Shown one piece after another: positions 1-64,000 of a DNA stretch of 64,000 nucleotides; positions within the stretch are counted from its first letter, which is position 1, and each line of letters begins with the position of its first letter. A model generated the notes under the pieces. The model saw only the letters and a list, made by a program, of their open reading frames with translations, did no database searches and was not told where the DNA came from. The position numbers were made by a program, and so were the translations under genes. This stretch comes from Archangium sp. (GTDB lineage: Bacteria; Myxococcota; Myxococcia; Myxococcales; Myxococcaceae): assembly GCA_030695565.1 (NCBI GenBank), contig JAUYRZ010000110.1, positions 1 through 64,000 of the forward strand. Reading direction: 5' to 3'.

Positions 1-1
1 C

Positions 2-148
2 TTCGGCGACAACATCAAGGCGCTGTTCGGCATGTCGGCTGACGCCCTCGCCGGCGACACCCAGGTCGAGAAGCGCACCAGCAAGTCGCAGGGCAAGCTC
101 GAGAAGAAGAAGCTCACCGACTTCGCCAAGGAAAACGCGGGTTACTGA
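2..148 (+). CDS. C-terminal fragment of an unknown protein (5' end outside window)
   Basis: Frame 2 is open from the window edge and encodes 48 residues ending in KENAGY before TGA at 146-148. The visible tail is Lys/Glu rich and hydrophilic (SKSQGKLEKKKLTDF). A strong hairpin terminator follows directly, which supports this as the true 3' end of a gene. Nothing in the tail identifies a family. Confidence 0.6.
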   Translation, partial: FGDNIKALFGMSADALAGDTQVEKRTSKSQGKLEKKKLTDFAKENAGY

Positions 149-175
149 GCAGTTCTCAGTTCCTGTCGTACAAGT

Positions 176-213
176 GCCGCTCCCGCGAAAGCGAGGGCGG
201 CATTTTCATTTTC
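176..213 (+). terminator. Intrinsic terminator after the truncated first gene
   Basis: An 11-bp GC-rich stem (GCCGCTCCCGC against GCGAGGGCGGC, one mismatch and one G-T pair) closes a GAAA tetraloop and is followed by ATTTTCATTTT. It lies 28 bases past the stop codon of the upstream gene. Confidence 0.75.
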
Positions 214-239
214 AGTTCTTGGGGTGAGGGCCTCACACA

Positions 240-2399
240 GTGAAGACGCGCTGGCCACTGTTCCTCGCGAGCCTGGTGCTGGTGGTGGTGTTCCGAGAGC
301 TCTTCGTCGGAGCCGTACAAGCAGGCCGAGATCTCTCAGCGCACGTCTTCCCCGAGACCTTCTTCCTCGTCTCGCAGTGGACTCGCGGCGAGATCCCGCT
401 CTGGCTGCCGAACGCGCGCCTGGGCCAACCGTTCGCCGCGCTGCTCTACACGCAGGTCTTCTACGCCCCGCGCATCCTCACCGGAGTCCTCTTCGGTCAC
501 GTGCTCGGCCCCAACGTGATGCACCTGTTCCACGCGGCGTGGGGCTTTGGCGGTCTCTGGTTCGCTTCGCGTCGTTTCGGCCTCACCCGCGCTGCATCCT
601 TCATCGCCGCAGCGCCGTTCGCCCTCTCTCCGTTCTTCACCGAGTTCGCGCAGAACCTGTCCTTCGCTTCAGGAGCCGCCTGGGCCGGGTGGACGTTGTG
701 GGGCGCCGAAGGACTCCGCCGAGCACCCGCCTTGCGCACGAGCGCATGGCTCGCGGGGATCCTGGGCTTCGCCTTCCACGCCGGTTCACCCGAGATGTGG
801 ATCTGGCAGGCGCTGCTCGCGATGTTCGTGCTGGCGCGTACGCGGAGGTCACTGGGATGGGGCGCGCTCTCCTTCGTCTGGGCTGGAGCCCTCAGCGCCA
901 TCGTCGCGTTACCCGCCTTCGAGCTCACCCGGGAGTGGACGAAGCCCGGAGCCCTCGCGAGTGGCGCAACGGAGTGGTCGCTCTCCTGGGTGCAGCTGCT
1001 CTCGATCGGAATCCCTGGTGCCGATCTGCCGCGCAGCGGTGGCTACTGGGGCGGCGACGATCAGCACTTCTTGTTCACGCTCTTCATCGGCTCGACCGCG
1101 CTGCTGCTCGCGCTGTTGGGTGTGACCGTTCGCCGTGCGAGGCCGGTGCTCGCGTTGACTGCGTTGTGCCTCGTGCTCGCGCTGGGCAAACACTTTGGGT
1201 TCTCTGAGTTGCTGTTGAAGGTGCCGCCGTTTCGGCTGTTCCGGTACCCGGTGAAGTACGCGGTGGGTGGTTTGTTCGGCCTCTCGGTGCTCGCGGGTTT
1301 CGGAGCACGGCGGCTGGTCGCGCTCTCGCGGCAGGGCAGACCCGAAGCGGCGGTCGCGATGCTCGGCTTTGCGGTCGGCATCGCCCTGAGCGCGCGCTGG
1401 TCGTGGGCTCGGGAGGGATTTCGCGCAGGTGCTCCGTGGCTGGTGCTCGCGGCCGCGACGATCTTCATCGCGCGAAGGCACCCGCGGCTGCTCGCCTTCG
1501 CGGTGGCGGCTGAGTTGATGTTCGTGCCCATCGAGCGTTGGGATCGCCTGCCCGCGTCCGAGTTGATGCGTGCTTCGCGACTGACGCCGTTGTTGGCGGG
1601 CGCAGGGCGGCTCTCCATTCGCGTGGACCTCGATGACGTCGAGCACGAAGCCTGCGGCCCGTGGGACAGCGAGACCGATCCCCTGCTCGAAGGACGCGAT
1701 CGACTCGCTGCGCTTCGGTTCGTCGAAGAGGGACTGCACGCAGTCGGTGGTTACGGCTTCCGCGAACCGTGGCGGCTGAAGGCGGCGTTCGCGCATGGCA
1801 CCGGCGCGTTTCAGGTCGCGGGCGTGAACACGTTCGTGCGCGAGACGTGGGCGCCTGCTCCGCCCTGGGTGAGCTCGGTGACCCCCACGCCGATTGAAGA
1901 CGTGTGGATCTGGAAGGCGCCGGCGGCGTTGTCGCGCGGGTTCTTCGTTTCGGGCGTACGGGCCGGGACTGACGATGAAGGGTTCGCCGCGCTCGATTCG
2001 CCCGCGCAGTTGTCTCGCGAGGTCGTGGTGGATCGAGCGACTGCCGTGCCCAGCGTGCCTTGCGATTCACCTGTGACCACGACGGATGTGAGCGCGGTTC
2101 ACGTCGAGCAGCAGCTCACCGCCTGTGCAGCCGGAGCGGTCGTGCTCGCAGACGCGTGGTACCCGGGGTGGATCGTCGAGGTCGATGGGCAGCCTGCTGA
2201 AGCGCTGCGTGCGTGGGGCTTCGTTCGTGCGGTGCAGGTGAGCGCCGGGCCTCACTCGATTCGGTGGAGCTTTCGACCCTGGTCGTTTCGCATCGGCGGT
2301 GCGTTGTCGCTGCTTGCGTTGCTCGCGCTCATTGCGGCGGCTTTTCATAAGACCGGCGCTCCCTCTCCCCGCGGGGGAGAGGGTCGGGGAGAGGGCTGA
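240..2399 (+). CDS. YfhO-like polytopic membrane protein (GT-C-type fold)
   Basis: This 719-residue protein starts at GTG 240 behind a G-rich stretch at 221-230. The N-terminal two thirds alternate hydrophobic helices with short loops. A soluble extracytoplasmic segment follows, ending in PGWIVEVDGQPAEAL...GPHSIRWSF and a last TM helix. That ending matches the YfhO family, whose members share the GT-C glycosyltransferase fold and modify envelope glycopolymers in some Firmicutes; the substrate here is unknown. The last residues (SPRGGEGRGEG) are encoded by a copy of the dispersed palindromic repeat, so the C-terminus is probably not conserved. Confidence is good for the family and low for the function. 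Confidence 0.75.
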   Translation: MKTRWPLFLASLVLVVVFRELFVGAVQAGRDLSAHVFPETFFLVSQWTRGEIPLWLPNARLGQPFAALLYTQVFYAPRILTGVLFGHVLGPNVMHLFHAAWGFGGLWFASRRFGLTRAASFIAAAPFALSPFFTEFAQNLSFASGAAWAGWTLWGAEGLRRAPALRTSAWLAGILGFAFHAGSPEMWIWQALLAMFVLARTRRSLGWGALSFVWAGALSAIVALPAFELTREWTKPGALASGATEWSLSWVQLLSIGIPGADLPRSGGYWGGDDQHFLFTLFIGSTALLLALLGVTVRRARPVLALTALCLVLALGKHFGFSELLLKVPPFRLFRYPVKYAVGGLFGLSVLAGFGARRLVALSRQGRPEAAVAMLGFAVGIALSARWSWAREGFRAGAPWLVLAAATIFIARRHPRLLAFAVAAELMFVPIERWDRLPASELMRASRLTPLLAGAGRLSIRVDLDDVEHEACGPWDSETDPLLEGRDRLAALRFVEEGLHAVGGYGFREPWRLKAAFAHGTGAFQVAGVNTFVRETWAPAPPWVSSVTPTPIEDVWIWKAPAALSRGFFVSGVRAGTDDEGFAALDSPAQLSREVVVDRATAVPSVPCDSPVTTTDVSAVHVEQQLTACAAGAVVLADAWYPGWIVEVDGQPAEALRAWGFVRAVQVSAGPHSIRWSFRPWSFRIGGALSLLALLALIAAAFHKTGAPSPRGGEGRGEG
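2361..2396. repeat. Dispersed palindromic repeat, copy 1
   Basis: The core CCCTCTCCCC-GC-GGGGGAGAGGG is a near-perfect palindrome, followed by TCGGGGAGAGGG. It lies inside the 3' end of the YfhO-like gene and is inverted relative to most other copies in the window. Confidence 0.75.
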
Positions 2400-2428
2400 C
2401 ACTCTCGTCGGCCATCGATCGGTAATTG

Positions 2429-2842
2429 CTACGGGTCGTCGGGCCGGTAGAGGCGGTTGATTGCCGAGTGGTAGTCAGTCGAGTTCATTTCCGGACACCG
2501 CATCACTGCTGCGATGAACAGCTCGGGTGGCTGGTACTGGTGCGCTTCGATGTAGTGCTCGATGAGCGTGGGCGTGACCAAGACTGCGTCCTCGGCGGGA
2601 ACGAAGAGATTTTCAGCGCAGCCGATGCGTGTTCCCGGCGGGCACAAGTCGCAGAAGTGCGGGCCCATGAAGTCGACGGGCGCCCACGGCGAGACCAGGA
2701 GTTGCTTCAGTCTGGCGAGGAAGGCGGCCGAGGTTGGCCCCTTCGGGAACGGGTGACCGTTCTCGAGCCAGCCGACTGCACGGAGCTTGTCAGCGGTGCC
2801 CGGGAAGTACGTGCATGGCTTCAGGTCGTCGAAGTGGGCCAT
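2429..2842 (-). CDS. Conserved hypothetical protein, 137 aa
   Basis: This small soluble protein starts with ATG (2840-2842) and the sequence MAHFDDLKPC. It has a Cys pair in HFCDLCPPG, a further Cys in IGCAENLFVP and an acidic, proline-containing C-terminal half (PPELFIAAVMRCPEM). The regular composition, and the lack of an equally plausible ORF on the opposite strand, support coding. I recognise a recurring bacterial hypothetical family (YFPG...GWL...G.PFP) but no known function. It stands alone, convergent with the YfhO-like gene and divergent from the amidohydrolase. Confidence 0.65.
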   Translation of the reverse strand: MAHFDDLKPCTYFPGTADKLRAVGWLENGHPFPKGPTSAAFLARLKQLLVSPWAPVDFMGPHFCDLCPPGTRIGCAENLFVPAEDAVLVTPTLIEHYIEAHQYQPPELFIAAVMRCPEMNSTDYHSAINRLYRPDDP

Positions 2843-2862
2843 GCGGTCTTTTGCTGCACTGG

Positions 2863-2898
2863 CCCCTCACCCCAACCCTCTCCCCGGAGGGGAGAGGG
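2863..2898. repeat. Dispersed palindromic repeat, copy 2
   Basis: A CCCCTCACCCCAACCCTCTCC lead is followed by the inverted half GGAGGGGAGAGGG. It lies between the divergent 137-aa gene and the amidohydrolase gene, the only copy not at a gene 3' end. Confidence 0.8.
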
Positions 2899-2934
2899 AG
2901 ACAGGGGGCGCACTGCTGCTACGCTCCGCGCCGC

Positions 2935-4281
2935 GTGGAAGGCCGACTCCTCCTCAAGAATTGCAGTCTCTTTCGCGCCGATGGCCGCGTGCGATCCGGC
3001 ATGTCGGTGCTCGTCGAAGGCCGGCTGATCACCGCGGTCGGACCCGATGAGACGACTCCCGTGCTGCCCGGTGATTGGGAAGTGAAGTGTGAAGGCCGGC
3101 TCGTGATGACCGGCCTCGTCGACTGTCACACGCGCCTCGTCGGAGGTCCGCTCACGCCGTGGGCAGGTGACCTGCTGCTGCGGCCTTTTCAGCAGCGCTT
3201 CGAGCAGGAGCACCGTCTCGAACGGAGCCTCACCGTCGGAGAGGTCGAGGCGCTCACCGCGTTCTCCATCGCGCAGAATCTCCGGCACGGCGTCTCGATG
3301 GTCGTCGAGCACCTGCATGCTCCCGGCTGCGTCGAAGAGGCCATGCTCGCGCAAGCGCGTGTCGCCGAGCGGCTCGGCATCCGGCTGCTCAACTCGCACG
3401 CCTCCACCAGCCTCATCGCCGAGTCGCCAGGCCCCGCGCAGGTCGAAGCCAATGCGCGTTATGCGAGCTCTCGAAAGCCCGAGAACCTCGCTCGCGCTGC
3501 CATCGGAATTCGCGCGTCGTTCTGCGCTGACGACGATCTGCTTCGATTGGCGGGCCGCGCAAAGGAAGAGCTCTCCATCGGCGCGCACTTCGCTCTCGCG
3601 GAGAACGACGACGATCTCGCGATCACCTGGTCGAAGACCAACTCGCGCATCGTCACCCGCTTCGAGCGCTTCGGCCTGCTCGGTGGCGCGTCGGTCGGTG
3701 CCCATGCCCGCGCCATCGATCGCGCTGAAGCAGCCCGCCTCGCCAAGAGCAAGACGCTCGTCGCCTTCACGCCCCGCGCTGCTCAGACGGTGGAGGGTGG
3801 ATCCGCGCTCGGCATGGAAGCCGTGCTGGTGAACCAGAACCTGGTCGGCCTCGGCTCGGGTGGCACCGGCTCGCTCTGGGAAGAACTGGCCGCGAGCTAC
3901 ACCGGCGTGATGGCCATGGCCCGCGCCGGTCGCATGCTCGACCCCGACAACCTGATGGCCGCGTTCCTCGTCGGTGGCCCCGCTGAGTTGTGCACCATGA
4001 TCTACGGCGCGCCCAGCGGCAGCGTGGAGCCCGGCTCACTCGGTGATCTCGTCGTCTACGACTTCGTGCCCGCCCGCGAGACCGGCAACTTCACGCCGCA
4101 CCTGCTCATGCAGCTCAGCCAGATGCCGGTCGGTTGGACCATCGTGAACGGCCGCGTGGTGGTGCGTGAAGGGCAGCTGCTCGGTGCGAACTATCTCGAG
4201 CTGGCTCGCGAGTCGGCCGCTGCGCTGGAGAGCGCGTGGAAACGCGGCGGCGTGACCGGCGGAGGCGCGGCGCCGTCGTGA
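2935..4281 (+). CDS. Amidohydrolase-superfamily protein, probable pseudoenzyme (SsnA/TrzN-like)
   Basis: The GTG start at 2935 gives 448 residues. It is chosen because the upstream open frame runs through the dispersed repeat. The fold is that of the metal-dependent amidohydrolases: a small N-terminal beta domain (GRVRSGMSVLVEGRLITAVG), then GLVDCHTRL where the barrel begins, and a C-terminal return to the beta domain (PGSLGDLVVYDF...VNGRVVV). The usual HxH of the first strand reads H65-T-R67. The usual HxxxE strand reads AHFALAE near 218, and the TDG aspartate is replaced in GLGSGGTGS near 309. Loss of several metal ligands suggests it is not a normal hydrolase. Its stop overlaps the next start (GTGA), so the two genes are coupled. 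Confidence 0.75.
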   Translation: MEGRLLLKNCSLFRADGRVRSGMSVLVEGRLITAVGPDETTPVLPGDWEVKCEGRLVMTGLVDCHTRLVGGPLTPWAGDLLLRPFQQRFEQEHRLERSLTVGEVEALTAFSIAQNLRHGVSMVVEHLHAPGCVEEAMLAQARVAERLGIRLLNSHASTSLIAESPGPAQVEANARYASSRKPENLARAAIGIRASFCADDDLLRLAGRAKEELSIGAHFALAENDDDLAITWSKTNSRIVTRFERFGLLGGASVGAHARAIDRAEAARLAKSKTLVAFTPRAAQTVEGGSALGMEAVLVNQNLVGLGSGGTGSLWEELAASYTGVMAMARAGRMLDPDNLMAAFLVGGPAELCTMIYGAPSGSVEPGSLGDLVVYDFVPARETGNFTPHLLMQLSQMPVGWTIVNGRVVVREGQLLGANYLELARESAAALESAWKRGGVTGGGAAPS

Positions 4282-5192
4282 AGGTGTTGGCGGAGGCCCT
4301 GGCGCGGCGGCTCGAGCGGCTTCCGGAAGGCACCACCTGCTTCCGGTGGATCGATGGCGAGCTTCCCGGCGTGACGGTGGACAGGTTCGGTCCCGTCGCG
4401 GTGTTGAGCCTCTATCGTGATGCGCCCGACGAGCAGGCGATCGCGGAGGCGCTCGGGGAACTCGTCGAGTCGGTGTACGTGAAGCGGCGGCCTCGCGAGG
4501 CTCGCAAGTTGGCGAATGAGACGCCGGAGCTGCTCGCGCCTCCGCTTCCCCTCATCGGCAAGGCGGTCGAGGCCATCACGGTGAGTGAGCTCGGCGCGCA
4601 GTTCGAGATCCGCCCGGGAAATGGGCTGTCGGTGGGGCTGTATCTCGATGCGCGTGATGCGCGCGCGTGGGTCAGGGCCAACGCGCGCGGGCGCACCGTG
4701 CTCAATACGTTCGCGTACACGTGCGGGTTCGGTGTCGCCGCGCGGTTGGGCGGCGCGAAGCGCGCAGTGAATCTCGATGCGTCGAGGAAGGTGCTCGATT
4801 GGGGCGAGCGCAATCACTCGCTCAATTCACTGAGCGTCGATCGGTATGACTTCGTGTCGGGCGACACGTTCGATTGGCTGGGGCGCTTCGCGAAGAAGGG
4901 CGAGTCGTTCGATCTCGTGATCCTCGACCCGCCGGGTTTTGCGACCACCAGGACGAGCCGGTTCACTGCAGAGCGCGACTACCACCGGCTGGTCGAGGCG
5001 GCCGCGAAGGTGACAGCCCCGGGCGGGGTGATCCTCGCGATGTGCAACGTCGCGCAGACTGAGCGCGCTTTTGAGGAACAGATTTCGCGCGGTTTGGTGG
5101 GCCGGAAGAGTCGAGAGGTGGCGAGATTTGGGGCCAGCGCGATCGATTTTGTGAACGCGGACCTTCGGTGTCACCTGGTCGAACTGATCTAG
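4278..5192 (+). CDS. Class I SAM-dependent methyltransferase, RlmI-like (23S rRNA m5C type)
   Basis: The GTG start at 4278 overlaps the amidohydrolase stop by four bases, giving 304 residues. The N-terminal part (RWIDGELPGVTVDRFG) matches the EEHEE-type linker of RlmI-like enzymes, but the PUA domain is absent. The SAM-binding motif I is NTFAYTCGFGVAAR, followed by an acidic site in AVNLDAS, and motif IV is LVILDPPGFA, typical of rRNA base methyltransferases. Family knowledge suggests methylation of a cytosine in 23S rRNA; the exact base is not inferable. The stop codon overlaps the convergent peptidase gene's stop by three bases. Confidence 0.75.
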   Translation: MKVLAEALARRLERLPEGTTCFRWIDGELPGVTVDRFGPVAVLSLYRDAPDEQAIAEALGELVESVYVKRRPREARKLANETPELLAPPLPLIGKAVEAITVSELGAQFEIRPGNGLSVGLYLDARDARAWVRANARGRTVLNTFAYTCGFGVAARLGGAKRAVNLDASRKVLDWGERNHSLNSLSVDRYDFVSGDTFDWLGRFAKKGESFDLVILDPPGFATTRTSRFTAERDYHRLVEAAAKVTAPGGVILAMCNVAQTERAFEEQISRGLVGRKSREVARFGASAIDFVNADLRCHLVELI

Positions 5193-6280
5193 CCCCTCAC
5201 CCTGACCCTCTCCCGAAGGGAGAGGGGAACATGAAATTGCACGATGTTGATGACCCATGGGCCGTCCGTGAGTTCGGGCTCCCAGGACAGGTCTTCGTTT
5301 GCGGCTGTGTGGCCGAGCAGTGACTTGGCGGCCTCGTGCAGCGTCTCGACTCGCAGTTGTTCGGCTCTCAGCTCGCGGACTGCCCGGCGCCGGCGGATGA
5401 AGGCCAACACCACCAGCCCTGACGTTCCGATCCACACCAGCGTGCCGCCCGAGAGAAGCAGCGGCCACCACGGGTAGCGCTTCGGCAGCTCACGGCGGAA
5501 GGCGTCTTCTTCCATCGAGAGCGGCAGGTAGAACGCCACGCCGAACGCCTTCTCGAAGCTGTCTCCTTGCGAGACGCGCTCGATCAACCGCTGAAACGCG
5601 AACGAGCCGTGCCGATCTCGGAGGAACTCCACGAAGGCCACGCTCTGCGCGTAGGCGATCTCCACATCATCGGGAAATCGGGGGAAGTGTTCCGTGAGAT
5701 CCTCGAAGAAGAAGACACGATCCTGCGTGACCGCGCGGGTCAGCGTGGCCACCTGCTGCACGTGCCACTTCCGCTCGCCGGTCAGCTCTTGCGCGAGGCC
5801 TTCTTGAAACCAGTGCGGCCACACGCTCCCGAACTGTCCCAGCGCGGCGTGCACCAGCTCATGTCGCAGCGTGAGCGGGCCTTCGCCATTCACCAGCGAG
5901 TGCGCCTCGACCAACACGATGTTCTTCCCCGGGTAGGCCAGCGCGATCGCCCAGCTCGGCGGCCTTCCACCCGGGAGCGCGAGCGCTTCGTACTCCTCGC
6001 GCCCGAAGCCCACGCGGATCTCCGTGACGCCGGGCCAGTCGCGGCCGAGCAACTTCGCGATGTCATCGCGCACCGACTCGATGTCGCGCTTCAGGTACTC
6101 CGCGGCGCCCTTCGCGCGAGGCGTGTGCACGATGCGGAAACGCGGGGTGAGGATCTCCGAGGTCTCCATCGAGCCGGCCGTGACCGGGCCCGAGGAAGGA
6201 ATCTCGAAAGGAGCTGCATCCGAAGGGGGAGGGGGCGCGACCATCAATGCCAACGCCAACAGGGGGGCCAGGGCCGTCAC
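5189..6280 (-). CDS. Exported MA-clan metallopeptidase-like protein with C-terminal TM anchor
   Basis: The GTG start at 6280 overlaps the stop of the DUF167 gene (GTGA), giving 363 residues. Residues 1-20 ([18 protein letters not shown]) form a signal peptide or anchor. The gluzincin motif is HELVH at 140-144 with the third ligand Glu160 in WFQEGLAQ, as in the peptidase MA-like domain. A TM helix ([24 protein letters not shown]) lies near 270-298, followed by an arginine-rich cytoplasmic tail. The last residues ([12 protein letters not shown]) are translated from a dispersed repeat copy. The likely role is as a membrane-tethered envelope peptidase of unknown substrate. Confidence 0.75.
5193..5227. 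repeat. Dispersed palindromic repeat, copy 3
   Basis: A CCCCTCACCCTGACCCTCTCCC lead is followed by GAA and GGGAGAGGGG. It lies between two convergent genes whose stop codons overlap, and encodes the final residues of the minus-strand peptidase. Confidence 0.85.
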
Positions 6281-6567
6281 TTCGGCAAGATGGCCATGAC
6301 TTGCGCAGGCGCCACCCCCCGAACGGCCAGTCGCTTGCGCCGGGACGTCTGGCCCTCGATCAGGCTGACGTCTGATTTCCGCACGTTGAGCGCGTCGCTC
6401 AAGAACTCGATCAGCGCGGCGTTCGCCTCCCCGTCGACCGGTGGAGCGGCCAGCGCGATCTTCAACCGCCCCGCGTGTTCGCCGACCACCCTGGTTCGGG
6501 AGGCGCGGGGTTGAACGAGCACGACCAGCTCGCAACCGCCGGGCACCTCCTTCAGCCAGACGGTCAC
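6277..6567 (-). CDS. DUF167/YggU family protein
   Basis: This 96-residue protein shows the hallmarks of the small DUF167 family: [14 protein letters not shown] near the start, then [22 protein letters not shown] and a basic C-terminal third ([20 protein letters not shown]). Family length is about 70-110 residues and the function is unknown. The GTG start (6565-6567) overlaps the divIVA stop, and its own stop overlaps the next start, placing it within a coupled operon. In other bacteria DUF167 genes often lie near proC and divIVA-like genes, as here. Confidence 0.88.
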
Positions 6568-7046
6568 TTCTTGACCAGGTACGCCACCTCGCCGCCCGGC
6601 TGCGTCTTCCAGCTGTCGAGCAGCTTCTTGTGCGAGTCGACCAGCGCCTCGAGGTGCGACTCGAACTGCACCTTCTGCCGCTTGAGCTCGTTGAGCTCCC
6701 TGACCAACTCCACCAGGCGGTTGTTCGCAGACGCGACGATCTTGTCGGCCTGAAGCTCGGCCTCGGCGACGATCACCTCGGCCTCCTTCTTGGCCTGCGC
6801 CTTCACGTCTTCGCTGATGCGCTGGGCAGTGACCATCGTCTCCTGCAGCGCCTTCTCACGATCGAGGTGCTGCTCGAGGCGGGCCTGCACGCGCTTGAGC
6901 TCTTCCTTGAGCGAGATGTTCTCGCGCACCACTTCTTCGAACTCACCGGCGGTCAGCTCGAGAAAGGCCTCAGCCTCTTTCTTCGAGTAGCCCCGGAAGT
7001 TCACCTCGAAGCGCTTCTGGCGGATGTCGAGCGGCGTCATCTTCAT
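6564..7046 (-). CDS. divIVA: DivIVA-domain coiled-coil protein
   Basis: The 160-residue protein opens with [20 protein letters not shown], the DivIVA N-terminal lipid-binding signature (TPLDI...F...FRGY). A long heptad-rich coiled coil follows from about residue 30 to 140 ([21 protein letters not shown]). DivIVA proteins recognise negatively curved membrane at poles and septa and recruit division or growth factors. It sits between proC and the DUF167 gene, an arrangement seen in many bacteria. The ATG start lies 15 bases after the proC stop. Confidence 0.88.
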
Positions 7047-7061
7047 CGGTAGGTCCTCAGG

Positions 7062-7886
7062 TCACTTCTTGAGCAGGAAAGCTTCGCCGAGCTCGCGGGC
7101 CCGGTTGGTGGCGGCTTCGACGGCGTCGATCAACGTGGTGCGCAGGCCACCTGCCTCGAGCGTGTGGAGGCCGGCAATGGCCGTTCCACCGGGGCTGGTC
7201 ACCTGGTCCTTCAGCTGGCCGGGGTGTTGGTTGGTCTCCATCAACAGCTTCGCGCTGCCGAGCACCGTCTGCGCCGCGAGCTTGAGCGACTGGTGCCGCG
7301 AGAGGCCGACCTTCACGCCTGCGTCGCTGAGCGCCTCGATGATGAGGAAGATGTACGCGGGCCCGCTGCCCGACAGGCCCGTCACCGCGTCGAGCTGGTA
7401 CTCGTCGACGACCGTGGTGAGGCCCACCGAGTCGAACATCGCGGTGGCCAGCGTCAGATCTTCCGGCGTGGCGTGTTCTCCCGCGGACAAGGCGGTCGCG
7501 CCGAGGCCCACCAGGCAGGGCGTGTTGGGCATGGTGCGCACGATGCGCGCGCCTGCACCGAGCCTTCGTTCGATGGCCGCGATGGGCACACCCGCCGCCA
7601 CGGAGACGATCAACTTCGATCGATCGATGGCCGGCGCGATCTGCACCAGCACCTTGTCGAGCGCCTGTGGTTTGACGGCGAGCACGATGACCTCGGAGTC
7701 TTTCGCCGCGGCGAGGTTGTCGAAGCCCACCACGATGCCGTGCGCGGTCTCGAGCTCGACCTTCTTCTCTTCACGGCGAACCGTCGCAGTGATCTTTTCT
7801 TTGGGCAGCCCGGCGCGGAGCAGCCCGCGAATGATCGCGTTGGCCATGTTGCCGGCCCCGAGAAAGGCGATGCGCCGGTCGATCAC
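7062..7886 (-). CDS. proC: Pyrroline-5-carboxylate reductase
   Basis: The 274-residue product (typical length) begins IAFLGAGNMANAIIRGLL, the NAD(P)H-binding GxGxM motif. It then has VIVLAVKPQALD, and the family signature is SPGGTAIAGLHTLEAGGLR near the C-terminus, after GLSGSGPAYIFLIIEAL. It catalyses the last step of proline synthesis, reduction of 1-pyrroline-5-carboxylate. The GTG start (7884-7886) overlaps the stop of the upstream HEAT-like gene by four bases. Confidence 0.95.
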   Translation of the reverse strand: MIDRRIAFLGAGNMANAIIRGLLRAGLPKEKITATVRREEKKVELETAHGIVVGFDNLAAAKDSEVIVLAVKPQALDKVLVQIAPAIDRSKLIVSVAAGVPIAAIERRLGAGARIVRTMPNTPCLVGLGATALSAGEHATPEDLTLATAMFDSVGLTTVVDEYQLDAVTGLSGSGPAYIFLIIEALSDAGVKVGLSRHQSLKLAAQTVLGSAKLLMETNQHPGQLKDQVTSPGGTAIAGLHTLEAGGLRTTLIDAVEAATNRARELGEAFLLKK

Positions 7887-8524
7887 TTCGAGTCACCCAT
7901 CGGGGCCACCACGGCCGCAGGAGGGAGCGGAGGAAGCGCCTGCTCGGGCGTGGGCACCGGCAGCATGGCGGAGAGCGCGCGGGCCTGTTGCAGCAGCTCG
8001 TACGAACCGGTGGGCTGCTTGGCGATGAAGTGGATGAACCGCAGCGCGGTCGCGGTGTTCTGAAACGGCAACAACGAGAGCGCGAGCTGCTTGGTGACGA
8101 TGGGCGCGGTGGGGTGGCGCACCAGGTTGGAGAGGATCTCCTCGGCGCGCGGGTGGCGCATGATGCCGATGGCGCGCACTGCCGCTTTGGCGATGGCCGG
8201 GTTCGCGTCGAGCGTCATCGCGGCCAGCGGGTTGAGCGCGCGCGGATCGCCGAGCAGGCCGAGGTCTTCGATCGCCTGACCTCGGATCTCCAGCGGCGCG
8301 GGCTCGAAGGCCCAGGTGAGCCCGCGCAAAAAGGCGAGATCAGCGCCGCCGGTCGCGGTGCTCCGGGCCGGGCAGGGCTCGTCTTCCTTGGAGCTGCCGA
8401 TGGCGAGCCCGCGTTTAGCCGGAGCCGCAAAGGCCGTGAGAGACAAGGAGCACAGCGCTGCGACGGCGAGACGAGTCACGAAGCCCCCTGGGGCGACGGC
8501 GGTGAAGAGGGAATGCGGGTTCAT
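7883..8524 (-). CDS. Exported HEAT-repeat-like protein
   Basis: The open frame starts at ATG 8524, but a GTG at residue 16 (near 8479) would begin directly at a compact signal peptide (VTRLAVAALCSLSLTAFA|AP) and may be the true start. After export, two to three HEAT/PBS-like helical pairs are visible (IEDLGLLGDPRALNPLAAMTL, AVRAIGIMRHPRAEEILSNLV). These suggest a periplasmic scaffold. The C-terminus is proline rich. It is the first gene of the proC-divIVA run; its function is unknown. Confidence 0.7.
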   Translation of the reverse strand: MNPHSLFTAVAPGGFVTRLAVAALCSLSLTAFAAPAKRGLAIGSSKEDEPCPARSTATGGADLAFLRGLTWAFEPAPLEIRGQAIEDLGLLGDPRALNPLAAMTLDANPAIAKAAVRAIGIMRHPRAEEILSNLVRHPTAPIVTKQLALSLLPFQNTATALRFIHFIAKQPTGSYELLQQARALSAMLPVPTPEQALPPLPPAAVVAPMGDSK

Positions 8525-8624
8525 GATGCCTCAGTGGAAAAGGCGGCCAATTTTTTGCGTCGATCCACCACGCGCGTACAAGTCGTCACAAGGCTGTAGC
8601 ACACCCTTGCGAGGACCCATCGAC

Positions 8625-9113
8625 ATGCCCCAGGCAGCAACAGCGTGTACCACCCTCGAAGACGTCGATGTCGAGTGCACGCAGTGTGGCGTTCGCATGA
8701 GCAGCCACGTGGGGAGCAGCAGGCAGATTCGCTATTTCCACTGCCCCTCCTGCTCCCGTTGGACCACCAGCATGTATTCAGAAGTTCTGCGCGCAGACAC
8801 GAAGATGCGCGCCCGTCGCCCTGCCGCGGCAGTGCCGGCATCGACGATCGGCTCGGTGAAGGATCGCCTGGAGAACTGGCTGCTGTCGCTCTCTGGCAAG
8901 GATCCGTACCGGACGCTGGGCGTCATTCCGTCGATCTCCGATGTCAGCCTGCGGGAGCGGTACCTCGCGCTCGCTCGCACCCACCACCCCGACAAGGGCG
9001 GTTCAGCCGAAGACATGCGCCGCATCAACGAGGCGTACGAGCAGGCGCTGGCGCACCGGGCGCAGAACCGCACCCCGATGCACACGCCGGGTTTGCCCCT
9101 CGCTTCTCGCTGA
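8625..9113 (+). CDS. Zinc-ribbon J-domain (DnaJ-like) protein
   Basis: The ATG at 8625 follows a GAGGA ribosome site at 8611 and gives 162 residues. The N-terminal third has a CxxC...CxxC ribbon (ECTQCGVRM and FHCPSCSRW). The C-terminal third is a J domain: DPYRTLGV, then THHPDKGG with the HPD tripeptide, then INEAYEQAL. J domains stimulate DnaK-type Hsp70 ATPase. The ribbon is N-terminal and the protein lacks the Gly/Phe and CxxCxGxG parts of DnaJ, so this is a specialised co-chaperone rather than DnaJ. It is transcribed alone. Confidence 0.8.
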   Translation: MPQAATACTTLEDVDVECTQCGVRMSSHVGSSRQIRYFHCPSCSRWTTSMYSEVLRADTKMRARRPAAAVPASTIGSVKDRLENWLLSLSGKDPYRTLGVIPSISDVSLRERYLALARTHHPDKGGSAEDMRRINEAYEQALAHRAQNRTPMHTPGLPLASR

Positions 9114-9152
9114 GAGTGGCATCCGTCAGCCGGAACAGTTAACTCGTCGCCC

Positions 9153-9617
9153 ATGAACGAAGGCGACGCAGTACCGGCGGTGTCTTTCACGCGAGCGGAT
9201 GGCTCCAGCGTGGACATGAAGGAGCTCGTCGGTCAGCGCACGATCGTCCTCTACTTCTATCCAAAGGACGAGACGGCGGGCTGCACCGCGGAGGCCTGTT
9301 CGTTCCGCGATCAGTACGAAGACTTCAAGACGGCCGGCGCTGACGTGATCGGGGTCTCGGCCGATGACGCGGCGTCGCATGAGGCGTTCAAGAAGAAGCA
9401 CCGGCTGCCGTTCACGCTGCTGACGGATCCCAAGGGTGTTGGGGCGAAGGCGTTCGGCGTGAAGAAGACGTTCGGTCTCATCGCGGGGCGCGTCACCTTC
9501 GTGATCGATCGCAGCGGGAAGATCGTGCACCGCTTCGATTCACAGGTGCGCGTGCAGAAGCACGTCGAAGAAGCGCTTCAGATCGTGCGCTCGCTCGAAG
9601 GCAAGACCGCCGCGTAA
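9153..9617 (+). CDS. bcp: Thioredoxin-dependent thiol peroxidase (Bcp/PrxQ)
   Basis: The 154-residue product has the Bcp signature YFYPKDETAGCTAEACSFRD, with peroxidatic Cys44 and the second Cys five residues on (Cys49), as in atypical two-Cys PrxQ enzymes. It also has TLLTDPKG and the C-terminal GRVTFVIDRSGKI strand. It reduces hydrogen and organic peroxides using thioredoxin. The 3' end lies in a dispersed repeat, and its last 40 bases overlap the open frame of the convergent SpoIIM-like gene. Confidence 0.93.
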   Translation: MNEGDAVPAVSFTRADGSSVDMKELVGQRTIVLYFYPKDETAGCTAEACSFRDQYEDFKTAGADVIGVSADDAASHEAFKKKHRLPFTLLTDPKGVGAKAFGVKKTFGLIAGRVTFVIDRSGKIVHRFDSQVRVQKHVEEALQIVRSLEGKTAA

Positions 9618-10582
9618 GGCCCTCTCCAAGAGGGAGAGGGGGACGTGAGCAGCCAGCGCCACAGCGCCAGCCCGGAGAACAGCCCCGCGGCGGCCTTCAG
9701 TGGCCAGGGGAAGAACGGCCCCGGACTGACGAAGCCCTCCACGATCCCGATGGCGATCATGAAAGGCACGCACCCGAGCAGGATCTGCACTGCCACTTGA
9801 GCGTGCTCGCGAACCGCCGTGCCGCGTGAGCGTTCACCGGGGTCGATCATCGCCCGGCCGATATGCAGCCCCGCGCCGCCTGCGATGCAGATGAGCGAGA
9901 GCTCCACCGGGCCGTGCGCCGCCGTGAACGTGAGAATGTTCAGCCCCACGCCCGCCTGGAAACACGCGGCCACGGTCGCGCCGATGCTGACGCCGTTGCT
10001 GAGCAACACGAACACCGTACCGATGCCGGCGGTCACTCCGAACGCGAAGGAGACGATCATCACGCGCACGTTGTTGAGAAAGATGGTCACCGCCATCTCG
10101 GTGGGCGTCGCGTTGTTCAGCGCAAAATCAGTCCACACTTCGCCACGGCTGATGATTTGCCGCAGCTGTGCCGGCACCAGCACGACAGCGCCATCGGGAT
10201 GCAGAAAGACCGTCACCAACCCGACCACCAGTCCGAAGAACAACAACCCCGCTGCGAGCTGCGTCATCTGCAACGTCTCGCGCACCAGCCGGGGAAAGGT
10301 CTGCAGGTAGAACGTGCGCACCGACTCGAGCCGATCGCCGCGGGGGCGGTAGATGGCCGCGTACGTGCGCGCGCAGAGCTGATTGAGAAACCGCAGCACG
10401 TCGGTGCCGGCGTAGGCCGACTGCGCCACCGCCAGATCCGCGCTCGCTTGCCGGTAGAGCGCGTCGAGGGTCGACACTTCAGTGAGGGTCAGCTTTCCCG
10501 ATCGGAGCTGCGTGAGCATCGTCTCCAGCCGGGTCCAATCCGGCCGGCGGCGAGCCACGAAGGCGGGCAGGGGCTCGGCCAT
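9578..10582 (-). CDS. SpoIIM/DUF95-like integral membrane protein
   Basis: The 334-residue protein begins with a helical cytoplasmic part (LYRQASADLAVAQ), typical of this family. Five or so TM helices follow (AAGLLFFGLVVGLVTVFL, MIVSFAFGVTAGIGTVFVLL, VQILLGCVPFMIAIGIVEGF). The motif NNVRVMIVSFAFGVTAG matches the SpoIIM/DUF95 family. It lies 3 bases downstream of an RDD gene, a common pairing. In bacteria that do not form endospores the role is unknown. The C-terminal tail reads through a dispersed repeat into antisense bcp and is probably not conserved. Confidence 0.8.
   Translation of the reverse strand: MAEPLPAFVARRRPDWTRLETMLTQLRSGKLTLTEVSTLDALYRQASADLAVAQSAYAGTDVLRFLNQLCARTYAAIYRPRGDRLESVRTFYLQTFPRLVRETLQMTQLAAGLLFFGLVVGLVTVFLHPDGAVVLVPAQLRQIISRGEVWTDFALNNATPTEMAVTIFLNNVRVMIVSFAFGVTAGIGTVFVLLSNGVSIGATVAACFQAGVGLNILTFTAAHGPVELSLICIAGGAGLHIGRAMIDPGERSRGTAVREHAQVAVQILLGCVPFMIAIGIVEGFVSPGPFFPWPLKAAAGLFSGLALWRWLLTSPSPSWRGPYAAVLPSSERTI
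9620..9642. repeat. Dispersed palindromic repeat, copy 4 (core only)
   Basis: CCCTCTCC-AA-GAGGGAGAGGGGG follows the bcp stop codon by three bases and lies inside the tail of the convergent SpoIIM-like frame. The CCCTCACCC lead is missing. Confidence 0.65.
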
Positions 10583-10585
10583 CTT

Positions 10586-11284
10586 TCAGGGCACCTGCAG
10601 GTGGGCCCGAATCGCGTCGCGCAGCTCGACCGCGGTGGCCGAAGGGGCCGTCGAAATTCCCAACTTCGCCGCCAGCTTGAGCCCGATGCGCAGCTGCGCG
10701 GCCGGTTCGAACTGCTCGAAGCGGGAAAGGTAACTGGTGGCCAGCTCGAGCTGGTTGACCGCGATGGTCGAGGTCACCTGCTCGTAGCGCGCGAGATCGA
10801 TCTGCTCATCGCGCACCAGCACCGTGCCCGCCAACAAGTCGCCCAGCCGCCGGTGCCGCTTGTCGACCAGCATGGTGATCAGCCCCACCGGGTAACAGGC
10901 GGGCAGAAAATCGACCACGCGCAGCAGGTTTCTCACCGCGCTGGAAAAGACGGTGACCGGTGAGCCATCGCTCTTCACCACGCGAATGCGCAGCAGGCGT
11001 TTGCCCACGCTCTGCCCGTTCCAGATCACCTCCAGCAGGGTCCAGTAGACCCAGAGCCCCACGAAGACGCCGACGGCGATCAACGTGCGCGCGAGGCTCG
11101 AGAGCGCCAGCGCTGCGTTGACCGGATCGGTGACGGCGAAGCTCAGGCCGAAATACAGCACCAGGCCCGCCGCGCCGAGCAGCCCCACGTCGATCACGTA
11201 CGCCATCGCACGCGAGCCGAGCCCCGCGATGGGGAGATCGACTGCCACGCGCTCCGGCGTAGCGACCTGGAGCCCTTCGTTCAC
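10586..11284 (-). CDS. RDD-family membrane protein
   Basis: The 232-residue product has the RDD family layout. RAMAYVIDVGLLGAAGLVLY starts the first TM helix with an Arg-Asp pair, WTLLEVIWNGQSVGKRLLRIRV is the conserved amphipathic stretch, and DKRHRRLGDLLAGTVLV closes the domain. RDD proteins are proposed transporters or envelope factors and are often paired with SpoIIM/DUF95 proteins, as here. The extra C-terminal 70 residues are soluble and helical. The GTG start (11282-11284) overlaps the upstream methyltransferase stop by four bases. Confidence 0.85.
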   Translation of the reverse strand: MNEGLQVATPERVAVDLPIAGLGSRAMAYVIDVGLLGAAGLVLYFGLSFAVTDPVNAALALSSLARTLIAVGVFVGLWVYWTLLEVIWNGQSVGKRLLRIRVVKSDGSPVTVFSSAVRNLLRVVDFLPACYPVGLITMLVDKRHRRLGDLLAGTVLVRDEQIDLARYEQVTSTIAVNQLELATSYLSRFEQFEPAAQLRIGLKLAAKLGISTAPSATAVELRDAIRAHLQVP

Positions 11285-12711
11285 TTCGCCTTTCGCACCA
11301 GCACCGCGCCGAAGAAGCCGTCGGTGTCGTGGCGATGCGGGTAGAGCCGCAGCATGCCCTCGCGCGTGGTCTGTGCCGCCAGCGCTTCACCCAGCCACGG
11401 CGTGGCAGGCGTGAGCTGGAAGTCAGGGTGCGAGGCGAGGAAGTGTTCGATGACGCCCTCGTTCTCTTCACGCAGCAGGCTGCAGGTTCCGTAGATCAAC
11501 CGGCCACCCGGCTTCACTAGCTTCGCGAAGCGGGCGATCAACACCTTCTGCTTCTCCACGTGCTCGGCGAGCATCGCTTCTGTGAGGCGGTACCGCGCGT
11601 CGGGCTTGCGGCGATAGGTGCCCGAGCCACTGCACGGCGCGTCGACCAGCACGCGTTCGGCCTGGCCGTTGAGCTTGACCAGCTGCTCTTCTGCTTCGGG
11701 CCCCTGCGCGATCACCTGAATGCGGACGTTGTGCACGCCTGCACGGCGCGCGCGCAGCTTGAGATCTTCCAGGCGCCGCTCTTCGACGTCGAGCGCGTAG
11801 ATCTCACCGCGGTTCTTCATCTGCGCTGCGAGTTGCAGGGCCTTGCCACCCGCTCCGGCGCAGGCGTCGATCACCTTGCGGGGCGGCGCGTCGACCAGCA
11901 TGCCCAGCAGCTGGCTGCCTTCGTCCTGCACCTCGAAGTAGCCGTCTTTGAACGTCTTGAGCGCGTACACGTTGGTGCGCGTCTCGAGAATGAGGCCGAA
12001 CGGAGAGAGCAGGGTGGGCGAGACCTTCACGCCTTCTGCTTCGAGCAGCCGCTGCACTTCTTCGCGGGTGCCCTTGAGCGGGTTGGTGCGCGCACACAGC
12101 GGCCCGCGTTTGTTCATCGCGTCGCCCACCAGGCGCGCTTCGGTGCCCAGCTCGGCCAGCAGCTTCACCGCGAGGAAGTCGGGGATGGAGGCCTCGATGG
12201 CGAAGCGCTCCAGCTCGGGCAGCTCCATCAACTTCGCGCGGCCGTGCGAGAGGGTCTTGAGCCAGCTCGCATCGGTGCCCGGCATGCCCTGTGTCTGCAC
12301 CACGAGGGAGACGTCTTCACCCTCGAGCACCCGCGAGATGGCGAAGCGGTAGATGTCTTTGCGGCTCGAGACCAGCGCCTCGAAGCCCTTCACCTTCACG
12401 TCGGCGAGGTAGTCGACCAGCCGCTGCTTGCGCAGCAACGCGTAGACCCGCTCGGCCACCGCGCGGCGCTCTTGCGAGTAGAGGTGTTTGTCGCGGCGCA
12501 GGGTGAAGTCGAGCGCCCGATCAGCCAGCCGGCCGTCGTGGCGCACGGCGCCGTACGCTTCGAGACACGCCAGCATCACCAGGTCTTCGCGCAACGCGCG
12601 GTTGGCCAGCGAGTTGGGATCTTTGTCGCGTTTGGGGCGGTCCTTCTTCTCGACCTTCGGGCCCCGATCACGACGGGGAGGGCCCAACGCGCGCTTCTTC
12701 ATGGTGCTCAA
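11281..12711 (-). CDS. RsmB/NOP2-family RNA (cytosine-C5) methyltransferase
   Basis: The 476-residue protein has a Lys/Arg-rich N-terminus (KRALGPPRRDRGPKVEKKDR), a helical RNA-binding domain, and the Rossmann domain from about residue 270. Motif I is VIDACAGAGGKALQLA; the catalytic motif IV is DAPCSGSGT; and the motif VI Cys is in YGTCSLLREEN. Family members methylate cytosine in rRNA or tRNA. The TTG start at 12711 is preferred over ATG 12702 because TTGA overlaps the upstream stop in the same way as neighbouring genes. The target base is unknown. Confidence 0.85.
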   Translation of the reverse strand: MSTMKKRALGPPRRDRGPKVEKKDRPKRDKDPNSLANRALREDLVMLACLEAYGAVRHDGRLADRALDFTLRRDKHLYSQERRAVAERVYALLRKQRLVDYLADVKVKGFEALVSSRKDIYRFAISRVLEGEDVSLVVQTQGMPGTDASWLKTLSHGRAKLMELPELERFAIEASIPDFLAVKLLAELGTEARLVGDAMNKRGPLCARTNPLKGTREEVQRLLEAEGVKVSPTLLSPFGLILETRTNVYALKTFKDGYFEVQDEGSQLLGMLVDAPPRKVIDACAGAGGKALQLAAQMKNRGEIYALDVEERRLEDLKLRARRAGVHNVRIQVIAQGPEAEEQLVKLNGQAERVLVDAPCSGSGTYRRKPDARYRLTEAMLAEHVEKQKVLIARFAKLVKPGGRLIYGTCSLLREENEGVIEHFLASHPDFQLTPATPWLGEALAAQTTREGMLRLYPHRHDTDGFFGAVLVRKAK

Positions 12712-13241
12712 GAGACAGGCTCCTTACGACCGAACAAAATCCACAATCCGATGGCGAGGCCGATGGCGATCAGCCCGCCGCCCACTGCCCATGTCACCCA
12801 ACCCGGCAACGATCCCGGAGAAACTGGAAACACCCCTCTGACCACCTTGTGGTGCGTGGTGCTCCAACTGATCTCCAGCCGGTACTCGCCGGGGTCGGGC
12901 AAGGTGACCTCTGTCGTCCACCCGCGTTCGCCCTTCTGGCGTTTGATGGTCTTGCTCCAGGTCGACCCCATCTCCTTCAGTGGGCGGATCGCAAACGTGA
13001 TCGGCCCGTCGAAGTCGTCGCCCGTAAAGGGCTGCAACACCGCGGAAAGAGTGGCATTTCCACCCGCACGAAGGGGGCTGGGGGTGAGCTGCCCACGCAA
13101 CGATTCGTCGGCGTCGGCCCAGTCAAAAGTGAGCCCGTTGGGGGTCACCTTGAGGTCGAGCTGGGTGAGTTTGTTCTCACCTGCCCGGACGTCGACCGGG
13201 AGCTGTGTCGCAAGGATGGCGAGGTAAGCGCTGAGGAACAT
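12708..13241 (-). CDS. Periplasmic protein with C-terminal TM anchor, unknown function
   Basis: The 177-residue product has an N-terminal signal-like segment (MFLSAYLAILATQLPVDVRA). A beta-rich domain follows (residues 25-140) with an Ig-like ending (PDPGEYRLEISWSTTHHKVVRGVFPV). A C-terminal TM helix (WVTWAVGGGLIAIGLAIGLWILFG) precedes a short basic tail. This topology resembles vWA/BatD-like or TIGR03503-type envelope proteins, but the similarity is too weak to name it. It is coupled to the RsmB-like gene and starts back to back with the kinase gene. Confidence 0.65.
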   Translation of the reverse strand: MFLSAYLAILATQLPVDVRAGENKLTQLDLKVTPNGLTFDWADADESLRGQLTPSPLRAGGNATLSAVLQPFTGDDFDGPITFAIRPLKEMGSTWSKTIKRQKGERGWTTEVTLPDPGEYRLEISWSTTHHKVVRGVFPVSPGSLPGWVTWAVGGGLIAIGLAIGLWILFGRKEPVS

Positions 13242-13269
13242 TGTGGTTTCGACCAGCCTTTCTTACGAT
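13241..13269 (+). promoter_or_regulatory. Candidate sigma-70-type promoter for the Ser/Thr kinase gene
   Basis: TTGTGG at 13241-13246 and TACGAT at 13264-13269 are separated by 17 bases. The position, 25 bases before ATG 13294, would exclude the upstream ATG at 13243 as start. It is a partial consensus match only. Confidence 0.35.
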
Positions 13270-13293
13270 ACGCGGCCCCGTTCGGGTACTGCG

Positions 13294-15435
13294 ATGTCCG
13301 TCAACCAGTCATTCGGCAACTACACGCTCATCAAGAAGCTCGCGACCGGCGGCATGGCCGAGGTGTGGCTTGCGAAGCAGAGCGGCATCGAAGGGTTCAA
13401 TCGACACGTCGTCGTGAAGCGCATTCTGCCTCACCTCGCTGAGGATCCCGAATTCGTTCAGATGTTCTTGAACGAAGCGAAGATCGCCGCGCGCTTCAAT
13501 CACCCGAACATCGGGCAGATCTTCGATCTGGGTGAGACCGGCGGCCAGTACTTCATCGCCATGGAGTTCATTCATGGCGAGGACCTCGGGCGGGTGATGC
13601 GGCGCGCCTGGAGCACCGGCCAGTGGATCGCCCGGCACATCGCGCTGCGCGTGATGGCCGATACCTGCCAGGGCCTCTATTACGCGCACACCCGCAACGA
13701 CGAGCAGGGCCGCCCGCTGCGCGTGGTGCATCGCGACATCTCGCCGCAGAACATTTTGATCAGCTTCGACGGCGCTGTGAAGGTGGTCGACTTCGGCATC
13801 GCCAAGGCGAGCGACCAGGTCTCGAACACCAAGTCGGGCGCCATCAAGGGCAAGTTCGCGTACATGGCCCCCGAGCAGGCGGCCGGAAAACCGCTCGACG
13901 CGCGCAGCGATCTCTTCGCGCTGGGCCTGGTGCTCTACGAGCTGGTCACCGGCGTTCGCCCGCTCAAACGCGACAGTGAGCTGGCCACCTTGCAGGCGGC
14001 GTTGGAGTGCAAGATCGACCCGCCCTCCGCGGTGGCCGAGGTGCCCGCCGAGCTCGACGGCATCGTGATGCGCGCGCTCGCCAAGGCGCCCGACGATCGC
14101 TACGTCGACGCGCGCGAGTTCCAACGTTCGCTCGAGCAGTACCTCCTCAACTCGAAGGAGATGGCCACCAGCGCCGAGGTCTCCGAGCTGATGGCGGCGC
14201 TCTTTGCCGATCGCCTCGGAGAAGAAGCGCGCCTGGGCGCTCCCAATCCGTCCACCGAGTCGAGCACCAGCAACCCGGTGCCGCCTTCGTACAGCAGCGC
14301 GCCGCAGTCGGTCACCGTGCCGCCGCCGCGTTCGCAGCCTCCGCCACGCCCTGCTGATTCGGGTGGCCCGGTGCGCGCTTCGCCGAACATGACGCTCGAC
14401 GAAGACAGCATGGACTCCGACGTGGAGGCCGAAGAGGAGGACCCGGAAGTGTCGGGCCCGAGTCTGCGCGGCGGCTACGAACTTCCCGCAGGCACCGTGG
14501 TGCCCAGCCGGGGGTACTTGAAGAAGTCCGACTCCACCGTGGCAGCGCGTTCATCGCGGCCCGAGATGACCCGCATGTCTCCTGAAGACGAGGAGGCCAT
14601 GGCGCCCCGGCCGGTCAAGCGCAAGACCGCCACCCGGCAGAGCTCGGCCTACACGCCCGCTCAGACGAAGGATGACGACGAGCCGCGGGGGCGCAGGCCT
14701 TCAGGTCAGATGAAGCGGCGCACCAGCTCGGGCGTGATGCCCGAGGCGCCGGCACGCAGCAAGTCGCGGGCGAACATGGAAGCGCGGCCCAGCGCCGATG
14801 GCATCTCCAAGATCGTCGACGTGCAGGGGATGAAGGATCGGCAGAGCTCGCGGCTCAAGGCCCTCATCTCGGTGCTGGTGCTGATCGGCGCGTTGGTGCT
14901 GCTGTTCGTCTTCAAGGACAGCCTGATGAGCTTGCTCAAGCGCGACTCGTTGTCGGAGACCGGCGTGCCGGTTCGCCTGTCGGTGAGCAGCAATCCTCCC
15001 GTTCAGGTCACGGTGATCCCAGGCGACAAGGCGAAGGGCCGCTCCCCCATGGATCTGGGCCGCACGCCCATCGATGCCCAGTCGGGCGCGTTCGTGGGCG
15101 ACACCGTGCGCCTGGTGAACGAAGACCAACACATCAGCTACGAAGAGGTGATCGAGTACGGCCAGCCCAACGATCTGCGCCTCATCAGCAAGACGTTCAA
15201 ACCGAGCTCGGTGCGCATCAAGATCGTCCCTGCCTTGAAGAACTGCACGGTCTGGCGCGGGAACTACAAGTTGGGGCAGGTCGGCGTGAACTTGAGCCTC
15301 TTCCCGGGCCGACACGAGCTGGAGATTCGCTGTGATGCCCTCGTGCGATCCCACCCGTTCGAAGTGAACTTCAGCGACAACTCCAAGAACCTCGAGATCA
15401 ACGAAGACGTCTCGGCGGACGTGGAGAGAAAGTGA
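13294..15435 (+). CDS. Ser/Thr protein kinase with TM and extracytoplasmic PEGA-like domain
   Basis: The start is placed at ATG 13294 (713 residues) rather than 13243 because the kinase domain begins at once (FGNYTLIKKLATGGMAEVWLA). Visible motifs are the catalytic Lys in VVVKRI, HRDISPQN (the form common in myxobacterial kinases), DFGIAKA and KFAYMAPEQ, so it should be active. A Pro/Ser/acidic linker of about 250 residues follows, then a TM helix (ALISVLVLIGALVLLFVF, about 524-546). The C-terminal extracytoplasmic beta domain (RLSVSSNPPVQVTVIPG...LFPGRHELEIRC) is PEGA-like. It probably senses an envelope signal; substrates are unknown. Confidence 0.88.
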   Translation: MSVNQSFGNYTLIKKLATGGMAEVWLAKQSGIEGFNRHVVVKRILPHLAEDPEFVQMFLNEAKIAARFNHPNIGQIFDLGETGGQYFIAMEFIHGEDLGRVMRRAWSTGQWIARHIALRVMADTCQGLYYAHTRNDEQGRPLRVVHRDISPQNILISFDGAVKVVDFGIAKASDQVSNTKSGAIKGKFAYMAPEQAAGKPLDARSDLFALGLVLYELVTGVRPLKRDSELATLQAALECKIDPPSAVAEVPAELDGIVMRALAKAPDDRYVDAREFQRSLEQYLLNSKEMATSAEVSELMAALFADRLGEEARLGAPNPSTESSTSNPVPPSYSSAPQSVTVPPPRSQPPPRPADSGGPVRASPNMTLDEDSMDSDVEAEEEDPEVSGPSLRGGYELPAGTVVPSRGYLKKSDSTVAARSSRPEMTRMSPEDEEAMAPRPVKRKTATRQSSAYTPAQTKDDDEPRGRRPSGQMKRRTSSGVMPEAPARSKSRANMEARPSADGISKIVDVQGMKDRQSSRLKALISVLVLIGALVLLFVFKDSLMSLLKRDSLSETGVPVRLSVSSNPPVQVTVIPGDKAKGRSPMDLGRTPIDAQSGAFVGDTVRLVNEDQHISYEEVIEYGQPNDLRLISKTFKPSSVRIKIVPALKNCTVWRGNYKLGQVGVNLSLFPGRHELEIRCDALVRSHPFEVNFSDNSKNLEINEDVSADVERK

Positions 15436-15456
15436 GGGCGGAAGGCAAACGCCCTC
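15434..15456 (+). terminator. Hairpin after the kinase gene (weak terminator candidate)
   Basis: GAGGGCG and CGCCCTC form a 7-bp perfect stem around a nine-base loop immediately after the stop codon. There is no T-run, so termination strength is doubtful. Confidence 0.4.
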
Positions 15457-15509
15457 ATGGGAAACAGGCCGGCTTGTTGCCTGCAAGACCCTCGTTATAA
15501 GAGAGCTCC

Positions 15510-15890
15510 ATGGACACCTCAGTCGCCGCCCCCGAAGTCGCCCCGACCGTCACCCTCGAAGTGAAGCCGATGATCCTCACCGAGCGCGCCGTTGCCCAGG
15601 TGAAGGAAGTGATGACGGAGCAGAAGCTCGATGGTCACTACCTCACGGTGCGCGTCGTCCCCGCCGGGTGCAGCGGCCTCGGCTACGACCTGAACCTGGT
15701 CAAGGAGACCAAGGAAGGCGACATCGTCTGGACGCAGGACGGCGTGATGGTCGCCACCGACGTGCTGTCGACGCAGTACCTCAAGGGCACGCAGGTCGAC
15801 TACGTGAAGACCGACACGTCGGCCGGGTTCAAGTTCGAGAACCCCAACGCGAAGTCTTCGTGCGGTTGTGGCTCGTCGTTCTCGGCCTGA
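15510..15890 (+). CDS. A-type iron-sulfur cluster carrier (ErpA/IscA/SufA family)
   Basis: The 126-residue product carries the family core: ILTERAVAQVKEVM, VRVVPAGCSGLGYDLNL and SSCGCGSSF. The three cluster-binding cysteines are Cys54, Cys118 and Cys120. A-type carriers pass Fe-S clusters to apo-enzymes. The first 20 residues are a non-conserved extension. Which of ErpA, IscA or SufA it replaces cannot be told, because no isc or suf gene lies nearby. The next gene starts four bases after its stop. Confidence 0.93.
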   Translation: MDTSVAAPEVAPTVTLEVKPMILTERAVAQVKEVMTEQKLDGHYLTVRVVPAGCSGLGYDLNLVKETKEGDIVWTQDGVMVATDVLSTQYLKGTQVDYVKTDTSAGFKFENPNAKSSCGCGSSFSA

Positions 15891-15894
15891 TTCG

Positions 15895-16578
15895 GTGATC
15901 ACGCAGCGGAGTTGGCTCTTCGCGCTCGGCGTCTGTCTGAGCGCCTGCGTCACCACCAAAGATTCAGTGGGCGGCGGTGACGCGCGGCTGGATGAAGACC
16001 AGCAGAAGGAAGACGCCGTCAAGGTGCAGGGCCGCGCGTGTGGTCCTGAGCTGCCGGGCGACGTGGTGCTGCTCGACTCGCGCACCGGTGGTCCCGTCAC
16101 CTGCCTGCCCGTGACCGTGACTCGTGAACCGATGTCCTGCCCGGCGAACACCGAGTGCCAGTCTGAGGTGTTGTTCAAGGGCTTCACCAGCGCCAAGGGC
16201 CAGCTCAAGCTGATCGCGCCGGTGGAGAAATCGCGGCTGGTCGCCGTGGCCGATGGCTTCTCGCCTTCGTCGTTGAACAACGCGACCTCGGTGAAGGACC
16301 GCGTGCTGGAGCTCGAGCTGATGCCGGCTGAAGGCTTCTGGCTCAAGGTGCTCGACGGTGAGGGCAACTACCTCGCGGACACCACGGTGACCTTCAAGCA
16401 GGGTGACGACGTGATCGCGCAGCTGAGGGCGAACACGATGGCGAACGTCTTCTTCACGCAGCGCCAGCCGTTCGCGGGGCAACCGGTGAGCGTCGAGGCG
16501 CCGGGCTACAAGTCGCTGACGATCTCTTCGCCTGCCGATCTCGGTGAAGATGGTCACACCCTGACGCTGCAGAAGTAA
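15895..16578 (+). CDS. Lipoprotein with carboxypeptidase-regulatory-like (Ig-fold) domains
   Basis: The GTG at 15895, four bases after the upstream stop, gives 227 residues with a lipoprotein signal peptide (SWLFALGVCLSAC, lipobox LSAC). The mature part has a Cys-containing domain (CLPVTVTREPMSCPANTEC) followed by beta modules. Examples are FKGFTSAKGQLKLIAPVEK and LDGEGNYLADTTVTF, which resemble carboxypeptidase-regulatory-like repeats found in bacterial envelope proteins. Its function is unknown. The apparent co-transcription with the Fe-S carrier is probably incidental. Confidence 0.75.
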   Translation: MITQRSWLFALGVCLSACVTTKDSVGGGDARLDEDQQKEDAVKVQGRACGPELPGDVVLLDSRTGGPVTCLPVTVTREPMSCPANTECQSEVLFKGFTSAKGQLKLIAPVEKSRLVAVADGFSPSSLNNATSVKDRVLELELMPAEGFWLKVLDGEGNYLADTTVTFKQGDDVIAQLRANTMANVFFTQRQPFAGQPVSVEAPGYKSLTISSPADLGEDGHTLTLQK

Positions 16579-16594
16579 TTCGAGACCTGTGTCT

Positions 16595-16629
16595 CCCTCT
16601 CCCCGAGGGGGAGAGGGTCGGGGAAGGGC
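16595..16629. repeat. Dispersed palindromic repeat, copy 5
   Basis: CCCTCTCCCCGAGGGGGAGAGGG is followed by TCGGGGAAGGGC, inverted relative to copies 2, 3, 6, 7 and 8. It lies between the lipoprotein stop and the sigma-factor start codon. Confidence 0.8.
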
Positions 16630-16635
16630 ATACCG

Positions 16636-17382
16636 ATGTCGCTCCCGACCGAATGGATCGCCGCTCTGGAAGCACGCTGGCCAGGAGTGCGGGCCGTCGA
16701 CTCGGTGTCTCATCAAGGAGAAGACGGCGCGGATCTCCTCCTCGCAGCGGCCTGCCTCGCAAAAGATCCCCGCGCCCTCGCGTACCTCGACGCGTTGATC
16801 GTCAACGAAGTCCGCCGCGCCGTCTCGCCGCTCGACACCACCAACGCCCTGGTCGACGAGGTGACTCAGCTCGTCCGTGAACGCCTCCTGATGCCGCCGC
16901 CGAGACTTGCCGAATACTCAGGCCAGGGCTCGCTCGCTTCCTGGATCCGCGCCGTCGCCGTGCGCCTCGCCCTGAACGCCAAGCGCCCCGGTGCACGCGA
17001 AGACGCCGTCGAAGAGCTTCCGGAAACGCCCCTCGCCGACGCCGACCCCGAGCTCGCGTTGCTGCGATCCCGCTACCGCGAGTCCTTCCGCACCGCCTTC
17101 GCCGAAGCCGTCGGCACGCTCACCCCGCGCGAGCGCACGATGATGAGGCTGACCGCCCTCGACGGCCTGACCTGCGCCCAGGTGGGCCAGATGTACGGGA
17201 AAGACGCCTCGACGGTCTCGCGCTGGTTGTCGTCGAGCCGCGCGGTGCTGCTGGAGAAGACCCGGCAGATCCTCTCCCACTCCCTCGCACTCTCACCCTC
17301 GGCCCTCGACAGCCTGATGCGCGTGGCCGACAGTGAGCTCGACCTGAGTATTTCCAGGCTCCTCGAGAGCACCATCGACTGA
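16636..17382 (+). CDS. Sigma-70-family (ECF-like) RNA polymerase sigma factor
   Basis: The 248-residue protein has a degenerate region 2 (LLAAACLAKDPRALAYLDALIV...LLMPPPRLAEYSGQGSLASWIRAVAVRLALN) and a clear region 4. Region 4 comprises GTLTPRERTMMRLTALDGLTCAQVGQMYGKDASTVSRWLSSSR; the helix-turn-helix runs from CAQVG to VSRWL. It belongs with the kinase-associated ECF-like sigma factors of myxobacteria and planctomycetes. The next gene, 54 bases on, encodes a kinase with an anti-sigma-type zinc finger, so the two probably form a regulatory pair. A C-terminal extension of about 35 residues follows region 4. Confidence 0.83.
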   Translation: MSLPTEWIAALEARWPGVRAVDSVSHQGEDGADLLLAAACLAKDPRALAYLDALIVNEVRRAVSPLDTTNALVDEVTQLVRERLLMPPPRLAEYSGQGSLASWIRAVAVRLALNAKRPGAREDAVEELPETPLADADPELALLRSRYRESFRTAFAEAVGTLTPRERTMMRLTALDGLTCAQVGQMYGKDASTVSRWLSSSRAVLLEKTRQILSHSLALSPSALDSLMRVADSELDLSISRLLESTID

Positions 17383-17436
17383 AATGCAACGGCGGTCCGC
17401 ACCCTGTGTCCTCTCTGAAAAGGGAGACACCACACC

Positions 17437-19263
17437 ATGTGCCCAGACGAAAACGAGCTGACCCAGTTTGCCCGCGGTGGAGCCCGAGAGCTGCCCGCAC
17501 TCGAAGCTCATCTCGATGGTTGCGAACGCTGCCGCCGCGCCGTGGCCGCCGCCGCTTCTGAACAGACCTTGCCGGGCCAGGTGCCGAGCCACGAGCTGAC
17601 CCCGGGCCTTCGCGTCGGCCGCTATGAAATCGAACGTGAGCTGGGTCGGGGGGGCATGGGCGTGGTGTACCAGGCGCGCGACGTGACGCTCGATCGCCGG
17701 GTGGCCCTCAAGCTGCTGCATGCCCGGCGTGATGAAGCGGCGCAGGCGCGGCTGCTCCGTGAAGCGCAGGTGATGGCGAAGCTGGCGCACCCCAACGTGG
17801 TGCCGGTCTTCGAGCTCGGCGAGTGGCGCAACGATCTCTACCTGGTGATGGAGCTTGTCACCGGCGTCACCCTCGAGGCCTGGCTCAAACGCGCGAAGCA
17901 CCGGCGCAGCGACATCCTCGAGCACTTCATGCAGGCCGGCCGCGGGCTCGCCGCCGCCCACGCCGCGGGTGTGGTGCACCGCGACTTCAAGCCCGCCAAC
18001 GTGCTGGTCGGTCTCGATGACCGCGTGCGCGTGACCGACTTCGGGCTCTCTCGCCCCGGCCCTGCGTTGGAGCTCCCCGCCACCAACTCAGCCGTGGTCA
18101 CCCGCGATGGCGCGATCGTCGGCACGCTCGCGTACATGGCGCCTGAGCAGCTCGACGGGAAGACCGCCGACGAGCGAAGTGATCAGTTCTCGTTCTGCGT
18201 GGCGCTCATCGAGGCGCTGGCGGGTCAGCGGCCGTTCAAGGGCGAGACCTGGTCGGAGCTCGCGGTGAGCCTCGGCGAGAAGCCGCGGTTCGGCACGGGC
18301 ATTCCGGCGCAGCTGCGCGGGGTGCTTCGCAAAGGGCTCGAGCAGAATCCCGCCCATCGGTACGCCTCGATGACCGCGCTGCTCAACGCGATCGAGCGTG
18401 CGCAGAACGTGGGCTGGCGCACGGTCGCGATGACCGGCGGCGTGGCGCTCCTGGTCACCGGGCTCATCTCTGCGCAGCGCATGCAGCCGGCTCCGCTGGT
18501 GGTCGCGAACAACGCTGCGGCCGCCCCCCAGGATGCAGAGGCAGCAGCAGAGGATTTCGTGCCCGTCGTGATGGCGGGTGTCGACATGCCCGCAGGCACC
18601 ATCGTGACCTTCGACATGTTGGTGCAGCGCTCGATGCCGGCCCGGTACATCACCAGCTCGGTCATCAAGCCCGACGCGGCCTCGTACATCATCGGGCAGC
18701 CGCTCAATGTTCCGGTGCAGCGAGGCGACACGCTGTTGTGGAGCCAGTTCGAGCAGATGCCCGCGAAGGGCAAGACCGTGCTCAGCGTGAGGCAGGACGT
18801 GGCTGAAGGGTCCGTGCTGGTTCGCGAGCTGCTCGAAGAGCACCAGGTGCCCGAGGAGGTGGCGACCAACTCGGTCGTGAAGCCGCACGCGATCGCGCAT
18901 GTGCTGGGGCACCGGGTGAAGGCGCCCATGAGGAAGGGCGATCTACTGCTGTGGAGTCAGGTTGCGACACAGCTCGAAGACGAGCCGGGCTCACTGACCT
19001 TCGAGGAGATCACCAGGGTCGCCGTCGAGCATCATGAGCAGCTCGCGAGGTGCGAGAAGCTCAGCGACCGGGAGCTCGAGCTTCACTTGAGCTGGAAGGT
19101 GACCGCGGGAGGGACTCCTTACAATGTTGAGGCTGCTCAGGAGAAAGACCACCCCGCGACCCTCTGCCTCGTGAAGGCGATCTCGGGTTGGAAGTTTCCG
19201 GAGAGGTCGGTGCCGACTCTCAATATTGATTTTCCGGTGAGGCTCGTGAGGCCCTCACCCTGA
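17437..19263 (+). CDS. Ser/Thr kinase: zf-HC2 - kinase - TM - two SAF domains - TonB-C/AgmX-like domain
   Basis: The 608-residue protein starts MCPDENELTQFA. The ZAS/zf-HC2 finger has Cys2, His25, Cys29 and Cys32 (HLDGCERC). The kinase domain spans about 62-325: GRGGMGVVY, ALKLL, HRDFKPAN, DFGLS and LAYMAPEQ are all intact. A TM helix lies at about 329-348. Outside the membrane are two similar SAF-like modules (AGVDMPAGTIVTFDML, about 369-440; RQDVAEGSVLVRELL, about 445-510), each ending in RGDTLLWSQ or KGDLLLWSQ. The last 60 residues (LHLSWKVTAGG...CLVKAISGWKFP) resemble the AgmX/PglI TonB-like C-terminal domain. It probably controls the adjacent sigma factor. I do not know this architecture from elsewhere. 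Confidence 0.85.
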   Translation: MCPDENELTQFARGGARELPALEAHLDGCERCRRAVAAAASEQTLPGQVPSHELTPGLRVGRYEIERELGRGGMGVVYQARDVTLDRRVALKLLHARRDEAAQARLLREAQVMAKLAHPNVVPVFELGEWRNDLYLVMELVTGVTLEAWLKRAKHRRSDILEHFMQAGRGLAAAHAAGVVHRDFKPANVLVGLDDRVRVTDFGLSRPGPALELPATNSAVVTRDGAIVGTLAYMAPEQLDGKTADERSDQFSFCVALIEALAGQRPFKGETWSELAVSLGEKPRFGTGIPAQLRGVLRKGLEQNPAHRYASMTALLNAIERAQNVGWRTVAMTGGVALLVTGLISAQRMQPAPLVVANNAAAAPQDAEAAAEDFVPVVMAGVDMPAGTIVTFDMLVQRSMPARYITSSVIKPDAASYIIGQPLNVPVQRGDTLLWSQFEQMPAKGKTVLSVRQDVAEGSVLVRELLEEHQVPEEVATNSVVKPHAIAHVLGHRVKAPMRKGDLLLWSQVATQLEDEPGSLTFEEITRVAVEHHEQLARCEKLSDRELELHLSWKVTAGGTPYNVEAAQEKDHPATLCLVKAISGWKFPERSVPTLNIDFPVRLVRPSP

Positions 19264-19285
19264 CCCGCTCCCGAAGGGAGAGGGG
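19252..19285. repeat. Dispersed palindromic repeat, copy 6
   Basis: The CCCTCACCCTGACCC lead and GCTCCC-GAA-GGGAGAGGGG core run over the kinase stop codon, so the last kinase residues (RPSP) come from the repeat. It lies between two convergent genes. Confidence 0.8.
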
Positions 19286-19305
19286 ACTTTGGTCTTCAAA
19301 TTATT

Positions 19306-20925
19306 TCAGTGCAGGCCCGGCGCTTCGCGGCCCGTGCGGGCGACGTACTCGGTGTACCCGCCGCCGTACGGCACGGGGCCCGCCGGGGTGAGCTCGAGCA
19401 CCCGGTTCGACAGCTCCGCCAGGAAGTGGCGATCGTGGGAGACGAAGATCATCGAGCCCTCGAAGCTGCGCAGCGCGTCGATGAGCATCTCCTTGGTGGC
19501 GAGGTCGAGATGGTTGGTGGGCTCGTCGAGCACCAGCAGGTTCGGCGGATCGAACAGCATCAGCGCCATCACCAGGCGCGCCTTCTCACCGCCCGACAAC
19601 ACGCGAACGATCTTGTCGACCTCGTCCTTCACGAAGCCGAAGCAGCCGGCCAGCGAGCGCATCTGGCCTTCGCTGGTGCGCGGGAACGCGTCGATCAACG
19701 TCTGCCAGACGGTCTTCTGCCCATCGAGCAGATCCATCGCGTGCTGCGCGAAGTAGCCCATCTTGGTGCTGCCACCGATGACCACCGCGCCCGTGTCGGG
19801 GCGGGTCTCGCCGGCGATCATCTTGAGCAGGGTCGACTTACCGGCGCCGTTGACGCCCATCACGGCCCAGCGCTCCTTGCGGCGCAGCAGGAAGTCGAAG
19901 TTCTTGTAGATGACCAGCTCGCCGTAGGCCTTGTTCACCCCGGCGACCTTCGCCACGTCTTCACCCGAGCGCGGCGCGACCTTGAACTCGAACGAGACCT
20001 TCTCGTTGCGGCGGGGCGGCTCGACGCGGTCGATCTTCTCCAGCTTCTTCACGCGCGACTGCACCTGGGCGGCGTGCGAGGCGCGGGCCTTGAACCGTTC
20101 GATGAAGGCGATCTCCTTCTTGAGCATGGCCTGCTGGCGCTCGAAGGTGGCCTGCTGCTGCTCGTCGGCGATCCCGCGCTGCTGCACGTAGTACTCGTAG
20201 TTGCCCGAATAGGTGGTCAGCTCGCCGCCGTCGATCTCCAGGATCTGCCCACACACGCGATTCAAGAACTCGCGGTCGTGGCAGGTCATCAGCAGCGCGC
20301 CCTCGTAGCCCTTGAGGAACGTCTCCAGCCAGATCATCGACTCGAGGTCGAGGTGGTTGGTGGGCTCGTCGAGCAACATCGCGTCGGGCTTCATCAACAG
20401 AATGCGGGCGAGCGCCACGCGCATCTTCCAACCACCCGACAGCGCGCCCACGTCGCCGTCGACCATCGCCTCGCGGAAGCCCAGGCCCGCGAGGATCTCG
20501 CGGCAACGGCCTTCGAGTGCGTACCCACCGAGCTCGTCGAAGCGCGCCTGCACCTCGCCGAAACGCTCGATGTTCTTGTCCATGTTGTCGGCCTGATCTG
20601 GATCGGCCAACGCGTGCTCGAGCTGCTTGAGCTCGGTGGCGATCTTCGCGACCGGGCCGGCGCCGTCCATCGTCTCCTCGAGCACGGTACGGCCTTCCAT
20701 GTCGCCGACGTCCTGGCGGAAGTAGCCGATGGTCACGCCGCGATCGACCGAGACCTGGCCTTCGTCGGGCGTCTCTTCCTTCATCACGCAGCGGAAGAGG
20801 GTGGTCTTTCCGGAGCCGTTCGGGCCGACCAGGCCGACCTTCTCCCCCTTGTGGAGCGCCGCAGAGGCGTCGATGAAGAGGATCTGCTGACCGTGCTGCA
20901 GGGAGATGTTGTCGAGGCGAATCAC
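19306..20925 (-). CDS. ABC-F family ATPase (translation/ribosome-associated type)
   Basis: The GTG start at 20925 (539 residues) begins VIRLDNISLQHGQ, as usual for the family; an upstream ATG adds only six residues. There are two ABC cassettes without TM segments: Walker A GPNGSGKTTLF and GVNGAGKSTLL, signatures ALSGGWKMR and VLSGGEKAR, and Walker B MLLDEPTNHLDLE and LVLDEPTNHLDLA. The linker between them is charged and helical (QQAMLKKEIAFIERFKARAS), matching the P-site tRNA interaction motif. ABC-F proteins act on ribosomes, rescuing stalled states or giving antibiotic protection. The subgroup (Uup, YbiT, YheS or EttA) was not resolved. Confidence 0.9.
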   Translation of the reverse strand: MIRLDNISLQHGQQILFIDASAALHKGEKVGLVGPNGSGKTTLFRCVMKEETPDEGQVSVDRGVTIGYFRQDVGDMEGRTVLEETMDGAGPVAKIATELKQLEHALADPDQADNMDKNIERFGEVQARFDELGGYALEGRCREILAGLGFREAMVDGDVGALSGGWKMRVALARILLMKPDAMLLDEPTNHLDLESMIWLETFLKGYEGALLMTCHDREFLNRVCGQILEIDGGELTTYSGNYEYYVQQRGIADEQQQATFERQQAMLKKEIAFIERFKARASHAAQVQSRVKKLEKIDRVEPPRRNEKVSFEFKVAPRSGEDVAKVAGVNKAYGELVIYKNFDFLLRRKERWAVMGVNGAGKSTLLKMIAGETRPDTGAVVIGGSTKMGYFAQHAMDLLDGQKTVWQTLIDAFPRTSEGQMRSLAGCFGFVKDEVDKIVRVLSGGEKARLVMALMLFDPPNLLVLDEPTNHLDLATKEMLIDALRSFEGSMIFVSHDRHFLAELSNRVLELTPAGPVPYGGGYTEYVARTGREAPGLH

Positions 20926-20964
20926 GCGCGCGCAATGACACACCGCGCGCCGTCTGTCTCGCCC

Positions 20965-23853
20965 CTACGGCCGGGCCAGGGCGGCCGCCGCGTCGTGGGT
21001 CAGGGCGCTCGACGGGGGCAGGTCGGCCACGGCCTCCTCGAGCAGGGAGCGCTGGCGGGTGTCCTTGCTGCCCCGGAGGGCGGTGGCGAGCCAGTACGCG
21101 GTGACTGCGCGCTCGGGGCTCCGCTCTCGCCGGAGGGCCAGCGCCTGCTCCAGCACCACCTTCGCGCCCGTCACGTCGCCCGAGAGCAGCTTCGCTTCAC
21201 CCAGGCCCGTGAGGTTGTAGGCGAGGTCCAGGTGCTGTTCGCCTTGCCGGGCTCTCCGAATGCCCAGGGCGCGTTCGTCGAGGGTGACCGACTCGGCCCA
21301 CCGTTTGGTGCCGCGGCGGGCGATGGCGAGGTTGGTCAGGGTGATCGCCACGGTGAGCGAATCGGCGCTGGTGCGTTGCTCCTTCACATCGAGGGCCCGT
21401 TGCAGGGCCTCTTCGGCGGCGGGCAGATCTTCGAGATCGAGCAACAGGGCGCCGAGGTTGGTCAGCGTCACGGCGACCGGCAGGCTGTCCTTTCCGAACG
21501 CGGCTTCTTTGATGCGCAACGAACGCTCCAACGCGCGGCGTGCACCGGTGGGCGAACCCTGCGCCTTGAGCACGTTGCCCAGGTTGTTGAGCGTGTCGGC
21601 GACCTGCGGGTGTGAAGCATCGAGCGCGAGCTCTTCGATGGAGAGCGCCTGCTCGTACTGCGCCCGCGCATCGTCGAGTCTGCCGAGCATCTTGAAAGCC
21701 GTGCCCAGGTTCGAGTGCGATCGCGCGACGAGCGGGTGCCGGTCGCCCAGCTGCTCACGGCGCAAGGTGAGCGCGCGTTGATGGGCCTCGACCGCCACCT
21801 CGTAGTGGCCGCGGTAGTAGGCGAGCACGCCCTGGTTGTTCGCGAACGAAGCCTCGAGCTCGGGTGGTTTGCCGACCCGATCGACCGCCGCGCGCGCGAA
21901 ACGCACCCATCGATCGGCGTCTTGAGCCGACGCACCCATCGCTGCGAAACCAATGCGCTCCACCCAGCCACGCGCCTGCAGCTCGTCGTCTTGCGCGGTC
22001 TCCGCCGCGAGAATCGACTCTTCCACCAGCGTGTCCGCCGCCTTCGCGTCACCGCTGCGCATCTTGCCGATGGCCATCCACAGCCGGGCTTCGGCATAGG
22101 TCGAGGTGTCGCCCGAAGCGCTTGCTTTGGTGGCCAGCTCGGAGGCGAGCGCGAGCGCGTCGGCGTACTTGCCCGCATCGATGCGCGCCTTCACCGCGGA
22201 GAGCTGCGCGCGGTTGGTCTCTCCCTCCGGCGTACGTCGGGGCGCCACGTTGACCTGCCGGCAAGCGGCGAGGGGCGCGAGCGCACCTGCCGTCGTCACC
22301 GCGCGCTCCACCACGTCGGCGTCGGCGTGCGCGAAGAGCTGGGTGGTGGCTTCGAGATCCGAGAGCCGTCGGCTCAGACAGACGATCTCCTGGCCGAGTT
22401 GCTCGTCGTTACGCTCGAGGCTGCCTTCACACGCTGCGCGGCGCATGGTGAGCCACTGGGCGCTGTAGTCGTCGAGCCGCGTCTCCACGTCGCGCCAGGC
22501 GGCGGCGGCCCAGGGCTTCTGCGTGGCCTCGAAGGACTGACGGACCGCGCGTTTCACCGACGGATCCCAGACCGCATTGAGCCGGGTGTCGACGTCGGCG
22601 CAGCGGGTGCGGGCGCGATACGAAGCGAGACCCGTGAGCCCCGCAGCGAGCACGGCCAGCGTGGCGATGGAGCCGAGCGCGAGGCTCTGCTCACGGGTCG
22701 AACGGCGCCGGCCCAGCTGCACCAACAACGCGCGCATCGTCTGGAAACGCTCCAGCGGCTCGGCGCGCATGCCCTTGAGCAGCAGCTGGTGGATGCGCCG
22801 GGGCACCCTGGTGTCTTTGGGCGGTGGACGAACGCGGTTCTGTTCGATCTCCACCGCGAGCGCGCCGGGCGTGGCGCCTTCGAACGGCCTGAAGCCGTAG
22901 AACGCTTCGTACAGCGCGACGCAGAACCCGAACTCATCGGAGCGGAAATCGGTCGGCCGCCCATGCAGCGCCTCGAGCGACATGTACGCGGGCGTGCCCA
23001 GCATCGCGCCGGGGTTGGTGATCGATCGGCGCTTCGGTTCGCCGGGCTCCTTCTTCCGTGCCGCCTGGCCGTGGGCCAGCCCGAAGTCCATCACCCGCAC
23101 GCGGCCTTCCGAGCCCACCACCACGTTGTCGGGCTTGAAGTCGCGGTGCGTGATGCCCTGGGCGTGCGCGGCGGCGAGGCCTTCTCCGGCGGCGATGAAG
23201 GTCTCCAGGGTCAATTGCCAACTGGGGGGCGGCTTCTGCTCGAGCCACTGCTTGAGGGTGCGCCCTTCGGCGAACTCCATCGCGAGGAAGACGCGATCGC
23301 CCGCGAGCCCCACGTCGTGCACCGTCACCACGTTCGGGTGCGAGAGCTTGGCCAGTGACTGCGCTTCTTGAAGCAGGCGGTGCTTCAGCTCTTCGCCCAG
23401 CTCAGAGCCTTCGAAGTCGGGGCGCAGCACCTTCACCGCGACCTTGCGATCGAGCACCGGATCCCACGCGGAGAAGACCTCGCCCATGCCGCCCGAGCCG
23501 AGCCGATCGAGGATCACGTAGCGATCGAGCGCCTCACCGCGCTGGATGCTGCTGTTGGTCAAGCTGACGCGTTCCTGTTCACCCGAGACGTGCGTGTCTT
23601 CGAGGCCGGGAACTTCGGGCGCGTTGCGGAAGGCGGGCGTCACCGGGGTGTCGCGGGTGTGTTTGCGCTGGCGAGCGGCGGGCGAGTCGAAGTTGGTCTG
23701 GGTGAGCGCCGAGTTCTGCAGCGCCATCGGCAGGTAGCGGGCCTGACAGTTCGCGCAGCCGCGAATGTGAGCGGACAGCTCAGCGCGGGCCGACAGATCG
23801 CCAGTCCCCCGCGCAAACGCCTCGAGTGCGGCCTCGGATGGACAGGAACTCAC
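20965..23853 (-). CDS. zf-HC2 Ser/Thr kinase with C-terminal TPR repeats
   Basis: The open frame extends to 24021, but the GTG at 23853 is preferred because the zinc finger starts there (Cys4, His29, Cys33, Cys36 in HIRGCANC), giving 962 residues. The kinase spans about 111-375: GSGGMGEVFSA, VAVKVL, HRDFKPDN and DFGLA are present, but the APE motif reads SLEAL. A TM helix follows (LALGSIATLAVLAAGLTGLA). The outer half carries a helical region and about six TPRs of 42 residues. These belong to the Kinesin-light-chain/TPR_12 type (ALTLRREQLGDRHPLVARSHSNLGTAF). The layout parallels the kinase at 17437 but has no sigma factor beside it. It is likely a membrane sensor kinase of unknown input. Confidence 0.85.
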   Translation of the reverse strand: MSSCPSEAALEAFARGTGDLSARAELSAHIRGCANCQARYLPMALQNSALTQTNFDSPAARQRKHTRDTPVTPAFRNAPEVPGLEDTHVSGEQERVSLTNSSIQRGEALDRYVILDRLGSGGMGEVFSAWDPVLDRKVAVKVLRPDFEGSELGEELKHRLLQEAQSLAKLSHPNVVTVHDVGLAGDRVFLAMEFAEGRTLKQWLEQKPPPSWQLTLETFIAAGEGLAAAHAQGITHRDFKPDNVVVGSEGRVRVMDFGLAHGQAARKKEPGEPKRRSITNPGAMLGTPAYMSLEALHGRPTDFRSDEFGFCVALYEAFYGFRPFEGATPGALAVEIEQNRVRPPPKDTRVPRRIHQLLLKGMRAEPLERFQTMRALLVQLGRRRSTREQSLALGSIATLAVLAAGLTGLASYRARTRCADVDTRLNAVWDPSVKRAVRQSFEATQKPWAAAAWRDVETRLDDYSAQWLTMRRAACEGSLERNDEQLGQEIVCLSRRLSDLEATTQLFAHADADVVERAVTTAGALAPLAACRQVNVAPRRTPEGETNRAQLSAVKARIDAGKYADALALASELATKASASGDTSTYAEARLWMAIGKMRSGDAKAADTLVEESILAAETAQDDELQARGWVERIGFAAMGASAQDADRWVRFARAAVDRVGKPPELEASFANNQGVLAYYRGHYEVAVEAHQRALTLRREQLGDRHPLVARSHSNLGTAFKMLGRLDDARAQYEQALSIEELALDASHPQVADTLNNLGNVLKAQGSPTGARRALERSLRIKEAAFGKDSLPVAVTLTNLGALLLDLEDLPAAEEALQRALDVKEQRTSADSLTVAITLTNLAIARRGTKRWAESVTLDERALGIRRARQGEQHLDLAYNLTGLGEAKLLSGDVTGAKVVLEQALALRRERSPERAVTAYWLATALRGSKDTRQRSLLEEAVADLPPSSALTHDAAAALARP

Positions 23854-24058
23854 CACGCTTCGGCACTCTACCTGCGGGTGGGGTGCCGGCTCGTATTTTG
23901 GTCTCGAGTGACGAGGAAGTGACTGGAGCCTCCGTGCCCCGTCGCTCGAATGGGGCGCGGGGTCATTGGCCTCCACGGAATGCGGGGTGTTTCGCGCGGG
24001 CCTGGCTCCTGCTCTGGCCACGAGAAGCAGCTCTCAACTACAGTCAGGTGGTCTCAAC

Positions 24059-24325
24059 ATGGCGACGGAGTTCGTGACGCGAGAGGAGTTCGACGTCTTG
24101 AAAGCAGAACACGAGAAGGTGTCGGTCCGCGTCGAGGTTCTTTCGGACGCTGTCAATTCGCTCACGCGAAATCTGGCAGACCTCAGGGACGAAATGGACG
24201 CGCGTTTCGACGCAGTGGACGTGCGCTTCGACGTGGTGGACGCGCGCCTCGACCGTTTGGAGAAGCTGGTCGTTGACGGTAACGCCGCCCTGATTTCGGC
24301 CATCCTGAAGCTCGGCAAGCCGTGA
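24059..24325 (+). CDS. Small coiled-coil protein, 88 aa
   Basis: The ATG at 24059 follows CAGGTGGT and opens MATEFVTREEFDVL. Nearly the whole protein is heptad patterned (EHEKVSVRVEVLSDAVNSLT), with seven-residue repeats DARFDAV, DVRFDVV and DARLDRL near residues 47-68. Such proteins usually form parallel coiled-coil trimers or dimers. No function is recognised. The upstream open frame of 31 residues is low quality and was left out. Confidence 0.65.
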   Translation: MATEFVTREEFDVLKAEHEKVSVRVEVLSDAVNSLTRNLADLRDEMDARFDAVDVRFDVVDARLDRLEKLVVDGNAALISAILKLGKP

Positions 24326-24349
24326 CCCATCGGGTGTACCGTCCCCGGC

Positions 24350-24817
24350 GTGACTGACATCCGAACGCTTCGACTCGCTTCACTCCAGCTCACCACCGAA
24401 CGTCTGGACGCCTTCGTCGTCTACCAGCGCACGCTGCTCGCCGAGCTGAAGAGCGCCCCCGCCTCCGACTGGAGCGGCCGCTACGCCTTCGCGCACGCCC
24501 ACGCCCTGGCCGCCTCGAAGCTCGACCTGGTGGAGCTCGGAAAGCTCAAGTCGATGGTGGGCGACTTCTGTGGCCGCCGCTCTGCCGCGCAGCAGGTGAG
24601 GGATCGCCTGAGCACCATCAGCGACTCGCCCAAAGACGCTGCGATGGCCGCCCGCGCCGAGAAGAACCTGCCCAAGCTCGACGACCTCTCGCAGTTCAGC
24701 TCGCGGTTCGGCGCCGAGGCGTTGACCCTGCTTCAGGCCCGGGAAGCCGAGCTGCTCGAGCTCCACAAGGCGCTGGCGAAGCAGGAAGGCACCGGCCATC
24801 TCCACGCAGGGAGTTGA
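24350..24817 (+). CDS. Hypothetical all-helical protein, 155 aa
   Basis: The GTG start at 24350 (GTG ACT GAC) lies 24 bases after the preceding stop and yields a soluble, mostly alpha-helical protein. It is rich in Ala and Leu (LRLASLQLTTERLDAFVVYQRTLL; FGAEALTLLQAREAELLELH), with a single Cys. It precedes miaB by 31 bases and may be co-transcribed with it. I do not recognise the family. Confidence 0.6.
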   Translation: MTDIRTLRLASLQLTTERLDAFVVYQRTLLAELKSAPASDWSGRYAFAHAHALAASKLDLVELGKLKSMVGDFCGRRSAAQQVRDRLSTISDSPKDAAMAARAEKNLPKLDDLSQFSSRFGAEALTLLQAREAELLELHKALAKQEGTGHLHAGS

Positions 24818-24848
24818 CTTCGCCCCCGGGGTGACAACAGAAGGCCGC

Positions 24849-26228
24849 ATGAAGAAGTACTTCATCCACACCTTCGGCTGTCAGATGAACGTCAACGACA
24901 CCAACCGCATGGGCGAGGCCCTGGCGTCGATGTCGTACGCGCCGACCCCGGTGGCCGAGAACGCCGACCTGATCATCCTCAACACCTGCTCCATCCGCGA
25001 GAAGGCCGAGGACAAGATGCTCTCGTGGCTGGGTAAGTACCGGCAGGTGAAGCTGCAGCGCGGGGCGCTCATCGGCGTGGGCGGCTGCGTGGCGCAGCAG
25101 GAGAAGAAGAAGATCCTCGAGAAGGTGCCGTACGTCGACTTCGTCTTCGGCCCTGACGCCATCGGCAAGCTCCCTGAGATCATCTCGCGCATCGAGTTGG
25201 AGAACGTTCGCGTGGTGGAGACGGCCTGGGTCGACTCCGAGAGCTACGTCTTCCCGCAGGCTGACCCGAAGAGCTCGTTGGGCAAGACCACCGAGTTCGT
25301 CACGGTGATGAAGGGCTGCGACAACGTCTGCAGCTTCTGCGTGGTGCCCCACACCCGCGGCCGCGAAGTGAGCCGGCCCTTCACCGAGGTGCTCCAGGAG
25401 GTCGCGCGCCTCACCACCGTCGGCGTGCGTGAAGTGACCCTGGTCGGGCAGAACGTGAACAGCTACCTGGGCGGTATCTCGTTCGCTCAGCTGCTGCTGC
25501 GCACCGCGCAGGTGCCCGGCATCGAGCGGGTGCGCTTCACCACCAGCCACCCGCACGATCTCTCGGACGAGCTCATCGAAGCCTTCCGCATCGAGCCGAA
25601 GATCATGTCGCACTTCCACTTGCCGGTGCAGAGCGGCAGCAACGAGGTGCTGGTGCGCATGAAGCGCGACTACACCATCGCCAACTACCTCGAGCGCCTC
25701 GCCAAGCTGCGCGTCGCACGGCCGGGCATCGCGGTCACCACCGACATCATCGTGGGCTTCCCCGGTGAGACCGACGAAGACTTCGAGAAGACCTACGCGT
25801 TGTGCGTCGAGGCGCAGTTCGACGGCCAGTACGCCTTCGTCTACTCGCCACGCCCCAAGACCGTCGCCGGCATCAAGGAAGCGGAGTGGGGGCCCGTCGC
25901 TCACGAAGTGAAGGTCAAGCGCCTGGAGCGCCTGAACTCGCTGCAGAAGCAGATCAGCGTGGCCACCATGTCCGTGCACGTCGGCAACACCGTCGAGGTG
26001 CTGGTCGAAGGCACCTCGCGCACCAACGCGCTCAAGCGCATGGGCCGCACGTCCCACAACCGCGTGGTGAACTTCGACGGCGATGCCCCGGTCGGCGCGA
26101 TCGTCGAAGTGAAGGTCGACTCATCGAGCCAGAGCTCGTTGATGGGCGTGCAGGCCCGGGTGATCTCACTGCCGATGGTGGTCATCCCCGACGTGGCCGT
26201 GCCCGCGGAGTCCTGCGTCGTCGCCTGA
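24849..26228 (+). CDS. miaB: tRNA-2-methylthio-N6-dimethylallyladenosine synthase
   Basis: The ATG at 24849 is chosen over GTG 24831 because AGAAGG at 24839-24844 is placed correctly for it. The product is 459 residues. The UPF0004 domain holds three cysteines (TFGCQMN, NTCSIREKAE, GGCVAQ). The radical SAM domain has CDNVCSFC, and the C-terminal TRAM domain ends SLPMVV. MiaB adds a methylthio group to i6A37 of tRNAs reading UNN codons, using two 4Fe-4S clusters. All key cysteines are present. Confidence 0.95.
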   Translation: MKKYFIHTFGCQMNVNDTNRMGEALASMSYAPTPVAENADLIILNTCSIREKAEDKMLSWLGKYRQVKLQRGALIGVGGCVAQQEKKKILEKVPYVDFVFGPDAIGKLPEIISRIELENVRVVETAWVDSESYVFPQADPKSSLGKTTEFVTVMKGCDNVCSFCVVPHTRGREVSRPFTEVLQEVARLTTVGVREVTLVGQNVNSYLGGISFAQLLLRTAQVPGIERVRFTTSHPHDLSDELIEAFRIEPKIMSHFHLPVQSGSNEVLVRMKRDYTIANYLERLAKLRVARPGIAVTTDIIVGFPGETDEDFEKTYALCVEAQFDGQYAFVYSPRPKTVAGIKEAEWGPVAHEVKVKRLERLNSLQKQISVATMSVHVGNTVEVLVEGTSRTNALKRMGRTSHNRVVNFDGDAPVGAIVEVKVDSSSQSSLMGVQARVISLPMVVIPDVAVPAESCVVA

Positions 26229-26297
26229 CTGTTTTCACTCGGGGGTCGGTCTCCGGGGTCCTATCGTCTCCACGCCGTCCCCCACCTGGAGAAGCCC

Positions 26298-26636
26298 ATG
26301 AAGAAGGTCCTCGGTACCCTCACCGCCGTCACGCTGGCCGTCGTCGCTGGTCTCTCGTTGGCCGCCGAGGCCGGCGGTTCGTTCAGCAAGTCGAGCTGCA
26401 CGTTCAACGGCAAGAAGCTCTACGGCAACATCCAGGAAGTGACCTCGTTCCCCGACGTGAAGGTGCAGGTCGTCAACTCCTTCCCCGACGTGAAGGTGAA
26501 GAAGGTCAGCTCGTTCCCGGACAAGTGCGGCATGTGGAAGATGGTCACCAGCTTCCCGGACACCAAGGTGCAGTTCGTCACCTCGTTCCCCGACGTGAAG
26601 ATTCAGTACGTCGATTCTTTCCCCGGCGCGAACTGA
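26298..26636 (+). CDS. Secreted protein with six 11-residue SFPD repeats
   Basis: A GGAGA site at 26288 precedes ATG 26298. Residues 1-24 are a signal peptide (MKKVLGTLTAVTLAVVAGLSLAAEA). From residue about 47, the motif V-x-SFPD-x-K-V recurs six times with spacing 11, 11, 13, 11 and 11 residues. The longer interval contains Cys in DKCGMWK, which may pair with the Cys in SSCTFNG. Alternating hydrophobic residues (VKVQVV, VKIQYV) suggest a small beta solenoid or meander. It ends 3 bases before the CsgG-like gene, so it heads the glt-like operon. I have seen similar repeats in unannotated proteins but know no function. Confidence 0.75.
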   Translation: MKKVLGTLTAVTLAVVAGLSLAAEAGGSFSKSSCTFNGKKLYGNIQEVTSFPDVKVQVVNSFPDVKVKKVSSFPDKCGMWKMVTSFPDTKVQFVTSFPDVKIQYVDSFPGAN

Positions 26637-26639
26637 ACG

Positions 26640-28814
26640 ATGCTGGCGCTCGCCCTCGTCACGCTGCTCGCCGCTGCCGACAGTCCGGTGGTGTCGGTGA
26701 TGTACTTCGACAACGACTCGAAGGACCCCGAGCTGGAGTTCATGCGCAAGGGGTTGACCGATCTGCTCATCACCGATCTGGTCGCGTGGGAGGGCGTGCG
26801 CGTGGTCGAGCGCACCCGCCTGGAAGACGTGCTCAAGGAGCTCAACTTTCAGCAGACGAAGTACGTCGACAAGGCGAGCGCCGCGAAGCTGGGCAAGGTG
26901 CTCAACTCGACGTACCTGATCTACGGCTCGATGCTGATGCTCAGCGGCGGCAAGCTGATCGTCACCGCGCGGCTGGTGCAGGCCTCGAACGGTGAGGTGC
27001 TCCTGACCGTCAAGGAGCAGGACGAGCGCGACAAGATCTTCGACCTGGAGCAGCGGCTGGTGAACCAGCTGGTGGCGAAGATCGACGCGAAGTTGTCGGC
27101 CAACGATCAGGGGCGCCGCAAGGCGAAGGTGCCCAACCTCGAGACCCTGGTCGCGTACGGCAAGGCGCTCGATCTCTCCGACCAGGGGAAGATCGACGAA
27201 GCGCAGGCCGCCATGCGCGCGGTCGTCTCGAAGTCGCCCACCTTCCTGCTCGGGCGCGAGCGGCAGACCGAGCTGCTCAAGGCCTTCGAGGAGTACCAGA
27301 AGAAGAAGAAGGATCTGATCGCCGGGCGAGTCCTCGAGCTGGGCAAGATGGTGGAAGAGGCGATGAAGGATGAGTCGAAGTTCGACGCCCTCACCAAGGA
27401 ACAAAAGGAGCGCTACCTGTCCATGCGCATGCTCAAGGGCCGGTTCCTGGCGCGCGTGATGAAGCAGTACCTCACCAACCGCGACGAGAACTTCCGAGTC
27501 GCGCGCAAGGGCAGTGAAGGCAAGGCGCTGCTGGCCATGCGTGACTGGGCTGAGAACCAGCGCCGCTTCATCTCGGAGTACGCGCGCTGGGTGAAGCAGC
27601 ACGGCGTGGTCTCCAGCGGCGTGAGTCTCGCTCCTTCCTTCAGCTACAGGCCCTCCGATGCTGAAGCGCAGCTCATTCAGGATTCGAAGATCGGCGACTC
27701 GGGCCTTCGCGACGAGGACCTCGAGACCCTTGCTGAGTTCGTGCTTCTGGGCCGGGTCACCGATGGCACCTCGTTCACGGTGGCGCCCACCCTCGGAGCG
27801 GCCGACCCGAAAGAGACCAAGGCCGTCAACGAGCAACTCGACTTCGAGATCAAGAACGCGCTGTCGCGGCACACGGCGGGTGACAAGCAGGCGGAGTGGC
27901 AGGCGACGCGGCTGTTGCAGTTCAGGGCAAAGGTGGCCGTCTCTGAAGGCAATCTCGACGAAGCGATCGGTTTCTTTCAGCAGGTGCTCGACGCCTTTCC
28001 CACGGGCTCGAGCGCGACGAGCGTGGAGAAGCGCATCAAGGACCTGCTCGAGGGCCGCACCAACGAGCTGAGCGCCCTGGAGGACTACCAGGCTGCGATC
28101 AAGACCTGCGACGACATGAAGATCCGCAAGTCGCACGACATCCTTCGCAAGCGCATGCTCAAGAGCGGGCTCAAGGCGATCGACGAGTACGCGGCCGACC
28201 TCGAAAAGGCGTGCTTGCCCGCCACCAATCGCACCCAGGGCGCCTTCTCTCAGATCTACGGCTACCTCGCGCACGACGCCGCGGCGCACGACGACTGCGA
28301 GAGGTACCTCGCCTACTACCGGAAGTACCTCGAGCTGAACGGCTCCATCTACGACATGTTCTCCCACGCGAAGAACCGCCCGTGGTGTGACATCAGCCCG
28401 CTCAAGAACGACGTGACGTACCTTCACGCGAGGCTCGATGACGATCGTGATTTTTCAGACATGACCCGTCACGTCGTGTCGATTCTCTCCATCGACAAGA
28501 CGGTGCTCACCGTGGGCGCGAGCACTCAGGGGCCGAGGGTTCCGGGAGGGGAGGAGGAGTCATTCGACCTCCGCCTCGAGCGCCAGAAGGACGGCAAGTA
28601 TGTCTGCGCCCAGGCGCGCTGGCGCCGCAGCAACGGCAGGTACATCGAAGGCACCTGCAAGGTCTCGCTCGCGAAGATGACTCCGAATGAAAACGGCCCG
28701 GGCTTCGACGAGGGCACCTTCGACGCGCTCTTTCCGAAGTCCTACGAGGTGGTGCCCGGGGTGATGCGCGACATCAAGCTGAGCAAGGGCGAGTTCCGCG
28801 TTCGCCGTCAGTAG
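26640..28814 (+). CDS. CsgG/FlgO-like N-terminal domain plus helical repeats; candidate GltD (position)
   Basis: The 724-residue protein starts 3 bases after the SFPD gene. A short signal-like segment (MLALALVTLLAAADS) leads into a CsgG/FlgO-type fold: VSVMYFDNDSKDPELEFMRKGLTDLLITDL, VRVVERTRLEDVL, LGKVLNSTYLIYGSM and ARLVQASNGEVLL. The middle is long helices and TPR-like pairs (AEWQATRLLQFRAKVAVSEGNLDEAIGFFQQVL). The C-terminal 130 residues are beta-rich with Cys. In the M. xanthus G2 cluster this position is gltD (agmU, a TPR protein), and the downstream order fits, but sequence identity is not something I can show. It is predicted to be exported. Confidence 0.7.
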   Translation: MLALALVTLLAAADSPVVSVMYFDNDSKDPELEFMRKGLTDLLITDLVAWEGVRVVERTRLEDVLKELNFQQTKYVDKASAAKLGKVLNSTYLIYGSMLMLSGGKLIVTARLVQASNGEVLLTVKEQDERDKIFDLEQRLVNQLVAKIDAKLSANDQGRRKAKVPNLETLVAYGKALDLSDQGKIDEAQAAMRAVVSKSPTFLLGRERQTELLKAFEEYQKKKKDLIAGRVLELGKMVEEAMKDESKFDALTKEQKERYLSMRMLKGRFLARVMKQYLTNRDENFRVARKGSEGKALLAMRDWAENQRRFISEYARWVKQHGVVSSGVSLAPSFSYRPSDAEAQLIQDSKIGDSGLRDEDLETLAEFVLLGRVTDGTSFTVAPTLGAADPKETKAVNEQLDFEIKNALSRHTAGDKQAEWQATRLLQFRAKVAVSEGNLDEAIGFFQQVLDAFPTGSSATSVEKRIKDLLEGRTNELSALEDYQAAIKTCDDMKIRKSHDILRKRMLKSGLKAIDEYAADLEKACLPATNRTQGAFSQIYGYLAHDAAAHDDCERYLAYYRKYLELNGSIYDMFSHAKNRPWCDISPLKNDVTYLHARLDDDRDFSDMTRHVVSILSIDKTVLTVGASTQGPRVPGGEEESFDLRLERQKDGKYVCAQARWRRSNGRYIEGTCKVSLAKMTPNENGPGFDEGTFDALFPKSYEVVPGVMRDIKLSKGEFRVRRQ

Positions 28815-28877
28815 TGTGGGTGCCCTGCTTCGGTTGGCATGCACGCGAGCGTCTGACCGTCTACGCTGCGCCCACTC

Positions 28878-30176
28878 ATGAACCACCTCCGGTTCGCGCT
28901 CGCGCTCACAGTCGTCTTCACGGTGCTCGTCTTCGCGGCGTGCGGGGCGGAGAACGCGGTCGCTCCGGCGGCCGAGGGTGACATCCGCGAGTGCCGTGGC
29001 TTCGAGAAGTTGATGCCGAACTTCCTCAAGGTCATCAGCGACGGGAAGACCGAGAACTTGAAGCGCCTGGTCGAGACGCAGCTGCTCGTCTCGGAGCGCG
29101 AAGACGTGCCGCCGCCCATCAATGAGGTGCTGCGGGTGATCTTCAAGACGCTCAACACCTTCGCGCTCAAGCCGAAGGAGCCGGGCGCGATCGGCACCGA
29201 GTTCTGCGCACCGACTTCGGCGCCGCCTCCGCTCACCAGCGCCAATGAGCTGTGCGAGATGCGCCGGGCGCTCGACCTGCTGGTGCATCAGGGCAAGGGC
29301 ATCGATGCGATCAAGCTGATCGAGCCGCAGTTGCTCACCATCGTGAACTACCTCACGGGCACGGGGCTCGACTGCAAGGGCCGCCCGCGCATTCCTCACT
29401 ACGAGGTCGCGGGCACGGTCGCGGAGTTCTGTTCGCAGAACGGGAACTGCCAACTGACCGATGGGCTCGATGCGGTGGTCGCGTTCACCGCGTACGTGAA
29501 CACGGCTGATGGGAAGCTGCTGGTGGAGCACCTCAACGCGCTGGCGGCGAAACCTTCGATCACCGGGCTCCTCAACCCCCAGGCGCTCACCGAGTCAGAC
29601 ACGGTGACCATCGCCCGCAGCTTGATCGTGGCGGTGCAGGGGGCCGACCCGATGGCGCTGCGCAACGCGTTCAATGCGCTGCCGCTGCCCGATGAAGTGA
29701 AGATGGATCTGCAGCCGGTGGTGGGCGATCTCGAGAAGGTGCTCGGTCAGCCGCAGTTGATGATGCCGGTACGGCGATCGCTCAATTGTCTGACCACGCA
29801 GGATCAGAGCCTCGACACGGTGCGCATGCTGTACCGGCTGGCCATCGAGGAGCAGTGTTCGGAGTTCGGGCTCACGCGGCTCACGGCGGCGCTGAAGGGC
29901 GTTCAGGAGGTGGATCAGCGCGGGTCGCTCATCTTCATCGTGGGCACGCTCGCGAAGTCGGTTCGCTCGGATGAGTTGGCCGTCGATTCGGCGGCCAACG
30001 TGTGCAGGACCGTGTTCTCGACGGCGAAGGCGCCCGGAGCTGCCCAGTCGAATGCTCAGCTCGCGCTTCCAGTGGTGGGCGAGCTCGTGAAGGCCGGCGT
30101 GGTGAACGAGGGCATCTGCGCCATCGATACGCTGCTGTTTGGGTGTGCCGGTGGTGTTCAACCTGCCTGCCGCTAA
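28878..30176 (+). CDS. Helical lipoprotein; candidate GltE (position)
   Basis: The 432-residue product has a lipoprotein signal (FALALTVVFTVLVFAAC, lipobox FAAC). The mature protein is mainly alpha-helical with paired cysteines (EFCAPTS, NELCEMRR, LDCKGRP, EFCSQNGNCQL, CAIDTLLFGCAGG), implying disulfides in the periplasm. It lies between the candidate GltD gene and the small GltF-like genes, where M. xanthus has gltE (aglT), an outer-membrane TPR lipoprotein. TPR signatures are not clear here, so the match is positional. Confidence 0.7.
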   Translation: MNHLRFALALTVVFTVLVFAACGAENAVAPAAEGDIRECRGFEKLMPNFLKVISDGKTENLKRLVETQLLVSEREDVPPPINEVLRVIFKTLNTFALKPKEPGAIGTEFCAPTSAPPPLTSANELCEMRRALDLLVHQGKGIDAIKLIEPQLLTIVNYLTGTGLDCKGRPRIPHYEVAGTVAEFCSQNGNCQLTDGLDAVVAFTAYVNTADGKLLVEHLNALAAKPSITGLLNPQALTESDTVTIARSLIVAVQGADPMALRNAFNALPLPDEVKMDLQPVVGDLEKVLGQPQLMMPVRRSLNCLTTQDQSLDTVRMLYRLAIEEQCSEFGLTRLTAALKGVQEVDQRGSLIFIVGTLAKSVRSDELAVDSAANVCRTVFSTAKAPGAAQSNAQLALPVVGELVKAGVVNEGICAIDTLLFGCAGGVQPACR

Positions 30177-30230
30177 GCCCTCACCCTGACCCACCCTGAC
30201 CCTCTCCCGGCGGGCCCGGCGGGAGAGGGG
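30177..30230. repeat. Dispersed palindromic repeat, copy 7 (longest)
   Basis: The lead CCCTCACCCTGACC is partly duplicated (CACCCTGACC twice), followed by CCTCTCCCGGCGGG and CCCGGCGGGAGAGGGG. It lies between the lipoprotein stop and the first small GltF-like gene. Confidence 0.85.
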
Positions 30231-30262
30231 AACTGCTCCAGGTTCACTTGCGTTTGAGCGTC

Positions 30263-30499
30263 ATGCGCTCAATGACTGTTGCCCTCTGTCTCGTCGCGAC
30301 CTTCGCCCTCGCTCAGCCCGCTCCGAATCCGCCTCCGAAAGCCACCAATGTCGACCTCACCGGCTCCACGATCATCGGCGCGACTGAGGTTCCGCTCGGC
30401 ACCATCTACCTGCCTCACCCCAAGGTGAAGTTCGACTCCCTCATCCGCGTGCGCATGAACATGAACGACAAGCTCGCTGCGAGTGTGCACGAAATATGA
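30263..30499 (+). CDS. Small exported protein, GltF/CglF-like, copy 1
   Basis: The ATG at 30263 (78 residues) places a signal peptide at the start (MRSMTVALCLVATFALA|QP); an in-frame TTG at 30248 is possible. The mature part aligns with the next gene: TIIGATEVPLG...KVKFDSLIRVRMNMNDKLAASVHEI against TIEGDLTKPDG...KVKHSNLIKIREEFKDKVMQSVGEL. These are therefore tandem paralogues. M. xanthus has one small gene (gltF/cglF) immediately before gltG. No clear ribosome site is visible, and the preceding repeat may separate it from the upstream gene. Confidence 0.65.
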   Translation: MRSMTVALCLVATFALAQPAPNPPPKATNVDLTGSTIIGATEVPLGTIYLPHPKVKFDSLIRVRMNMNDKLAASVHEI

Positions 30500-30619
30500 C
30501 ACCTTTCTCACAGTGTGAGACCTGACCATCTGAAGCTTGGGATTTGCGGTTGGGCGGGGAGTGGTAGCATCCTCCCGCTCGCCCAACGCACCGGGCCAAA
30601 GGGATTCGCCGGAGGATTC

Positions 30620-30868
30620 ATGAAGAAGGCACTGGGTTTGACGATCGCGCTGTCATTTGCACTGCCCGCATTCGCTCAGGACAAGGGCGGGGGCGTCACC
30701 TACAAGAAGCAGACTGAGTACTCGTTCGAAGACGACACCATCGAAGGCGACTTGACGAAGCCCGACGGCGAATACGTCGAGGCCCGCAAGAAGGTGAAGC
30801 ACTCGAACCTGATCAAGATTCGCGAAGAGTTCAAAGACAAGGTCATGCAGTCCGTCGGCGAGCTCTGA
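30620..30868 (+). CDS. gltF: Small exported gliding-type protein, GltF/CglF-like
   Basis: A GGAGGA site at 30611 precedes ATG 30620; the product has 82 residues. The signal peptide is MKKALGLTIALSFALPAFA, cleaved before QDKGG. The mature part is charged and ends LIKIREEFKDKVMQSVGEL. It is directly upstream of gltG, the position of gltF (cglF) in M. xanthus, whose product belongs to the gliding machinery. Identification rests on position, size, export signal and the paralogue 120 bases upstream. Confidence 0.7.
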   Translation: MKKALGLTIALSFALPAFAQDKGGGVTYKKQTEYSFEDDTIEGDLTKPDGEYVEARKKVKHSNLIKIREEFKDKVMQSVGEL

Positions 30869-30942
30869 ACTTTTTGGGTCGGGAACCCGGCGTGATGCCG
30901 GCTGTCTGACCGCGTGACGCCCTTTTTCCCCGGAGGCCCCTC

Positions 30943-32853
30943 GTGGCTGTTCCACTGACTTTGAAGGTTTTCAAAGGTGACGAGCTGGTCGTCGCCAAAG
31001 ATTACGACCGCGACATCATCAAGATCGGTCGCCTGTCCTCCGCTCACCTCTGCCTGGATGACGAGAAGGTCTCGCGCATCCACTCCGTGATCGAAGTCGC
31101 TCCCGACGGCAGCCTGTCCATCATCGACATGGGCAGCGTCGAAGGCACCTTCGTCAACGGCAAGCGCGTCAACAAGGGCGCGCTCCAGTTCGGCGACGAG
31201 GTGAAGGTCGGCAACACCACCATCAAGGTCGAAGCCGCCGGTGCCGCGCCGTCCATCGCGCCCAGCGCTCCCTCCGTGGCTGCCGTCGCCGCCGCGCCTG
31301 CCGAAGTCGCCGCGCCCATGGTCGTGCCGGTGGCCGTCCCCGTCGTTCAGGCAGCCGTGGTGCAGCAGGTCGTTCAGCAGGTGCCGGTGCAGGCGCCTCC
31401 GGTCGCCCGCCAGCCGCCCCCGCCGCCGCCCTCCGCCGTGTTGGACGAAGCGACCGGCGCCTCGGTGCGTTCGCGCCCCCGCCGCCGCAAGGGCAGTGGC
31501 CCGCTGGGTGTCGAGCTGCGTTTCCTCTGGGGTGACCAGATGGTGGGTGAGTACTTCCTCCACCCCGATGTCGAGCGCACCTTCACCGTCGGCACCACCG
31601 CCAAGTCGCACTTCAACATGGGCGACTCGAAGTTCGGCGCGCCCACCTTCGACCTGGTTCGTTTCGGTAAGGCCGGCGCGAGCCTGCGCTTCACCTCGAA
31701 GATGAACGGTGAGCTGCAGCGCAAGTTCGGCGAAGAGACGATGACGCTCGACGAGGCGAAGAAGAAGAACATCGCCACCGCTGACGGCGACGGCCTGGTG
31801 CTCACGCTCCAGCACGAAGACTTCGCGTGGATCGATCTCGGCGGCATCGTGGTCGAGGTGTTCTTCCAGCCCCAGCCCAAGGCCGTGTTCGTGCCTTTCG
31901 CGGAGTCGGTCGACTTCACCGTCCTCAACATCTTCCTGTTGATGTTCTTCATCGCGGCGCTCTTCGTGATCAGCGCGGCGAACCTGAACGCAGAAGGTGA
32001 GGCCTTCGACGACGAGCTCAACTCCAACTCGGCGCGCATCGCCAAGCTGCTGATCAAGCCGCCCGAGAAGAACCCCATTCTTCAGAAGTTCGAGAAGAAG
32101 AAGGACTCCGGCGAAGTCGCCCAGAAGCACAAGGACAGCGAAGGGCAGATGGGCAAGAAGGAGGCGCCCAAACGTTCTGCGCACGCGGCGCCCAAGGGCG
32201 ACCCGAACAACAAGGATCAGGCGCGGCTCCTCGTGGCCAAGGTGTTCGGCGGCACGGGCGGCGGCATCTCCACCATCTTCGGCCACCAGGGGCTCGGCGG
32301 TGAGCTGAAGAGCGCGATGGGCAACATGTTCGGCGCAGCGGCCGGCGACTCCGGCGGCTTCGGCGGCCTGGGCTTGCGTGGCTCGGGCTCAGGTGGTGGC
32401 GGCGTGGGTGACACCGTGGGCATCGGCGGCATCGGCACCAAGGGTCGTGGCGGCGGCACCGGCGGTTACGGTTCTGGCGTCGGCGTGCTGGGCGGCAAGA
32501 AAGACATCGACATCGGCATCACCTCGTCTGAGCCGATGGTCATGGGTTCGCTCGACAAGGAACTCATCCGCAAGGTCATTCACGCCAACCGCGGCCAGAT
32601 TCGCTACTGCTACGAGAGCCAGCTGAACCGGTTCCCCAAGCTCAATGGCAAGGTGGCGGTGAAGTTCATCATCTCGCCCACGGGCTCGGTGTCGACGTCG
32701 TCGGTCGCGCAGACCACCGTGGGTAATGCGGAGCTCGAGGCCTGTGTCGCCGGCCGCGTTCGCACCTGGACGTTCCCCAAGCCGAAGGGCGGAGGCGTGG
32801 TGATCGTGACGTACCCGTTCATCTTCGCGCAGTCCGGCGGGCAGGGCGGGTAA
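30943..32853 (+). CDS. gltG: Gliding-machinery inner-membrane protein GltG (FHA - TM - TonB-C)
   Basis: A GGAGG at 30932 serves GTG 30943, giving 636 residues. An FHA domain occupies about 20-95 (IGRLSSAHLCLDDEKVSRIHSVI, SVEGTFVNGKRV) with the phosphopeptide-binding GR, S-R-x-H and N residues. A Pro/Ala linker, a second beta domain (about 185-320) and one TM helix (FTVLNIFLLMFFIAALFVISA, about 323-346) follow. The periplasmic part has a Gly-rich stretch and an AgmX/PglI TonB-like domain (IRYCYESQLNRFPKLNGKVAVKF...RTWTFP, about 540-630). This matches GltG/PglI of the Glt complex, which couples the inner-membrane motor to the periplasm. Confidence 0.88.
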   Translation: MAVPLTLKVFKGDELVVAKDYDRDIIKIGRLSSAHLCLDDEKVSRIHSVIEVAPDGSLSIIDMGSVEGTFVNGKRVNKGALQFGDEVKVGNTTIKVEAAGAAPSIAPSAPSVAAVAAAPAEVAAPMVVPVAVPVVQAAVVQQVVQQVPVQAPPVARQPPPPPPSAVLDEATGASVRSRPRRRKGSGPLGVELRFLWGDQMVGEYFLHPDVERTFTVGTTAKSHFNMGDSKFGAPTFDLVRFGKAGASLRFTSKMNGELQRKFGEETMTLDEAKKKNIATADGDGLVLTLQHEDFAWIDLGGIVVEVFFQPQPKAVFVPFAESVDFTVLNIFLLMFFIAALFVISAANLNAEGEAFDDELNSNSARIAKLLIKPPEKNPILQKFEKKKDSGEVAQKHKDSEGQMGKKEAPKRSAHAAPKGDPNNKDQARLLVAKVFGGTGGGISTIFGHQGLGGELKSAMGNMFGAAAGDSGGFGGLGLRGSGSGGGGVGDTVGIGGIGTKGRGGGTGGYGSGVGVLGGKKDIDIGITSSEPMVMGSLDKELIRKVIHANRGQIRYCYESQLNRFPKLNGKVAVKFIISPTGSVSTSSVAQTTVGNAELEACVAGRVRTWTFPKPKGGGVVIVTYPFIFAQSGGQGG

Positions 32854-32869
32854 GCGTTTCCTGAGTTCG

Positions 32870-32905
32870 GCCCCCGTCTCCATCTGGAGGCGGGGGCTTT
32901 TTTTT
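32870..32905 (+). terminator. Strong intrinsic terminator between gltG and the beta-barrel gene
   Basis: GCCCCCGTCTCC and GGAGGCGGGGGC form a long GC stem around ATCT, followed directly by eight T residues. It is the best terminator in the window and divides the glt-like cluster into at least two transcription units. Confidence 0.9.
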
Positions 32906-32961
32906 CGCGCGCTCTGTGTTCTTTCCTCACCGCCCATTCGCTGGGTTAGGGTGCAGCCCGC

Positions 32962-33591
32962 ATGAAGCGCTTCTCTTCGCTGGGTGTGATCGTTGCGTTG
33001 GCCTCCTCCTTCGCGTTGGCGCAGACCGCCGCGCCCAAGCTCGAGGACAAGAAGGCGGTCAAGTACAACGAGATCGAGCGGGGCTTCTTCTTCGAAGGCC
33101 GTGGCGGTTTCTTCGGCGTGATCAACCCGCCCACGCTCTCTGGCGGGCGCTCGTACTTCTCGGCCGGCCAGGCCATCGGGCTCGACATGGGCGTGGACAT
33201 CGGAGAGCGCGTCTCTCCGAGCCTCTTCCTGCTCGCGTCGTCGAACCGCATGCTCAGCGACTACACCGGGCTGAGCACCACGGGCGCGGCCTCGGGTGAC
33301 TTCGGCGCGATCACCCCTGGCGTGGCGGTGAAGATTCGCCTGGTCGGCCTGGCCGACTCGCAAGACGTGCAGCGCACCTGGGTCTACGTGCGGGCAGCGG
33401 GTGGCGTGGTGTTCTACAGCCCGCAGTCGTTGCTCCCCACGCTCGACGTGATGATCTCCGGCGGCGCGGGCATCGAGTACTTCACCCGCCTGCGTCACTT
33501 CGTGATCGGCGTGGAGGCGAACTTCAACTTCATGGCGCTGACCCAATCGGTGGGCTTCTCGGTGCTGCCGACCGTGAAGTACGCCTTCTGA
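32962..33591 (+). CDS. gltH: Outer-membrane beta-barrel, GltH/CglE-like
   Basis: The 209-residue product has a signal peptide (MKRFSSLGVIVALASSFALA) and alternating amphipathic strands (FFFEGRGGFFGVI, AIGLDMGVDIGERVSPSLFLLAS, HFVIGVEANFNFMAL). It ends in a C-terminal aromatic residue (VKYAF), as BAM-dependent barrels do. An eight-strand barrel is plausible from its length. It sits between gltG and gltI, where M. xanthus has gltH (cglE), an outer-membrane component of the gliding complex. The strong terminator upstream implies its own promoter, which I could not define. Confidence 0.75.
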   Translation: MKRFSSLGVIVALASSFALAQTAAPKLEDKKAVKYNEIERGFFFEGRGGFFGVINPPTLSGGRSYFSAGQAIGLDMGVDIGERVSPSLFLLASSNRMLSDYTGLSTTGAASGDFGAITPGVAVKIRLVGLADSQDVQRTWVYVRAAGGVVFYSPQSLLPTLDVMISGGAGIEYFTRLRHFVIGVEANFNFMALTQSVGFSVLPTVKYAF

Positions 33592-33700
33592 GCGTCACCC
33601 GGTAAACCGGCCCTTGACGGGGCGTGCTGTCACCTGACAAGGCAACGTCTCGCGACTGGCACTCACGCCGGTCGATGCACTTTTCACGAGCGAGAGCACC

Positions 33701-35551
33701 ATGACGGTCGACAACAACGCGAAGGGCCCCGGGCAGGGTCGCAGTGGCAACGGGTTTTCTTTCGATGACGCTCGCGAGGGCGGTCGTGGTGGCAAGGGCG
33801 GCCCCGGCGGCGGTCGTGGTGGCCCGGGCGGCGGCCGCGGTGGTCCGGGTGGCGGGCGTGGTGGCCCCGGTGGCGGGCGTGGTGACCGTCGCGAAGGCGG
33901 CGGCAACAGCGGCGCGTACCGGGTGGTCAACGAGCTGAGCTCGCTCGAGAAGGCCCTCACCAAGTCTGACGTCATCGCCATGAAGGAGCCGCTGTCGGCG
34001 GTGCTCAAGGCGGTCAAGCCGCTGCGCCTGAAGAACCTCGAGGCGCTCGACATCGGCACCCGCGGCAAGCTGATCACCTCGCTCATGCGCGCACAGCGCC
34101 TGCCCAAGCCGGCGCCCTCCGAGACGCCTGTCGCTGAAGCGCCCGCGGCTGAAGCCGCTCCGGTGGAGGCGCCCGTCGAGGCCGCCGCTCCTACCGAAGG
34201 TGACGCGGCGCCCGCTGAAGCGGCGGCGCCTGTCGAAGCCGCTGCGCCTGCCGCTCCTGCGGCGCCCGCCGTCGATCCGAGGATCGCCGCGTGGACCGAG
34301 AACCAGTTCACCGTCGGCCTCATCTGGTCGTCGATGAACGAGGCGGATCGCGCGAAGACGGCGTTCGAGAACGCCGGCCGTCAGCCCACCGAGGCCGACC
34401 TGGCGGTGCCCGCGCACGTCGAGCGCGCTCCTGAAGCGCCCCGCGGTGCGCGCCCCGAGCGTGGTGGTGCCCGTTCGGCTTCGGCCCGTGGTGATCGCCC
34501 CGAGCGTGGTGGTGCCCGCACCGATCGGCCCGCCCGCCCGACCCGCCCCGAGCGCCCTGTTCCCTTCGTTTCGTCGGGTGACTGGCAGGTCGACGTGAAG
34601 ACCCTCGAGACGGCCGGCCGCACGCGTGACGCCGCCCGCATTCACGAGAAGAACAAGTCGTTCGCCGACGCGCTGCGCCTGTACGAGGCCGGCGGTGACT
34701 TCAAGTCTGCGCTGCGCAACGCCGCGCTGGGCAAGGTCGACGAGGCGTTCACCCGTCTGTCGGCCAAGCTCAAGCCCGACGAGATGATCGAAGCGCTCGA
34801 GCGCGCCGAAGCGTGGGAGAAGCTGATGGAGTTCCACGTCGCCCGTGCCGACTTCGACTCGATCGCCAAGCTCTACGAGCGCGCTGCGCAGTTCGACCAG
34901 GCGGGTCTTGCCTGGGAGCGCGCGGGCAAACTCTCGCTGGCGCGCAAGGCGTACGAGCGTGCGCGTGATGCAGGTTCAGCGCACCGCGTTCGTGACCTCG
35001 AAGTGGTCAAGCTCATCGAGCGCGGCGATCGCCTCGGCGCGGCCACCCTCCAGGTCAGCGGCGGCAAGAAGGCCGAAGCCCTCGAGACCCTCAAGCCGTT
35101 GCCGGGCCCCAAGGCGTTCCACTTCATGCAGAAGCTGAAGATGACGGCCGAGGCCGATGCCTTCGCGAAGGCGGAGCTGGCCAAGGCCGAAGCCGAGAAC
35201 AACCCCGTGCAGCGCGCGCGTTGGCTCGAGCTGCTGGGCCGTCTGCCCGAAGCGGCCGAGGTGTACCTGGCCGCAGATCGGAAGGACAAGGCCGCGTTCG
35301 TGTTCGAGGCCATGGGCGATCTGAAGAAGGCCGCCGAGCTCCTCGAGGCGGCAGGTCAGCTCGACAAGGCGCAGGCGCTCTTCACCAAGCAGGGCGACAC
35401 CGCCAACGCCGAGCGCGTCAAGGCGCTGCCCCGCCCGGAGCCCAAGCCGAAGTCGGCCGCGGCCGTCGCGGAAGAGGCTGAAGACGCAGCGGCGATGCCG
35501 CCCCCGGAGGCTGCCCCGTCGAACGGGCCGACTCCCGGCGCAAACGCCTGA
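33701..35551 (+). CDS. TPR protein with GGPGGGR repeats and Ala/Pro-rich linkers (glt cluster)
   Basis: The 616-residue cytoplasmic-looking protein (no signal peptide) has four perfect GGPGGGR repeats at residues 33-60. A conserved helical segment follows (YRVVNELSSLEKALTKSDVIAMKEPL), then a 70-residue Ala/Pro/Glu linker and a Gly/Arg/Pro linker. From about residue 300 to 590 it has degenerate TPRs (KLYERAAQFDQAGLAWERAGKLSLARKAYERARDAGS). It occupies the place between gltH and gltI, where M. xanthus has uncharacterised genes. The arginine-glycine stretch could bind RNA or protein; this is inference. Confidence 0.75.
   Translation: MTVDNNAKGPGQGRSGNGFSFDDAREGGRGGKGGPGGGRGGPGGGRGGPGGGRGGPGGGRGDRREGGGNSGAYRVVNELSSLEKALTKSDVIAMKEPLSAVLKAVKPLRLKNLEALDIGTRGKLITSLMRAQRLPKPAPSETPVAEAPAAEAAPVEAPVEAAAPTEGDAAPAEAAAPVEAAAPAAPAAPAVDPRIAAWTENQFTVGLIWSSMNEADRAKTAFENAGRQPTEADLAVPAHVERAPEAPRGARPERGGARSASARGDRPERGGARTDRPARPTRPERPVPFVSSGDWQVDVKTLETAGRTRDAARIHEKNKSFADALRLYEAGGDFKSALRNAALGKVDEAFTRLSAKLKPDEMIEALERAEAWEKLMEFHVARADFDSIAKLYERAAQFDQAGLAWERAGKLSLARKAYERARDAGSAHRVRDLEVVKLIERGDRLGAATLQVSGGKKAEALETLKPLPGPKAFHFMQKLKMTAEADAFAKAELAKAEAENNPVQRARWLELLGRLPEAAEVYLAADRKDKAAFVFEAMGDLKKAAELLEAAGQLDKAQALFTKQGDTANAERVKALPRPEPKPKSAAAVAEEAEDAAAMPPPEAAPSNGPTPGANA
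33797..33880 (+). repeat. Tandem 21-bp repeat, four units, in frame
   Basis: Four 21-bp units encode GGPGGGR four times. The units differ mostly at third codon positions (GGC/GGT, CGT/CGC). Such in-frame repeats can expand or contract without a frameshift. Confidence 0.8.
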
Positions 35552-35601
35552 AAACCTCGTCTTGTTGGGGGCGTGCGGGCTAAAGTCCCGCCCGCTCCCA
35601 C

Positions 35602-38600
35602 ATGTCGAATACTCCTGAAAAGCCGTTTGGCGAGGTTGAGGCCAGCCTCGAAAAGACCGGCCGCGTCGACGAGCTCATCAAGCTGTACGAGTCGCGCTCG
35701 CGTGAGGTCCCCAAGGCAGAAGAAGCCGCGCACCTGTTGTGCCGCGCGGCTGATCTCTGTCGCGAAAAGCTGAAGAACCCGGTCCGCGCAGAGGAGCTGT
35801 TTCGCCGCGCGTTGATCTATTCGCCGAATGCGCGCGAGGCCCTCGAGGGTCTGCGCGGCATCTACGAAGGCCGCAGCGACGCGGCCGCGCTCGGTGAAGT
35901 GCTGGAGCGCCTGGCGCTCGTGCAGTCGGGGCCCGCCGCGGCGGCGCTCTACCTGCGGGCCGGTGAGCTCTACGAGACCAAGCTCCAGCGGCGTGACCGA
36001 GCGGTGCTCTGCTACCAGCTCGCTTCGCGCGCCGCGCCGCAGGAACGCGCGGCGTACCAGAAGGCGCGCAAGCTCTTGCTGGCAGAAGGCCGGCACGCGT
36101 CGGGCTTCGATTCGCTCGAGCGTGAACGGGCGGCGCTCGGTGATCGCGAGCTGCTCGAGGAGTACGTCAGCTTCGCCGAGTCGCTGGTCGGCTTCCCTCA
36201 AGAGCACGCGCTGGCCACCAAGGCCCTGGTGCGCGCGCTCGCCGTCGACGGGAAGAACGCCCGCGCGGCTGCGATTCAGAAGGATCTGACCAAGCTCGAG
36301 TACGTCTGGCGCGACAAGGTCAAGCAGCTCAAGAGCCAGTCGCTGGAAGAGCGTGATCGCCGGGTGGCGGCGCGCATGTCGCTGCAGGTCGCGCGGCTCT
36401 ATGCTTTTTACGAGCCCGGGGCGGTCGACAAGGTGAAGGAAGCCATCGAGCGGTGTTTTGCGCTCTGGCCGGCGATGCCCGATGCGCTCGATCTGCTCGA
36501 GCAGGTCGCCACGAAGGCGGGTGACGTGCGGGTGGCGCTCACCGTCTTCTCGAAGCTGGCGGGCGATACGCGCGACAAGCAGGCCAAGGTCGACCTGCAT
36601 CTGCGCATCGGCCAGGTCCTGCTCTCGAAGCTCAACGATCAGCAGGGCGCCTCCGACGCGTTCGAAGAAGCGGCCAAGCTCGATCCCGCCCGGCCCGACG
36701 CGGCGGAGCTCGCCAGTGAAGCGCTGATCTCGGTCGGCAAGCTCGCCGAAGGTATGGCGGTGCTCGAGCGGCACCTGGTCACCATCAAGGACAAGAGCGC
36801 CCAGGTGGCGTTGCGGCTGAACCTCGCCGACCTCACCCAGAAGCTGCTCAAGGATCTCAACGCCTCGCGCGGTCACGTCGAAGCCGCGCAGCGCACCGAC
36901 CCCAACAACGCGCAGGTGGCCTACCGCCTGGTCGCGCTCTACGCCGACGACGGCAACCTCGAGGCGCTCTGGCCGTTGCTCGAGCTGGCCGCCTCGGCGC
37001 CGCGGCCCATCGCGGATCGTGTCTCGTTGTGTGAGCTGGTCGCGATGTTGTGTGACGATCGCGGCGATCCGAAGAGGGCGTTCCACGCGCTCTCGTTGGC
37101 GCTGCCGCTCGATCCCGCGCGCACCACCTTGCTCGCGTCGTTGGTGGAGGCCGCGCAGAAGGCCGCCGCTCAGCCCCAGCTCGCGTTGGCGCTGAGGCGT
37201 TCGGCGCAGGTCGCGCCGCCCGAAGCGCAGGCGTCGTTGTGGAGGACGCTGGGCAAGGTGCTCCAGTCACTGGGCCGCCCCGCGGAGGCGCAGGAGGCCT
37301 GGCTCGAGGTTCAGAAACGCCACGTCGACGATCCGGAAGCGACCACCGCACTCACCGCGATGCGGAAGGCGCTCGCAGAAGAACCGCAGGATCCGCGCTC
37401 GAAGTTGGAGGCCGAAGCCCGGAAGCTGGAGGCCTCCGCGGCCGATCCTGCTTCGGCGGCCGGCGTGTACCGGAAGATCCTCGAGCTCGATCCCGACAGC
37501 GTGCAGACGCTGAAAAAGCTCGGCGCGGCGTCCGCGAACCTGGGGCTCTGGGAAGAGGTGGCCGTCGTCGCTGAGCGCCTGCTCGCGCTGGCCGACTCGC
37601 CCGCAGAACGCCAGGAGTGGCGCGCCCGTCTCGCGCAGCTCTACGCCGAGCGGCTCAATCGGCGTGAAGAGGCCGTGAAGCTGTACCTGAACCTGCTCGA
37701 CGAGGGGAATGACAGCGCGGCGGTGGTCGGTGGTCTCGAGCGGCTCGCCTCACAAGGCGTGCGGCAGGGCGACATCTCGCGCGCGCTCGCTCCGGTGTAC
37801 GCGAAGGCGGGCGACTATCAGCGGCAGGTGGCTTCGCTGCTGGTGCAGCTCTCGTCGGTGCAGGATCGCGACGAACAGAAGAACCTGCTGACGCTGCTGG
37901 CCGAGACGACGGAGAAGCGGCTCATCGACGAGCGCGCGGCGTTCGATCTTCGCCTGCGGGGTCTGGCGCTCGATCCGGCCGACACCGCGTTCCGCGCCGA
38001 AGCGCTCCGCCTGGGCCGTGCGCTCAAGGCCGAGCAGGAGCTCGCGCGCACCTTCACCGAGCTGGCCGTGAAGTCGGAAGACGCGACGCTCACGGTCTCC
38101 TTGCTGCTGGAGGCCTCGGAGCTCGCCGAAGAAGTGGGCGCCATCGACGAGGCCGCCACTTCGTTGAAGCGTGGCCTGGAAAAGACGGTCGATCAGCCCG
38201 AGCTGCTGCTGCGCCTCTCAGAGCTGTACCTGATGGCCAAGCGCTGGTCTGACTGCGATCAGGTGCTGCGGCGCCGGTTGTCGCTGGCCACCACCGACGA
38301 CGAGAAGATCTCGCTGGGCCTGCAGCTGACGCAGGTGAACAGCGAGCTCGATCGCCCCCGTGAAGCGGCCAGTGCGCTGGCCGAGGCGATCAAGGCCGGT
38401 GCGCCCGAAGCAGATCACCTGCCGCGGCTGGGCCAGTTGCTCGAGCAGGGTGGCCAGCTGCGTGAGCTGACCCAGGTGCAGTCGCGGTTGATCGCGCTGT
38501 ACGAGCAGGCCGGCGAGAAGGACAAGGCGCAGGCGCTCACCATGACCCGCGCGCGCCTGTTGGAGACGGCGCTGGGCGACAAGGCCGAGGCCATCACCCG

Positions 38601-41600
38601 CTACGGCGAAGTGCTCGCCAGCAAACCGTCGGACGCTGATGCATTGGCGGCGCTGGAGAACCTGCTCACCGACCCCACGCACCGGGAAGCCGCGGCGCGG
38701 GCCCTGTTGCCCGCTTACGAAGCAGCCAAGGATCACCGCAAGCAGGTCGGTGTGCTGGCGTTGATCGCCGAGGCCGCGAAGGACTCCCTCGAGCGGATCA
38801 CCGCGCTCAAACGCGCTGCCGAGTTGCACACCGTGCACCTGCGCCAGCCCGAGCAGGCGTTCGCTTCTCTCGCCACGGCCATGCGCCTGGTGCCGGAAGA
38901 CGCGGACATTCGGGCCAGTGCACGCGCCGCGGCCGACGACGCCGATGCGCTCGACAGCTACGCCGAGGTGCTCGAGGAGATCATCGAGGTGGGCGCCGAG
39001 TCGGTGGCCATCGCGCTGCATCGCGAGCTGGCCGACGTCTACGAGAAGAAGCTGAACAAGCAAGACGACGCCGTGAAGCACCTGCGCGCCGTGTTGCTGC
39101 TCGACGCCAAACACCTCGAGGCGCTCCGTTCGTTGCAGCGCCTGCACCGCACCCGAGAGGAGTACCAGGAGCTGGTGCCGGTCATCGAGCGGTTGGCGGT
39201 GATGGAGGCCGACCCCGCCGCGCGCTCTGCGCTCGATCGGGAAGCGGCCGTGTTGTCGGAGCAGAAGCTCGACGATCTCGAACGCGCTGCGGGCAACTGG
39301 AGACAGATCGCCGCGCGTGACGTGCTCGCGCGTGAAGCGGCCACGGCCCTCGACCGGCTCTACGCCGAGCTCGACAAGCCGCAGGAGCTCGCCTTCGCGC
39401 TGGAGCTGCGCCGCAATCAGGAAGGGCAGAGCCCCCAGGGGCGTGAGCTCGCGTTTCGCCTGGCGGCGCTGCGACAGAACCGGCTCAACGATCCGCGGGG
39501 TGCGCTCGAGGTGTACCGGCAGATCCTCAGCGAAGATCCCACGCACGAAGGTACCCGCGAGGCGCTCGAAGGGTGGGCTCGGGGAAACGATCCCGAGAGC
39601 TCGGCCGCTGCGGAGATCCTCGACGCGGTGCTCTCGCGCACCGGCGATCACCAGCGCCGCATCGCCATTCGTGAAGCGCGCCTGGTGCATGCCACCTCGC
39701 AGACCGAGCGGGCCCGCATCACGGGTGAGATCCGCGCGATCCTCGAGCGCGATCTGAGCCAGCCGGAGGCCGCGTTCATGAACGCGCTCAAGGCCTTCAC
39801 CGACGGCCTCGACCGCGACGCGGTGCAGCCTGAGCTGGAGCGTCTCGCGCGCGTCACCGGATCGTTCGGTGAACTGGCGGAGATCTTCGAGTCGACGGTG
39901 GAAGAGCTGCCCGCGGGCGACGAGCACGTGGTGCCGTTGCTGCGCCGCGCGGCCGAGCTGCGTGAGCAGCTGGCCGAGCCCGAAGACGCCACGCGCGTCT
40001 GGAGGCAGTTGCTCGAGCACCTCCCGCAGGATCGGCAGGCCCTCGACAGCCTCTCCCGGCTCTACGAGAAGTCGAAGAACGCTAAGAGCCTGTCAGACGT
40101 GTACGCCAAGCAGGCGGCGCTCGCGGGAGACCCGGGCACCCGCTTCGAGCTGCTGCTCAAGGCCGGCGACGCCTTCGAATCGGCCGGCGACGACGCCCAG
40201 GCCATCGAGTCGCTCAAGCAGGCGCTGGCCATCAACCGTTCGCGCGACGTGTTGATCACGCTCGAACGTTTGTTCGGCAAGACCCGCCGCGTGCTGGAGC
40301 AGGCCGACGTGCTCTCCCAGCTCGCGGAGACCGCGGCCGACGACGCCGACAAGCTGCAGCAGATCGTCAAACGCGGCCTCATCCTCGAGAAGGAAGCGCA
40401 ACACGCCGAGGCGCTGCGTGCGTTCGGCGCTGCTTTTCAGCTCTCCAGGACCGAGCCGCAGAGCATCGCCGCGCTCGAGCGGTTGCTCACCGTCGAGAGC
40501 GCCAAGATGGAAGCGGCGCGACTGCTCGAAGGCGCCTTCCGCGAGCTCAACGATCTGCGCCGGCTGGTCGAGGTGCTCGACGTACGCCTCGCCGCCGCCG
40601 AACCGACCCAGCGCATTCCGGTGCTGATCGAGATCGCCAACCTGCGCGAAGCGGTCGGCCAGAAGAACCTCGCGCTCACCGCCCGTCTCCGCGCCTTTGG
40701 AGAGAAGCCCGATCACGCCGAGGTGAGGGAAGAGCTCGAGCGCCTGGCCGCTGATCTCGGCGCCTTCGAAGAGCTCACGGCCGCCTACGAAGACGCGCTG
40801 GAGCGCGGCATCGCAGAGCCCCTGGCCGGTGAGCTGTGGCGCCGCCTGGCGGTGGTCTACGGCGACCGTCTTTCCCGCTTCGATCTCGCCGCGCGCGCGT
40901 GGAACGAAGTGCTCGCCCGCAACCCGAAAGAGATGTTCGTGCTCGAGCAACTCGGGCGCATCTTCCGGCGCACGTCTCAGTTCCGCGAGCTGTCGATCGT
41001 GATGCGGCGGCAGTTGGGGCTGGAGACCAACATCACCATGCAGGTGAACCTGCTCTTCGAGCTGGCGAACCTCGCCGAAGAGACGCTCTCCGACAAGGCG
41101 CTGGCAGCGCAGTGCTACCAGGCCGTGTTGGAGCGCAAACCGGAGGAGCCGAACGCGACGCGTTTCCTCGCGCGCATCCTCTCGGAGACGGAAGCGTGGC
41201 CGGAGCTCGCGGTGTTGCTGGGCCGCGAGATTCAGCACGCGGAAGCGCGGCAACAAGAAGAGCAGGCGCTGGAGTTGTACGTGCGGCTCGGCCGCTTGAA
41301 GCTCACCCGTCTGAGTGACCCCCGTGGGGCCCTCACGACGTTTCAGGAGGTATTGCGCCGGAAGCCCGCTCACGCGGGCGCGGTCGGCGCACTCGAAGAA
41401 ATGGCGCGCTCAGAAAATCCATTGAAGGGCGAGGCAGCCAGCACGCTGGAGCCAGTCTTCGCCGGTGAAGGTGAACACCTCAAGTTGGTGCAGATGCTGG
41501 AGGCCCGGGTCGCGGCAGAACCGCAAGCGACCGAGCGGGCAGGGCACCTGCGCAAGATGGCCGAGGTGTATTCGGCGCAGCTCGACAACGCCGAGATGGC

Positions 41601-44600
41601 CTTCGTGGCCGCCGCCCGGGCGTTGCGTGAGCTGCCTGACGAGCCTTCGAACCTCGAGCTGGTGTTGAGCTTCTACAAGAAGGCCGACGCTGAAGACGAG
41701 ATGGCGTCGCTGCTCACCGAGGTCGCGCCGCGCGCATCGAACGACGCGGCCCGCGCGAATCTCTACCGGGCACTGGCGCGGCTGCAGGCGCAAGCGGACG
41801 AGGAGCAGGAGGCGATCGAGTCGTGGAAGCGGGTGATGGAGCTGGTGCCCACCGACGCCGAAGCGATGCAGCAGATGGGTCAGCTCTTCTCACGGCAGGG
41901 CCGGGTGAACGAGCTGCTCGAGGTGCTCAAGCGCCAGCTGACCATCGAAGAAGACACCGGCCGCCGCGCCGCGTTGCTCTTTCAGATCGGCACGCTGCAG
42001 GAAGAGACGCTCAAGGACGCGAACACGGCCATCGGTACCTTCCGCCGCCTGCTCGAGCTGCAGCCCGACGACGTGAACGCGCTGAGCCGCATGGAGCGGC
42101 TGACTGAGCAGCAGCAGCGCTGGCCCGAGCTCGCCGACGTGTTGTCGCGCCGCCTGCGCGTGTTGCCGCCCGAAGAGCAGGCCGCGGTCACCTTCAAGCT
42201 CGCCGTGGTGCGCGAGACCCGGCTGTTGGACAAGCAGGGCGCGCTCGATCTCTACCGTGAGCTGCTCGCGCAGAACGCGCGCAATGAAGGCGCGCTCCAG
42301 CGCATGGACGCGTTGGTGCAGAAGGAGCCGCAGAACCAGCAGGCCTTCGAGATTCTCGCCGGCGCCTACCGCGCGTCGAGCGACATGGATCGGCTCTCGC
42401 AGCTGATCGAAGGCCGGGTGGGGGTCTCGCCCGATCAGATCGAACGCAAGACGCTGCTGACCGAACTCGCTTCCTTGCGGGCCGCGCAAGCCGAGCCCGA
42501 GCTGGCGTACCTGGCGTACTGGCGCGCGTTCAAGGAAGACCCGAACGACGCTCAGATCCGCAAGAGCCTCTACGCCGCGGGTGCAGCCGCCGCTTCGTTC
42601 GACGAGCTGGTGGGCGCGCTGCAGGCCGAGTTGCCCCGCCTCTCCGAGCCGCACGACGTGGCCGAAGTGTGCATGGTGGTAGCGCAGATCTCCGAGCAGC
42701 GCCTCGACGAGAAGGAGCAGGCCGTCGTCTTCTACGAGAAGGCTCGCACCGCTCACGCCGAGACCGCGCAGAAGGCGCTGCCCGCGCTCGATCGCCTCTA
42801 CGGCGAGCTCGAGTTCCCCGATCAGCAGGCCGAGGTGATCGAAGCCCAGGCCGCCATGGCCACCGAACCCATCGATCGCGTGGGGCTCTACTTCCGCCTC
42901 GGCCAGATCGCGATGGAGTCGCTCGACAACCCCGATCGTGCTGCCGGCGCCTTCGAGAAGGTGCTGGAGGCCGAGCCGAAACACCTGCCGTCGTTGCGTT
43001 CGCTGGAGATCCTCTACGAGCAGGCCAAGAGCATGGACAAGCTCTACCGCGTGCTCGAGGCCCAGCGAGAGCTGGTGCAGGGCGCTGAGAAGGAGCGGCT
43101 GCTCGGAAAGATGGCGGTCACGTCATCCGAAGGGCAGGGCAACATCGAGCACTCGATCAAGCTCTACCGTGAGCTGCTCGAGAAGAACCCGCGCAACGAG
43201 CAGGCCTTCGAGGCGCTGACCAAGTTGCTGGAGCGCGGTCAGAAGGCCGAAGAGCTGCGCGAGCTGCTCCAGTGGAAGCTGCAGTTCACCGTCGACCCGC
43301 GCGAGCTGGTGCGGCTCAACGAGCGGCTGGGCAGGGTGCTCTGGCAGCAGCTCGACCGCGCCGAAGAGGCCGTGCCGTTCTTCAAGGCGGCCCTCGAGCG
43401 TGACGCGCGTCACCGCGGTGCGTTGGAGGCGCTGCGCGACATCTTCGATGCCTTAGGCAAACGCGAAGACCTGGTCATCGTGCTGCGCCGCCTCATTCCG
43501 CTCCAGGAAGACGCGAGTGGGGTGAAGCAGATCCGCATTCGGCTGGCGGAGATCATCGCCGAGACGGCGCGACGCGAAGAGTCGCTCGACGCCGCCCGCC
43601 GCGCGCTGGAGGTCGAGCCGCACCAGTTGCCCGATCTCGAGCGCCTGCACACGGTGTTCATGAAGTTGAAGGCCTGGCCCGACGCGGTGCGGACGCTCGA
43701 GCAGAAGGTCGCGGTGCAGCTGCAGCTCGAAGAGCGTGAAGCGGCCGCGCAGACGATGTTCCAGGTCGCGGAGATCTGGCGTGGCCCCGCAGCCAAGGCC
43801 GACATGGCCGGCGCCGCGCTCGAGCGCGTGCTGGAGATCGAGCCCTCGAACAAGCAGGCCTACGAGCAGGCGCTCGAGCTGTTCAGCAAGTTGAACGACT
43901 GGCGCAGCTACGCCCAGGCGATGGACAGGTACCTGCCGAACCTCCACACCGACGAAGAGAAGGTCGTCGCGCTGCGAGAGCTCGCGCGGGTGCAGGAGCA
44001 GAAGTTGGGCGCCCGCCAGGTGGCGTTTCTCCAGTACTGCCGTGCGTTGCAGCTGACGCCTTCCAACGACGAGATCCGCGAGCAGGTCGAGCGCCTCGCC
44101 GAAGAGACCGGCAGCTACGAAGAGCTCGCCGCGGTCTACGAAGAGATCGCCGAGACGGTGCCGCGTGGCCCATTGGCCGAGCGGCTCTACCTCACGCTCT
44201 CGAAGGTGCAGGACACCAAGCTCGACGATCCTTCAGCGGCCGAGTCGTCGCTGCGGCGGATCCTCGAGTTCGATCCCACCAACGATCAGGCGCTGGAGCG
44301 CCTCGGCGCGATGTTCGCCCGCCGTGGCCAGAACAAGGAGTACGTGGTCTCGCTCGAGCAGAAGCTCGAGGCCGCCGGCAGCATCGAGCGGCGCAAGGAG
44401 ATCCTCCGCGAGATCGCCCGCGTCTACGACGAGCAGATGGGCAACCCCGACGAGGCCGAGAACGCGCTGGTGCGCGCGCTCGAGCTCGAACCGGATCTCG
44501 ATACGCTCGGCGTGCTCGTCACCCTGCAGCGCCGCGTGGGCAATCACCAGGCGGTGGCCAGCACGTTGATGCGCATGCGCGACATCGCGCCCACCCCGGA

Positions 44601-47600
44601 AGATCGGGCGCGGCTGCAGGTCGAGGTCGCGCAGGTCTACGAGCGTGAGCTCCAGGACGACGAGGCCGCGGTCGAAGGCTACCGGCAGGCGCTCGAGTTC
44701 GACCCTGCCAACCCGCAGGCGCTCGCTTCGTTGGAGCAGCTCTACAGCAAGCTCGATCGCCCGGCCGAGTTGCTCGCCGTGTACGAGCGGCAGATCGAGC
44801 TGACCTCGGACTACCGCGAGCGGGTGAAGATCCTCTTCCGCTCGGCGGCGATCTGGGAAGAGCGGTACCAGAACCTCGGCCACGCAGACGCCTGCATCGA
44901 AGCGGCGCTGCAGGTCGACCCGCAGAACATTCAGGCCATCAAGACGCTCGAGCGCCTGCGCAAGTCGCAAGGCCGTTGGGACGAGCTCATCGGCGTGGTC
45001 GACCGTCACATTCAGCTGCTCACCAACCCCGCTGAGAAGGCGGAGCTGTGCGTGGAGATGGGCGACATCTTCCACCAGCAGTTGAAGGCGGTGGACCGCG
45101 CGGTGACCGCCTACCACCAGGCGATCGAGCTCGATCCCCGCTGCCGCCCCGCGATGCACGCCCTGGGCATGTTGTACGAACGCTCGGGCAACTGGCCTTT
45201 CGCGCTCGACATGCTGGAGCGTGAAGCGCAGGTGCTGGGCCAGACGCCTGAAGCGGTCGAGCTCTGGTACCGCATGGGCAAGATCAACGAAGACATGTTG
45301 ATCGACGCGGGCAGCGCCAAACGTTGTTACCTCGAGGCCCTGCGCGTCGACGCGGCGTACCTGCCGGCGATTCGCGCGCTCAAGGGCATCTACGAGCTCG
45401 AGCGCGACTTCGACAGCTACGAGAAGGCGCTCATCGAAGAAGCGCGGCAGACCGAAGAGCCGCAGGCGCGCAGCAAGGCGTTCGTGGCGGTCGGCCAGTA
45501 CTACGAGAGCAAAGAGGATCGCGACCAGGCCACCGGCTACTACGAGGAGGCGCTCAAGCTGCAGGCCGACTCCCTCGAAGCGGCGCAGCCCCTGGCCGAC
45601 ATCTACCTCTCCACCGAGCGCTACGATCGCTGCGAGCAGATGCTCGACATCGTCACGCACAAGCTCGGGCAGCAGTACCAGTCGATGCCCGACGATCCAG
45701 AGCTGGGGCGCGAGCTGTGCCGCCGCCAGTACCGCCTGGGTTACGTCTCGGAGAAGAACGGCAAGCGCGAGAAGGCGCTCACCGCGTACGAGCGCGCCTA
45801 CCAGCTCGACGCGACGTACCTGCCGGTGCTCGAGGGCTACGGCAACCTGCTGGTGCACGCCAAGCGGCTCGAAGAAGCGCAGCGGGTGTACCAGTCGATC
45901 CTCGTTCACCACCGCGGCGACCTGACCGATCTCGAGGTGGCGGAGATCTACTGGACGCTCGGTGAGCTCCACATGAGCCTGCGCCAGTTCGACCGCGCGC
46001 AGAATCACTTCGAGAAGGCGCTGGCCATCGACCCCAGCCACGAGCCGTCACTGCGCTCGATGGTGGGGCTGGCCGAGCAGGCGCAGCAGTTCGATCGCGC
46101 CGTCACCTTCCGCCAGAAGCTGGTGGAGACGCTCGACGGTGAGGCCAAGTTCGAGGCCGGCGTGGCGCTCGGTGCGCTCGCGCGCGACAAGCTGTCGGAC
46201 CCCTACATCGCCATCGACGCCTACCTCGCCTCGCACCGCATCCGGCAAGACGCGCTCGACGTGATGGACGCGCTCTACGTGCTCTACCGGGAGACCAGGC
46301 AGGGCGCGAAGGCCAGCGAGATGCTGGAGAAGATGCTCGCCGTGCCCGAGCTGCTCGCGGATGGACCGCGGGCCAAGCGGGTGTGGTTCGCGCTCGGTGA
46401 GATCAACCGCGACGAGCTGGGCGAGGTCGACGTAGCGGCCAGGTGCTTCAACTCGGCCCTCGACGTCGACTGGCACTTCATCGACGCGTTCGCTGCGTTG
46501 GAGAAGATGCTGGGCCGGGCCAAGAAGTGGCAGCAGCTCGACGAAAACTACAAGCGCATGATCGGGCGCATCCCCAAGACGCCCGAGACGCACCAGGTGC
46601 GCATGAACCTGTGGAAGGCGCTGGGCGATCTGTACCTCAACGCGCTCAAGGCGCCGGAAGCCGCGGTGCAGGTCTACAAGGTGGTCGCTTCAGGTCTGCC
46701 CGACAACGTGGAGATCCAGGAGCTGTACGCGGGGCTCGCGCAGAACCAGGTCGGCTACGAGCAGGAGGCCGTCGATGCGTGGCGCCGGGCGCTCCCGTCG
46801 ACCACCAGCCCGGGCAAGGTGGCCTCGGCGCTGGCCGAGCTGGCGGCGAAGCGGAAGGACTACGACTCGGCGTGGATCGCAGCGCAGGTGATGGCGGGGC
46901 TCATCGGAGATCCCGGCCCCGGCGAGAAGGAGATCCTCACCAAGCTGACCCCGTACGCGAAGAAGCGCGAAGTGGCGCAGCGGCAGCTCACCGATCGTCT
47001 GTGGACCGAACATCTCTTCCACCCGAAGGTGCGCGGACCGTTGTCGGATCTCTTCGCGATCCTCTTCGAGCAGGCGGGCACGCTCTACAAAGAAGACTTC
47101 ACTCGCTACGGCATCGTGCCCAAAAAGCACTTCATCGACGTGGCGAGCGCGCCCGAATACCAGATTCATCACTACCGGTACGTCTCGCGCATCCTCGGCA
47201 TGGATCAGGTGGCGGTGTTCTCTCCGTTCTTGATCACCACGCGCGAGCGCATGGCCAAGCGCACCACCGAGCCCGCGCCCGACCCGATGGTGGGCGTGGA
47301 GATCTGTCACACCGATCCGGTCGCGCTCCGCTTCGGCGGGAAGTTCTTCAGCGAGACGGGGCAGCGCGAGGTCTACTACCTGCTCGGCCGCACCATGACG
47401 ATGCTGCGCCCCGAGCTGGCGCTCACGCAGCGGCTGTCGGGTGAGCGGCTCGAGGCCGTGATGCAGGCGGCGATCAGCCTCTCGGTCGACCGGTTCCGCT
47501 TCACGGCGGATCTCCGGGCCATCGACACCGAGCGAAAGCTGCTCGAGAAACACCTCACGCCGCAGGCCCGCGACGCGCTGGCACGCGTCACCCGCGAGTA

Positions 47601-47853
47601 CGTGAAGATCGCCACGCCCAACGACTTGAGGAACTTCCTCGAAGGCGCAGAGCTCTCGGCCACCCGGGCCGGTGCGTTCGTCGCCGGTGAGATCGAGCCC
47701 GTCAAACGCATGGTGATGGCCGAGACGGGGCCGAACTTCAGGGTTCAGCCGCGGTCGAAGATCCGCGACCTGTTGGTGTTCGCGTTGGGCGAAGACCTCC
47801 ACGCCCTGCGCGTTGCGGTAGGCATCAACGTCGAGGTCCAACTGCGCAAGTAG
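35602..47853 (+). CDS. gltI: Giant TPR protein GltI (AgmK-like), 4083 aa
   Basis: The single open frame of 4083 codons encodes an almost continuous array of degenerate TPRs. Examples are AEELFRRALIYSPNAREALEGL near the N-terminus and ALTAYERAYQLDATYLPVLEGYGNLL far downstream. There is no signal peptide or TM helix, so it is probably cytoplasmic. The last 270 residues form a different domain (from FHPKVRGPLSDLFAILFEQAG to GINVEVQLRK) without TPR periodicity. Size, TPR content and its place before gltJ match GltI/AgmK of M. xanthus, a very large TPR protein of the gliding complex. No frameshift is visible over 12 kb. Confidence 0.88.
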   Translation: MSNTPEKPFGEVEASLEKTGRVDELIKLYESRSREVPKAEEAAHLLCRAADLCREKLKNPVRAEELFRRALIYSPNAREALEGLRGIYEGRSDAAALGEVLERLALVQSGPAAAALYLRAGELYETKLQRRDRAVLCYQLASRAAPQERAAYQKARKLLLAEGRHASGFDSLERERAALGDRELLEEYVSFAESLVGFPQEHALATKALVRALAVDGKNARAAAIQKDLTKLEYVWRDKVKQLKSQSLEERDRRVAARMSLQVARLYAFYEPGAVDKVKEAIERCFALWPAMPDALDLLEQVATKAGDVRVALTVFSKLAGDTRDKQAKVDLHLRIGQVLLSKLNDQQGASDAFEEAAKLDPARPDAAELASEALISVGKLAEGMAVLERHLVTIKDKSAQVALRLNLADLTQKLLKDLNASRGHVEAAQRTDPNNAQVAYRLVALYADDGNLEALWPLLELAASAPRPIADRVSLCELVAMLCDDRGDPKRAFHALSLALPLDPARTTLLASLVEAAQKAAAQPQLALALRRSAQVAPPEAQASLWRTLGKVLQSLGRPAEAQEAWLEVQKRHVDDPEATTALTAMRKALAEEPQDPRSKLEAEARKLEASAADPASAAGVYRKILELDPDSVQTLKKLGAASANLGLWEEVAVVAERLLALADSPAERQEWRARLAQLYAERLNRREEAVKLYLNLLDEGNDSAAVVGGLERLASQGVRQGDISRALAPVYAKAGDYQRQVASLLVQLSSVQDRDEQKNLLTLLAETTEKRLIDERAAFDLRLRGLALDPADTAFRAEALRLGRALKAEQELARTFTELAVKSEDATLTVSLLLEASELAEEVGAIDEAATSLKRGLEKTVDQPELLLRLSELYLMAKRWSDCDQVLRRRLSLATTDDEKISLGLQLTQVNSELDRPREAASALAEAIKAGAPEADHLPRLGQLLEQGGQLRELTQVQSRLIALYEQAGEKDKAQALTMTRARLLETALGDKAEAITRYGEVLASKPSDADALAALENLLTDPTHREAAARALLPAYEAAKDHRKQVGVLALIAEAAKDSLERITALKRAAELHTVHLRQPEQAFASLATAMRLVPEDADIRASARAAADDADALDSYAEVLEEIIEVGAESVAIALHRELADVYEKKLNKQDDAVKHLRAVLLLDAKHLEALRSLQRLHRTREEYQELVPVIERLAVMEADPAARSALDREAAVLSEQKLDDLERAAGNWRQIAARDVLAREAATALDRLYAELDKPQELAFALELRRNQEGQSPQGRELAFRLAALRQNRLNDPRGALEVYRQILSEDPTHEGTREALEGWARGNDPESSAAAEILDAVLSRTGDHQRRIAIREARLVHATSQTERARITGEIRAILERDLSQPEAAFMNALKAFTDGLDRDAVQPELERLARVTGSFGELAEIFESTVEELPAGDEHVVPLLRRAAELREQLAEPEDATRVWRQLLEHLPQDRQALDSLSRLYEKSKNAKSLSDVYAKQAALAGDPGTRFELLLKAGDAFESAGDDAQAIESLKQALAINRSRDVLITLERLFGKTRRVLEQADVLSQLAETAADDADKLQQIVKRGLILEKEAQHAEALRAFGAAFQLSRTEPQSIAALERLLTVESAKMEAARLLEGAFRELNDLRRLVEVLDVRLAAAEPTQRIPVLIEIANLREAVGQKNLALTARLRAFGEKPDHAEVREELERLAADLGAFEELTAAYEDALERGIAEPLAGELWRRLAVVYGDRLSRFDLAARAWNEVLARNPKEMFVLEQLGRIFRRTSQFRELSIVMRRQLGLETNITMQVNLLFELANLAEETLSDKALAAQCYQAVLERKPEEPNATRFLARILSETEAWPELAVLLGREIQHAEARQQEEQALELYVRLGRLKLTRLSDPRGALTTFQEVLRRKPAHAGAVGALEEMARSENPLKGEAASTLEPVFAGEGEHLKLVQMLEARVAAEPQATERAGHLRKMAEVYSAQLDNAEMAFVAAARALRELPDEPSNLELVLSFYKKADAEDEMASLLTEVAPRASNDAARANLYRALARLQAQADEEQEAIESWKRVMELVPTDAEAMQQMGQLFSRQGRVNELLEVLKRQLTIEEDTGRRAALLFQIGTLQEETLKDANTAIGTFRRLLELQPDDVNALSRMERLTEQQQRWPELADVLSRRLRVLPPEEQAAVTFKLAVVRETRLLDKQGALDLYRELLAQNARNEGALQRMDALVQKEPQNQQAFEILAGAYRASSDMDRLSQLIEGRVGVSPDQIERKTLLTELASLRAAQAEPELAYLAYWRAFKEDPNDAQIRKSLYAAGAAAASFDELVGALQAELPRLSEPHDVAEVCMVVAQISEQRLDEKEQAVVFYEKARTAHAETAQKALPALDRLYGELEFPDQQAEVIEAQAAMATEPIDRVGLYFRLGQIAMESLDNPDRAAGAFEKVLEAEPKHLPSLRSLEILYEQAKSMDKLYRVLEAQRELVQGAEKERLLGKMAVTSSEGQGNIEHSIKLYRELLEKNPRNEQAFEALTKLLERGQKAEELRELLQWKLQFTVDPRELVRLNERLGRVLWQQLDRAEEAVPFFKAALERDARHRGALEALRDIFDALGKREDLVIVLRRLIPLQEDASGVKQIRIRLAEIIAETARREESLDAARRALEVEPHQLPDLERLHTVFMKLKAWPDAVRTLEQKVAVQLQLEEREAAAQTMFQVAEIWRGPAAKADMAGAALERVLEIEPSNKQAYEQALELFSKLNDWRSYAQAMDRYLPNLHTDEEKVVALRELARVQEQKLGARQVAFLQYCRALQLTPSNDEIREQVERLAEETGSYEELAAVYEEIAETVPRGPLAERLYLTLSKVQDTKLDDPSAAESSLRRILEFDPTNDQALERLGAMFARRGQNKEYVVSLEQKLEAAGSIERRKEILREIARVYDEQMGNPDEAENALVRALELEPDLDTLGVLVTLQRRVGNHQAVASTLMRMRDIAPTPEDRARLQVEVAQVYERELQDDEAAVEGYRQALEFDPANPQALASLEQLYSKLDRPAELLAVYERQIELTSDYRERVKILFRSAAIWEERYQNLGHADACIEAALQVDPQNIQAIKTLERLRKSQGRWDELIGVVDRHIQLLTNPAEKAELCVEMGDIFHQQLKAVDRAVTAYHQAIELDPRCRPAMHALGMLYERSGNWPFALDMLEREAQVLGQTPEAVELWYRMGKINEDMLIDAGSAKRCYLEALRVDAAYLPAIRALKGIYELERDFDSYEKALIEEARQTEEPQARSKAFVAVGQYYESKEDRDQATGYYEEALKLQADSLEAAQPLADIYLSTERYDRCEQMLDIVTHKLGQQYQSMPDDPELGRELCRRQYRLGYVSEKNGKREKALTAYERAYQLDATYLPVLEGYGNLLVHAKRLEEAQRVYQSILVHHRGDLTDLEVAEIYWTLGELHMSLRQFDRAQNHFEKALAIDPSHEPSLRSMVGLAEQAQQFDRAVTFRQKLVETLDGEAKFEAGVALGALARDKLSDPYIAIDAYLASHRIRQDALDVMDALYVLYRETRQGAKASEMLEKMLAVPELLADGPRAKRVWFALGEINRDELGEVDVAARCFNSALDVDWHFIDAFAALEKMLGRAKKWQQLDENYKRMIGRIPKTPETHQVRMNLWKALGDLYLNALKAPEAAVQVYKVVASGLPDNVEIQELYAGLAQNQVGYEQEAVDAWRRALPSTTSPGKVASALAELAAKRKDYDSAWIAAQVMAGLIGDPGPGEKEILTKLTPYAKKREVAQRQLTDRLWTEHLFHPKVRGPLSDLFAILFEQAGTLYKEDFTRYGIVPKKHFIDVASAPEYQIHHYRYVSRILGMDQVAVFSPFLITTRERMAKRTTEPAPDPMVGVEICHTDPVALRFGGKFFSETGQREVYYLLGRTMTMLRPELALTQRLSGERLEAVMQAAISLSVDRFRFTADLRAIDTERKLLEKHLTPQARDALARVTREYVKIATPNDLRNFLEGAELSATRAGAFVAGEIEPVKRMVMAETGPNFRVQPRSKIRDLLVFALGEDLHALRVAVGINVEVQLRK

Positions 47854-47926
47854 CAGTGATCGTTGAAGGTTTCTGGCGAAGGCGGAGGGCGACGGAACTC
47901 CCGCCGCCCGTCTGGCGTCCGTTGTC

Positions 47927-47955
47927 TTGACCGTTCAGCCTCGTAAACCTAAACT
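47927..47955 (+). promoter_or_regulatory. Candidate sigma-70-type promoter for gltJ
   Basis: TTGACC at 47927-47932 and TAAACT at 47950-47955 are separated by 17 bases in an AT-rich patch (47940-47980) between gltI and gltJ. This would allow gltJ to be expressed separately from gltI. Confidence 0.55.
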
Positions 47956-48030
47956 TTTCAAACGGTTACACGCAGTTCGCACTTTTGACGCGAGCCCTCT
48001 CGCTTCACCTTTTTCGCCCAGGGAATCACC

Positions 48031-50031
48031 ATGCGCTTCGTCTGTGAGAGCTGCCGCGCGCAGTACATGATCAATGACGAGAAGGTCGGACCCAAGGGGG
48101 TCAAGGTCCGCTGCCGCAAGTGCGGCTACGTCATTCTCGTGAAGCGCGCTGACGCTGCGAAGGCCGGTGGGCCCATCGCGATGTCGAACGATCCCGATGA
48201 CGCGCTCGCCACGCAGGTGATGCAGACGCCCCTCGCCGCGGCCGAAGCGACGCTCTCGAATGAAGAGACCGCGGCCGGCGAAGAGATGACGAACCCGGGC
48301 ACGGCGCCTGCGCCTGCGCCGGGTGAAGCCTCGTCGGGCCCGAAAGACAGCTTCTTCGGCGCAGACGAAGACGAGATCGGCGCGGTGTTCGACCAGGTGC
48401 TGAAGACCGGCAATCACGCGACCCACAAGCCCGGAGAAGGTTCGCCTGACGATCGCCAGAGCACGCGGGTGATCGATGCCGACACGGTGCGCAAGCTCGC
48501 CGAAGAATCGAACGGCAAGGAGAAGGCGCCCGAGAAGGCCGAAGAGATCCCCACCACGGATTGGTACGTGGCGATCAACGAGAAGCAGACGGGCCCGCTC
48601 ACGCTGGAGAAGGTCAAAGAGCACTGGGATCGCGGCGAGATCAGCCCCGACTCGTTGTGCTGGCGCGCCGGCTACGACGACTGGATCCCGGTCTCCGACG
48701 TGAAGATGCTCAACTCGGTGCTGGCGCCCAAGCCGCCCAAGCCGATCGTCGTCGCGCCCGCGGCCACCATCACCCAGAGCGGCCCAGCGGTGATGAACGT
48801 GCCGGTGCAGTCTGCGTTCAGCGCAGGCGGCATGGTGCAGACCGTTCAGTCGCAGATGCAGGTGCCGATGTCGGCCGGTGGCATGGGCCCGGAAGAGACG
48901 AACAGCTGGAAGCCTTCGGCTGCGAACTCGCTGGGCAACCTGCTCAAGGACGAGATGGAAGCGCAGGCCCGGCCGCCCCCGAAGCCGCCGCAGGTGGTGG
49001 TCGACGAGCCGCTCAGTGGTGGGCTGCTCGACCTTCCGCACGAAGAGAAGGCGACCAACGGCGCGACTGTGGTGCCGAGCCCCGTGGAGCACCGCGAACC
49101 GGCGCGCCCGGCGCAGCCGCCGGTCAACCCGTACCTGCAGAACCCGGGCGCGACCTACAGCGCTCCGGCGATGACGCAGTACCGGCCCCCGAACAACCGC
49201 AACCTGATGATCGGTGTCGCGGCGGGTGGTGCGGTGATGCTGCTCATCCTGGTCGGGCTCATCGTGTGGCTGGCCACGCGCGCGCCGACGCAGGTCGCGG
49301 TGGTCACGCCGCCGGCTCCGGTCGTGGTGCAGGCCCCCACGCCCACTCCGGTGGCGGTGGCTCCTCAGCCGGTCGCGCCGCAGCCGGCCGCCGTCGCGCC
49401 GGAGAACCCCACGGCTGCCGCGAACCCGGGAACGGCGAACCCGAATCCCACGGCTGTGACGGCTCCTGCGCCCGTCGCGGTGGCTGCCGTCACGCCGCCC
49501 GCGCCTGCGCCGGTGATCCCCAAGAGCAACACCGGTGGCAGCCGCCCCAAGACCAACACCGTTCGCGCGGAGAAGGAGCCGGCGCCCGAACCTGAGCCGA
49601 AGAGGGCCGCGGCCCAGCCCTCCAGCGGTGACGACTTCGACGATGCGTTCGGTGCGCCCAAGAAGACGGTCAAAGAGGAGCCGAAGAGCGAGAAGAAGCA
49701 GCCCGGCTACATTCCTCCCGCGCCGGGCAGCTCGTCGGCCAACGTGAAGGACGCCCTCGAGACCTCCGATGTGATGGAGGTGGTGCTCGCCAACAAGGGC
49801 GCCCTGGGTGAGTGCGTCAAGCAGCAGCGGGCGAAGGACCCGGGGACCTCGGGCAAGCTCCTGATGAAGTGGACGATTCAGACCAGCGGCAAGACCAGCA
49901 ACGTCTCGGTCGCTTCCGATGAGTTCAAGGGCACGCCCATCGCCGGCTGCGTGGGCAACCTGATCAAGGGAATGACCTTCCCGCGCCACAAGAAGCAGGG
50001 CGATCCGATCACGTTCCCCTTCAAGTTCTGA
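48031..50031 (+). CDS. gltJ: Gliding-machinery protein GltJ/AgmX (zinc ribbon - GYF - TM - TonB-C)
   Basis: The 666-residue product starts MRFVCESCRAQYMI: a zinc ribbon with Cys5, Cys8, Cys28 and Cys31. A GYF_2 domain follows at about 176-224 (WYVAINEKQTGPLTLEKVKEHW...LCWRAGYDDWIPV). One TM helix lies at about 391-413 (LMIGVAAGGAVMLLILVGLIVWLA), then a long Pro/Ala periplasmic linker, then the AgmX/PglI C-terminal domain (about 582-666; Cys in LGECVKQQ and AGCVGNLI, ending FPFKF). This exact architecture is GltJ/AgmX, which in M. xanthus links the cytoplasmic MglA-motor module to the outer complex. Confidence 0.92.
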   Translation: MRFVCESCRAQYMINDEKVGPKGVKVRCRKCGYVILVKRADAAKAGGPIAMSNDPDDALATQVMQTPLAAAEATLSNEETAAGEEMTNPGTAPAPAPGEASSGPKDSFFGADEDEIGAVFDQVLKTGNHATHKPGEGSPDDRQSTRVIDADTVRKLAEESNGKEKAPEKAEEIPTTDWYVAINEKQTGPLTLEKVKEHWDRGEISPDSLCWRAGYDDWIPVSDVKMLNSVLAPKPPKPIVVAPAATITQSGPAVMNVPVQSAFSAGGMVQTVQSQMQVPMSAGGMGPEETNSWKPSAANSLGNLLKDEMEAQARPPPKPPQVVVDEPLSGGLLDLPHEEKATNGATVVPSPVEHREPARPAQPPVNPYLQNPGATYSAPAMTQYRPPNNRNLMIGVAAGGAVMLLILVGLIVWLATRAPTQVAVVTPPAPVVVQAPTPTPVAVAPQPVAPQPAAVAPENPTAAANPGTANPNPTAVTAPAPVAVAAVTPPAPAPVIPKSNTGGSRPKTNTVRAEKEPAPEPEPKRAAAQPSSGDDFDDAFGAPKKTVKEEPKSEKKQPGYIPPAPGSSSANVKDALETSDVMEVVLANKGALGECVKQQRAKDPGTSGKLLMKWTIQTSGKTSNVSVASDEFKGTPIAGCVGNLIKGMTFPRHKKQGDPITFPFKF

Positions 50032-50045
50032 GCTGACGGCGCTGT

Positions 50046-50080
50046 CGCGGGGCAGGCTGCGCCTGGGTGCGCCAGCCCCG
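50046..50080 (+). terminator. Hairpin after gltJ (terminator candidate, no T-run)
   Basis: GCGGGGC and GCCCCGC pair perfectly around an internal GC-rich region that can extend the stem. It lies 14 bases after the gltJ stop and is followed by AAACC rather than T residues. Confidence 0.4.
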
Positions 50081-50144
50081 CAAACCATGAGAACCAGTAA
50101 TGAAGTTTAGGCCCCGGGCTTGCGTTACCGGCCTGCCGCGTCGA

Positions 50145-50172
50145 TTGACACAGGTCGATCGACGGGTAAGGT
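50145..50172 (+). promoter_or_regulatory. Candidate sigma-70 promoter for the Cys-rich lipoprotein gene
   Basis: A perfect TTGACA at 50145-50150 is followed, after 16 bases, by TAAGGT at 50167-50172. It is 50 bases before ATG 50222, in the only long intergenic space on this side of gltJ. Confidence 0.55.
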
Positions 50173-50221
50173 CCGTCGCGCCTGTAACGGCGCTTTCACT
50201 CACCAACGAGGGGTTCCAAGC

Positions 50222-51193
50222 ATGACTAGAAACAATCGAGCACTGTGGCTTTCGGCCGCAGCCACCATCGCCTTCACCATGAGCTGCGGCGGCAACGAGA
50301 CGCCTGACGGCGGCACCGGCTCCTGCACCACTGACGCCACCTGCGGCACGGGCAAGGGATGTCACCCCGTCCTCAAGACGTGCGTCGCCACGTGTACCGG
50401 CTCCAGCGACTGTCCTTCGGCAGAGAAGACCTGCGCGAAGATCAACAACTCGGCCTCGAGCTTCTGCACCTGCAGCACTGACGCGCTGTGCGCGGCCAGC
50501 ACCGCGGGCAACATCTGCAGCGCGGCCACCAGCCAGTGCACCGCGAAGTGCACCTCGTCGGCGAGCTGCCCGAACAGCGGCACCTGCAACACGGCCACCG
50601 GCCAGTGCAGCGGCGGCACGGTCACCGATGGCGGCACCGACGGCGGCACCGATGCCGGCACCACCGACGCGGGCGTGGCGTGCACCTCGACCAACGCTGA
50701 GCCGGACATCTGCGGCTACGCGAACGTCTGCTACTCGAACAACCTGTGCGACACGGCGAGCGACGATCGCTGCCCGAACATCACCGCGGCGATCGCGGCC
50801 AACGCGTACACGGCGTGGAACCCGTCCACGAGCACGGGCCCGGTCATCTACAACGTGACCGACGACGCAGACGTCGCGGCGGGCTGCCCTGGCGGCTCCG
50901 ACGTGGCCTTCACGCTGACCCTCTATGCGTACGCGGGCCCGAACTACACGTTCCCCGCCACCATCGGCGCAGCCACGCAGCTGACCTATTACACGTCGAC
51001 CGGTGCGGCGCGGCCGATCAACAACGTGGTCGTGGGCAGCCAGACCAACGCCTGGTCGCACTACATCCCTTCGAACGGCGGCAAGAACGTGGAGATCAAG
51101 ATGACGCTCTGCGCGCCTGCTGGCACGACGTCGCTCACGGCTGGTTTCGCGTTCAGTGGCGGCAACGCTTTCTGCGCCCCGCTGACCCGCTGA
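50222..51193 (+). CDS. Cys-rich lipoprotein with C-terminal beta domain, unknown function
   Basis: The ATG at 50222 gives 323 residues; the lipobox is FTMSC within LSAAATIAFTMSC. Residues 35-135 contain many Cys in short loops (GSCTTDATCGTGKGCHPVLKTC, SQCTAKCTSSASC), a disulfide-stabilised knob typical of myxobacterial surface proteins. A Thr/Asp/Gly linker (TDGGTDGGTDAGTTDAG) leads to a C-terminal beta-sandwich-like domain with further Cys. The general plan is shared with the protein at 52967-53800, suggesting related roles. The ligand is unknown. Confidence 0.72.
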   Translation: MTRNNRALWLSAAATIAFTMSCGGNETPDGGTGSCTTDATCGTGKGCHPVLKTCVATCTGSSDCPSAEKTCAKINNSASSFCTCSTDALCAASTAGNICSAATSQCTAKCTSSASCPNSGTCNTATGQCSGGTVTDGGTDGGTDAGTTDAGVACTSTNAEPDICGYANVCYSNNLCDTASDDRCPNITAAIAANAYTAWNPSTSTGPVIYNVTDDADVAAGCPGGSDVAFTLTLYAYAGPNYTFPATIGAATQLTYYTSTGAARPINNVVVGSQTNAWSHYIPSNGGKNVEIKMTLCAPAGTTSLTAGFAFSGGNAFCAPLTR

Positions 51194-51219
51194 ACAAGCG
51201 CACGTTCACTTCGTATAAT
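51191..51219 (+). promoter_or_regulatory. Candidate promoter for the MORN-like gene
   Basis: A perfect TATAAT at 51214-51219 lies 17 bases from TGAACA at 51191-51196, which overlaps the stop codon of the upstream gene. A perfect -10 box is striking at this GC content. Confidence 0.65.
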
Positions 51220-51254
51220 TACCGTCCGCAATAACAGGACCTCAGGAGAACAAA

Positions 51255-51752
51255 ATGATCCGCAAAATGATGATGATGCAGTTCGCGCTGGCCGGAATCG
51301 CGCTCGCTCAGGCGCCGACCCTCGAGCAGGCTCCCGTCGTTGGCACCACCCACAAGCTGGCTTGCCCGTCCGGCACCCGCCAGATCGGTGGGCCTCGCAG
51401 TGACTTCGGCGCGTACGCCTGCCTCAAGGGCACCGTCGACGGCATGCGGCTGATGCACGGCCCCATGGTGTCGTTCGACAACGCCGGCCACGTGGTGGCG
51501 GTCGGTCAGATGGAAGAGAACTTCCGCACGGGTACGTGGAAGTTCTTCGACGCCGACGGCAAGTTGATCGGCAAGACCAGCTTCCTCAAGGGTGAGTACG
51601 ACGGCGCTCGCGTCGAGTACCAGGCCGACGGCAAGCTGAAGTTCGAGGAGATGTGGGTCAAGGGCAAGCGCCAGGGTGCGCAGAAGGCCTTCGACACGCT
51701 CGGCCAGATGACGGTCACCGAGTACCGCGACGATCGTCCGGTCGCGAAGTAA
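51255..51752 (+). CDS. Exported MORN/YwqK-like repeat protein
   Basis: A CAGGAG site at 51242 precedes ATG 51255; the product has 165 residues with a Met-rich signal peptide (MIRKMMMMQFALAGIALA). The mature part shows MORN/YwqK-type antiparallel repeats: GPMVSFDNAGHVVAVGQMEENFRTGTWKFFDADGKLIGK, then GEYDGARVEYQADGKLKFEEMWVKGKRQG. Two Cys (LACPSG, YACLKG) may form a disulfide. Such repeats act as beta-hairpin scaffolds; no enzyme activity is implied. It has its own promoter and terminator, so it is monocistronic. Confidence 0.75.
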   Translation: MIRKMMMMQFALAGIALAQAPTLEQAPVVGTTHKLACPSGTRQIGGPRSDFGAYACLKGTVDGMRLMHGPMVSFDNAGHVVAVGQMEENFRTGTWKFFDADGKLIGKTSFLKGEYDGARVEYQADGKLKFEEMWVKGKRQGAQKAFDTLGQMTVTEYRDDRPVAK

Positions 51753-51775
51753 TCCAAGTCGTCTGAATTGAAGCG

Positions 51776-51819
51776 AAGGCCGGCTCCGGGGATTTTCCCG
51801 GGGTCGGCCTTTCGTTTTT
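51776..51819 (+). terminator. Intrinsic terminator after the MORN-like gene
   Basis: AAGGCCGGCTCCGGGG and CCCGGGGTCGGCCTT form a long stem, followed by TCGTTTTT. It starts 23 bases after the stop codon. Confidence 0.85.
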
Positions 51820-51839
51820 GTGGGAGAAACGCAGTCGCT

Positions 51840-52952
51840 TTGACCGTGCCCGCCCAGACGCCGCTGCTGCCCGATCTGCCCTATCGCCGGGTAGAGGAGA
51901 TGGGCCTCAAAGAGCTCGAGCGCATCCGGCTCATCTTGCGTGGCGGCTCGGTGATCGAGTGGCGGCGCATGCACTTCAAGACCTGGGACGAGGTCGACCG
52001 GTTCTTGCGGCTGTTGCAGATCGACCCCACGCGCAAACACGACGATCAATGGGTGCGCACGGTGCTGGCCGAAGCGGTCGAGTACCTGCGAATGACCTTC
52101 AACTACCGGGTGGCTGACGTGGTGGCCAACCCGAACATGATTCACGATCTCTTCCTGTTGGCGTCAGGCCACATCGATCGCAAGTACCGGAAGATCGCCT
52201 GCATCGTGCTCAAGACGATGCACGTCATTCAGCACATCGAGGCGCGTGATCTGCTCTTCAAGATCGCCGTGCCCGAAGCCGAGATGGCGCGGCTGGTCAG
52301 TGAGCGAGTCACCGCGGTGATGGATGAAGCCAGGGTGAAGGAGTTGCCGATCGTCGAGTTCTCCGACTCGATCAAGACGCGCGAGTCGACCATCACCAAG
52401 CTCATCGCGAAGAAAGACTCGACGGCCGCGGCCATCTACGACCGCACGCGGTTCCGGATCATCGTCAAGGAGCGGGACGACATCATTCCCACGCTCTACT
52501 TCCTCACCCAGCGCCTGCTGCCCTTCAACTTCATCGTGCCCTCGCAGACCGAGAACACGCTGATCCGCTTCAAGGACCTGGTGCGGCAGTACCCGAACTT
52601 CAAGAAGTACGCGCGGCAGCTGCACTTAGACCTCGACTACGAGGAGCGCGAGCTGGCGGCGCGGTTGGGCAATACCTTCTCGGGCTCGACCTACCGGGTG
52701 CTCAACTTCGTGGCCGACGTGCCCATTCGTCTCGACGCGTTCTTGCCGCCGCCGGAGCAGGACGATCGGGAGCGCCAGGGCCGCATCACGCTGGCGACCT
52801 GTGAGTTCCAGATCGCCGACGAGAAGACCGCGGTGCAGAACGAGAAGGGCGAGAACTCGCACGAACGCTACAAGCAGCGGCAGCGCGACGTGGTCTTGAA
52901 GCGGCTTTCTTCAGGGCTGGTGGTCCCCAAGAAGCGGGTGGTGGAAGACTAG
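51840..52952 (+). CDS. RelA/SpoT-like nucleotidyltransferase homologue (TIGR04552-like)
   Basis: The start is uncertain: TTG 51840 (13 bases after GGGAG), GTG 51846 or ATG 51900; with TTG the product has 370 residues. An N-terminal helical domain (about 1-165) precedes a part with RSH synthetase hallmarks. These are IKTRESTITKLIAKK (compare the RSH K..S...K loop), AAIYDRTRFRIIVKERDDI (compare DLIGIRIIV..), and a late FQIADEKTAVQNEKGENSHERYK, resembling ExQI...H..YK. It lacks the HD hydrolase, TGS and ACT domains of full RSH enzymes. I recall an uncharacterised myxobacterial family of this type. Whether it makes (p)ppGpp or another nucleotide is unknown. Confidence 0.65.
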   Translation: MTVPAQTPLLPDLPYRRVEEMGLKELERIRLILRGGSVIEWRRMHFKTWDEVDRFLRLLQIDPTRKHDDQWVRTVLAEAVEYLRMTFNYRVADVVANPNMIHDLFLLASGHIDRKYRKIACIVLKTMHVIQHIEARDLLFKIAVPEAEMARLVSERVTAVMDEARVKELPIVEFSDSIKTRESTITKLIAKKDSTAAAIYDRTRFRIIVKERDDIIPTLYFLTQRLLPFNFIVPSQTENTLIRFKDLVRQYPNFKKYARQLHLDLDYEERELAARLGNTFSGSTYRVLNFVADVPIRLDAFLPPPEQDDRERQGRITLATCEFQIADEKTAVQNEKGENSHERYKQRQRDVVLKRLSSGLVVPKKRVVED

Positions 52953-52965
52953 GCCCTCACCCCGT
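52953..52965. repeat. Half copy of the dispersed repeat (lead only)
   Basis: GCCCTCACCCCGT matches the lead of copies 3, 6 and 8 but the palindromic core is absent. It lies just after the stop of the RelA/SpoT-like gene, before the convergent lipoprotein stop. Confidence 0.5.
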
Positions 52966-52966
52966 G

Positions 52967-53800
52967 CTACGGGATCGTGCCGCCGTCGGCGTTCCACCCG
53001 ATGTTGAAGGGCCCGACGGTGGTGGCGATGATGCAGCCGGTGCCATCGGGCATGTCGGTCGCCAGATCCCACTGATTGAAGCGCACGTTCATGCCGGAGC
53101 CCGCGAGGCGGCCGGCGCTGGCTCGGTCGGCGCGGGTGATGGTGAGGCTGCCGCTCTGGCCCAGGAAAGCGCGCGCGCAGACCGCGGTCATGGGGTCGCA
53201 GCTCTCGTAGAAGATCGCGCACGCGATGCAGTTGGCGTAGCGGGTGTTCGCGCTGAACGTCTCCGTGTAGGGGAAGTTCGGCACCTGATCGTTGGGGTAG
53301 ACCACCTCGACGCGGAAGCCGTCGGGGCTGCTGGCGGTGAGGTACACCCAGCCCGCGTAGTTGTAGTGGCCGGGGCTGTTGGAGAAGGTGCGGTACTCCG
53401 CGAGGCCGAGGTTCGACTGGCCGGTCTCGAGCAGCGCGATGGTGCGGCAGTTGCCTGCGTTGCCGCCACCCGTACCTCCGCCCGTGGTGGTGCCGCCGCC
53501 GGTGCCGCCGCCCGTGGTGGTGCCGCCACCTGAACCGCCTCCGCTGCCGCCGCCCGTGCCGCCGCCTGAATTGCCCGCGCGGCATTCACCGGCCTGACAC
53601 ATCGTGCCCGTGCCGCAGCGGCCACAGCTCGCGCCGTTGGTGCCGCATGCGTCGGCGGTCGCGCCTGATTCACACTTTCCGGCCGCCGTGCAGCACCCCC
53701 CACAATTGGCGGTGGTACAGCTGGCAGCAGGGCTGCACGCAGCGAGCGTGAGGCCGCCGGCAAAACCAACGACGAGCATGATGAGGGTGCGGGGGTACAT
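52967..53800 (-). CDS. Cys-rich lipoprotein with Gly/Thr stalk, unknown function
   Basis: The ATG at 53800 gives 277 residues; the longer frame to 53905 runs through the tRNA gene and is rejected. The signal peptide is TLIMLVVGFAGGLTLAAC (lipobox LAAC). Then come a knot of about ten Cys (CTTANCGGCCTAAGKC, ASCGRCGTGTMC), a 40-residue Gly/Thr stalk (GGGTTTGGGTGGG) and a C-terminal beta-rich domain with its own Cys pair (YANCIACAIFYESC). The plan resembles the lipoprotein at 50222. Cell-surface exposure is likely; the function is unknown. Confidence 0.72.
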   Translation of the reverse strand: MYPRTLIMLVVGFAGGLTLAACSPAASCTTANCGGCCTAAGKCESGATADACGTNGASCGRCGTGTMCQAGECRAGNSGGGTGGGSGGGSGGGTTTGGGTGGGTTTGGGTGGGNAGNCRTIALLETGQSNLGLAEYRTFSNSPGHYNYAGWVYLTASSPDGFRVEVVYPNDQVPNFPYTETFSANTRYANCIACAIFYESCDPMTAVCARAFLGQSGSLTITRADRASAGRLAGSGMNVRFNQWDLATDMPDGTGCIIATTVGPFNIGWNADGGTIP

Positions 53801-53823
53801 GACGGCTCCAGTCTTCGGGTGGT

Positions 53824-53911
53824 TGCGCGAGAGGGGAATCGAACCCCTACGATCCATCGAAGGATCTGCGGATTTTAAGTCCGCTGCGTCTGCCAATTTC
53901 GCCACTCGCGC
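53824..53911 (-). tRNA. tRNA-Leu (anticodon UAA)
   Basis: On the minus strand, acceptor halves GCGCGAG (53911-53905) and CTCGCGC (53831-53825) pair perfectly. The D-arm contains TGGCAGACGC. The anticodon stem is GCGGA/TCCGC with loop CTTAAAA, so the anticodon is TAA. A long variable arm (GATCC TTCG GGATC-type) marks it as class II leucine. The T-arm is AGGGG TTCGATT CCCCT. The CCA end is not encoded. It reads UUA, a rare codon at this GC content. Confidence 0.95.
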
Positions 53912-53959
53912 GTTCGCTCAACACTGTTTAGCAGGGTCCGATCGGTGTAGGAGCGCGCC

Positions 53960-55609
53960 ATGCTGGAAACAGTCACCAAGGGCTTCCGCGCTGCCAAAAA
54001 TCGTCTCCTGGGCAAGGCCGAGCTGACGCCTGAGCTCATCGACGAGTCGCTGCGCGACATTCGAGTGTCGCTGCTGGAAGCCGACGTCTCCTTCGAGGTC
54101 GTGAAGAAGTTCGTCGCGCGGGTGCGTGAGCAGGCCGCGGGCGCCGAGGTGAAGACCTCGGTCACCGACAAGTCGGGCCGCAAGATGAAGGTCTCGCCCG
54201 GCGATCACTTCGTGAAGATCTGCCACGACGAGCTCGAGGCCCTGATGGGGCCGGTCGACACGTCGTTCAAGCTCAAGGGCAAAGGCCAGGTCAGCGGCAT
54301 CATGATGGTCGGCCTCCAGGGCTCCGGTAAGACGACCACCACCGGGAAGATCGCCTTCAAGCTGAAGAAGGAGGGGCGCTCGATTCTCCTGGTGGCCGCC
54401 GACATCTACCGGCCCGCCGCCGTCGATCAGCTCAAGGTGCTGGGCGCCAAGCTCGACGTGCCCGTCTTCCACCAGGCGGGGTTGCAGCCGCCCGAGCTCG
54501 CTCGCCTGGCCTACGAGAAGGCGCGCGCCGAGAAGATCGACACGGTGATCATCGACACCGCCGGCCGCCTGGCGATCGACGACGCGTTGATGACCGAGCT
54601 GGAGGCGATCAAGGACATCGTCAAGCCCGACAACATCATCCTGGTGACCGACGCGATGATCGGCCAGGACGCCGTGAAGACGGCCGCCGAGTTCAACCGC
54701 CGGTTGGAGATCGACGGCTTCATCCTCACCAAGCTCGACGGCGATGCGCGTGGTGGCGCGGCGCTCTCGATCAAAGAAGTCACCGGCAAGCCGATCAAGT
54801 ACCTCGGCATGGGTGAAGGCCTCGACAAGCTCGAGGAGTTCCGCCCGGCGGGTCTGGCCTCACGCATCCTCGGGTTCGGCGACGTCGTCGGCCTGATGAA
54901 GGACTTCGAAGGCGTCGTCGACCAGGACAAGGCCGAAGAAGACGCGAAGAAGCTGCTCTCGGGCCGCTTCAACATGAAGGACTTCATGGAGCAGATCCGC
55001 ACGGTCCGCAAAATGGGCCCGCTCAAGGACCTGATGGAGAAGATGCCTTTCCTCGGGGAGATGAGCGAGCAGCTCAACCCGAACGAGGGTGAGCTCGACA
55101 AGATCGACGCCATCTACAACTCGATGACCGAGCAGGAGCGCAAGGAGCCGCACCTGATCGCCAAGGGCCGCGCCGAGCGCATCGCCAAGGGCGCTGGCCG
55201 CAAGCCGCAAGAGGTCGCCGAGCTGATGCAGAAGTTCCAGGGCATGCAGCAGATGATGGGCGCCATCGGCCAGGATCCCGGCATCCTGGGCAAGCTGCCT
55301 TTCTTCAAGCAGCTCGGTCAGATGAACCAGATGAAGAACATGGATCTGGGTGCGCTCTTCGGGAAGGACCCGATGATGGCGCAGGCCATGGGCATGGGGG
55401 GTGGCATGGGCGGCATGCCGATGCAGATGCCGCCCGGGTTGCCCCCTGGCTACACGCCGCCGATGAGCAAGGCGCAGCTCGCGCAGGCGCGCATGCAGGG
55501 CTACTCGCTGGGGCCGCAGAAGAGCGGGCAGACCGACGCTGAGCGCAAGGCGCTGAAGGAAAAGCGGAAGAGAGAGAAGGACAACAAGAAGAAGAACCGC
55601 CGGAAGTAG
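53960..55609 (+). CDS. ffh: Signal recognition particle protein Ffh (SRP54)
   Basis: The 549-residue GTPase has the N domain (MLETVTKGFRAAKNRLLG). The G domain has G1 GLQGSGKTTTTGKIA, DTAGRL, TKLDGDARGG and GMGEGLDKLEEF, and the Met-rich M domain has GRFNMKDFMEQI and QMMGAIGQDPGI. It is longer than typical bacterial Ffh (about 450 residues), because of an insertion after residue 75 and a C-terminal Met/Gly/Pro and Lys-rich tail (MGMGGGMGGMPMQM, KEKRKREKDNKKKNRRK). With 4.5S RNA it targets nascent membrane proteins to FtsY. AGGAG precedes the ATG. Confidence 0.96.
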   Translation: MLETVTKGFRAAKNRLLGKAELTPELIDESLRDIRVSLLEADVSFEVVKKFVARVREQAAGAEVKTSVTDKSGRKMKVSPGDHFVKICHDELEALMGPVDTSFKLKGKGQVSGIMMVGLQGSGKTTTTGKIAFKLKKEGRSILLVAADIYRPAAVDQLKVLGAKLDVPVFHQAGLQPPELARLAYEKARAEKIDTVIIDTAGRLAIDDALMTELEAIKDIVKPDNIILVTDAMIGQDAVKTAAEFNRRLEIDGFILTKLDGDARGGAALSIKEVTGKPIKYLGMGEGLDKLEEFRPAGLASRILGFGDVVGLMKDFEGVVDQDKAEEDAKKLLSGRFNMKDFMEQIRTVRKMGPLKDLMEKMPFLGEMSEQLNPNEGELDKIDAIYNSMTEQERKEPHLIAKGRAERIAKGAGRKPQEVAELMQKFQGMQQMMGAIGQDPGILGKLPFFKQLGQMNQMKNMDLGALFGKDPMMAQAMGMGGGMGGMPMQMPPGLPPGYTPPMSKAQLAQARMQGYSLGPQKSGQTDAERKALKEKRKREKDNKKKNRRK

Positions 55610-55616
55610 AGCCGAG

Positions 55617-55653
55617 GCCCTCACCCCGCCCCTCTCCCGAGGGGCGAGAGGGG
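55617..55653. repeat. Dispersed palindromic repeat, copy 8
   Basis: The CCCTCACCCCGCCCCTCTCCC lead is followed by GA and GGGGCGAGAGGGG. It lies between the convergent ffh and glycosyltransferase stop codons. Confidence 0.85.
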
Positions 55654-55654
55654 C

Positions 55655-57181
55655 TCACGCTGACTTCTTCAGTAAGTACTCGGGCAGCCAGGGGAAGAGA
55701 TTCCCCACCGCGCCCACCAGCTCGCGCACCTTGCGCAGCACCTTGCGATCCTTGCTGGCCACCAATGCATCGACCCACTGCCGAAGCGCCGCGTTCGCGC
55801 TCTCTTCGGTCAGCTCGAGTTCGAGCGTGGTGTCACGGCCCGCGGCGAGATCGAAGAGCAACAGCCCCAGCCCTGCTTCCGGCTGCGCGGGGAGCAGCTG
55901 GTGAGCGAGCTGTTCTGAGGCCGCCAGCTGACCCGACGCGAGGAGCGCCTGCGCGAGGCGCACGGCCGAAGGGCCCGCAGGGGGAACCCCGGCAGCCCGG
56001 CGAAAAGAGCCGACCGCACGTTTGTGATCGCCCGCGGCCAATGACGCTTCGCCGATCGCCCACTCCAACTCGGGACAATGGGGCTCGAGCGCTCGGTGTG
56101 CATCACTCCACAGTTCGAGGGCGGCCCTTCCTTCGAGCTGACGGGTGAGACTGGCCACCGCGAGCAGCGCTTCTGGATTGCGGGGCCCTGCTTCCAACGC
56201 GCGTCGGCCGAGTTGGAGCGCGGCCGCTCCGTCGCTGCGGGCGAGGGCGAGGCGGGCGAGGCCCAGGCGAGGCGCCACGGGGTCGTCGGGCAACGACGCT
56301 TCGTAGTCCTCTCGCGCCGCCTCGTGCTGCGACTGGTGTTCCCTGAAGAAGGCGCGGCGCAGCCGGTACTCGCTCGACGGGTGAAGGTGGGGCGACCAGC
56401 CCTCCAGGTACAGGAGCCCCGCGGCCGAATCGGGAGCGAACAGCCCCTCAGCGATGATCGCGACGAGTGCCCCGCCAAACGGTTCGGTGGTGAGCACGCT
56501 GCGCCCGGCGAGCTCGAGGCAGTCGGTCGCTTCGCGGGCCGCCTCACGCCACAAGGTTTCGTCTTGATGCGCGCGCGCCAGCTCGAGCAGCTTGAGCCAG
56601 CAGAAGAAGTCCCGAGGCTGCGTGGCGAGGTGTGCCCTCAAAATCCGAGCGTCGCGGCGTTTCTGATCCTGCAGGGCCGCGCGATGGCGCACTGCGCCCA
56701 GGTGAATCAGGGGCGCATCGATCAGCTCGCAACGCCGCGCGCCGACGTCGACCTCCTCACGCACGGGATGCCGAAATCGAATGGTGTCGTCACGTCGCCA
56801 GGCCCTGATGGCCGACGACTCCGCGCGATGACCGTAGGGGAGCGGGGTGGTGAAGCGCACTTCGAGCGCCCCGAGCTCCGGGCGGGCGATGGCCGCGAGC
56901 AGCTGCGCCTTGAACTCCGGGGTGACCCGTTCATCGGCGTCGAGCACCAGCACCCACTCGCCCGTCACGTGCGCGAGGCCCACGTTGCGCGCGGCGGAAA
57001 AGTCATGGGTCCACGTTGCGTGAACCAGCTTCGCGCCGGCCGCTTCGAAAGCCGCGACCGTACCGTCGGAAGATCCGGTGTCGACCACCACCAGCTCGTC
57101 CCACAGGCCGTCGAGGGCTTCGAGAAAGCCGGGCACCATCGAGGCTTCGTTGGCGACGATCATCGCCACCGAGAGCTTCAC
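55655..57181 (-). CDS. GT2 family glycosyltransferase with C-terminal TPR-like repeats
   Basis: The GTG start at 57181 overlaps the stop of the small helical gene (GTGA); the product has 508 residues. The GT-A domain is at about 1-220: LSVAMIVANEASMVPGFLEAL, VVVDTGSSDGTVAAFEAAGA, and the DxD-type VLVLDADERVTPEF. The remainder is helical and TPR-like (ALQLGRRALEAGPRNPEALLAVASLTRQ). GT2-TPR enzymes often glycosylate proteins or cell-surface polymers. Coupling to fliS and fliD makes flagellin a likely acceptor; this is inference from position. Confidence 0.82.
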   Translation of the reverse strand: MKLSVAMIVANEASMVPGFLEALDGLWDELVVVDTGSSDGTVAAFEAAGAKLVHATWTHDFSAARNVGLAHVTGEWVLVLDADERVTPEFKAQLLAAIARPELGALEVRFTTPLPYGHRAESSAIRAWRRDDTIRFRHPVREEVDVGARRCELIDAPLIHLGAVRHRAALQDQKRRDARILRAHLATQPRDFFCWLKLLELARAHQDETLWREAAREATDCLELAGRSVLTTEPFGGALVAIIAEGLFAPDSAAGLLYLEGWSPHLHPSSEYRLRRAFFREHQSQHEAAREDYEASLPDDPVAPRLGLARLALARSDGAAALQLGRRALEAGPRNPEALLAVASLTRQLEGRAALELWSDAHRALEPHCPELEWAIGEASLAAGDHKRAVGSFRRAAGVPPAGPSAVRLAQALLASGQLAASEQLAHQLLPAQPEAGLGLLLFDLAAGRDTTLELELTEESANAALRQWVDALVASKDRKVLRKVRELVGAVGNLFPWLPEYLLKKSA

Positions 57182-57444
57182 GGCGCCTGCTCGTACGCCT
57201 GGGCCGCGCGGCTGGTGGTCGCGGTGCGGCGAAGCTCTTCCTGCAGGCTCGCCTTGAGCTCGAACGCCAGCCGCTGGCAGTGGGCGAAGATCGGCCGCAG
57301 GCGTTCATCGGCGCTGGGCTCGGTGGTGAGGGCGAGCAGTGCCAGCACCTTCTCCGTCGCACTCTCCGAGGCGATCGCATCCTTCGCCTCCAGCGTCTGC
57401 TGGAGCGCCTCGAGCGCCGCGTGAACCTGGTGGTGGCGAATCAT
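57178..57444 (-). CDS. Small helical protein downstream of fliS (possible FliT-like chaperone)
   Basis: The 88-residue, all-alpha protein (MIRHHQVHAALEALQQTLEAKDA) is coupled at both ends: its ATG overlaps the fliS stop (ATGA), and its stop overlaps the glycosyltransferase start. In many bacteria the gene after fliS is fliT, a small helical chaperone for FliD. The size and position fit, but FliT is too divergent to confirm by eye. Confidence 0.65.
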   Translation of the reverse strand: MIRHHQVHAALEALQQTLEAKDAIASESATEKVLALLALTTEPSADERLRPIFAHCQRLAFELKASLQEELRRTATTSRAAQAYEQAP

Positions 57445-57824
57445 GGCGCGGCCGGAGCTCCCATGGCGGCGACGGCCTGCTGGAACGCTTCGACGATGGG
57501 CGCGAACACCCGCTCGGCTTCACGCAGCGCCGCCAGATCGCGGAACGAAGCGGCGCGCGCGAGGCGCTGGGCCACGAAGAAGTAGAGCTCGCCCAGGGTC
57601 TGGGTCAGCTCCGGCGCCAGGCGCGAATCGAGGGTGTCGGCCAGCTCGAGGATGATGTCGCTGGCCTTGGTCATGACGGGCAACGCGTCGATCGCCTTGC
57701 CTTGTTCGAGCAGGGTGGCCGCGTGGCGCATGTGACGGAGCGCGGCTTCGAACAACATGACCATCAGTCGTTCTTTCGACGCGGTCTCCTGGCTTGCACG
57801 GGCATAGGCGCGGCTGGCGTTCAT
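57441..57824 (-). CDS. fliS: Flagellin export chaperone FliS
   Basis: The 127-residue product begins NASRAYARASQETASKERLMVMLFEAALRHMRHAATLL, the FliS signature (YxxxxxxTAxPxxLxxMLYEGxxxxL type). The rest is a four-helix bundle ending in a hydrophobic Ala-rich helix. FliS binds the flagellin C-terminal D0 helix and prevents premature polymerisation. It starts six bases after the fliD stop. Confidence 0.93.
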   Translation of the reverse strand: MNASRAYARASQETASKERLMVMLFEAALRHMRHAATLLEQGKAIDALPVMTKASDIILELADTLDSRLAPELTQTLGELYFFVAQRLARAASFRDLAALREAERVFAPIVEAFQQAVAAMGAPAAP

Positions 57825-57830
57825 CGGGCA

Positions 57831-59177
57831 TTACTCCTTCGACCGGGATTCCTGGCTCGTGAGGTAGTCGCCAATCGACTTGAAGCTGCTGACGATTTTC
57901 TCCATCGCGGAGAACTGACCAATCAGCTTCTTTTTGTAACCCTCGAGCCTGAGCTGCAGCGAGTCGATCTGGGTTCCGATTTGTTTGACCGACTTGTCGT
58001 AGCTCTTGCTCTTCGACACGAGGATGCCGTCACTTGAGTTCGTATAGCCATCGACCAGCGCCTTCACCTTGGCGGCCACGCCGGTGGTCGACTTCTGAAA
58101 GAGCTCGTTGACCGCGTTGGGGTCTGTGCCCAGGGCCTTCTCCAGCCGGGAGGCGTCGATGGTCAGGGTGGCGTCGGTGCCGGTCTTGAGCCCCAGGTCA
58201 GCGAGCGATCGAACGGCCGAGCCGGGGTTCGAGATGTTGGAGACCATGCCCATCAGCGTGCTCTGCAGCGCGCGCACCGCGGAGTCGCCGCCCAGCGTCT
58301 TGTTGCGGTCGATCTGCTCGCCGATGTTGAGGTTCTGCCGCAGCAGCTTGATCACGTCGTTGTAGGCGGTGACGAAGGTGCTCAGCTTGGTGGTGGTGGC
58401 GGTGGTGTCGGTGTTGAGCACCAGGTCTTCAGGCACCAGCGTCGTCGCCTTCAGGTTCAAGGTCACGCCGGGCAAGGCGTCGGTGATGATGTTCGACGCG
58501 CGCTCGAACTGCAGCCCATCGATGGTCACCTTGGCGTTGGTGGCGTCGGTGACGGTGAAGCCCAGGGCCTGGCCCAACGAGCCGGTGCTGGTCTCGGTGA
58601 TGGTCATGCCCGAGCCGGGGGGCTGGCCGGGGGTGAAGCCGGTGTTGGTGTTGGTGATGGACAGGAAGGCCCGGCCATTCGACTCGAGCACCACGGCGTT
58701 GGCGCCCGCGCCCGAGTCGTTGATCGCCTGCGCCACCTGGGAGAGCGACATGCCGTCGCTGATGGCCACGTCGGTGCTGGTGCCGTTGATGGAGATCGCC
58801 AGCGTGCCGCCGGTGACCTGCGAGCTGCCGCTGGTGAACTGGGCGCTGCGGGCTTTCGCCGCGGTGGCCAGCGTGTCGACCGTCATCGCGAAGCGGCCTG
58901 CGGTGGCCGTGGAGCCCGGGGTCGCGGTGAACCCCGAGGTGCTGCCGACCTGGCTGAGCCCCAATGCCCCACCGGTCTTGAGGGCGTCGGTGGCCGAGGC
59001 GAGGGTCTTGAGCCTCGAGGTGAGATCGCCCAGTTGGCTGATCTGCGCCTGGTAGGCCGTCTGGCGCGCCTGCGCCACCGTCACGGAATTGCTCTCGATC
59101 TTCACCAACTGGTCGATGATCGAGTTGGTGTCGAGACCAGAGGCGAGGCCTCCGACTCTGAAGTTGCTGTCGGCCAT
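57831..59177 (-). CDS. fliD: Flagellar filament cap protein FliD (HAP2)
   Basis: The ATG at 59177, behind GGAGG, gives 448 residues and begins MADSNFRVGGLASGLDTNSIIDQLVKIE, the FliD N-terminal signature. The FliD_N and FliD_C domains follow. An IDGLQFERASNIITDALPGVTLNLKAT stretch is characteristic of the family, and the C-terminal coiled coil (YDKSVKQIGTQIDSLQLRLEGY) matches D0. The cap directs flagellin insertion at the filament tip. A longer frame to 59243 lacks family support. Confidence 0.94.
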   Translation of the reverse strand: MADSNFRVGGLASGLDTNSIIDQLVKIESNSVTVAQARQTAYQAQISQLGDLTSRLKTLASATDALKTGGALGLSQVGSTSGFTATPGSTATAGRFAMTVDTLATAAKARSAQFTSGSSQVTGGTLAISINGTSTDVAISDGMSLSQVAQAINDSGAGANAVVLESNGRAFLSITNTNTGFTPGQPPGSGMTITETSTGSLGQALGFTVTDATNAKVTIDGLQFERASNIITDALPGVTLNLKATTLVPEDLVLNTDTTATTTKLSTFVTAYNDVIKLLRQNLNIGEQIDRNKTLGGDSAVRALQSTLMGMVSNISNPGSAVRSLADLGLKTGTDATLTIDASRLEKALGTDPNAVNELFQKSTTGVAAKVKALVDGYTNSSDGILVSKSKSYDKSVKQIGTQIDSLQLRLEGYKKKLIGQFSAMEKIVSSFKSIGDYLTSQESRSKE

Positions 59178-59250
59178 GGGGGCCTCCGAAGGTGGAACTG
59201 CGCTGAAGCTCACTGCAACGGGCGCTCCGAGGAGGAGCGTCAAAAGGACG

Positions 59251-59283
59251 ACGGCGGGCTCGAAGTCGCTTCGAACCCGCCGT
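59251..59283 (-). terminator. Terminator hairpin after flagellin
   Basis: The strands ACGGCGGGTTCGAAG and CTTCGAGCCCGCCGT (minus strand) form a very long stem with a short loop, 27 bases past the flagellin stop. On the minus strand the tail is CGTCCTTTTG, a weak T-run; a T-run is better on the plus strand. It probably isolates high-level flagellin transcription from fliD. Confidence 0.7.
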
Positions 59284-59310
59284 TTCAGTTTTTCAGTTCA
59301 GAAACTCAGC

Positions 59311-60138
59311 TCACCCGAGGAGCTTCAGGGCGATCTGAGGGGCCTGGTTGGCCTGCGCGAGCACCGAGACACCGGCCTGCATCATCACCTGCGTACGGGC
59401 CATCTTCGAGGTCTCCTCGGCGACGTCGACGTCGCGGATGCGGCTGTTCGCGGCGGAGAGCGACTCGGCCGAACCTTGGATGGTCTGGATGACCGAGGTG
59501 AGGCGGTTGCCGGCGGCGCCGAAGGTGGCGCGGGCGCTCGAGATGGTCTGCAGCGCGGTATCGATGGTGGCCAGCGCGGTCTGCGAGGCGGCCTGGGTGG
59601 AGAAGTCGAGGGTGCTGACCGCGAGGGTGGCCGAGGTGGCGTCGACCGTGCTCACGCTGATGCGGTCGTTCGCCGCGACGTTGCGGATACCGACCTGGAA
59701 GGTGAGCGAAGTGGCGGCCGAGTTCAGCAGGGCCTGGCCGTTGTATTCAGCCGCGTTCGCGATGCGGTCGATTTCAGTGATGAGCGCCGTGTTCTCGGTC
59801 TGAATGTAGCCGCGCTCCGTGTTGCCGACGCCGCTGGAGGCCGACTGCATCGCCAGTTCGCGCATGCGGGTGAGCAGCTCGGTGGTCTGGTTCAGGTTCG
59901 ACTCAGCGGTCTGAATGAGCGACTGCGCGTCTTGCGCGTTGCGGTTGCCCTGGTTGAACGAGCGGATCTGCGCGTTGAGGTTCACCGAGATGCCGAGGCC
60001 CGCGGCGTCATCACCGGCCTTGGTGATGCGAAAGCCAGAGGAGAGCTTGCTGAAGCTGTCCTGCAGCATCGAAGACGAGTTGAAGAGGTTCTTCTGCGCG
60101 TTGAGTGAGCCGACGTTGGTGCGAATCGAAAACGACAT
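59311..60138 (-). CDS. fliC: Flagellin, short form without variable D2/D3 domains
   Basis: The ATG at 60138 with an AAGGGAG site gives 275 residues. The N-terminal D0/D1 reads SFSIRTNVGSLNAQKNLFNSSSML...LSSGFRITKAGDDAAGLGIS. The C-terminal D1/D0 reads SRIRDVDVAEETSKMARTQVMMQAGVSVLAQANQAPQIALKLLG. Both helical regions are complete; the centre is only a short beta part (about 60 residues), so exposed surface domains are essentially missing. It ends without the usual Cys-free arginine variation. A sigma-28-like promoter lies upstream, and a strong hairpin follows. Confidence 0.96.
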   Translation of the reverse strand: MSFSIRTNVGSLNAQKNLFNSSSMLQDSFSKLSSGFRITKAGDDAAGLGISVNLNAQIRSFNQGNRNAQDAQSLIQTAESNLNQTTELLTRMRELAMQSASSGVGNTERGYIQTENTALITEIDRIANAAEYNGQALLNSAATSLTFQVGIRNVAANDRISVSTVDATSATLAVSTLDFSTQAASQTALATIDTALQTISSARATFGAAGNRLTSVIQTIQGSAESLSAANSRIRDVDVAEETSKMARTQVMMQAGVSVLAQANQAPQIALKLLG

Positions 60139-60196
60139 GGTGTGAACTCCCTTTGGTTGATTCCGTGGGGGCGAACACCGCGTCCGCCTCGGGGAG

Positions 60197-60224
60197 TTGT
60201 TCGGCACAACCTGCCGGGCGCTTA
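60197..60224 (-). promoter_or_regulatory. Sigma-28 (FliA)-like promoter for flagellin
   Basis: On the minus strand TAAGCGCC, an 11-base spacer and GCCGAACA match the FliA layout TAAAGTTT-N11-GCCGATAA, with six of eight -10 positions matching and exact spacing. It ends about 58 bases before the flagellin ATG. Confidence 0.6.
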
Positions 60225-60245
60225 AGCAGGTTCTGCCGGGCGCTT
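60211..60245. repeat. 13-bp direct repeat upstream of flagellin
   Basis: CTGCCGGGCGCTT occurs at 60211-60223 and 60233-60245, two helical turns apart. The downstream minus-strand copy overlaps the sigma-28 -35 box, so it may be a regulator site or a duplicated promoter half. Confidence 0.5.
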
Positions 60246-62209
60246 CAGGCCGCGCGCAGCAGGCTCGAGATGCGGCGAAGGTGGGTGTCCACCCGACGCA
60301 GCACCCGAGAACGCGCGGCCAGCAGCTCGAGGGCCGACGTGCCCACCGGAGCCTTCACGCGATCGATGCCGATGTGGGTCGCGGTTCCCGGCGGCCAGTG
60401 GCTGAGCACCGCTTCAGCGAGCGCGCCCCAGGACAGGTTGGCGTTCGAACCGAACAGCTCCCCGTCGAAGATGGCCTGATCTCCGTGAGGGGTGAGCAGC
60501 ACGCTCATGATCACCGGCTCGTGTTGCTCGGCGCGCCGGCCCCCCAGAGACGAGAGGAGCGGGTGCACGGAGGCCGAGAGCACGCAGGGCGTCTCGGTGT
60601 GGCGCAGCACGTCGCGCATCTCCTGGAGCGTGGGCTCGAGCTCTTCGCGCAGAACGAGCTCGCGGTAGAGGCTGCCGGTGGCGTCGAGCGCGTGCAGGCA
60701 CGCATGGCGTTCACCCTGGGGAAAGGCCACCAACTGCACGGTGGGAAGGCCGGTGGTGAGCGGCTTGCGCAACGCGCGGTACATCTCGGCCTGCTCGGGG
60801 ATCCAGTGGAGGCGGCGCGGACGATTGAACGCGCGGGCCAGCGGCACCACCCGTTTTCGGGTGCCGTCGAGCAGGAGCACCTTGTTGCCGAGCTGAAAAC
60901 CGACCGGCTCGTCGGGGGGCAGGGGGGAAGCGAGCAGCTGAGACGCGCGGGCCACCAGGGTGGGCTCTGCGCCGGGCGAAGGGATCAGCTCGACGGGCAC
61001 GCCAGCGTGATGCTGGGTGAGCACGAAGCGCAACACGCCGGTCGCGTCGACCCGCTGAGCGAAGGGGCGGCCCGCGCGGGGAACGGTGACGACGAGGTGC
61101 CGCAAGAAGCCGGGCTCGATGGAGACCAGCGCGCGGGCCGCACGCGCTTCGATCGCCTTCGACACCCGCTGCCAGACGGGACCGACATGGGCGAGGCGGG
61201 GCGACTCGGTCAACGCGAGCGCGCGCAGGTGATCCAGCGACCGGGCGCGGGCGAGCACGAGGCCCTCCAGCTCGAGGCGCCAACCCTGTTCGGTCTGGAG
61301 CTCGCGCAGATTGCGGACCCGCAGCGAGCGCTCCAGGTGAGGGCGCAGCACCGGTGGGATGCGGCGGCCGAGCAGGGCAGGCGCGAGCACCGCGCGAAGC
61401 CTCTGGCGCTCCTTGAGCGGAAAGCCCCGGAGCGCCTTCAGGCACGAGGCGCGGAATTGGCGGGCGAGGCCGTCGAGCTCGGCGGGCGAGAGGGGCTGGT
61501 TCTCCAGGGCGGTCAGATCGCGGGCGACCGGGCTGCCGCTCCAGCGGGCCAGAAAACCCATGCCCGTGCTGGGCACCTGGGTGGTGCGGATCAGCTCGAG
61601 AGGCGCCAGCGAATCGGGTCGCACCAGCAGCATCAAGCAGCGCAGCATGGGCGTGGGTGCGCGGGAGAAGGCGTCGTGCCAGTCGAAGGTGGTGGCCGCC
61701 GGGACCGCGGGGAGATCGCCTGCGACGATCGCGCTCCAGGCGAAGACCGAAGCCGAGAGCTCGAGGAGGCTGGCCTGACGCACCTCGATCTCCGGTGCAT
61801 GGCGCGCGGCGAGTTGTTGCAGCGCGGTGATTCGTTGGGTGACGCGTTGGTGCTCCATCGCCGCCAGGCCTTCGACGGGAATGACGAGCAGCTCGAAGCC
61901 GCCACCGGGTCGCGGTGAGAGCAGCACGCTGGCGATGAGCGGCCTGCGCTGCGAAAACGAAGTGGGGGGCGGCAGCTCGAGCCGTTCGCACAACTTTCCC
62001 CAGCGGCGCCTGCGGGGCGGCTGCACCACGCCGGGCGGCTCGACGTCGAGCGAAGGTCTGCGGAAGCGCGCCTCGAGCAACAACGGCACCAGCCTGACGA
62101 AGTCGCGCGCGCGGGGGCTCAGGCCCATCGCCAACCGCGAGGTGCGGCGGCGCAGGGTGGGCAGGGCCGCGTCGAACTTCGGGCGAGGGGTCCTTCGGCT
62201 GCGGCTCAC
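60245..62209 (-). CDS. Unknown 654-aa protein within the flagellar filament operon
   Basis: The GTG start (62207-62209) overlaps the flgL stop by four bases, which supports the gene and its start. The N-terminus is Arg/Pro rich (SRSRRTPRPKFDAALPTLRRR). The rest is mixed alpha/beta, Leu and Arg rich, without a signal peptide or TM helix (GGGFELLVIPVEGLAAMEHQRV; FHHxxx-free; GDQAIFDGELFGSNANLSWGALAEAVL near the C-terminus). I recognise no family. Its position between flgL and flagellin suggests a role in filament assembly or flagellin handling, but it could be unrelated. Confidence 0.7.
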   Translation of the reverse strand: MSRSRRTPRPKFDAALPTLRRRTSRLAMGLSPRARDFVRLVPLLLEARFRRPSLDVEPPGVVQPPRRRRWGKLCERLELPPPTSFSQRRPLIASVLLSPRPGGGFELLVIPVEGLAAMEHQRVTQRITALQQLAARHAPEIEVRQASLLELSASVFAWSAIVAGDLPAVPAATTFDWHDAFSRAPTPMLRCLMLLVRPDSLAPLELIRTTQVPSTGMGFLARWSGSPVARDLTALENQPLSPAELDGLARQFRASCLKALRGFPLKERQRLRAVLAPALLGRRIPPVLRPHLERSLRVRNLRELQTEQGWRLELEGLVLARARSLDHLRALALTESPRLAHVGPVWQRVSKAIEARAARALVSIEPGFLRHLVVTVPRAGRPFAQRVDATGVLRFVLTQHHAGVPVELIPSPGAEPTLVARASQLLASPLPPDEPVGFQLGNKVLLLDGTRKRVVPLARAFNRPRRLHWIPEQAEMYRALRKPLTTGLPTVQLVAFPQGERHACLHALDATGSLYRELVLREELEPTLQEMRDVLRHTETPCVLSASVHPLLSSLGGRRAEQHEPVIMSVLLTPHGDQAIFDGELFGSNANLSWGALAEAVLSHWPPGTATHIGIDRVKAPVGTSALELLAARSRVLRRVDTHLRRISSLLRAA

Positions 62210-63087
62210 AACTTGTCGAGCAGGGAGAGCCGGAACTGCTGAGAAGCAGCCGACATGCTCGCCTCCAGGGCCCGCTGGGTCGCGGCGAAACGGGTGGACG
62301 CCTCGAAGATGTCGATGTCCTCCAGCCGGCCTTGTGCGTCGGTGGCTGCGTCGCGGTTCTGCCTGGCCATGCTCGAGGCCACGTCGAACACGTTCATCAT
62401 CGCGCCCACCCGGCTGCGTTCGCGTGAGACCTGAACGATGCCGTCGTCGAGCTCCTGCACGGCCACGCGGATGTTGGTGGCGTCGTTGGTGTTGAGCGCG
62501 GTCACGAAGCGCTGGAGCGACTGCAAAACGTCGACGCCGCCGCCCGCACCCTTGAGGGCCACGTCAGCGCGGCTGGAGGCGTCTTGCAGCACGCCGGGGG
62601 CGATCTCCACTTTGCGGATGTTGGCGTCGCCCAGGTAGTTGCCCGCGGCGTCGAAGGGAGGCGCGGCGTCTTGCATGCCTCCGAAGAGGTAGCGCTCGCC
62701 GAAGCGCATGTTGAGCTGAGAGACCACCGCCGAGAGCAGCTGCTGCACCTCAGCTGCCCCGCCAGCGCGATCGTTGGCGTTGTAGGTGTCGTTGGCCAGC
62801 TGCACCGCGAGCTCTTTGGCGCGGGTCAGTGAGGTGGTGACCTGATCCATCGCGCCGTCGACCACGCCCAGCTCGTCTGAGGCGAGGCTGGCCGCGGTGA
62901 AGATGCCGTTCTGCCGGCCGGTCTCCTGCTGGTGGCGCACGGCCATGCCGGCGTCGCCGCCCGAGTCCCACGGGTGTTCGATGCGTTTGCCCGAGGAGAC
63001 TTGATCGCCCGCGGTGGTCGCGTCGGAGCGCGCGCGCATGATGCGCTGATTGGCGAGGGTGAAGAGGGCCTGGTCGCTGACTCGCAT
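62206..63087 (-). CDS. flgL: Flagellar hook-filament junction protein FlgL (HAP3)
   Basis: The 293-residue product begins MRVSDQALFTLANQRIMRARSDATTAGDQVSSGKRI, the FlgL/flagellin-like N-terminal helix. It contains RFGERYLFGGMQDAAPPFD, the FlgL motif (yLFgG...ppf). It ends in a D0-like helix (FAATQRALEASMSAASQQFRLSLLDKL). FlgL joins the hook to the filament together with FlgK, encoded 13 bases upstream. Confidence 0.94.
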   Translation of the reverse strand: MRVSDQALFTLANQRIMRARSDATTAGDQVSSGKRIEHPWDSGGDAGMAVRHQQETGRQNGIFTAASLASDELGVVDGAMDQVTTSLTRAKELAVQLANDTYNANDRAGGAAEVQQLLSAVVSQLNMRFGERYLFGGMQDAAPPFDAAGNYLGDANIRKVEIAPGVLQDASSRADVALKGAGGGVDVLQSLQRFVTALNTNDATNIRVAVQELDDGIVQVSRERSRVGAMMNVFDVASSMARQNRDAATDAQGRLEDIDIFEASTRFAATQRALEASMSAASQQFRLSLLDKL

Positions 63088-63100
63088 CGTGTCCTCTTGA

Positions 63101-64000
63101 TCAGGGCTTGATCGACATCAGGGTGGTGAGCATCTCGTCGGCGGTCTTGATGACGCGGGTGACCGCTTCGTAGGCGCGCTGGGCCTTCTGCATGTTCACC
63201 AGCTCTTCATCGACCGACACGCCGCTGGCCGACTGGCGCATCTGATCGAGGTGGTTGAGCATCGCGGTGTCGCCGTCGTGCATGCTCTGCGCGCGAGCGG
63301 TGGTGGTGCCGTACTGCGCGGTGATGCGCGCGAGGGAGCCCGAAGCGGTGGTGCCGTTGGAGAGCACGGCCGACTCGGCGTTGATCATCGCCTGCACCGC
63401 GCCCGAATCGCCCGGGGCGGTGGTGGAGCCCGCGGGGAAGAGCGAGCTGTCGGCGGTGAGCACCGGGTTGACCACCATCGAGGAGGCCGCGCCGTTGGCG
63501 GTCGCGGTGGTGATGAAGAGAGGCCGCCCGCTGCCGCCATCGAGACCGAAGCCGGCCTGGGCCGCGGCGTTGAGCTGGCCCGAGAGATCGAACGCGAGCT
63601 GGTCGAGCTGGTTCTTCGAGGTGCGCAACGCGCCATCACGAGCGGCGAGCAGACCCCCGAGTTCACCACCGGGCTTGATGGAGAGCGGCTGGGCGACCGT
63701 GCCGTCGGGCTTCTTGAGGTACAGCTCGAGGTGACCACCGTTGCTGGCGTCAGGGAGCACGGAGAACTGAGCCGCCTTCTCAGCGGCGACCAACGCGGTG
63801 CCATTGGAGAGGGTGAGGTTCAAGTCGCCGTCGGCGTTGGGCACCTGGGTGGCGCCGGTCCACTCCGCGAGGCGATCGCCCAGGCGGGTGCGAGCGTCGA
63901 GCAGATCGTTCGGAGCGCCGCTCGCGCGGGCCTGGCGGATCTGCGAGTTGAGGTTGGCGATCTGACGCAGCGCTTCGTTGATCTCGGGCAGCCGGCCTTC
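63101..64000 (-). CDS. flgK: Flagellar hook-associated protein FlgK (HAP1), C-terminal part
   Basis: The frame is open to the window edge, so only the last 299 residues are seen. Upstream of the first internal start it reads INEALRQIANLNSQIRQ...APNDLLDARTRLGDRLAEW, the conserved FlgK segment (IN.L..QI..LN.QI...PNDLLD.R). The C-terminus (GVSVDEELVNMQKAQRAYEAVTRVIKTADEMLTTLMSI) is the FlgK/FlgE-type D0 helix. FlgK is the first junction protein on the hook. The 5' end lies beyond the window. Confidence 0.95.
   Translation of the reverse strand, partial: EGRLPEINEALRQIANLNSQIRQARASGAPNDLLDARTRLGDRLAEWTGATQVPNADGDLNLTLSNGTALVAAEKAAQFSVLPDASNGGHLELYLKKPDGTVAQPLSIKPGGELGGLLAARDGALRTSKNQLDQLAFDLSGQLNAAAQAGFGLDGGSGRPLFITTATANGAASSMVVNPVLTADSSLFPAGSTTAPGDSGAVQAMINAESAVLSNGTTASGSLARITAQYGTTTARAQSMHDGDTAMLNHLDQMRQSASGVSVDEELVNMQKAQRAYEAVTRVIKTADEMLTTLMSIKP

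Follow-up and report, generated by a model that had tools for sequence, protein, structure and literature searches.

A single open reading frame at positions 17437–19263 (+ strand) of the window, the 64,000-nucleotide stretch of Archangium sp. DNA that was analyzed, encoded a receptor Ser/Thr kinase of 608 amino acids: an N-terminal finger, a kinase domain, a transmembrane (TM) helix, two SAF modules, and an AgmX-like tail. The original prediction had read this order in one frame, and Pfam and NCBIfam searches recovered the same series, with weak matches for the finger and tail. The zf-HC2/ZAS-like finger (residues 1–50; 17437–17586, +) contained HLDGCERC (Hx3Cx2C); its match with PF13490 was below the cut-off (E = 0.022; 15.3 bits against a gathering threshold of 22.2), and the same model passed in the relatives L082 and L116 (26.3 and 30.0 bits, respectively). 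Furthermore, Hx3Cx2C in front of the kinase domain was kept in 86 of 90 gmx1-adjacent kinases from other loci. The kinase domain (residues 63–310; 17623–18366, +; Pfam E = 3.9e-43) had an intact VALK lysine, HRDFKPAN, DFG, and APE in the translation, and ranked with the most strongly conserved regions of the protein (88–89% identity). The PASTA kinase model NF033483 aligned with this domain only, and scored 244 bits against the required 450. A hydrophobic stretch in the translation (approximately residues 333–350; 18433–18486, +) corresponded to the TM helix.

SAF modules 1 and 2 were located at approximately residues 370–441 (18544–18759, +) and 443–512 (18763–18972, +), respectively. The SAF assignment was borne out by two stretches matching PF08666, which for the whole protein gave E = 1e-11 and 45.7 bits (cut-off, 21); each copy passed this cut-off alone in the genome search, the second with 24.4 bits, and, as had been noticed, both ended in LLWSQ (LLWSQF and LLWSQV). 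The C-terminal domain (residues 520–608; 18994–19260, +), previously described as TonB-C-like, resembled the tail of AgmX/GltJ: E values were 0.006 for myxo_SS_tail and 9.7e-4 for the GltJ C-terminus, and reached 1.7e-6 and 1.8e-11, respectively, in orthologs, still under the curated cut-offs. For the AgmX/PglI/GltJ C-terminal domain (NF033768), the window kinase scored 16.7 and the best ortholog 28.0 against a curated 40. The resemblance thus held and became stronger in orthologs, while formal membership did not, and the domain may be called AgmX/GltJ-like in the sense of sequence resemblance only. A low-confidence model of this part (pLDDT 50–66) had a helix-strand-helix-strand order. The probable finger and tail, weak in the window protein by itself, were therefore supported by their relatives. 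Identities at codon positions 1/2/3 against L028 were 85/93/72% for SAF1, 79/79/54% for SAF2, and 65/77/45% for the tail, indicating protein-level selection on the frame, including both SAF modules and the tail. Two further Ser/Thr kinases were found in the window: a TPR-bearing one at 20965–24021 (-), 1.7 kb from the SAF kinase on the opposite strand, which had the same type of N-terminal finger and did not adjoin any sigma gene, and one upstream at 13243–15435 (+), which had no finger and was conserved together with the sigma-kinase pair in the genome G051.

The proposed location of the kinase beside a sigma factor was confirmed: its gene started 54 bp downstream of an ECF-type sigma factor gene (16636–17382, +; 248 amino acids) belonging to TIGR03001, Sig-70_gmx1 (213.8 bits against a cut-off of 154.6). 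Orthologous pairs were found in three genomes of the same genus (G050, G051, and G052) and in G129 from another genus of the family; the sigma factors were 84, 82, 65, and 63% identical, each adjoining the orthologous kinase, and the kinase of G129 was 54% identical to that of the window. Since the pair was kept while the flanking genes differed in G129 and G052, the sigma factor and kinase form a conserved unit. The only relative from the contig scan, an Archangium sp. MAG, was seemingly the same contig as G051:C62, judging from its length and matching range, and is not independent evidence. More generally, gmx1 genes were present in 108 of 195 genomes of the phylum and in none of 14 control genomes, and a Ser/Thr kinase was located within 1.5 kb of 91 of the 102 gmx1 genes sampled. 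At the site aligned with DAED, the window sigma factor had LVDE, and the two acidic residues (D-E) at the last two positions were kept. A by-eye reading of TTNA for DAED, which would have meant acidic-motif loss of the ECF43 type, was dropped because alignment with canonical sigma factors placed D-E at the last two positions. Outside the coding sequence, the DNA upstream of the orthologous sigma genes had no conserved promoter-like block, and no link of the pair to a regulon or promoter was found; no Tad genes adjoining it were seen in the stretches examined.

SAF domains are known in FlgA, CpaB, antifreeze proteins, and sialic-acid synthases. Three CpaB proteins from the own genome had SAF domains with 63, 58, and 54% identity to SAF1, and SAF2 was 46% identical to CpaB from another genome. 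A CpaB protein of the own genome, in turn, aligned over most of its length with RcpC of Pseudomonas aeruginosa (9gzr; E = 1.2e-6). Among the predicted structures, SAF1 gave the sole usable model (AlphaFold2 with a four-row alignment; pLDDT 76), the model of the whole ectodomain from two sequences having a pLDDT of 34. Searched with this model, Foldseek placed RcpC (D1) first (E = 2.6e-3; TMq 0.75). In VIA-align, which also placed it first with Z 10.1, 65 residues superposed with an rmsd of 2.0, the matched part being chain residues 54–118. FlgA (Z 9.8) tied with it and type III antifreeze proteins were close. SAF structures in general gave Z values of 8–10, so that the model has a SAF fold as predicted, and a non-SAF fold was not borne out. 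The structural ranking by itself cannot separate CpaB from FlgA, but sequence identity does. RcpC was recovered by the fold search but missed when a profile of the SAF alignment was run against PDB sequences; the profile gave a weak partial match to the sialic-acid synthase 1wvo. The window kinase scored 43.4 bits against 71 for the full-length CpaB/RcpC family TIGR03177, and the RcpC domain PF16976 was not found in it by Pfam; only the SAF part was common with CpaB/RcpC. Because both sequence and fold were nearest to CpaB/RcpC, the SAF modules of the window kinase are of the CpaB type rather than the glycan type.

A local profile scan of about 110 loci for SAF and PF13629 (the N-terminal module of the pilus secretin) revealed 17 gmx1-linked kinases with one or both modules, the window kinase and 16 others, from 12 myxobacterial genomes, four of which (G100, G103, G104, and G118) were represented by a single contig. 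SAF was found on six of them: the window kinase, L031, L032, L033, L034, and L121. PF13629 was found on twelve, L031 carrying both. The number of modules varied: one, two, or three SAF (three in L033), and one to four or more PF13629 (the highest in L116). In the ortholog of G129, PF13629 (E = 1.7e-10) took the place of the second SAF beside one SAF. The PF13629 modules of sister kinases and companion proteins were up to 53–55% identical to that of a CpaC-type secretin of the own genome (those of the kinases, up to 53%), and at nine of the 17 loci a companion gene carried the same modules as the kinase. A paralogous locus in the own genome (contig C3, 2959–6475) comprised a gmx1 sigma factor, a small protein, and a kinase with a single PF13629 and no SAF; the small protein, encoded 5' of the kinase, began like a signal sequence and had two PF13629 modules. 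The survey drew its sample from gmx1 loci, and kinases with these modules elsewhere were listed for the own genome only, in which, among all SAF and PF13629 matches, the only kinases were those of the window and C3, both adjoining gmx1 sigma factors. Mapped onto a maximum-likelihood sigma-factor tree, the pilus-module label was strongly clustered, with 4 changes against a shuffled mean of 15.1, and none of 500 shuffles was as low; near-copies inflate this test, and the count of changes weighs more than the shuffles. Sensor type and sigma lineage have travelled together. The three-SAF kinase L033 (G050:C360, 4432–6501) scored 88.7 bits with TIGR03177, above the cut-off of 71, and automatic annotation may call it CpaB.

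Several other loci of the own genome brought the same modules close to sigma factors. At contig C78 (L039; 5412–7992), an ECF sigma gene was followed by a fusion gene (6010–7161) and a second cpaB; the fusion protein consisted of an N-terminal region with two YLWDKSG-type motifs, which we take to be those of myxobacterial anti-sigma factors, and a complete CpaB (TIGR03177, 158.5 bits), possibly a separate event in which an anti-sigma factor captured CpaB. Contig C131 (3333–10299) encoded an ECF sigma factor and a finger-bearing anti-sigma factor, followed by cpaB, two TadB/TadC-type genes, and a FHA-like gene, a content resembling that of the Kil cluster. At contig C73 (2132–3436), the gene after a sigma-factor match encoded TPRs and PF13629, a candidate sensor of the same theme. 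These three cases indicated that CpaB or CpaC modules recur beside sigma factors in other architectures. In addition, three consecutive SAF-bearing frames were found on contig C1 (4053–9825), one encoding a lipoprotein-like CpaB relative and another, of 1252 amino acids, seemingly a CpaB-like part joined to a longer protein.

The reading that we tentatively favor, at somewhat less than an even chance, is that the sigma factor and finger-kinase follow the state of an envelope machine of the Tad or Kil type by means of modules copied from its own components, candidates being the Tad pilus and the Tad-like Kil system. In the solved ring of RcpC, a dodecamer, the D1 domains form dimer pairs, and the secretin RcpA is bound by RcpC at its N-domain (PMC12307814). 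From its position and size, this N-domain probably corresponds to PF13629. The periplasmic SAF modules may likewise form pairs among themselves or with the SAF (D1) of CpaB, while the tail would reach toward the wall or outer membrane. A changed assembly of the machine would then alter the dimerization of the kinase and lead to trans-autophosphorylation, after which the kinase would activate the gmx1 sigma factor. The analogy with anti-sigma zinc domains suggests that the finger may be in direct contact with the sigma factor, holding or docking it, and phosphorylation of either the sigma factor or the finger may release or activate the former; the likely output would be pilus, predation, or envelope genes. 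A more specific and somewhat more doubtful version, still a possibility worth naming, is that the copies of CpaB SAF and of the CpaC N-domain on the kinases act as decoys, docking on the machine or competing for it, and that the kinases signal via the gmx1 sigma factors when it assembles, fires, or meets prey. Several points count against the favored reading: a SAF fold by itself fixes no ligand; the kinases are without D2 of RcpC, the ring-forming domain that contributes to secretin binding; the sigma factor is still acidic at the DAED site; the tail is under the curated cut-offs; and neither a Tad gene beside the pair, in the stretches examined, nor a tie to a regulon or promoter was found.

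That no Tad genes were seen beside the pair also speaks for a rather unlikely alternative, in which SAF and PF13629 are mere dimerization or oligomerization scaffolds taken over from pilus proteins, and the kinase senses another cue, such as wall strain, outer-membrane damage, or a partner of the tail, and is not functionally tied to Tad. The pairing of D1 in the RcpC ring makes a stand-alone role in dimerization plausible (PMC12307814), as does the free variation in module number (1–3 SAF and 1 to 4 or more PF13629). However, the two kinds of captured module are interacting parts of one machine, RcpC binding the N-domain of RcpA (PMC12307814), companion proteins bear the same modules as the kinases, and at L039, also in the own genome, a CpaB with an extra N-terminal region is encoded directly after an ECF sigma factor, all of which count against this alternative.

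The original prediction proposed envelope or glycan sensing. The former is retained as the sensible class of function, but it is very improbable that the kinase is a glycan sensor whose SAF modules would bind glycan or sugars in the manner of sialic-acid synthases: against the occurrence of SAF in these synthases and the weak partial profile match to 1wvo stand the closer similarity to CpaB/RcpC in both sequence and fold, and the sister kinases with a CpaC N-domain in place of SAF. In the synthases, moreover, SAF is part of an enzyme rather than a stand-alone glycan receptor. An improbable, though less remote, arrangement is that the protein acts mainly as a classical anti-sigma factor to which a kinase has been added, in which the finger sequesters the sigma factor, the ectodomain triggers its release, and the kinase serves other substrates. 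This would fit the Hx3Cx2C motif of 86 of the 90 kinases, weak matches of ChrR/RsrA anti-sigma models at the N-terminus of a sister kinase, and the acidic residues kept at the DAED site, but not readily the intact state and high conservation of the kinase domain.

If the machine-sensing reading is correct, transcription in myxobacteria is coupled directly to the state of a Tad or Kil-type machine. The sigma-paired kinases, with sensors copied from the machine's own parts, would be named and testable candidates for how Tad or Kil machines signal their assembly or contact with prey to gene expression, and taking over domains of a machine in order to monitor it would be an evolutionary route to sensors. 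The pilus-module kinases are also prone to misannotation, L033 exceeding the cut-off of the CpaB family.

Among known systems, the EcfP/PknT and EcfK/PknS (ECF43) pairs are alike in placing an ECF sigma factor beside a membrane Ser/Thr kinase that conveys an envelope signal to transcription, and direct phosphorylation of the sigma factor by the neighboring kinase is established for both (PMC13147305, PMC8999054). They differ in that the window sigma factor belongs to the gmx1 family and is acidic at positions 3–4 of DAED, with no loss of the STTA type, and in that the window kinase bears a finger at its N-terminus and an ectodomain of the CpaB type; since the acidic residues are kept, the charge-restoring step of EcfP/EcfK is not simply transferable, and the activation step may differ. 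CpaB/RcpC, the alignment protein of the Tad pilus (9gzr), also has SAF (D1) after a TM helix, facing the periplasm, whereas the window protein has two SAF modules, neither D2 (PF16976) nor the ring-forming C-terminus, and a cytoplasmic kinase. The N-terminal module of the CpaC/RcpA secretin (PF13629) is present in sister kinases and companion proteins, and absent from the window protein. The Tad-like Kil system of Myxococcus xanthus, which kills prey on contact, includes the CpaB homolog KilB and the secretin KilC, and it is modules of such parts that are reused in the kinases; an upstream signaling cascade has been proposed with its parts not named, and no kinase or sigma factor of the gmx1-pair kind is described in these reports (PMC8460266, PMC12075869). 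No other description of SAF/PF13629 sensor kinases was found in the open-access papers searched. A survey from 2010 notes that SAF domains occur on Ser/Thr kinases of proteobacteria (PMC2877116), so that prior annotation of the combination, which the original prediction had allowed for, applies loosely to the SAF-kinase linkage; the passage in that survey does not describe the sigma pairing, CpaB origin, PF13629 (CpaC) counterpart, or companion gene. Sigma-kinase pairs were already known and SAF-linked kinases had been mentioned, and the pilus-derived sensor family is a new variation on them.

Follow-up and report, generated by a model that had tools for sequence, protein, structure and literature searches.

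The closest described system is cluster G1 of Myxococcus xanthus (MXAN_4870-4862, gltD-J), as MXAN_4862-4870 were named in the founding paper (PMC3169522). The same paper reports agmV (MXAN_4864/4865), located between gltH and gltI, as a transposon hit, and in the available part of its text, the survey set these genes aside as likely pseudogenes that are probably not actual genes. MXAN_4865 AgmV was listed among the proteins that mass spectrometry identified in outer-membrane vesicles (PMC4158809), and a 2026 review, in its available text, names GltA-K only (PMC13104615). Within the open-licence Myxococcus literature, the name agmV was found only in PMC3169522 and PMC4158809. The second related system is the Nfs spore-coat cluster, with the gene order nfsA-H. 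Its proteins are paralogous to GltA-H and share a motor with Glt, and according to the available part of the paper, paralogues of GltI and GltJ are lacking (PMC3858216).

The DNA analyzed here (the window; bases 1-64000 of contig C121, from a genome of 8.5 Mb in 134 contigs) carries ten genes between 26298 and 50031, all of which are on the plus strand (Table 1). The window shares the order and orientation of gltF, gltG, gltH, agmV, and gltI with cluster G1. The same arrangement was observed in the Myxococcus-like genome G027, where gltJ also lies downstream of gltI, and in M. xanthus AM003 (L153). Unlike cluster G1, the window contains an extra divergent gltF-like gene and other upstream neighbours, and its genome has gltD-gltE on another contig. 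We conclude that the window very probably carries the section of the Agl-Glt gliding machinery (cluster G1) that comprises gltF-G-H-(agmV)-I-J, with gltD-E split off and agmV most likely supplying a cytoplasmic scaffold together with GltI. A glt cluster is itself expected in Myxococcaceae. The locus exists, yet it is shorter and less unusual than the sequence-only reading had claimed: a near-complete locus in one 24-kb run was wrong, since gltD-E are absent from the window, and the label "G2-type" does not agree with the G1 designation in PMC3169522.

Table 1. Genes of the glt locus and its upstream neighbours in the window, with the basis of each assignment
Feature	Coordinates	Strand	Basis
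SFPD-repeat exported small protein, 112 aa	26298..26636	+	translation; no Pfam/NCBIfam family match
CsgG/TPR protein, 724 aa	26640..28814	+	Pfam CsgG 34.1 bits, plus TPR
all-helical putative lipoprotein, 432 aa	28878..30176	+	no family; alignment (invariant Cys22); structure model
gltF-like gene 1, divergent, 78 aa	30263..30499	+	CglF model 20.4 bits, E 3.9e-4
gltF (cglF), 82 aa	30620..30868	+	NF033764 123.7 bits, cut-off 90
gltG (pglI), FHA + TM + TonB/AgmX C-terminal domain, 636 aa	30943..32853	+	NF033760 952.6 bits, cut-off 650
gltH (cglE), predicted outer-membrane protein, 209 aa	32962..33591	+	NF033755 155.3 bits, cut-off 70
agmV, 616 aa	33701..35551	+	conserved intact frame; dN/dS; AF2 solenoid
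gltI (agmK), giant cytoplasmic TPR protein, 4083 aa	35602..47853	+	Pfam TPR; position; homology
gltJ (agmX), MJ0042 zinc ribbon + GYF_2 + TM + AgmX/PglI C-terminal domain, 666 aa	48031..50031	+	NF033761 637.1 bits, cut-off 450; Pfam

An NCBIfam search showed that GltF, GltG, GltH, and GltJ all exceeded the NCBI curated equivalog cut-offs, where the CglF model corresponds to GltF and the CglE model to GltH by position. In GltG, an FHA domain was accompanied by a TM segment around residue 319 and by a C-terminus of the TonB type, and GltJ combined a zinc ribbon and GYF_2 with a TM segment around residue 390 and an AgmX/PglI domain at the C-terminus. The layouts that had been read from the sequence (FHA-TM-TonB-C for GltG, zinc ribbon-GYF-TM-TonB-C for GltJ) were borne out by these domain searches and by the equivalog scores. 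The giant TPR protein taken for GltI was likewise found, adjoining gltJ. No curated GltI model matched it, and its naming was based on size, TPR content, place, and homology to the G027 copy in the equivalent position, to which its first 996 residues were 46.6% identical. Both of the gltF-like genes previously noticed exist. The first is divergent (20.4 bits compared to the cut-off of 90), yet it aligned across the shared C-terminal motif, and such pairs were also present in G003, G005, G030, and G006, as well as in G036 of another family. Judged from sequence, the region 30620-50031 encodes bona fide GltF, GltG, GltH, GltI, and GltJ. Separately, the stretch L126 of G006 carried, immediately behind gltG at the place expected for gltH, a shorter FHA-type gltG-like gene (15136-16437), and the stretch contained none of gltH-J.

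The gliding function of the locus would follow by analogy with M. xanthus. Alternatively, a Glt-like transport cluster could move another cargo, such as a spore-coat or envelope polymer, and have no part in gliding. This is conceivable because Nfs, a close Glt paralogue, moves spore-coat polymer with the same motor (PMC3858216), and because the organism is uncultured. We nevertheless consider it unlikely. GltI and GltJ were both present in the window, whereas Nfs, as described in the available text, has a paralogue of neither, and GltG, GltH, GltF, and GltJ scored above gliding equivalog cut-offs. Phylogenetic analysis of GltG (36 rows, IQ-TREE, LG+C20+F+G4) placed the window protein inside a 15-row Glt clade with a support of 99/96, apart from the Nfs-type rows, in a tree whose long branches, none of which is the window's, may have produced some false joins. 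The GltG homologue on contig C84 of the same genome instead grouped with the eight-gene Nfs-type clusters; as read from gene layouts, this C84 cluster and that of G027 have the eight-gene nfsA-H order. The genome thus has a separate Nfs-type copy, and an Nfs identity of the window cluster was rejected by the tree position of GltG, which lies in the Glt branch as the earlier reading had supposed. Second GltG copies within the Glt branch were also observed in two large-genome members, L094 (G012) and L097 (G033), and represent gltG duplications.

The gene between gltH and gltI, left unnamed in the sequence-only reading, is agmV, which occupies the same place as the published MXAN_4864/4865. In contrast to the pseudogene status given in PMC3169522, AgmV here is a full conserved gene with a single open frame. 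Its solenoid part was found without an internal stop in 31 of the 36 genomes of family f1, which we take as Myxococcaceae, and in all 30 that are at least 90% complete; the five misses (G001, G007, G008, G029, and G031) all fall below 90% completeness. Among 24 genomes outside f1, nine gave weak matches and 15 gave none. A scan queried with AgmV itself, whose counts are therefore not an unbiased frequency, covered 46 named loci. Of these, 45 encoded AgmV in an open frame; 39 of those frames were not truncated by a contig end, gltI followed agmV at 43 loci, and gltH preceded it at 38. M. xanthus AM003 likewise contained a 623-aa open frame between gltH and gltI. The dN/dS values of agmV against three relatives were 0.15, 0.22, and 0.37, compared to 0.20-0.24 for gltH and 0.12-0.28 for gltG, and agmV evolves under purifying selection.

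These results bear on the alternative that agmV is a degenerate gene or non-coding sequence whose frame high G+C has kept open. The dismissal of MXAN_4864/4865 in PMC3169522 and the low-complexity, G+C-rich tail would fit that explanation. It is very unlikely, given the lack of a stop in all 31 family copies found, the open frames at the 45 named loci including M. xanthus AM003, the dN/dS values, the confident solenoid model, and the detection of MXAN_4865 by mass spectrometry (PMC4158809). The pseudogene assignment was therefore rejected. Two side observations concern other sequences that carry agmV. BNCN01000006.1 (L154), titled Comamonas sp. KCTC 72670, has a complete Myxococcus-type gltD-E-F-G-H-agmV-I and is probably a mislabelled or contaminated assembly. 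L231 (G024:C7) belongs to a family member of 2.7 Mb whose codons are less G+C-rich and which retains gltE, gltG, and agmV; GltJ was not found in G024 at E <= 1e-40, and this genome may have a smaller set of gliding genes or a machine in decay.

AgmV consists of a Gly/Arg-rich tail, a small helical domain, an Ala/Pro-rich linker, and an alpha-solenoid. The tail (59% G+R over 73 residues) was disordered in the AF2 model, the solenoid was placed at residues 295-574 with a pLDDT near 90, and AgmV contained no hydrophobic segment. Its PDB matches were generic TPR/alpha-solenoid chains (IFT-A, SPINDLY, LGN, and designed TPRs), with a best Foldseek E of 2.6e-5 at a TM-score of 0.23 and VIA Z up to 10.2, a level common for repeats. 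We read no function from these matches. Homologues of the same layout were identified in six genomes retrieved from other families (f2, f3, f4, and f6), where they lie away from glt wherever a glt cluster was seen, and gltH and gltI directly adjoin without agmV between them in G037, G056, and G043. The unlinked homologues and the gltH-gltI adjacency indicate that agmV seems to have entered the glt cluster in the Myxococcaceae ancestor.

From its place and build, AgmV would most likely be a soluble cytoplasmic scaffold working with GltI. We know of no clean agmV mutant. The fuller proposal has about an even chance of being right. In it, AgmV would be a genuine part of the Myxococcaceae gliding machine beyond GltA-K. 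This soluble alpha-solenoid with a Gly/Arg tail would predate the location of its gene in the cluster, having been inserted between gltH and gltI in the family ancestor, and would act in the cytoplasm as a possibly condensate-forming focal-adhesion scaffold with GltI. The vesicle detection of AgmV (PMC4158809) sits badly with a cytoplasmic role, and the homologues unlinked to glt in other genomes count against a scaffold working with GltI.

The gene order gltD-E-F-G-H-I-J proposed from the sequence held for gltF, gltG, gltH, gltI, and gltJ, but not for gltD and gltE, both of which are on contig C98. There, gltE scored 597 bits compared to a cut-off of 225, and the gltD homologue directly upstream of it showed 53% identity to the Myxococcus-like copy. 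A complete gltD-J operon in the window, with 26640 as gltD and 28878 as gltE, fits the gene count and direction loosely and is scarcely credible, since the true gltD and gltE are on C98, 26640 encodes a CsgG-TPR protein, 28878 encodes a familyless helical protein without a GltE match, and homologues of both lie away from glt in other genomes. Of the three products that might have proved unrelated to Glt, those of 26640 and 28878 did so, whereas that of 32962 is GltH.

The SFPD-repeat gene noticed at the head of the run is present, but it is not part of glt. Copies 88% and 83% identical lie between miaB and CsgG-TPR, apart from glt, in two same-genus genomes, and miaB, SFPD, and CsgG-TPR stand together away from glt in G003 and G005. 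SFPD and CsgG-TPR are therefore passengers from a miaB block that was exchanged into this place. The product of 28878 had no Pfam or NCBIfam match; its all-helical structure model (pLDDT 72) had no PDB match at E <= 0.001, and Cys22 was invariant in the alignment. This putative lipoprotein gene was matched in 28 of 60 relatives and immediately precedes gltF in the split clade alone; it is a neighbour moved beside gltF by rearrangement.

By our reading of the search results, gltE and gltG are adjacent in 27 of the 36 family f1 genomes and split in seven (G000, G001, G003, G004, G005, G018, and G022), with G002 and G007 left unassigned. The lipoprotein gene, or its end in the case of G004, was upstream of gltF/gltG in all seven split genomes. 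In G030 and G006, gltD-E-F1-F2-G comes after three small genes (X, Y, and Z) that were identified from their first residues, and the order in G030 is X-Y-Z-gltD-E-F1-F2-G-H-agmV-I. The X, Y, and Z genes have remained beside gltD-E in the split genomes G003, G005, G022, and G004, and in part, over the stretch fetched, in G018 and G000. The thrS-scp2-caiB-lipoprotein genes form a block separate from glt in G026 and lie just before gltF in G003. Because X-Y-Z stayed with gltD-E and the lipoprotein gene precedes gltF/gltG in the split genomes, the simplest reading is a break between gltE and gltF that left gltF-J behind the thrS-scp2-caiB-lipoprotein block. The window GltG grouped with those of G003, G005, and G022 (support 98/94), which fits one such break event.

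In the window, the miaB-SFPD-CsgG-TPR block runs straight into the lipoprotein gene and gltF, and on contig C112 the genes that lie downstream of CsgG-TPR in G003 abut caiB-scp2-thrS. As read from the contig sequences, a second, later exchange in this genome is indicated, namely a reciprocal swap with junctions on C121 and C112. The reciprocal junctions make an assembly error unlikely, and the odd head of the run as a mere chimeric contig was thought unlikely on the same ground, in an analysis of the assembled contigs. The locus would accordingly have arisen in two steps: the break between gltE and gltF would have parted gltD-gltE from gltF-J in this lineage, and the reciprocal exchange would then have placed miaB-SFPD-CsgG-TPR upstream in this genome.

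The Agl-Glt machine looks near-complete only at the scale of the genome (C98, C119, C30, and C34). The search of the genome for gltABC suggested earlier recovered gltC on C119 (951.5 bits, equivalog cut-off 450), preceded by two OMP_myx_plus beta-barrel genes named by likeness and position. A MotA/TolQ-ExbD-ExbD trio of the R-Q-S type on C30, a candidate for the AglRQS motor (MXAN_6862-6860 in M. xanthus), was 72, 51, and 64% identical to a trio in G027, and its name is based on likeness and position and not on a curated equivalog. On C34, a roadblock-domain protein above the Pfam cut-off lies beside a small GTPase, as mglB-mglA by likeness; the MglB candidate matched a Thermus-type model at 89.3 bits, short of the cut-off of 200, and the GTPase matched a general model, also below cut-off. 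The gliding system is ordinary overall. By analogy with M. xanthus, where reviews describe the motor and the GltI/GltJ coupling (PMC12288465, PMC13104615), the proton-driven motor AglRQS would contact GltG in the inner membrane. On its cytoplasmic face, GltI and GltJ would link the motor to MglA and to the platform of MreB and AglZ, and GltF and GltH would act together with GltA to GltE in transmitting force to the cell surface at focal adhesions.

We also observed a flagellar cluster on the minus strand (57831-63844) that continues in C121:64001-69800 (L054). It lies some 8 kb downstream of gltJ, on the far side of an ffh-like gene (53960-55609). Its content was FliD-, flagellin-, FlgL-, and FlgK-like by reading, with FlgI and an FlgE/F/G-type rod protein identified by Pfam. 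To our knowledge, gliding and flagellar genes side by side would be unexpected in Myxococcaceae. The flagellar genes offer the organism another motility option, which counts against the gliding reading.

The break between gltE and gltF means that gltD-E and gltF-J need not form one transcription unit. Furthermore, agmV is conserved and intact inside the cluster, so that the recognised set of gliding components may lack one member.
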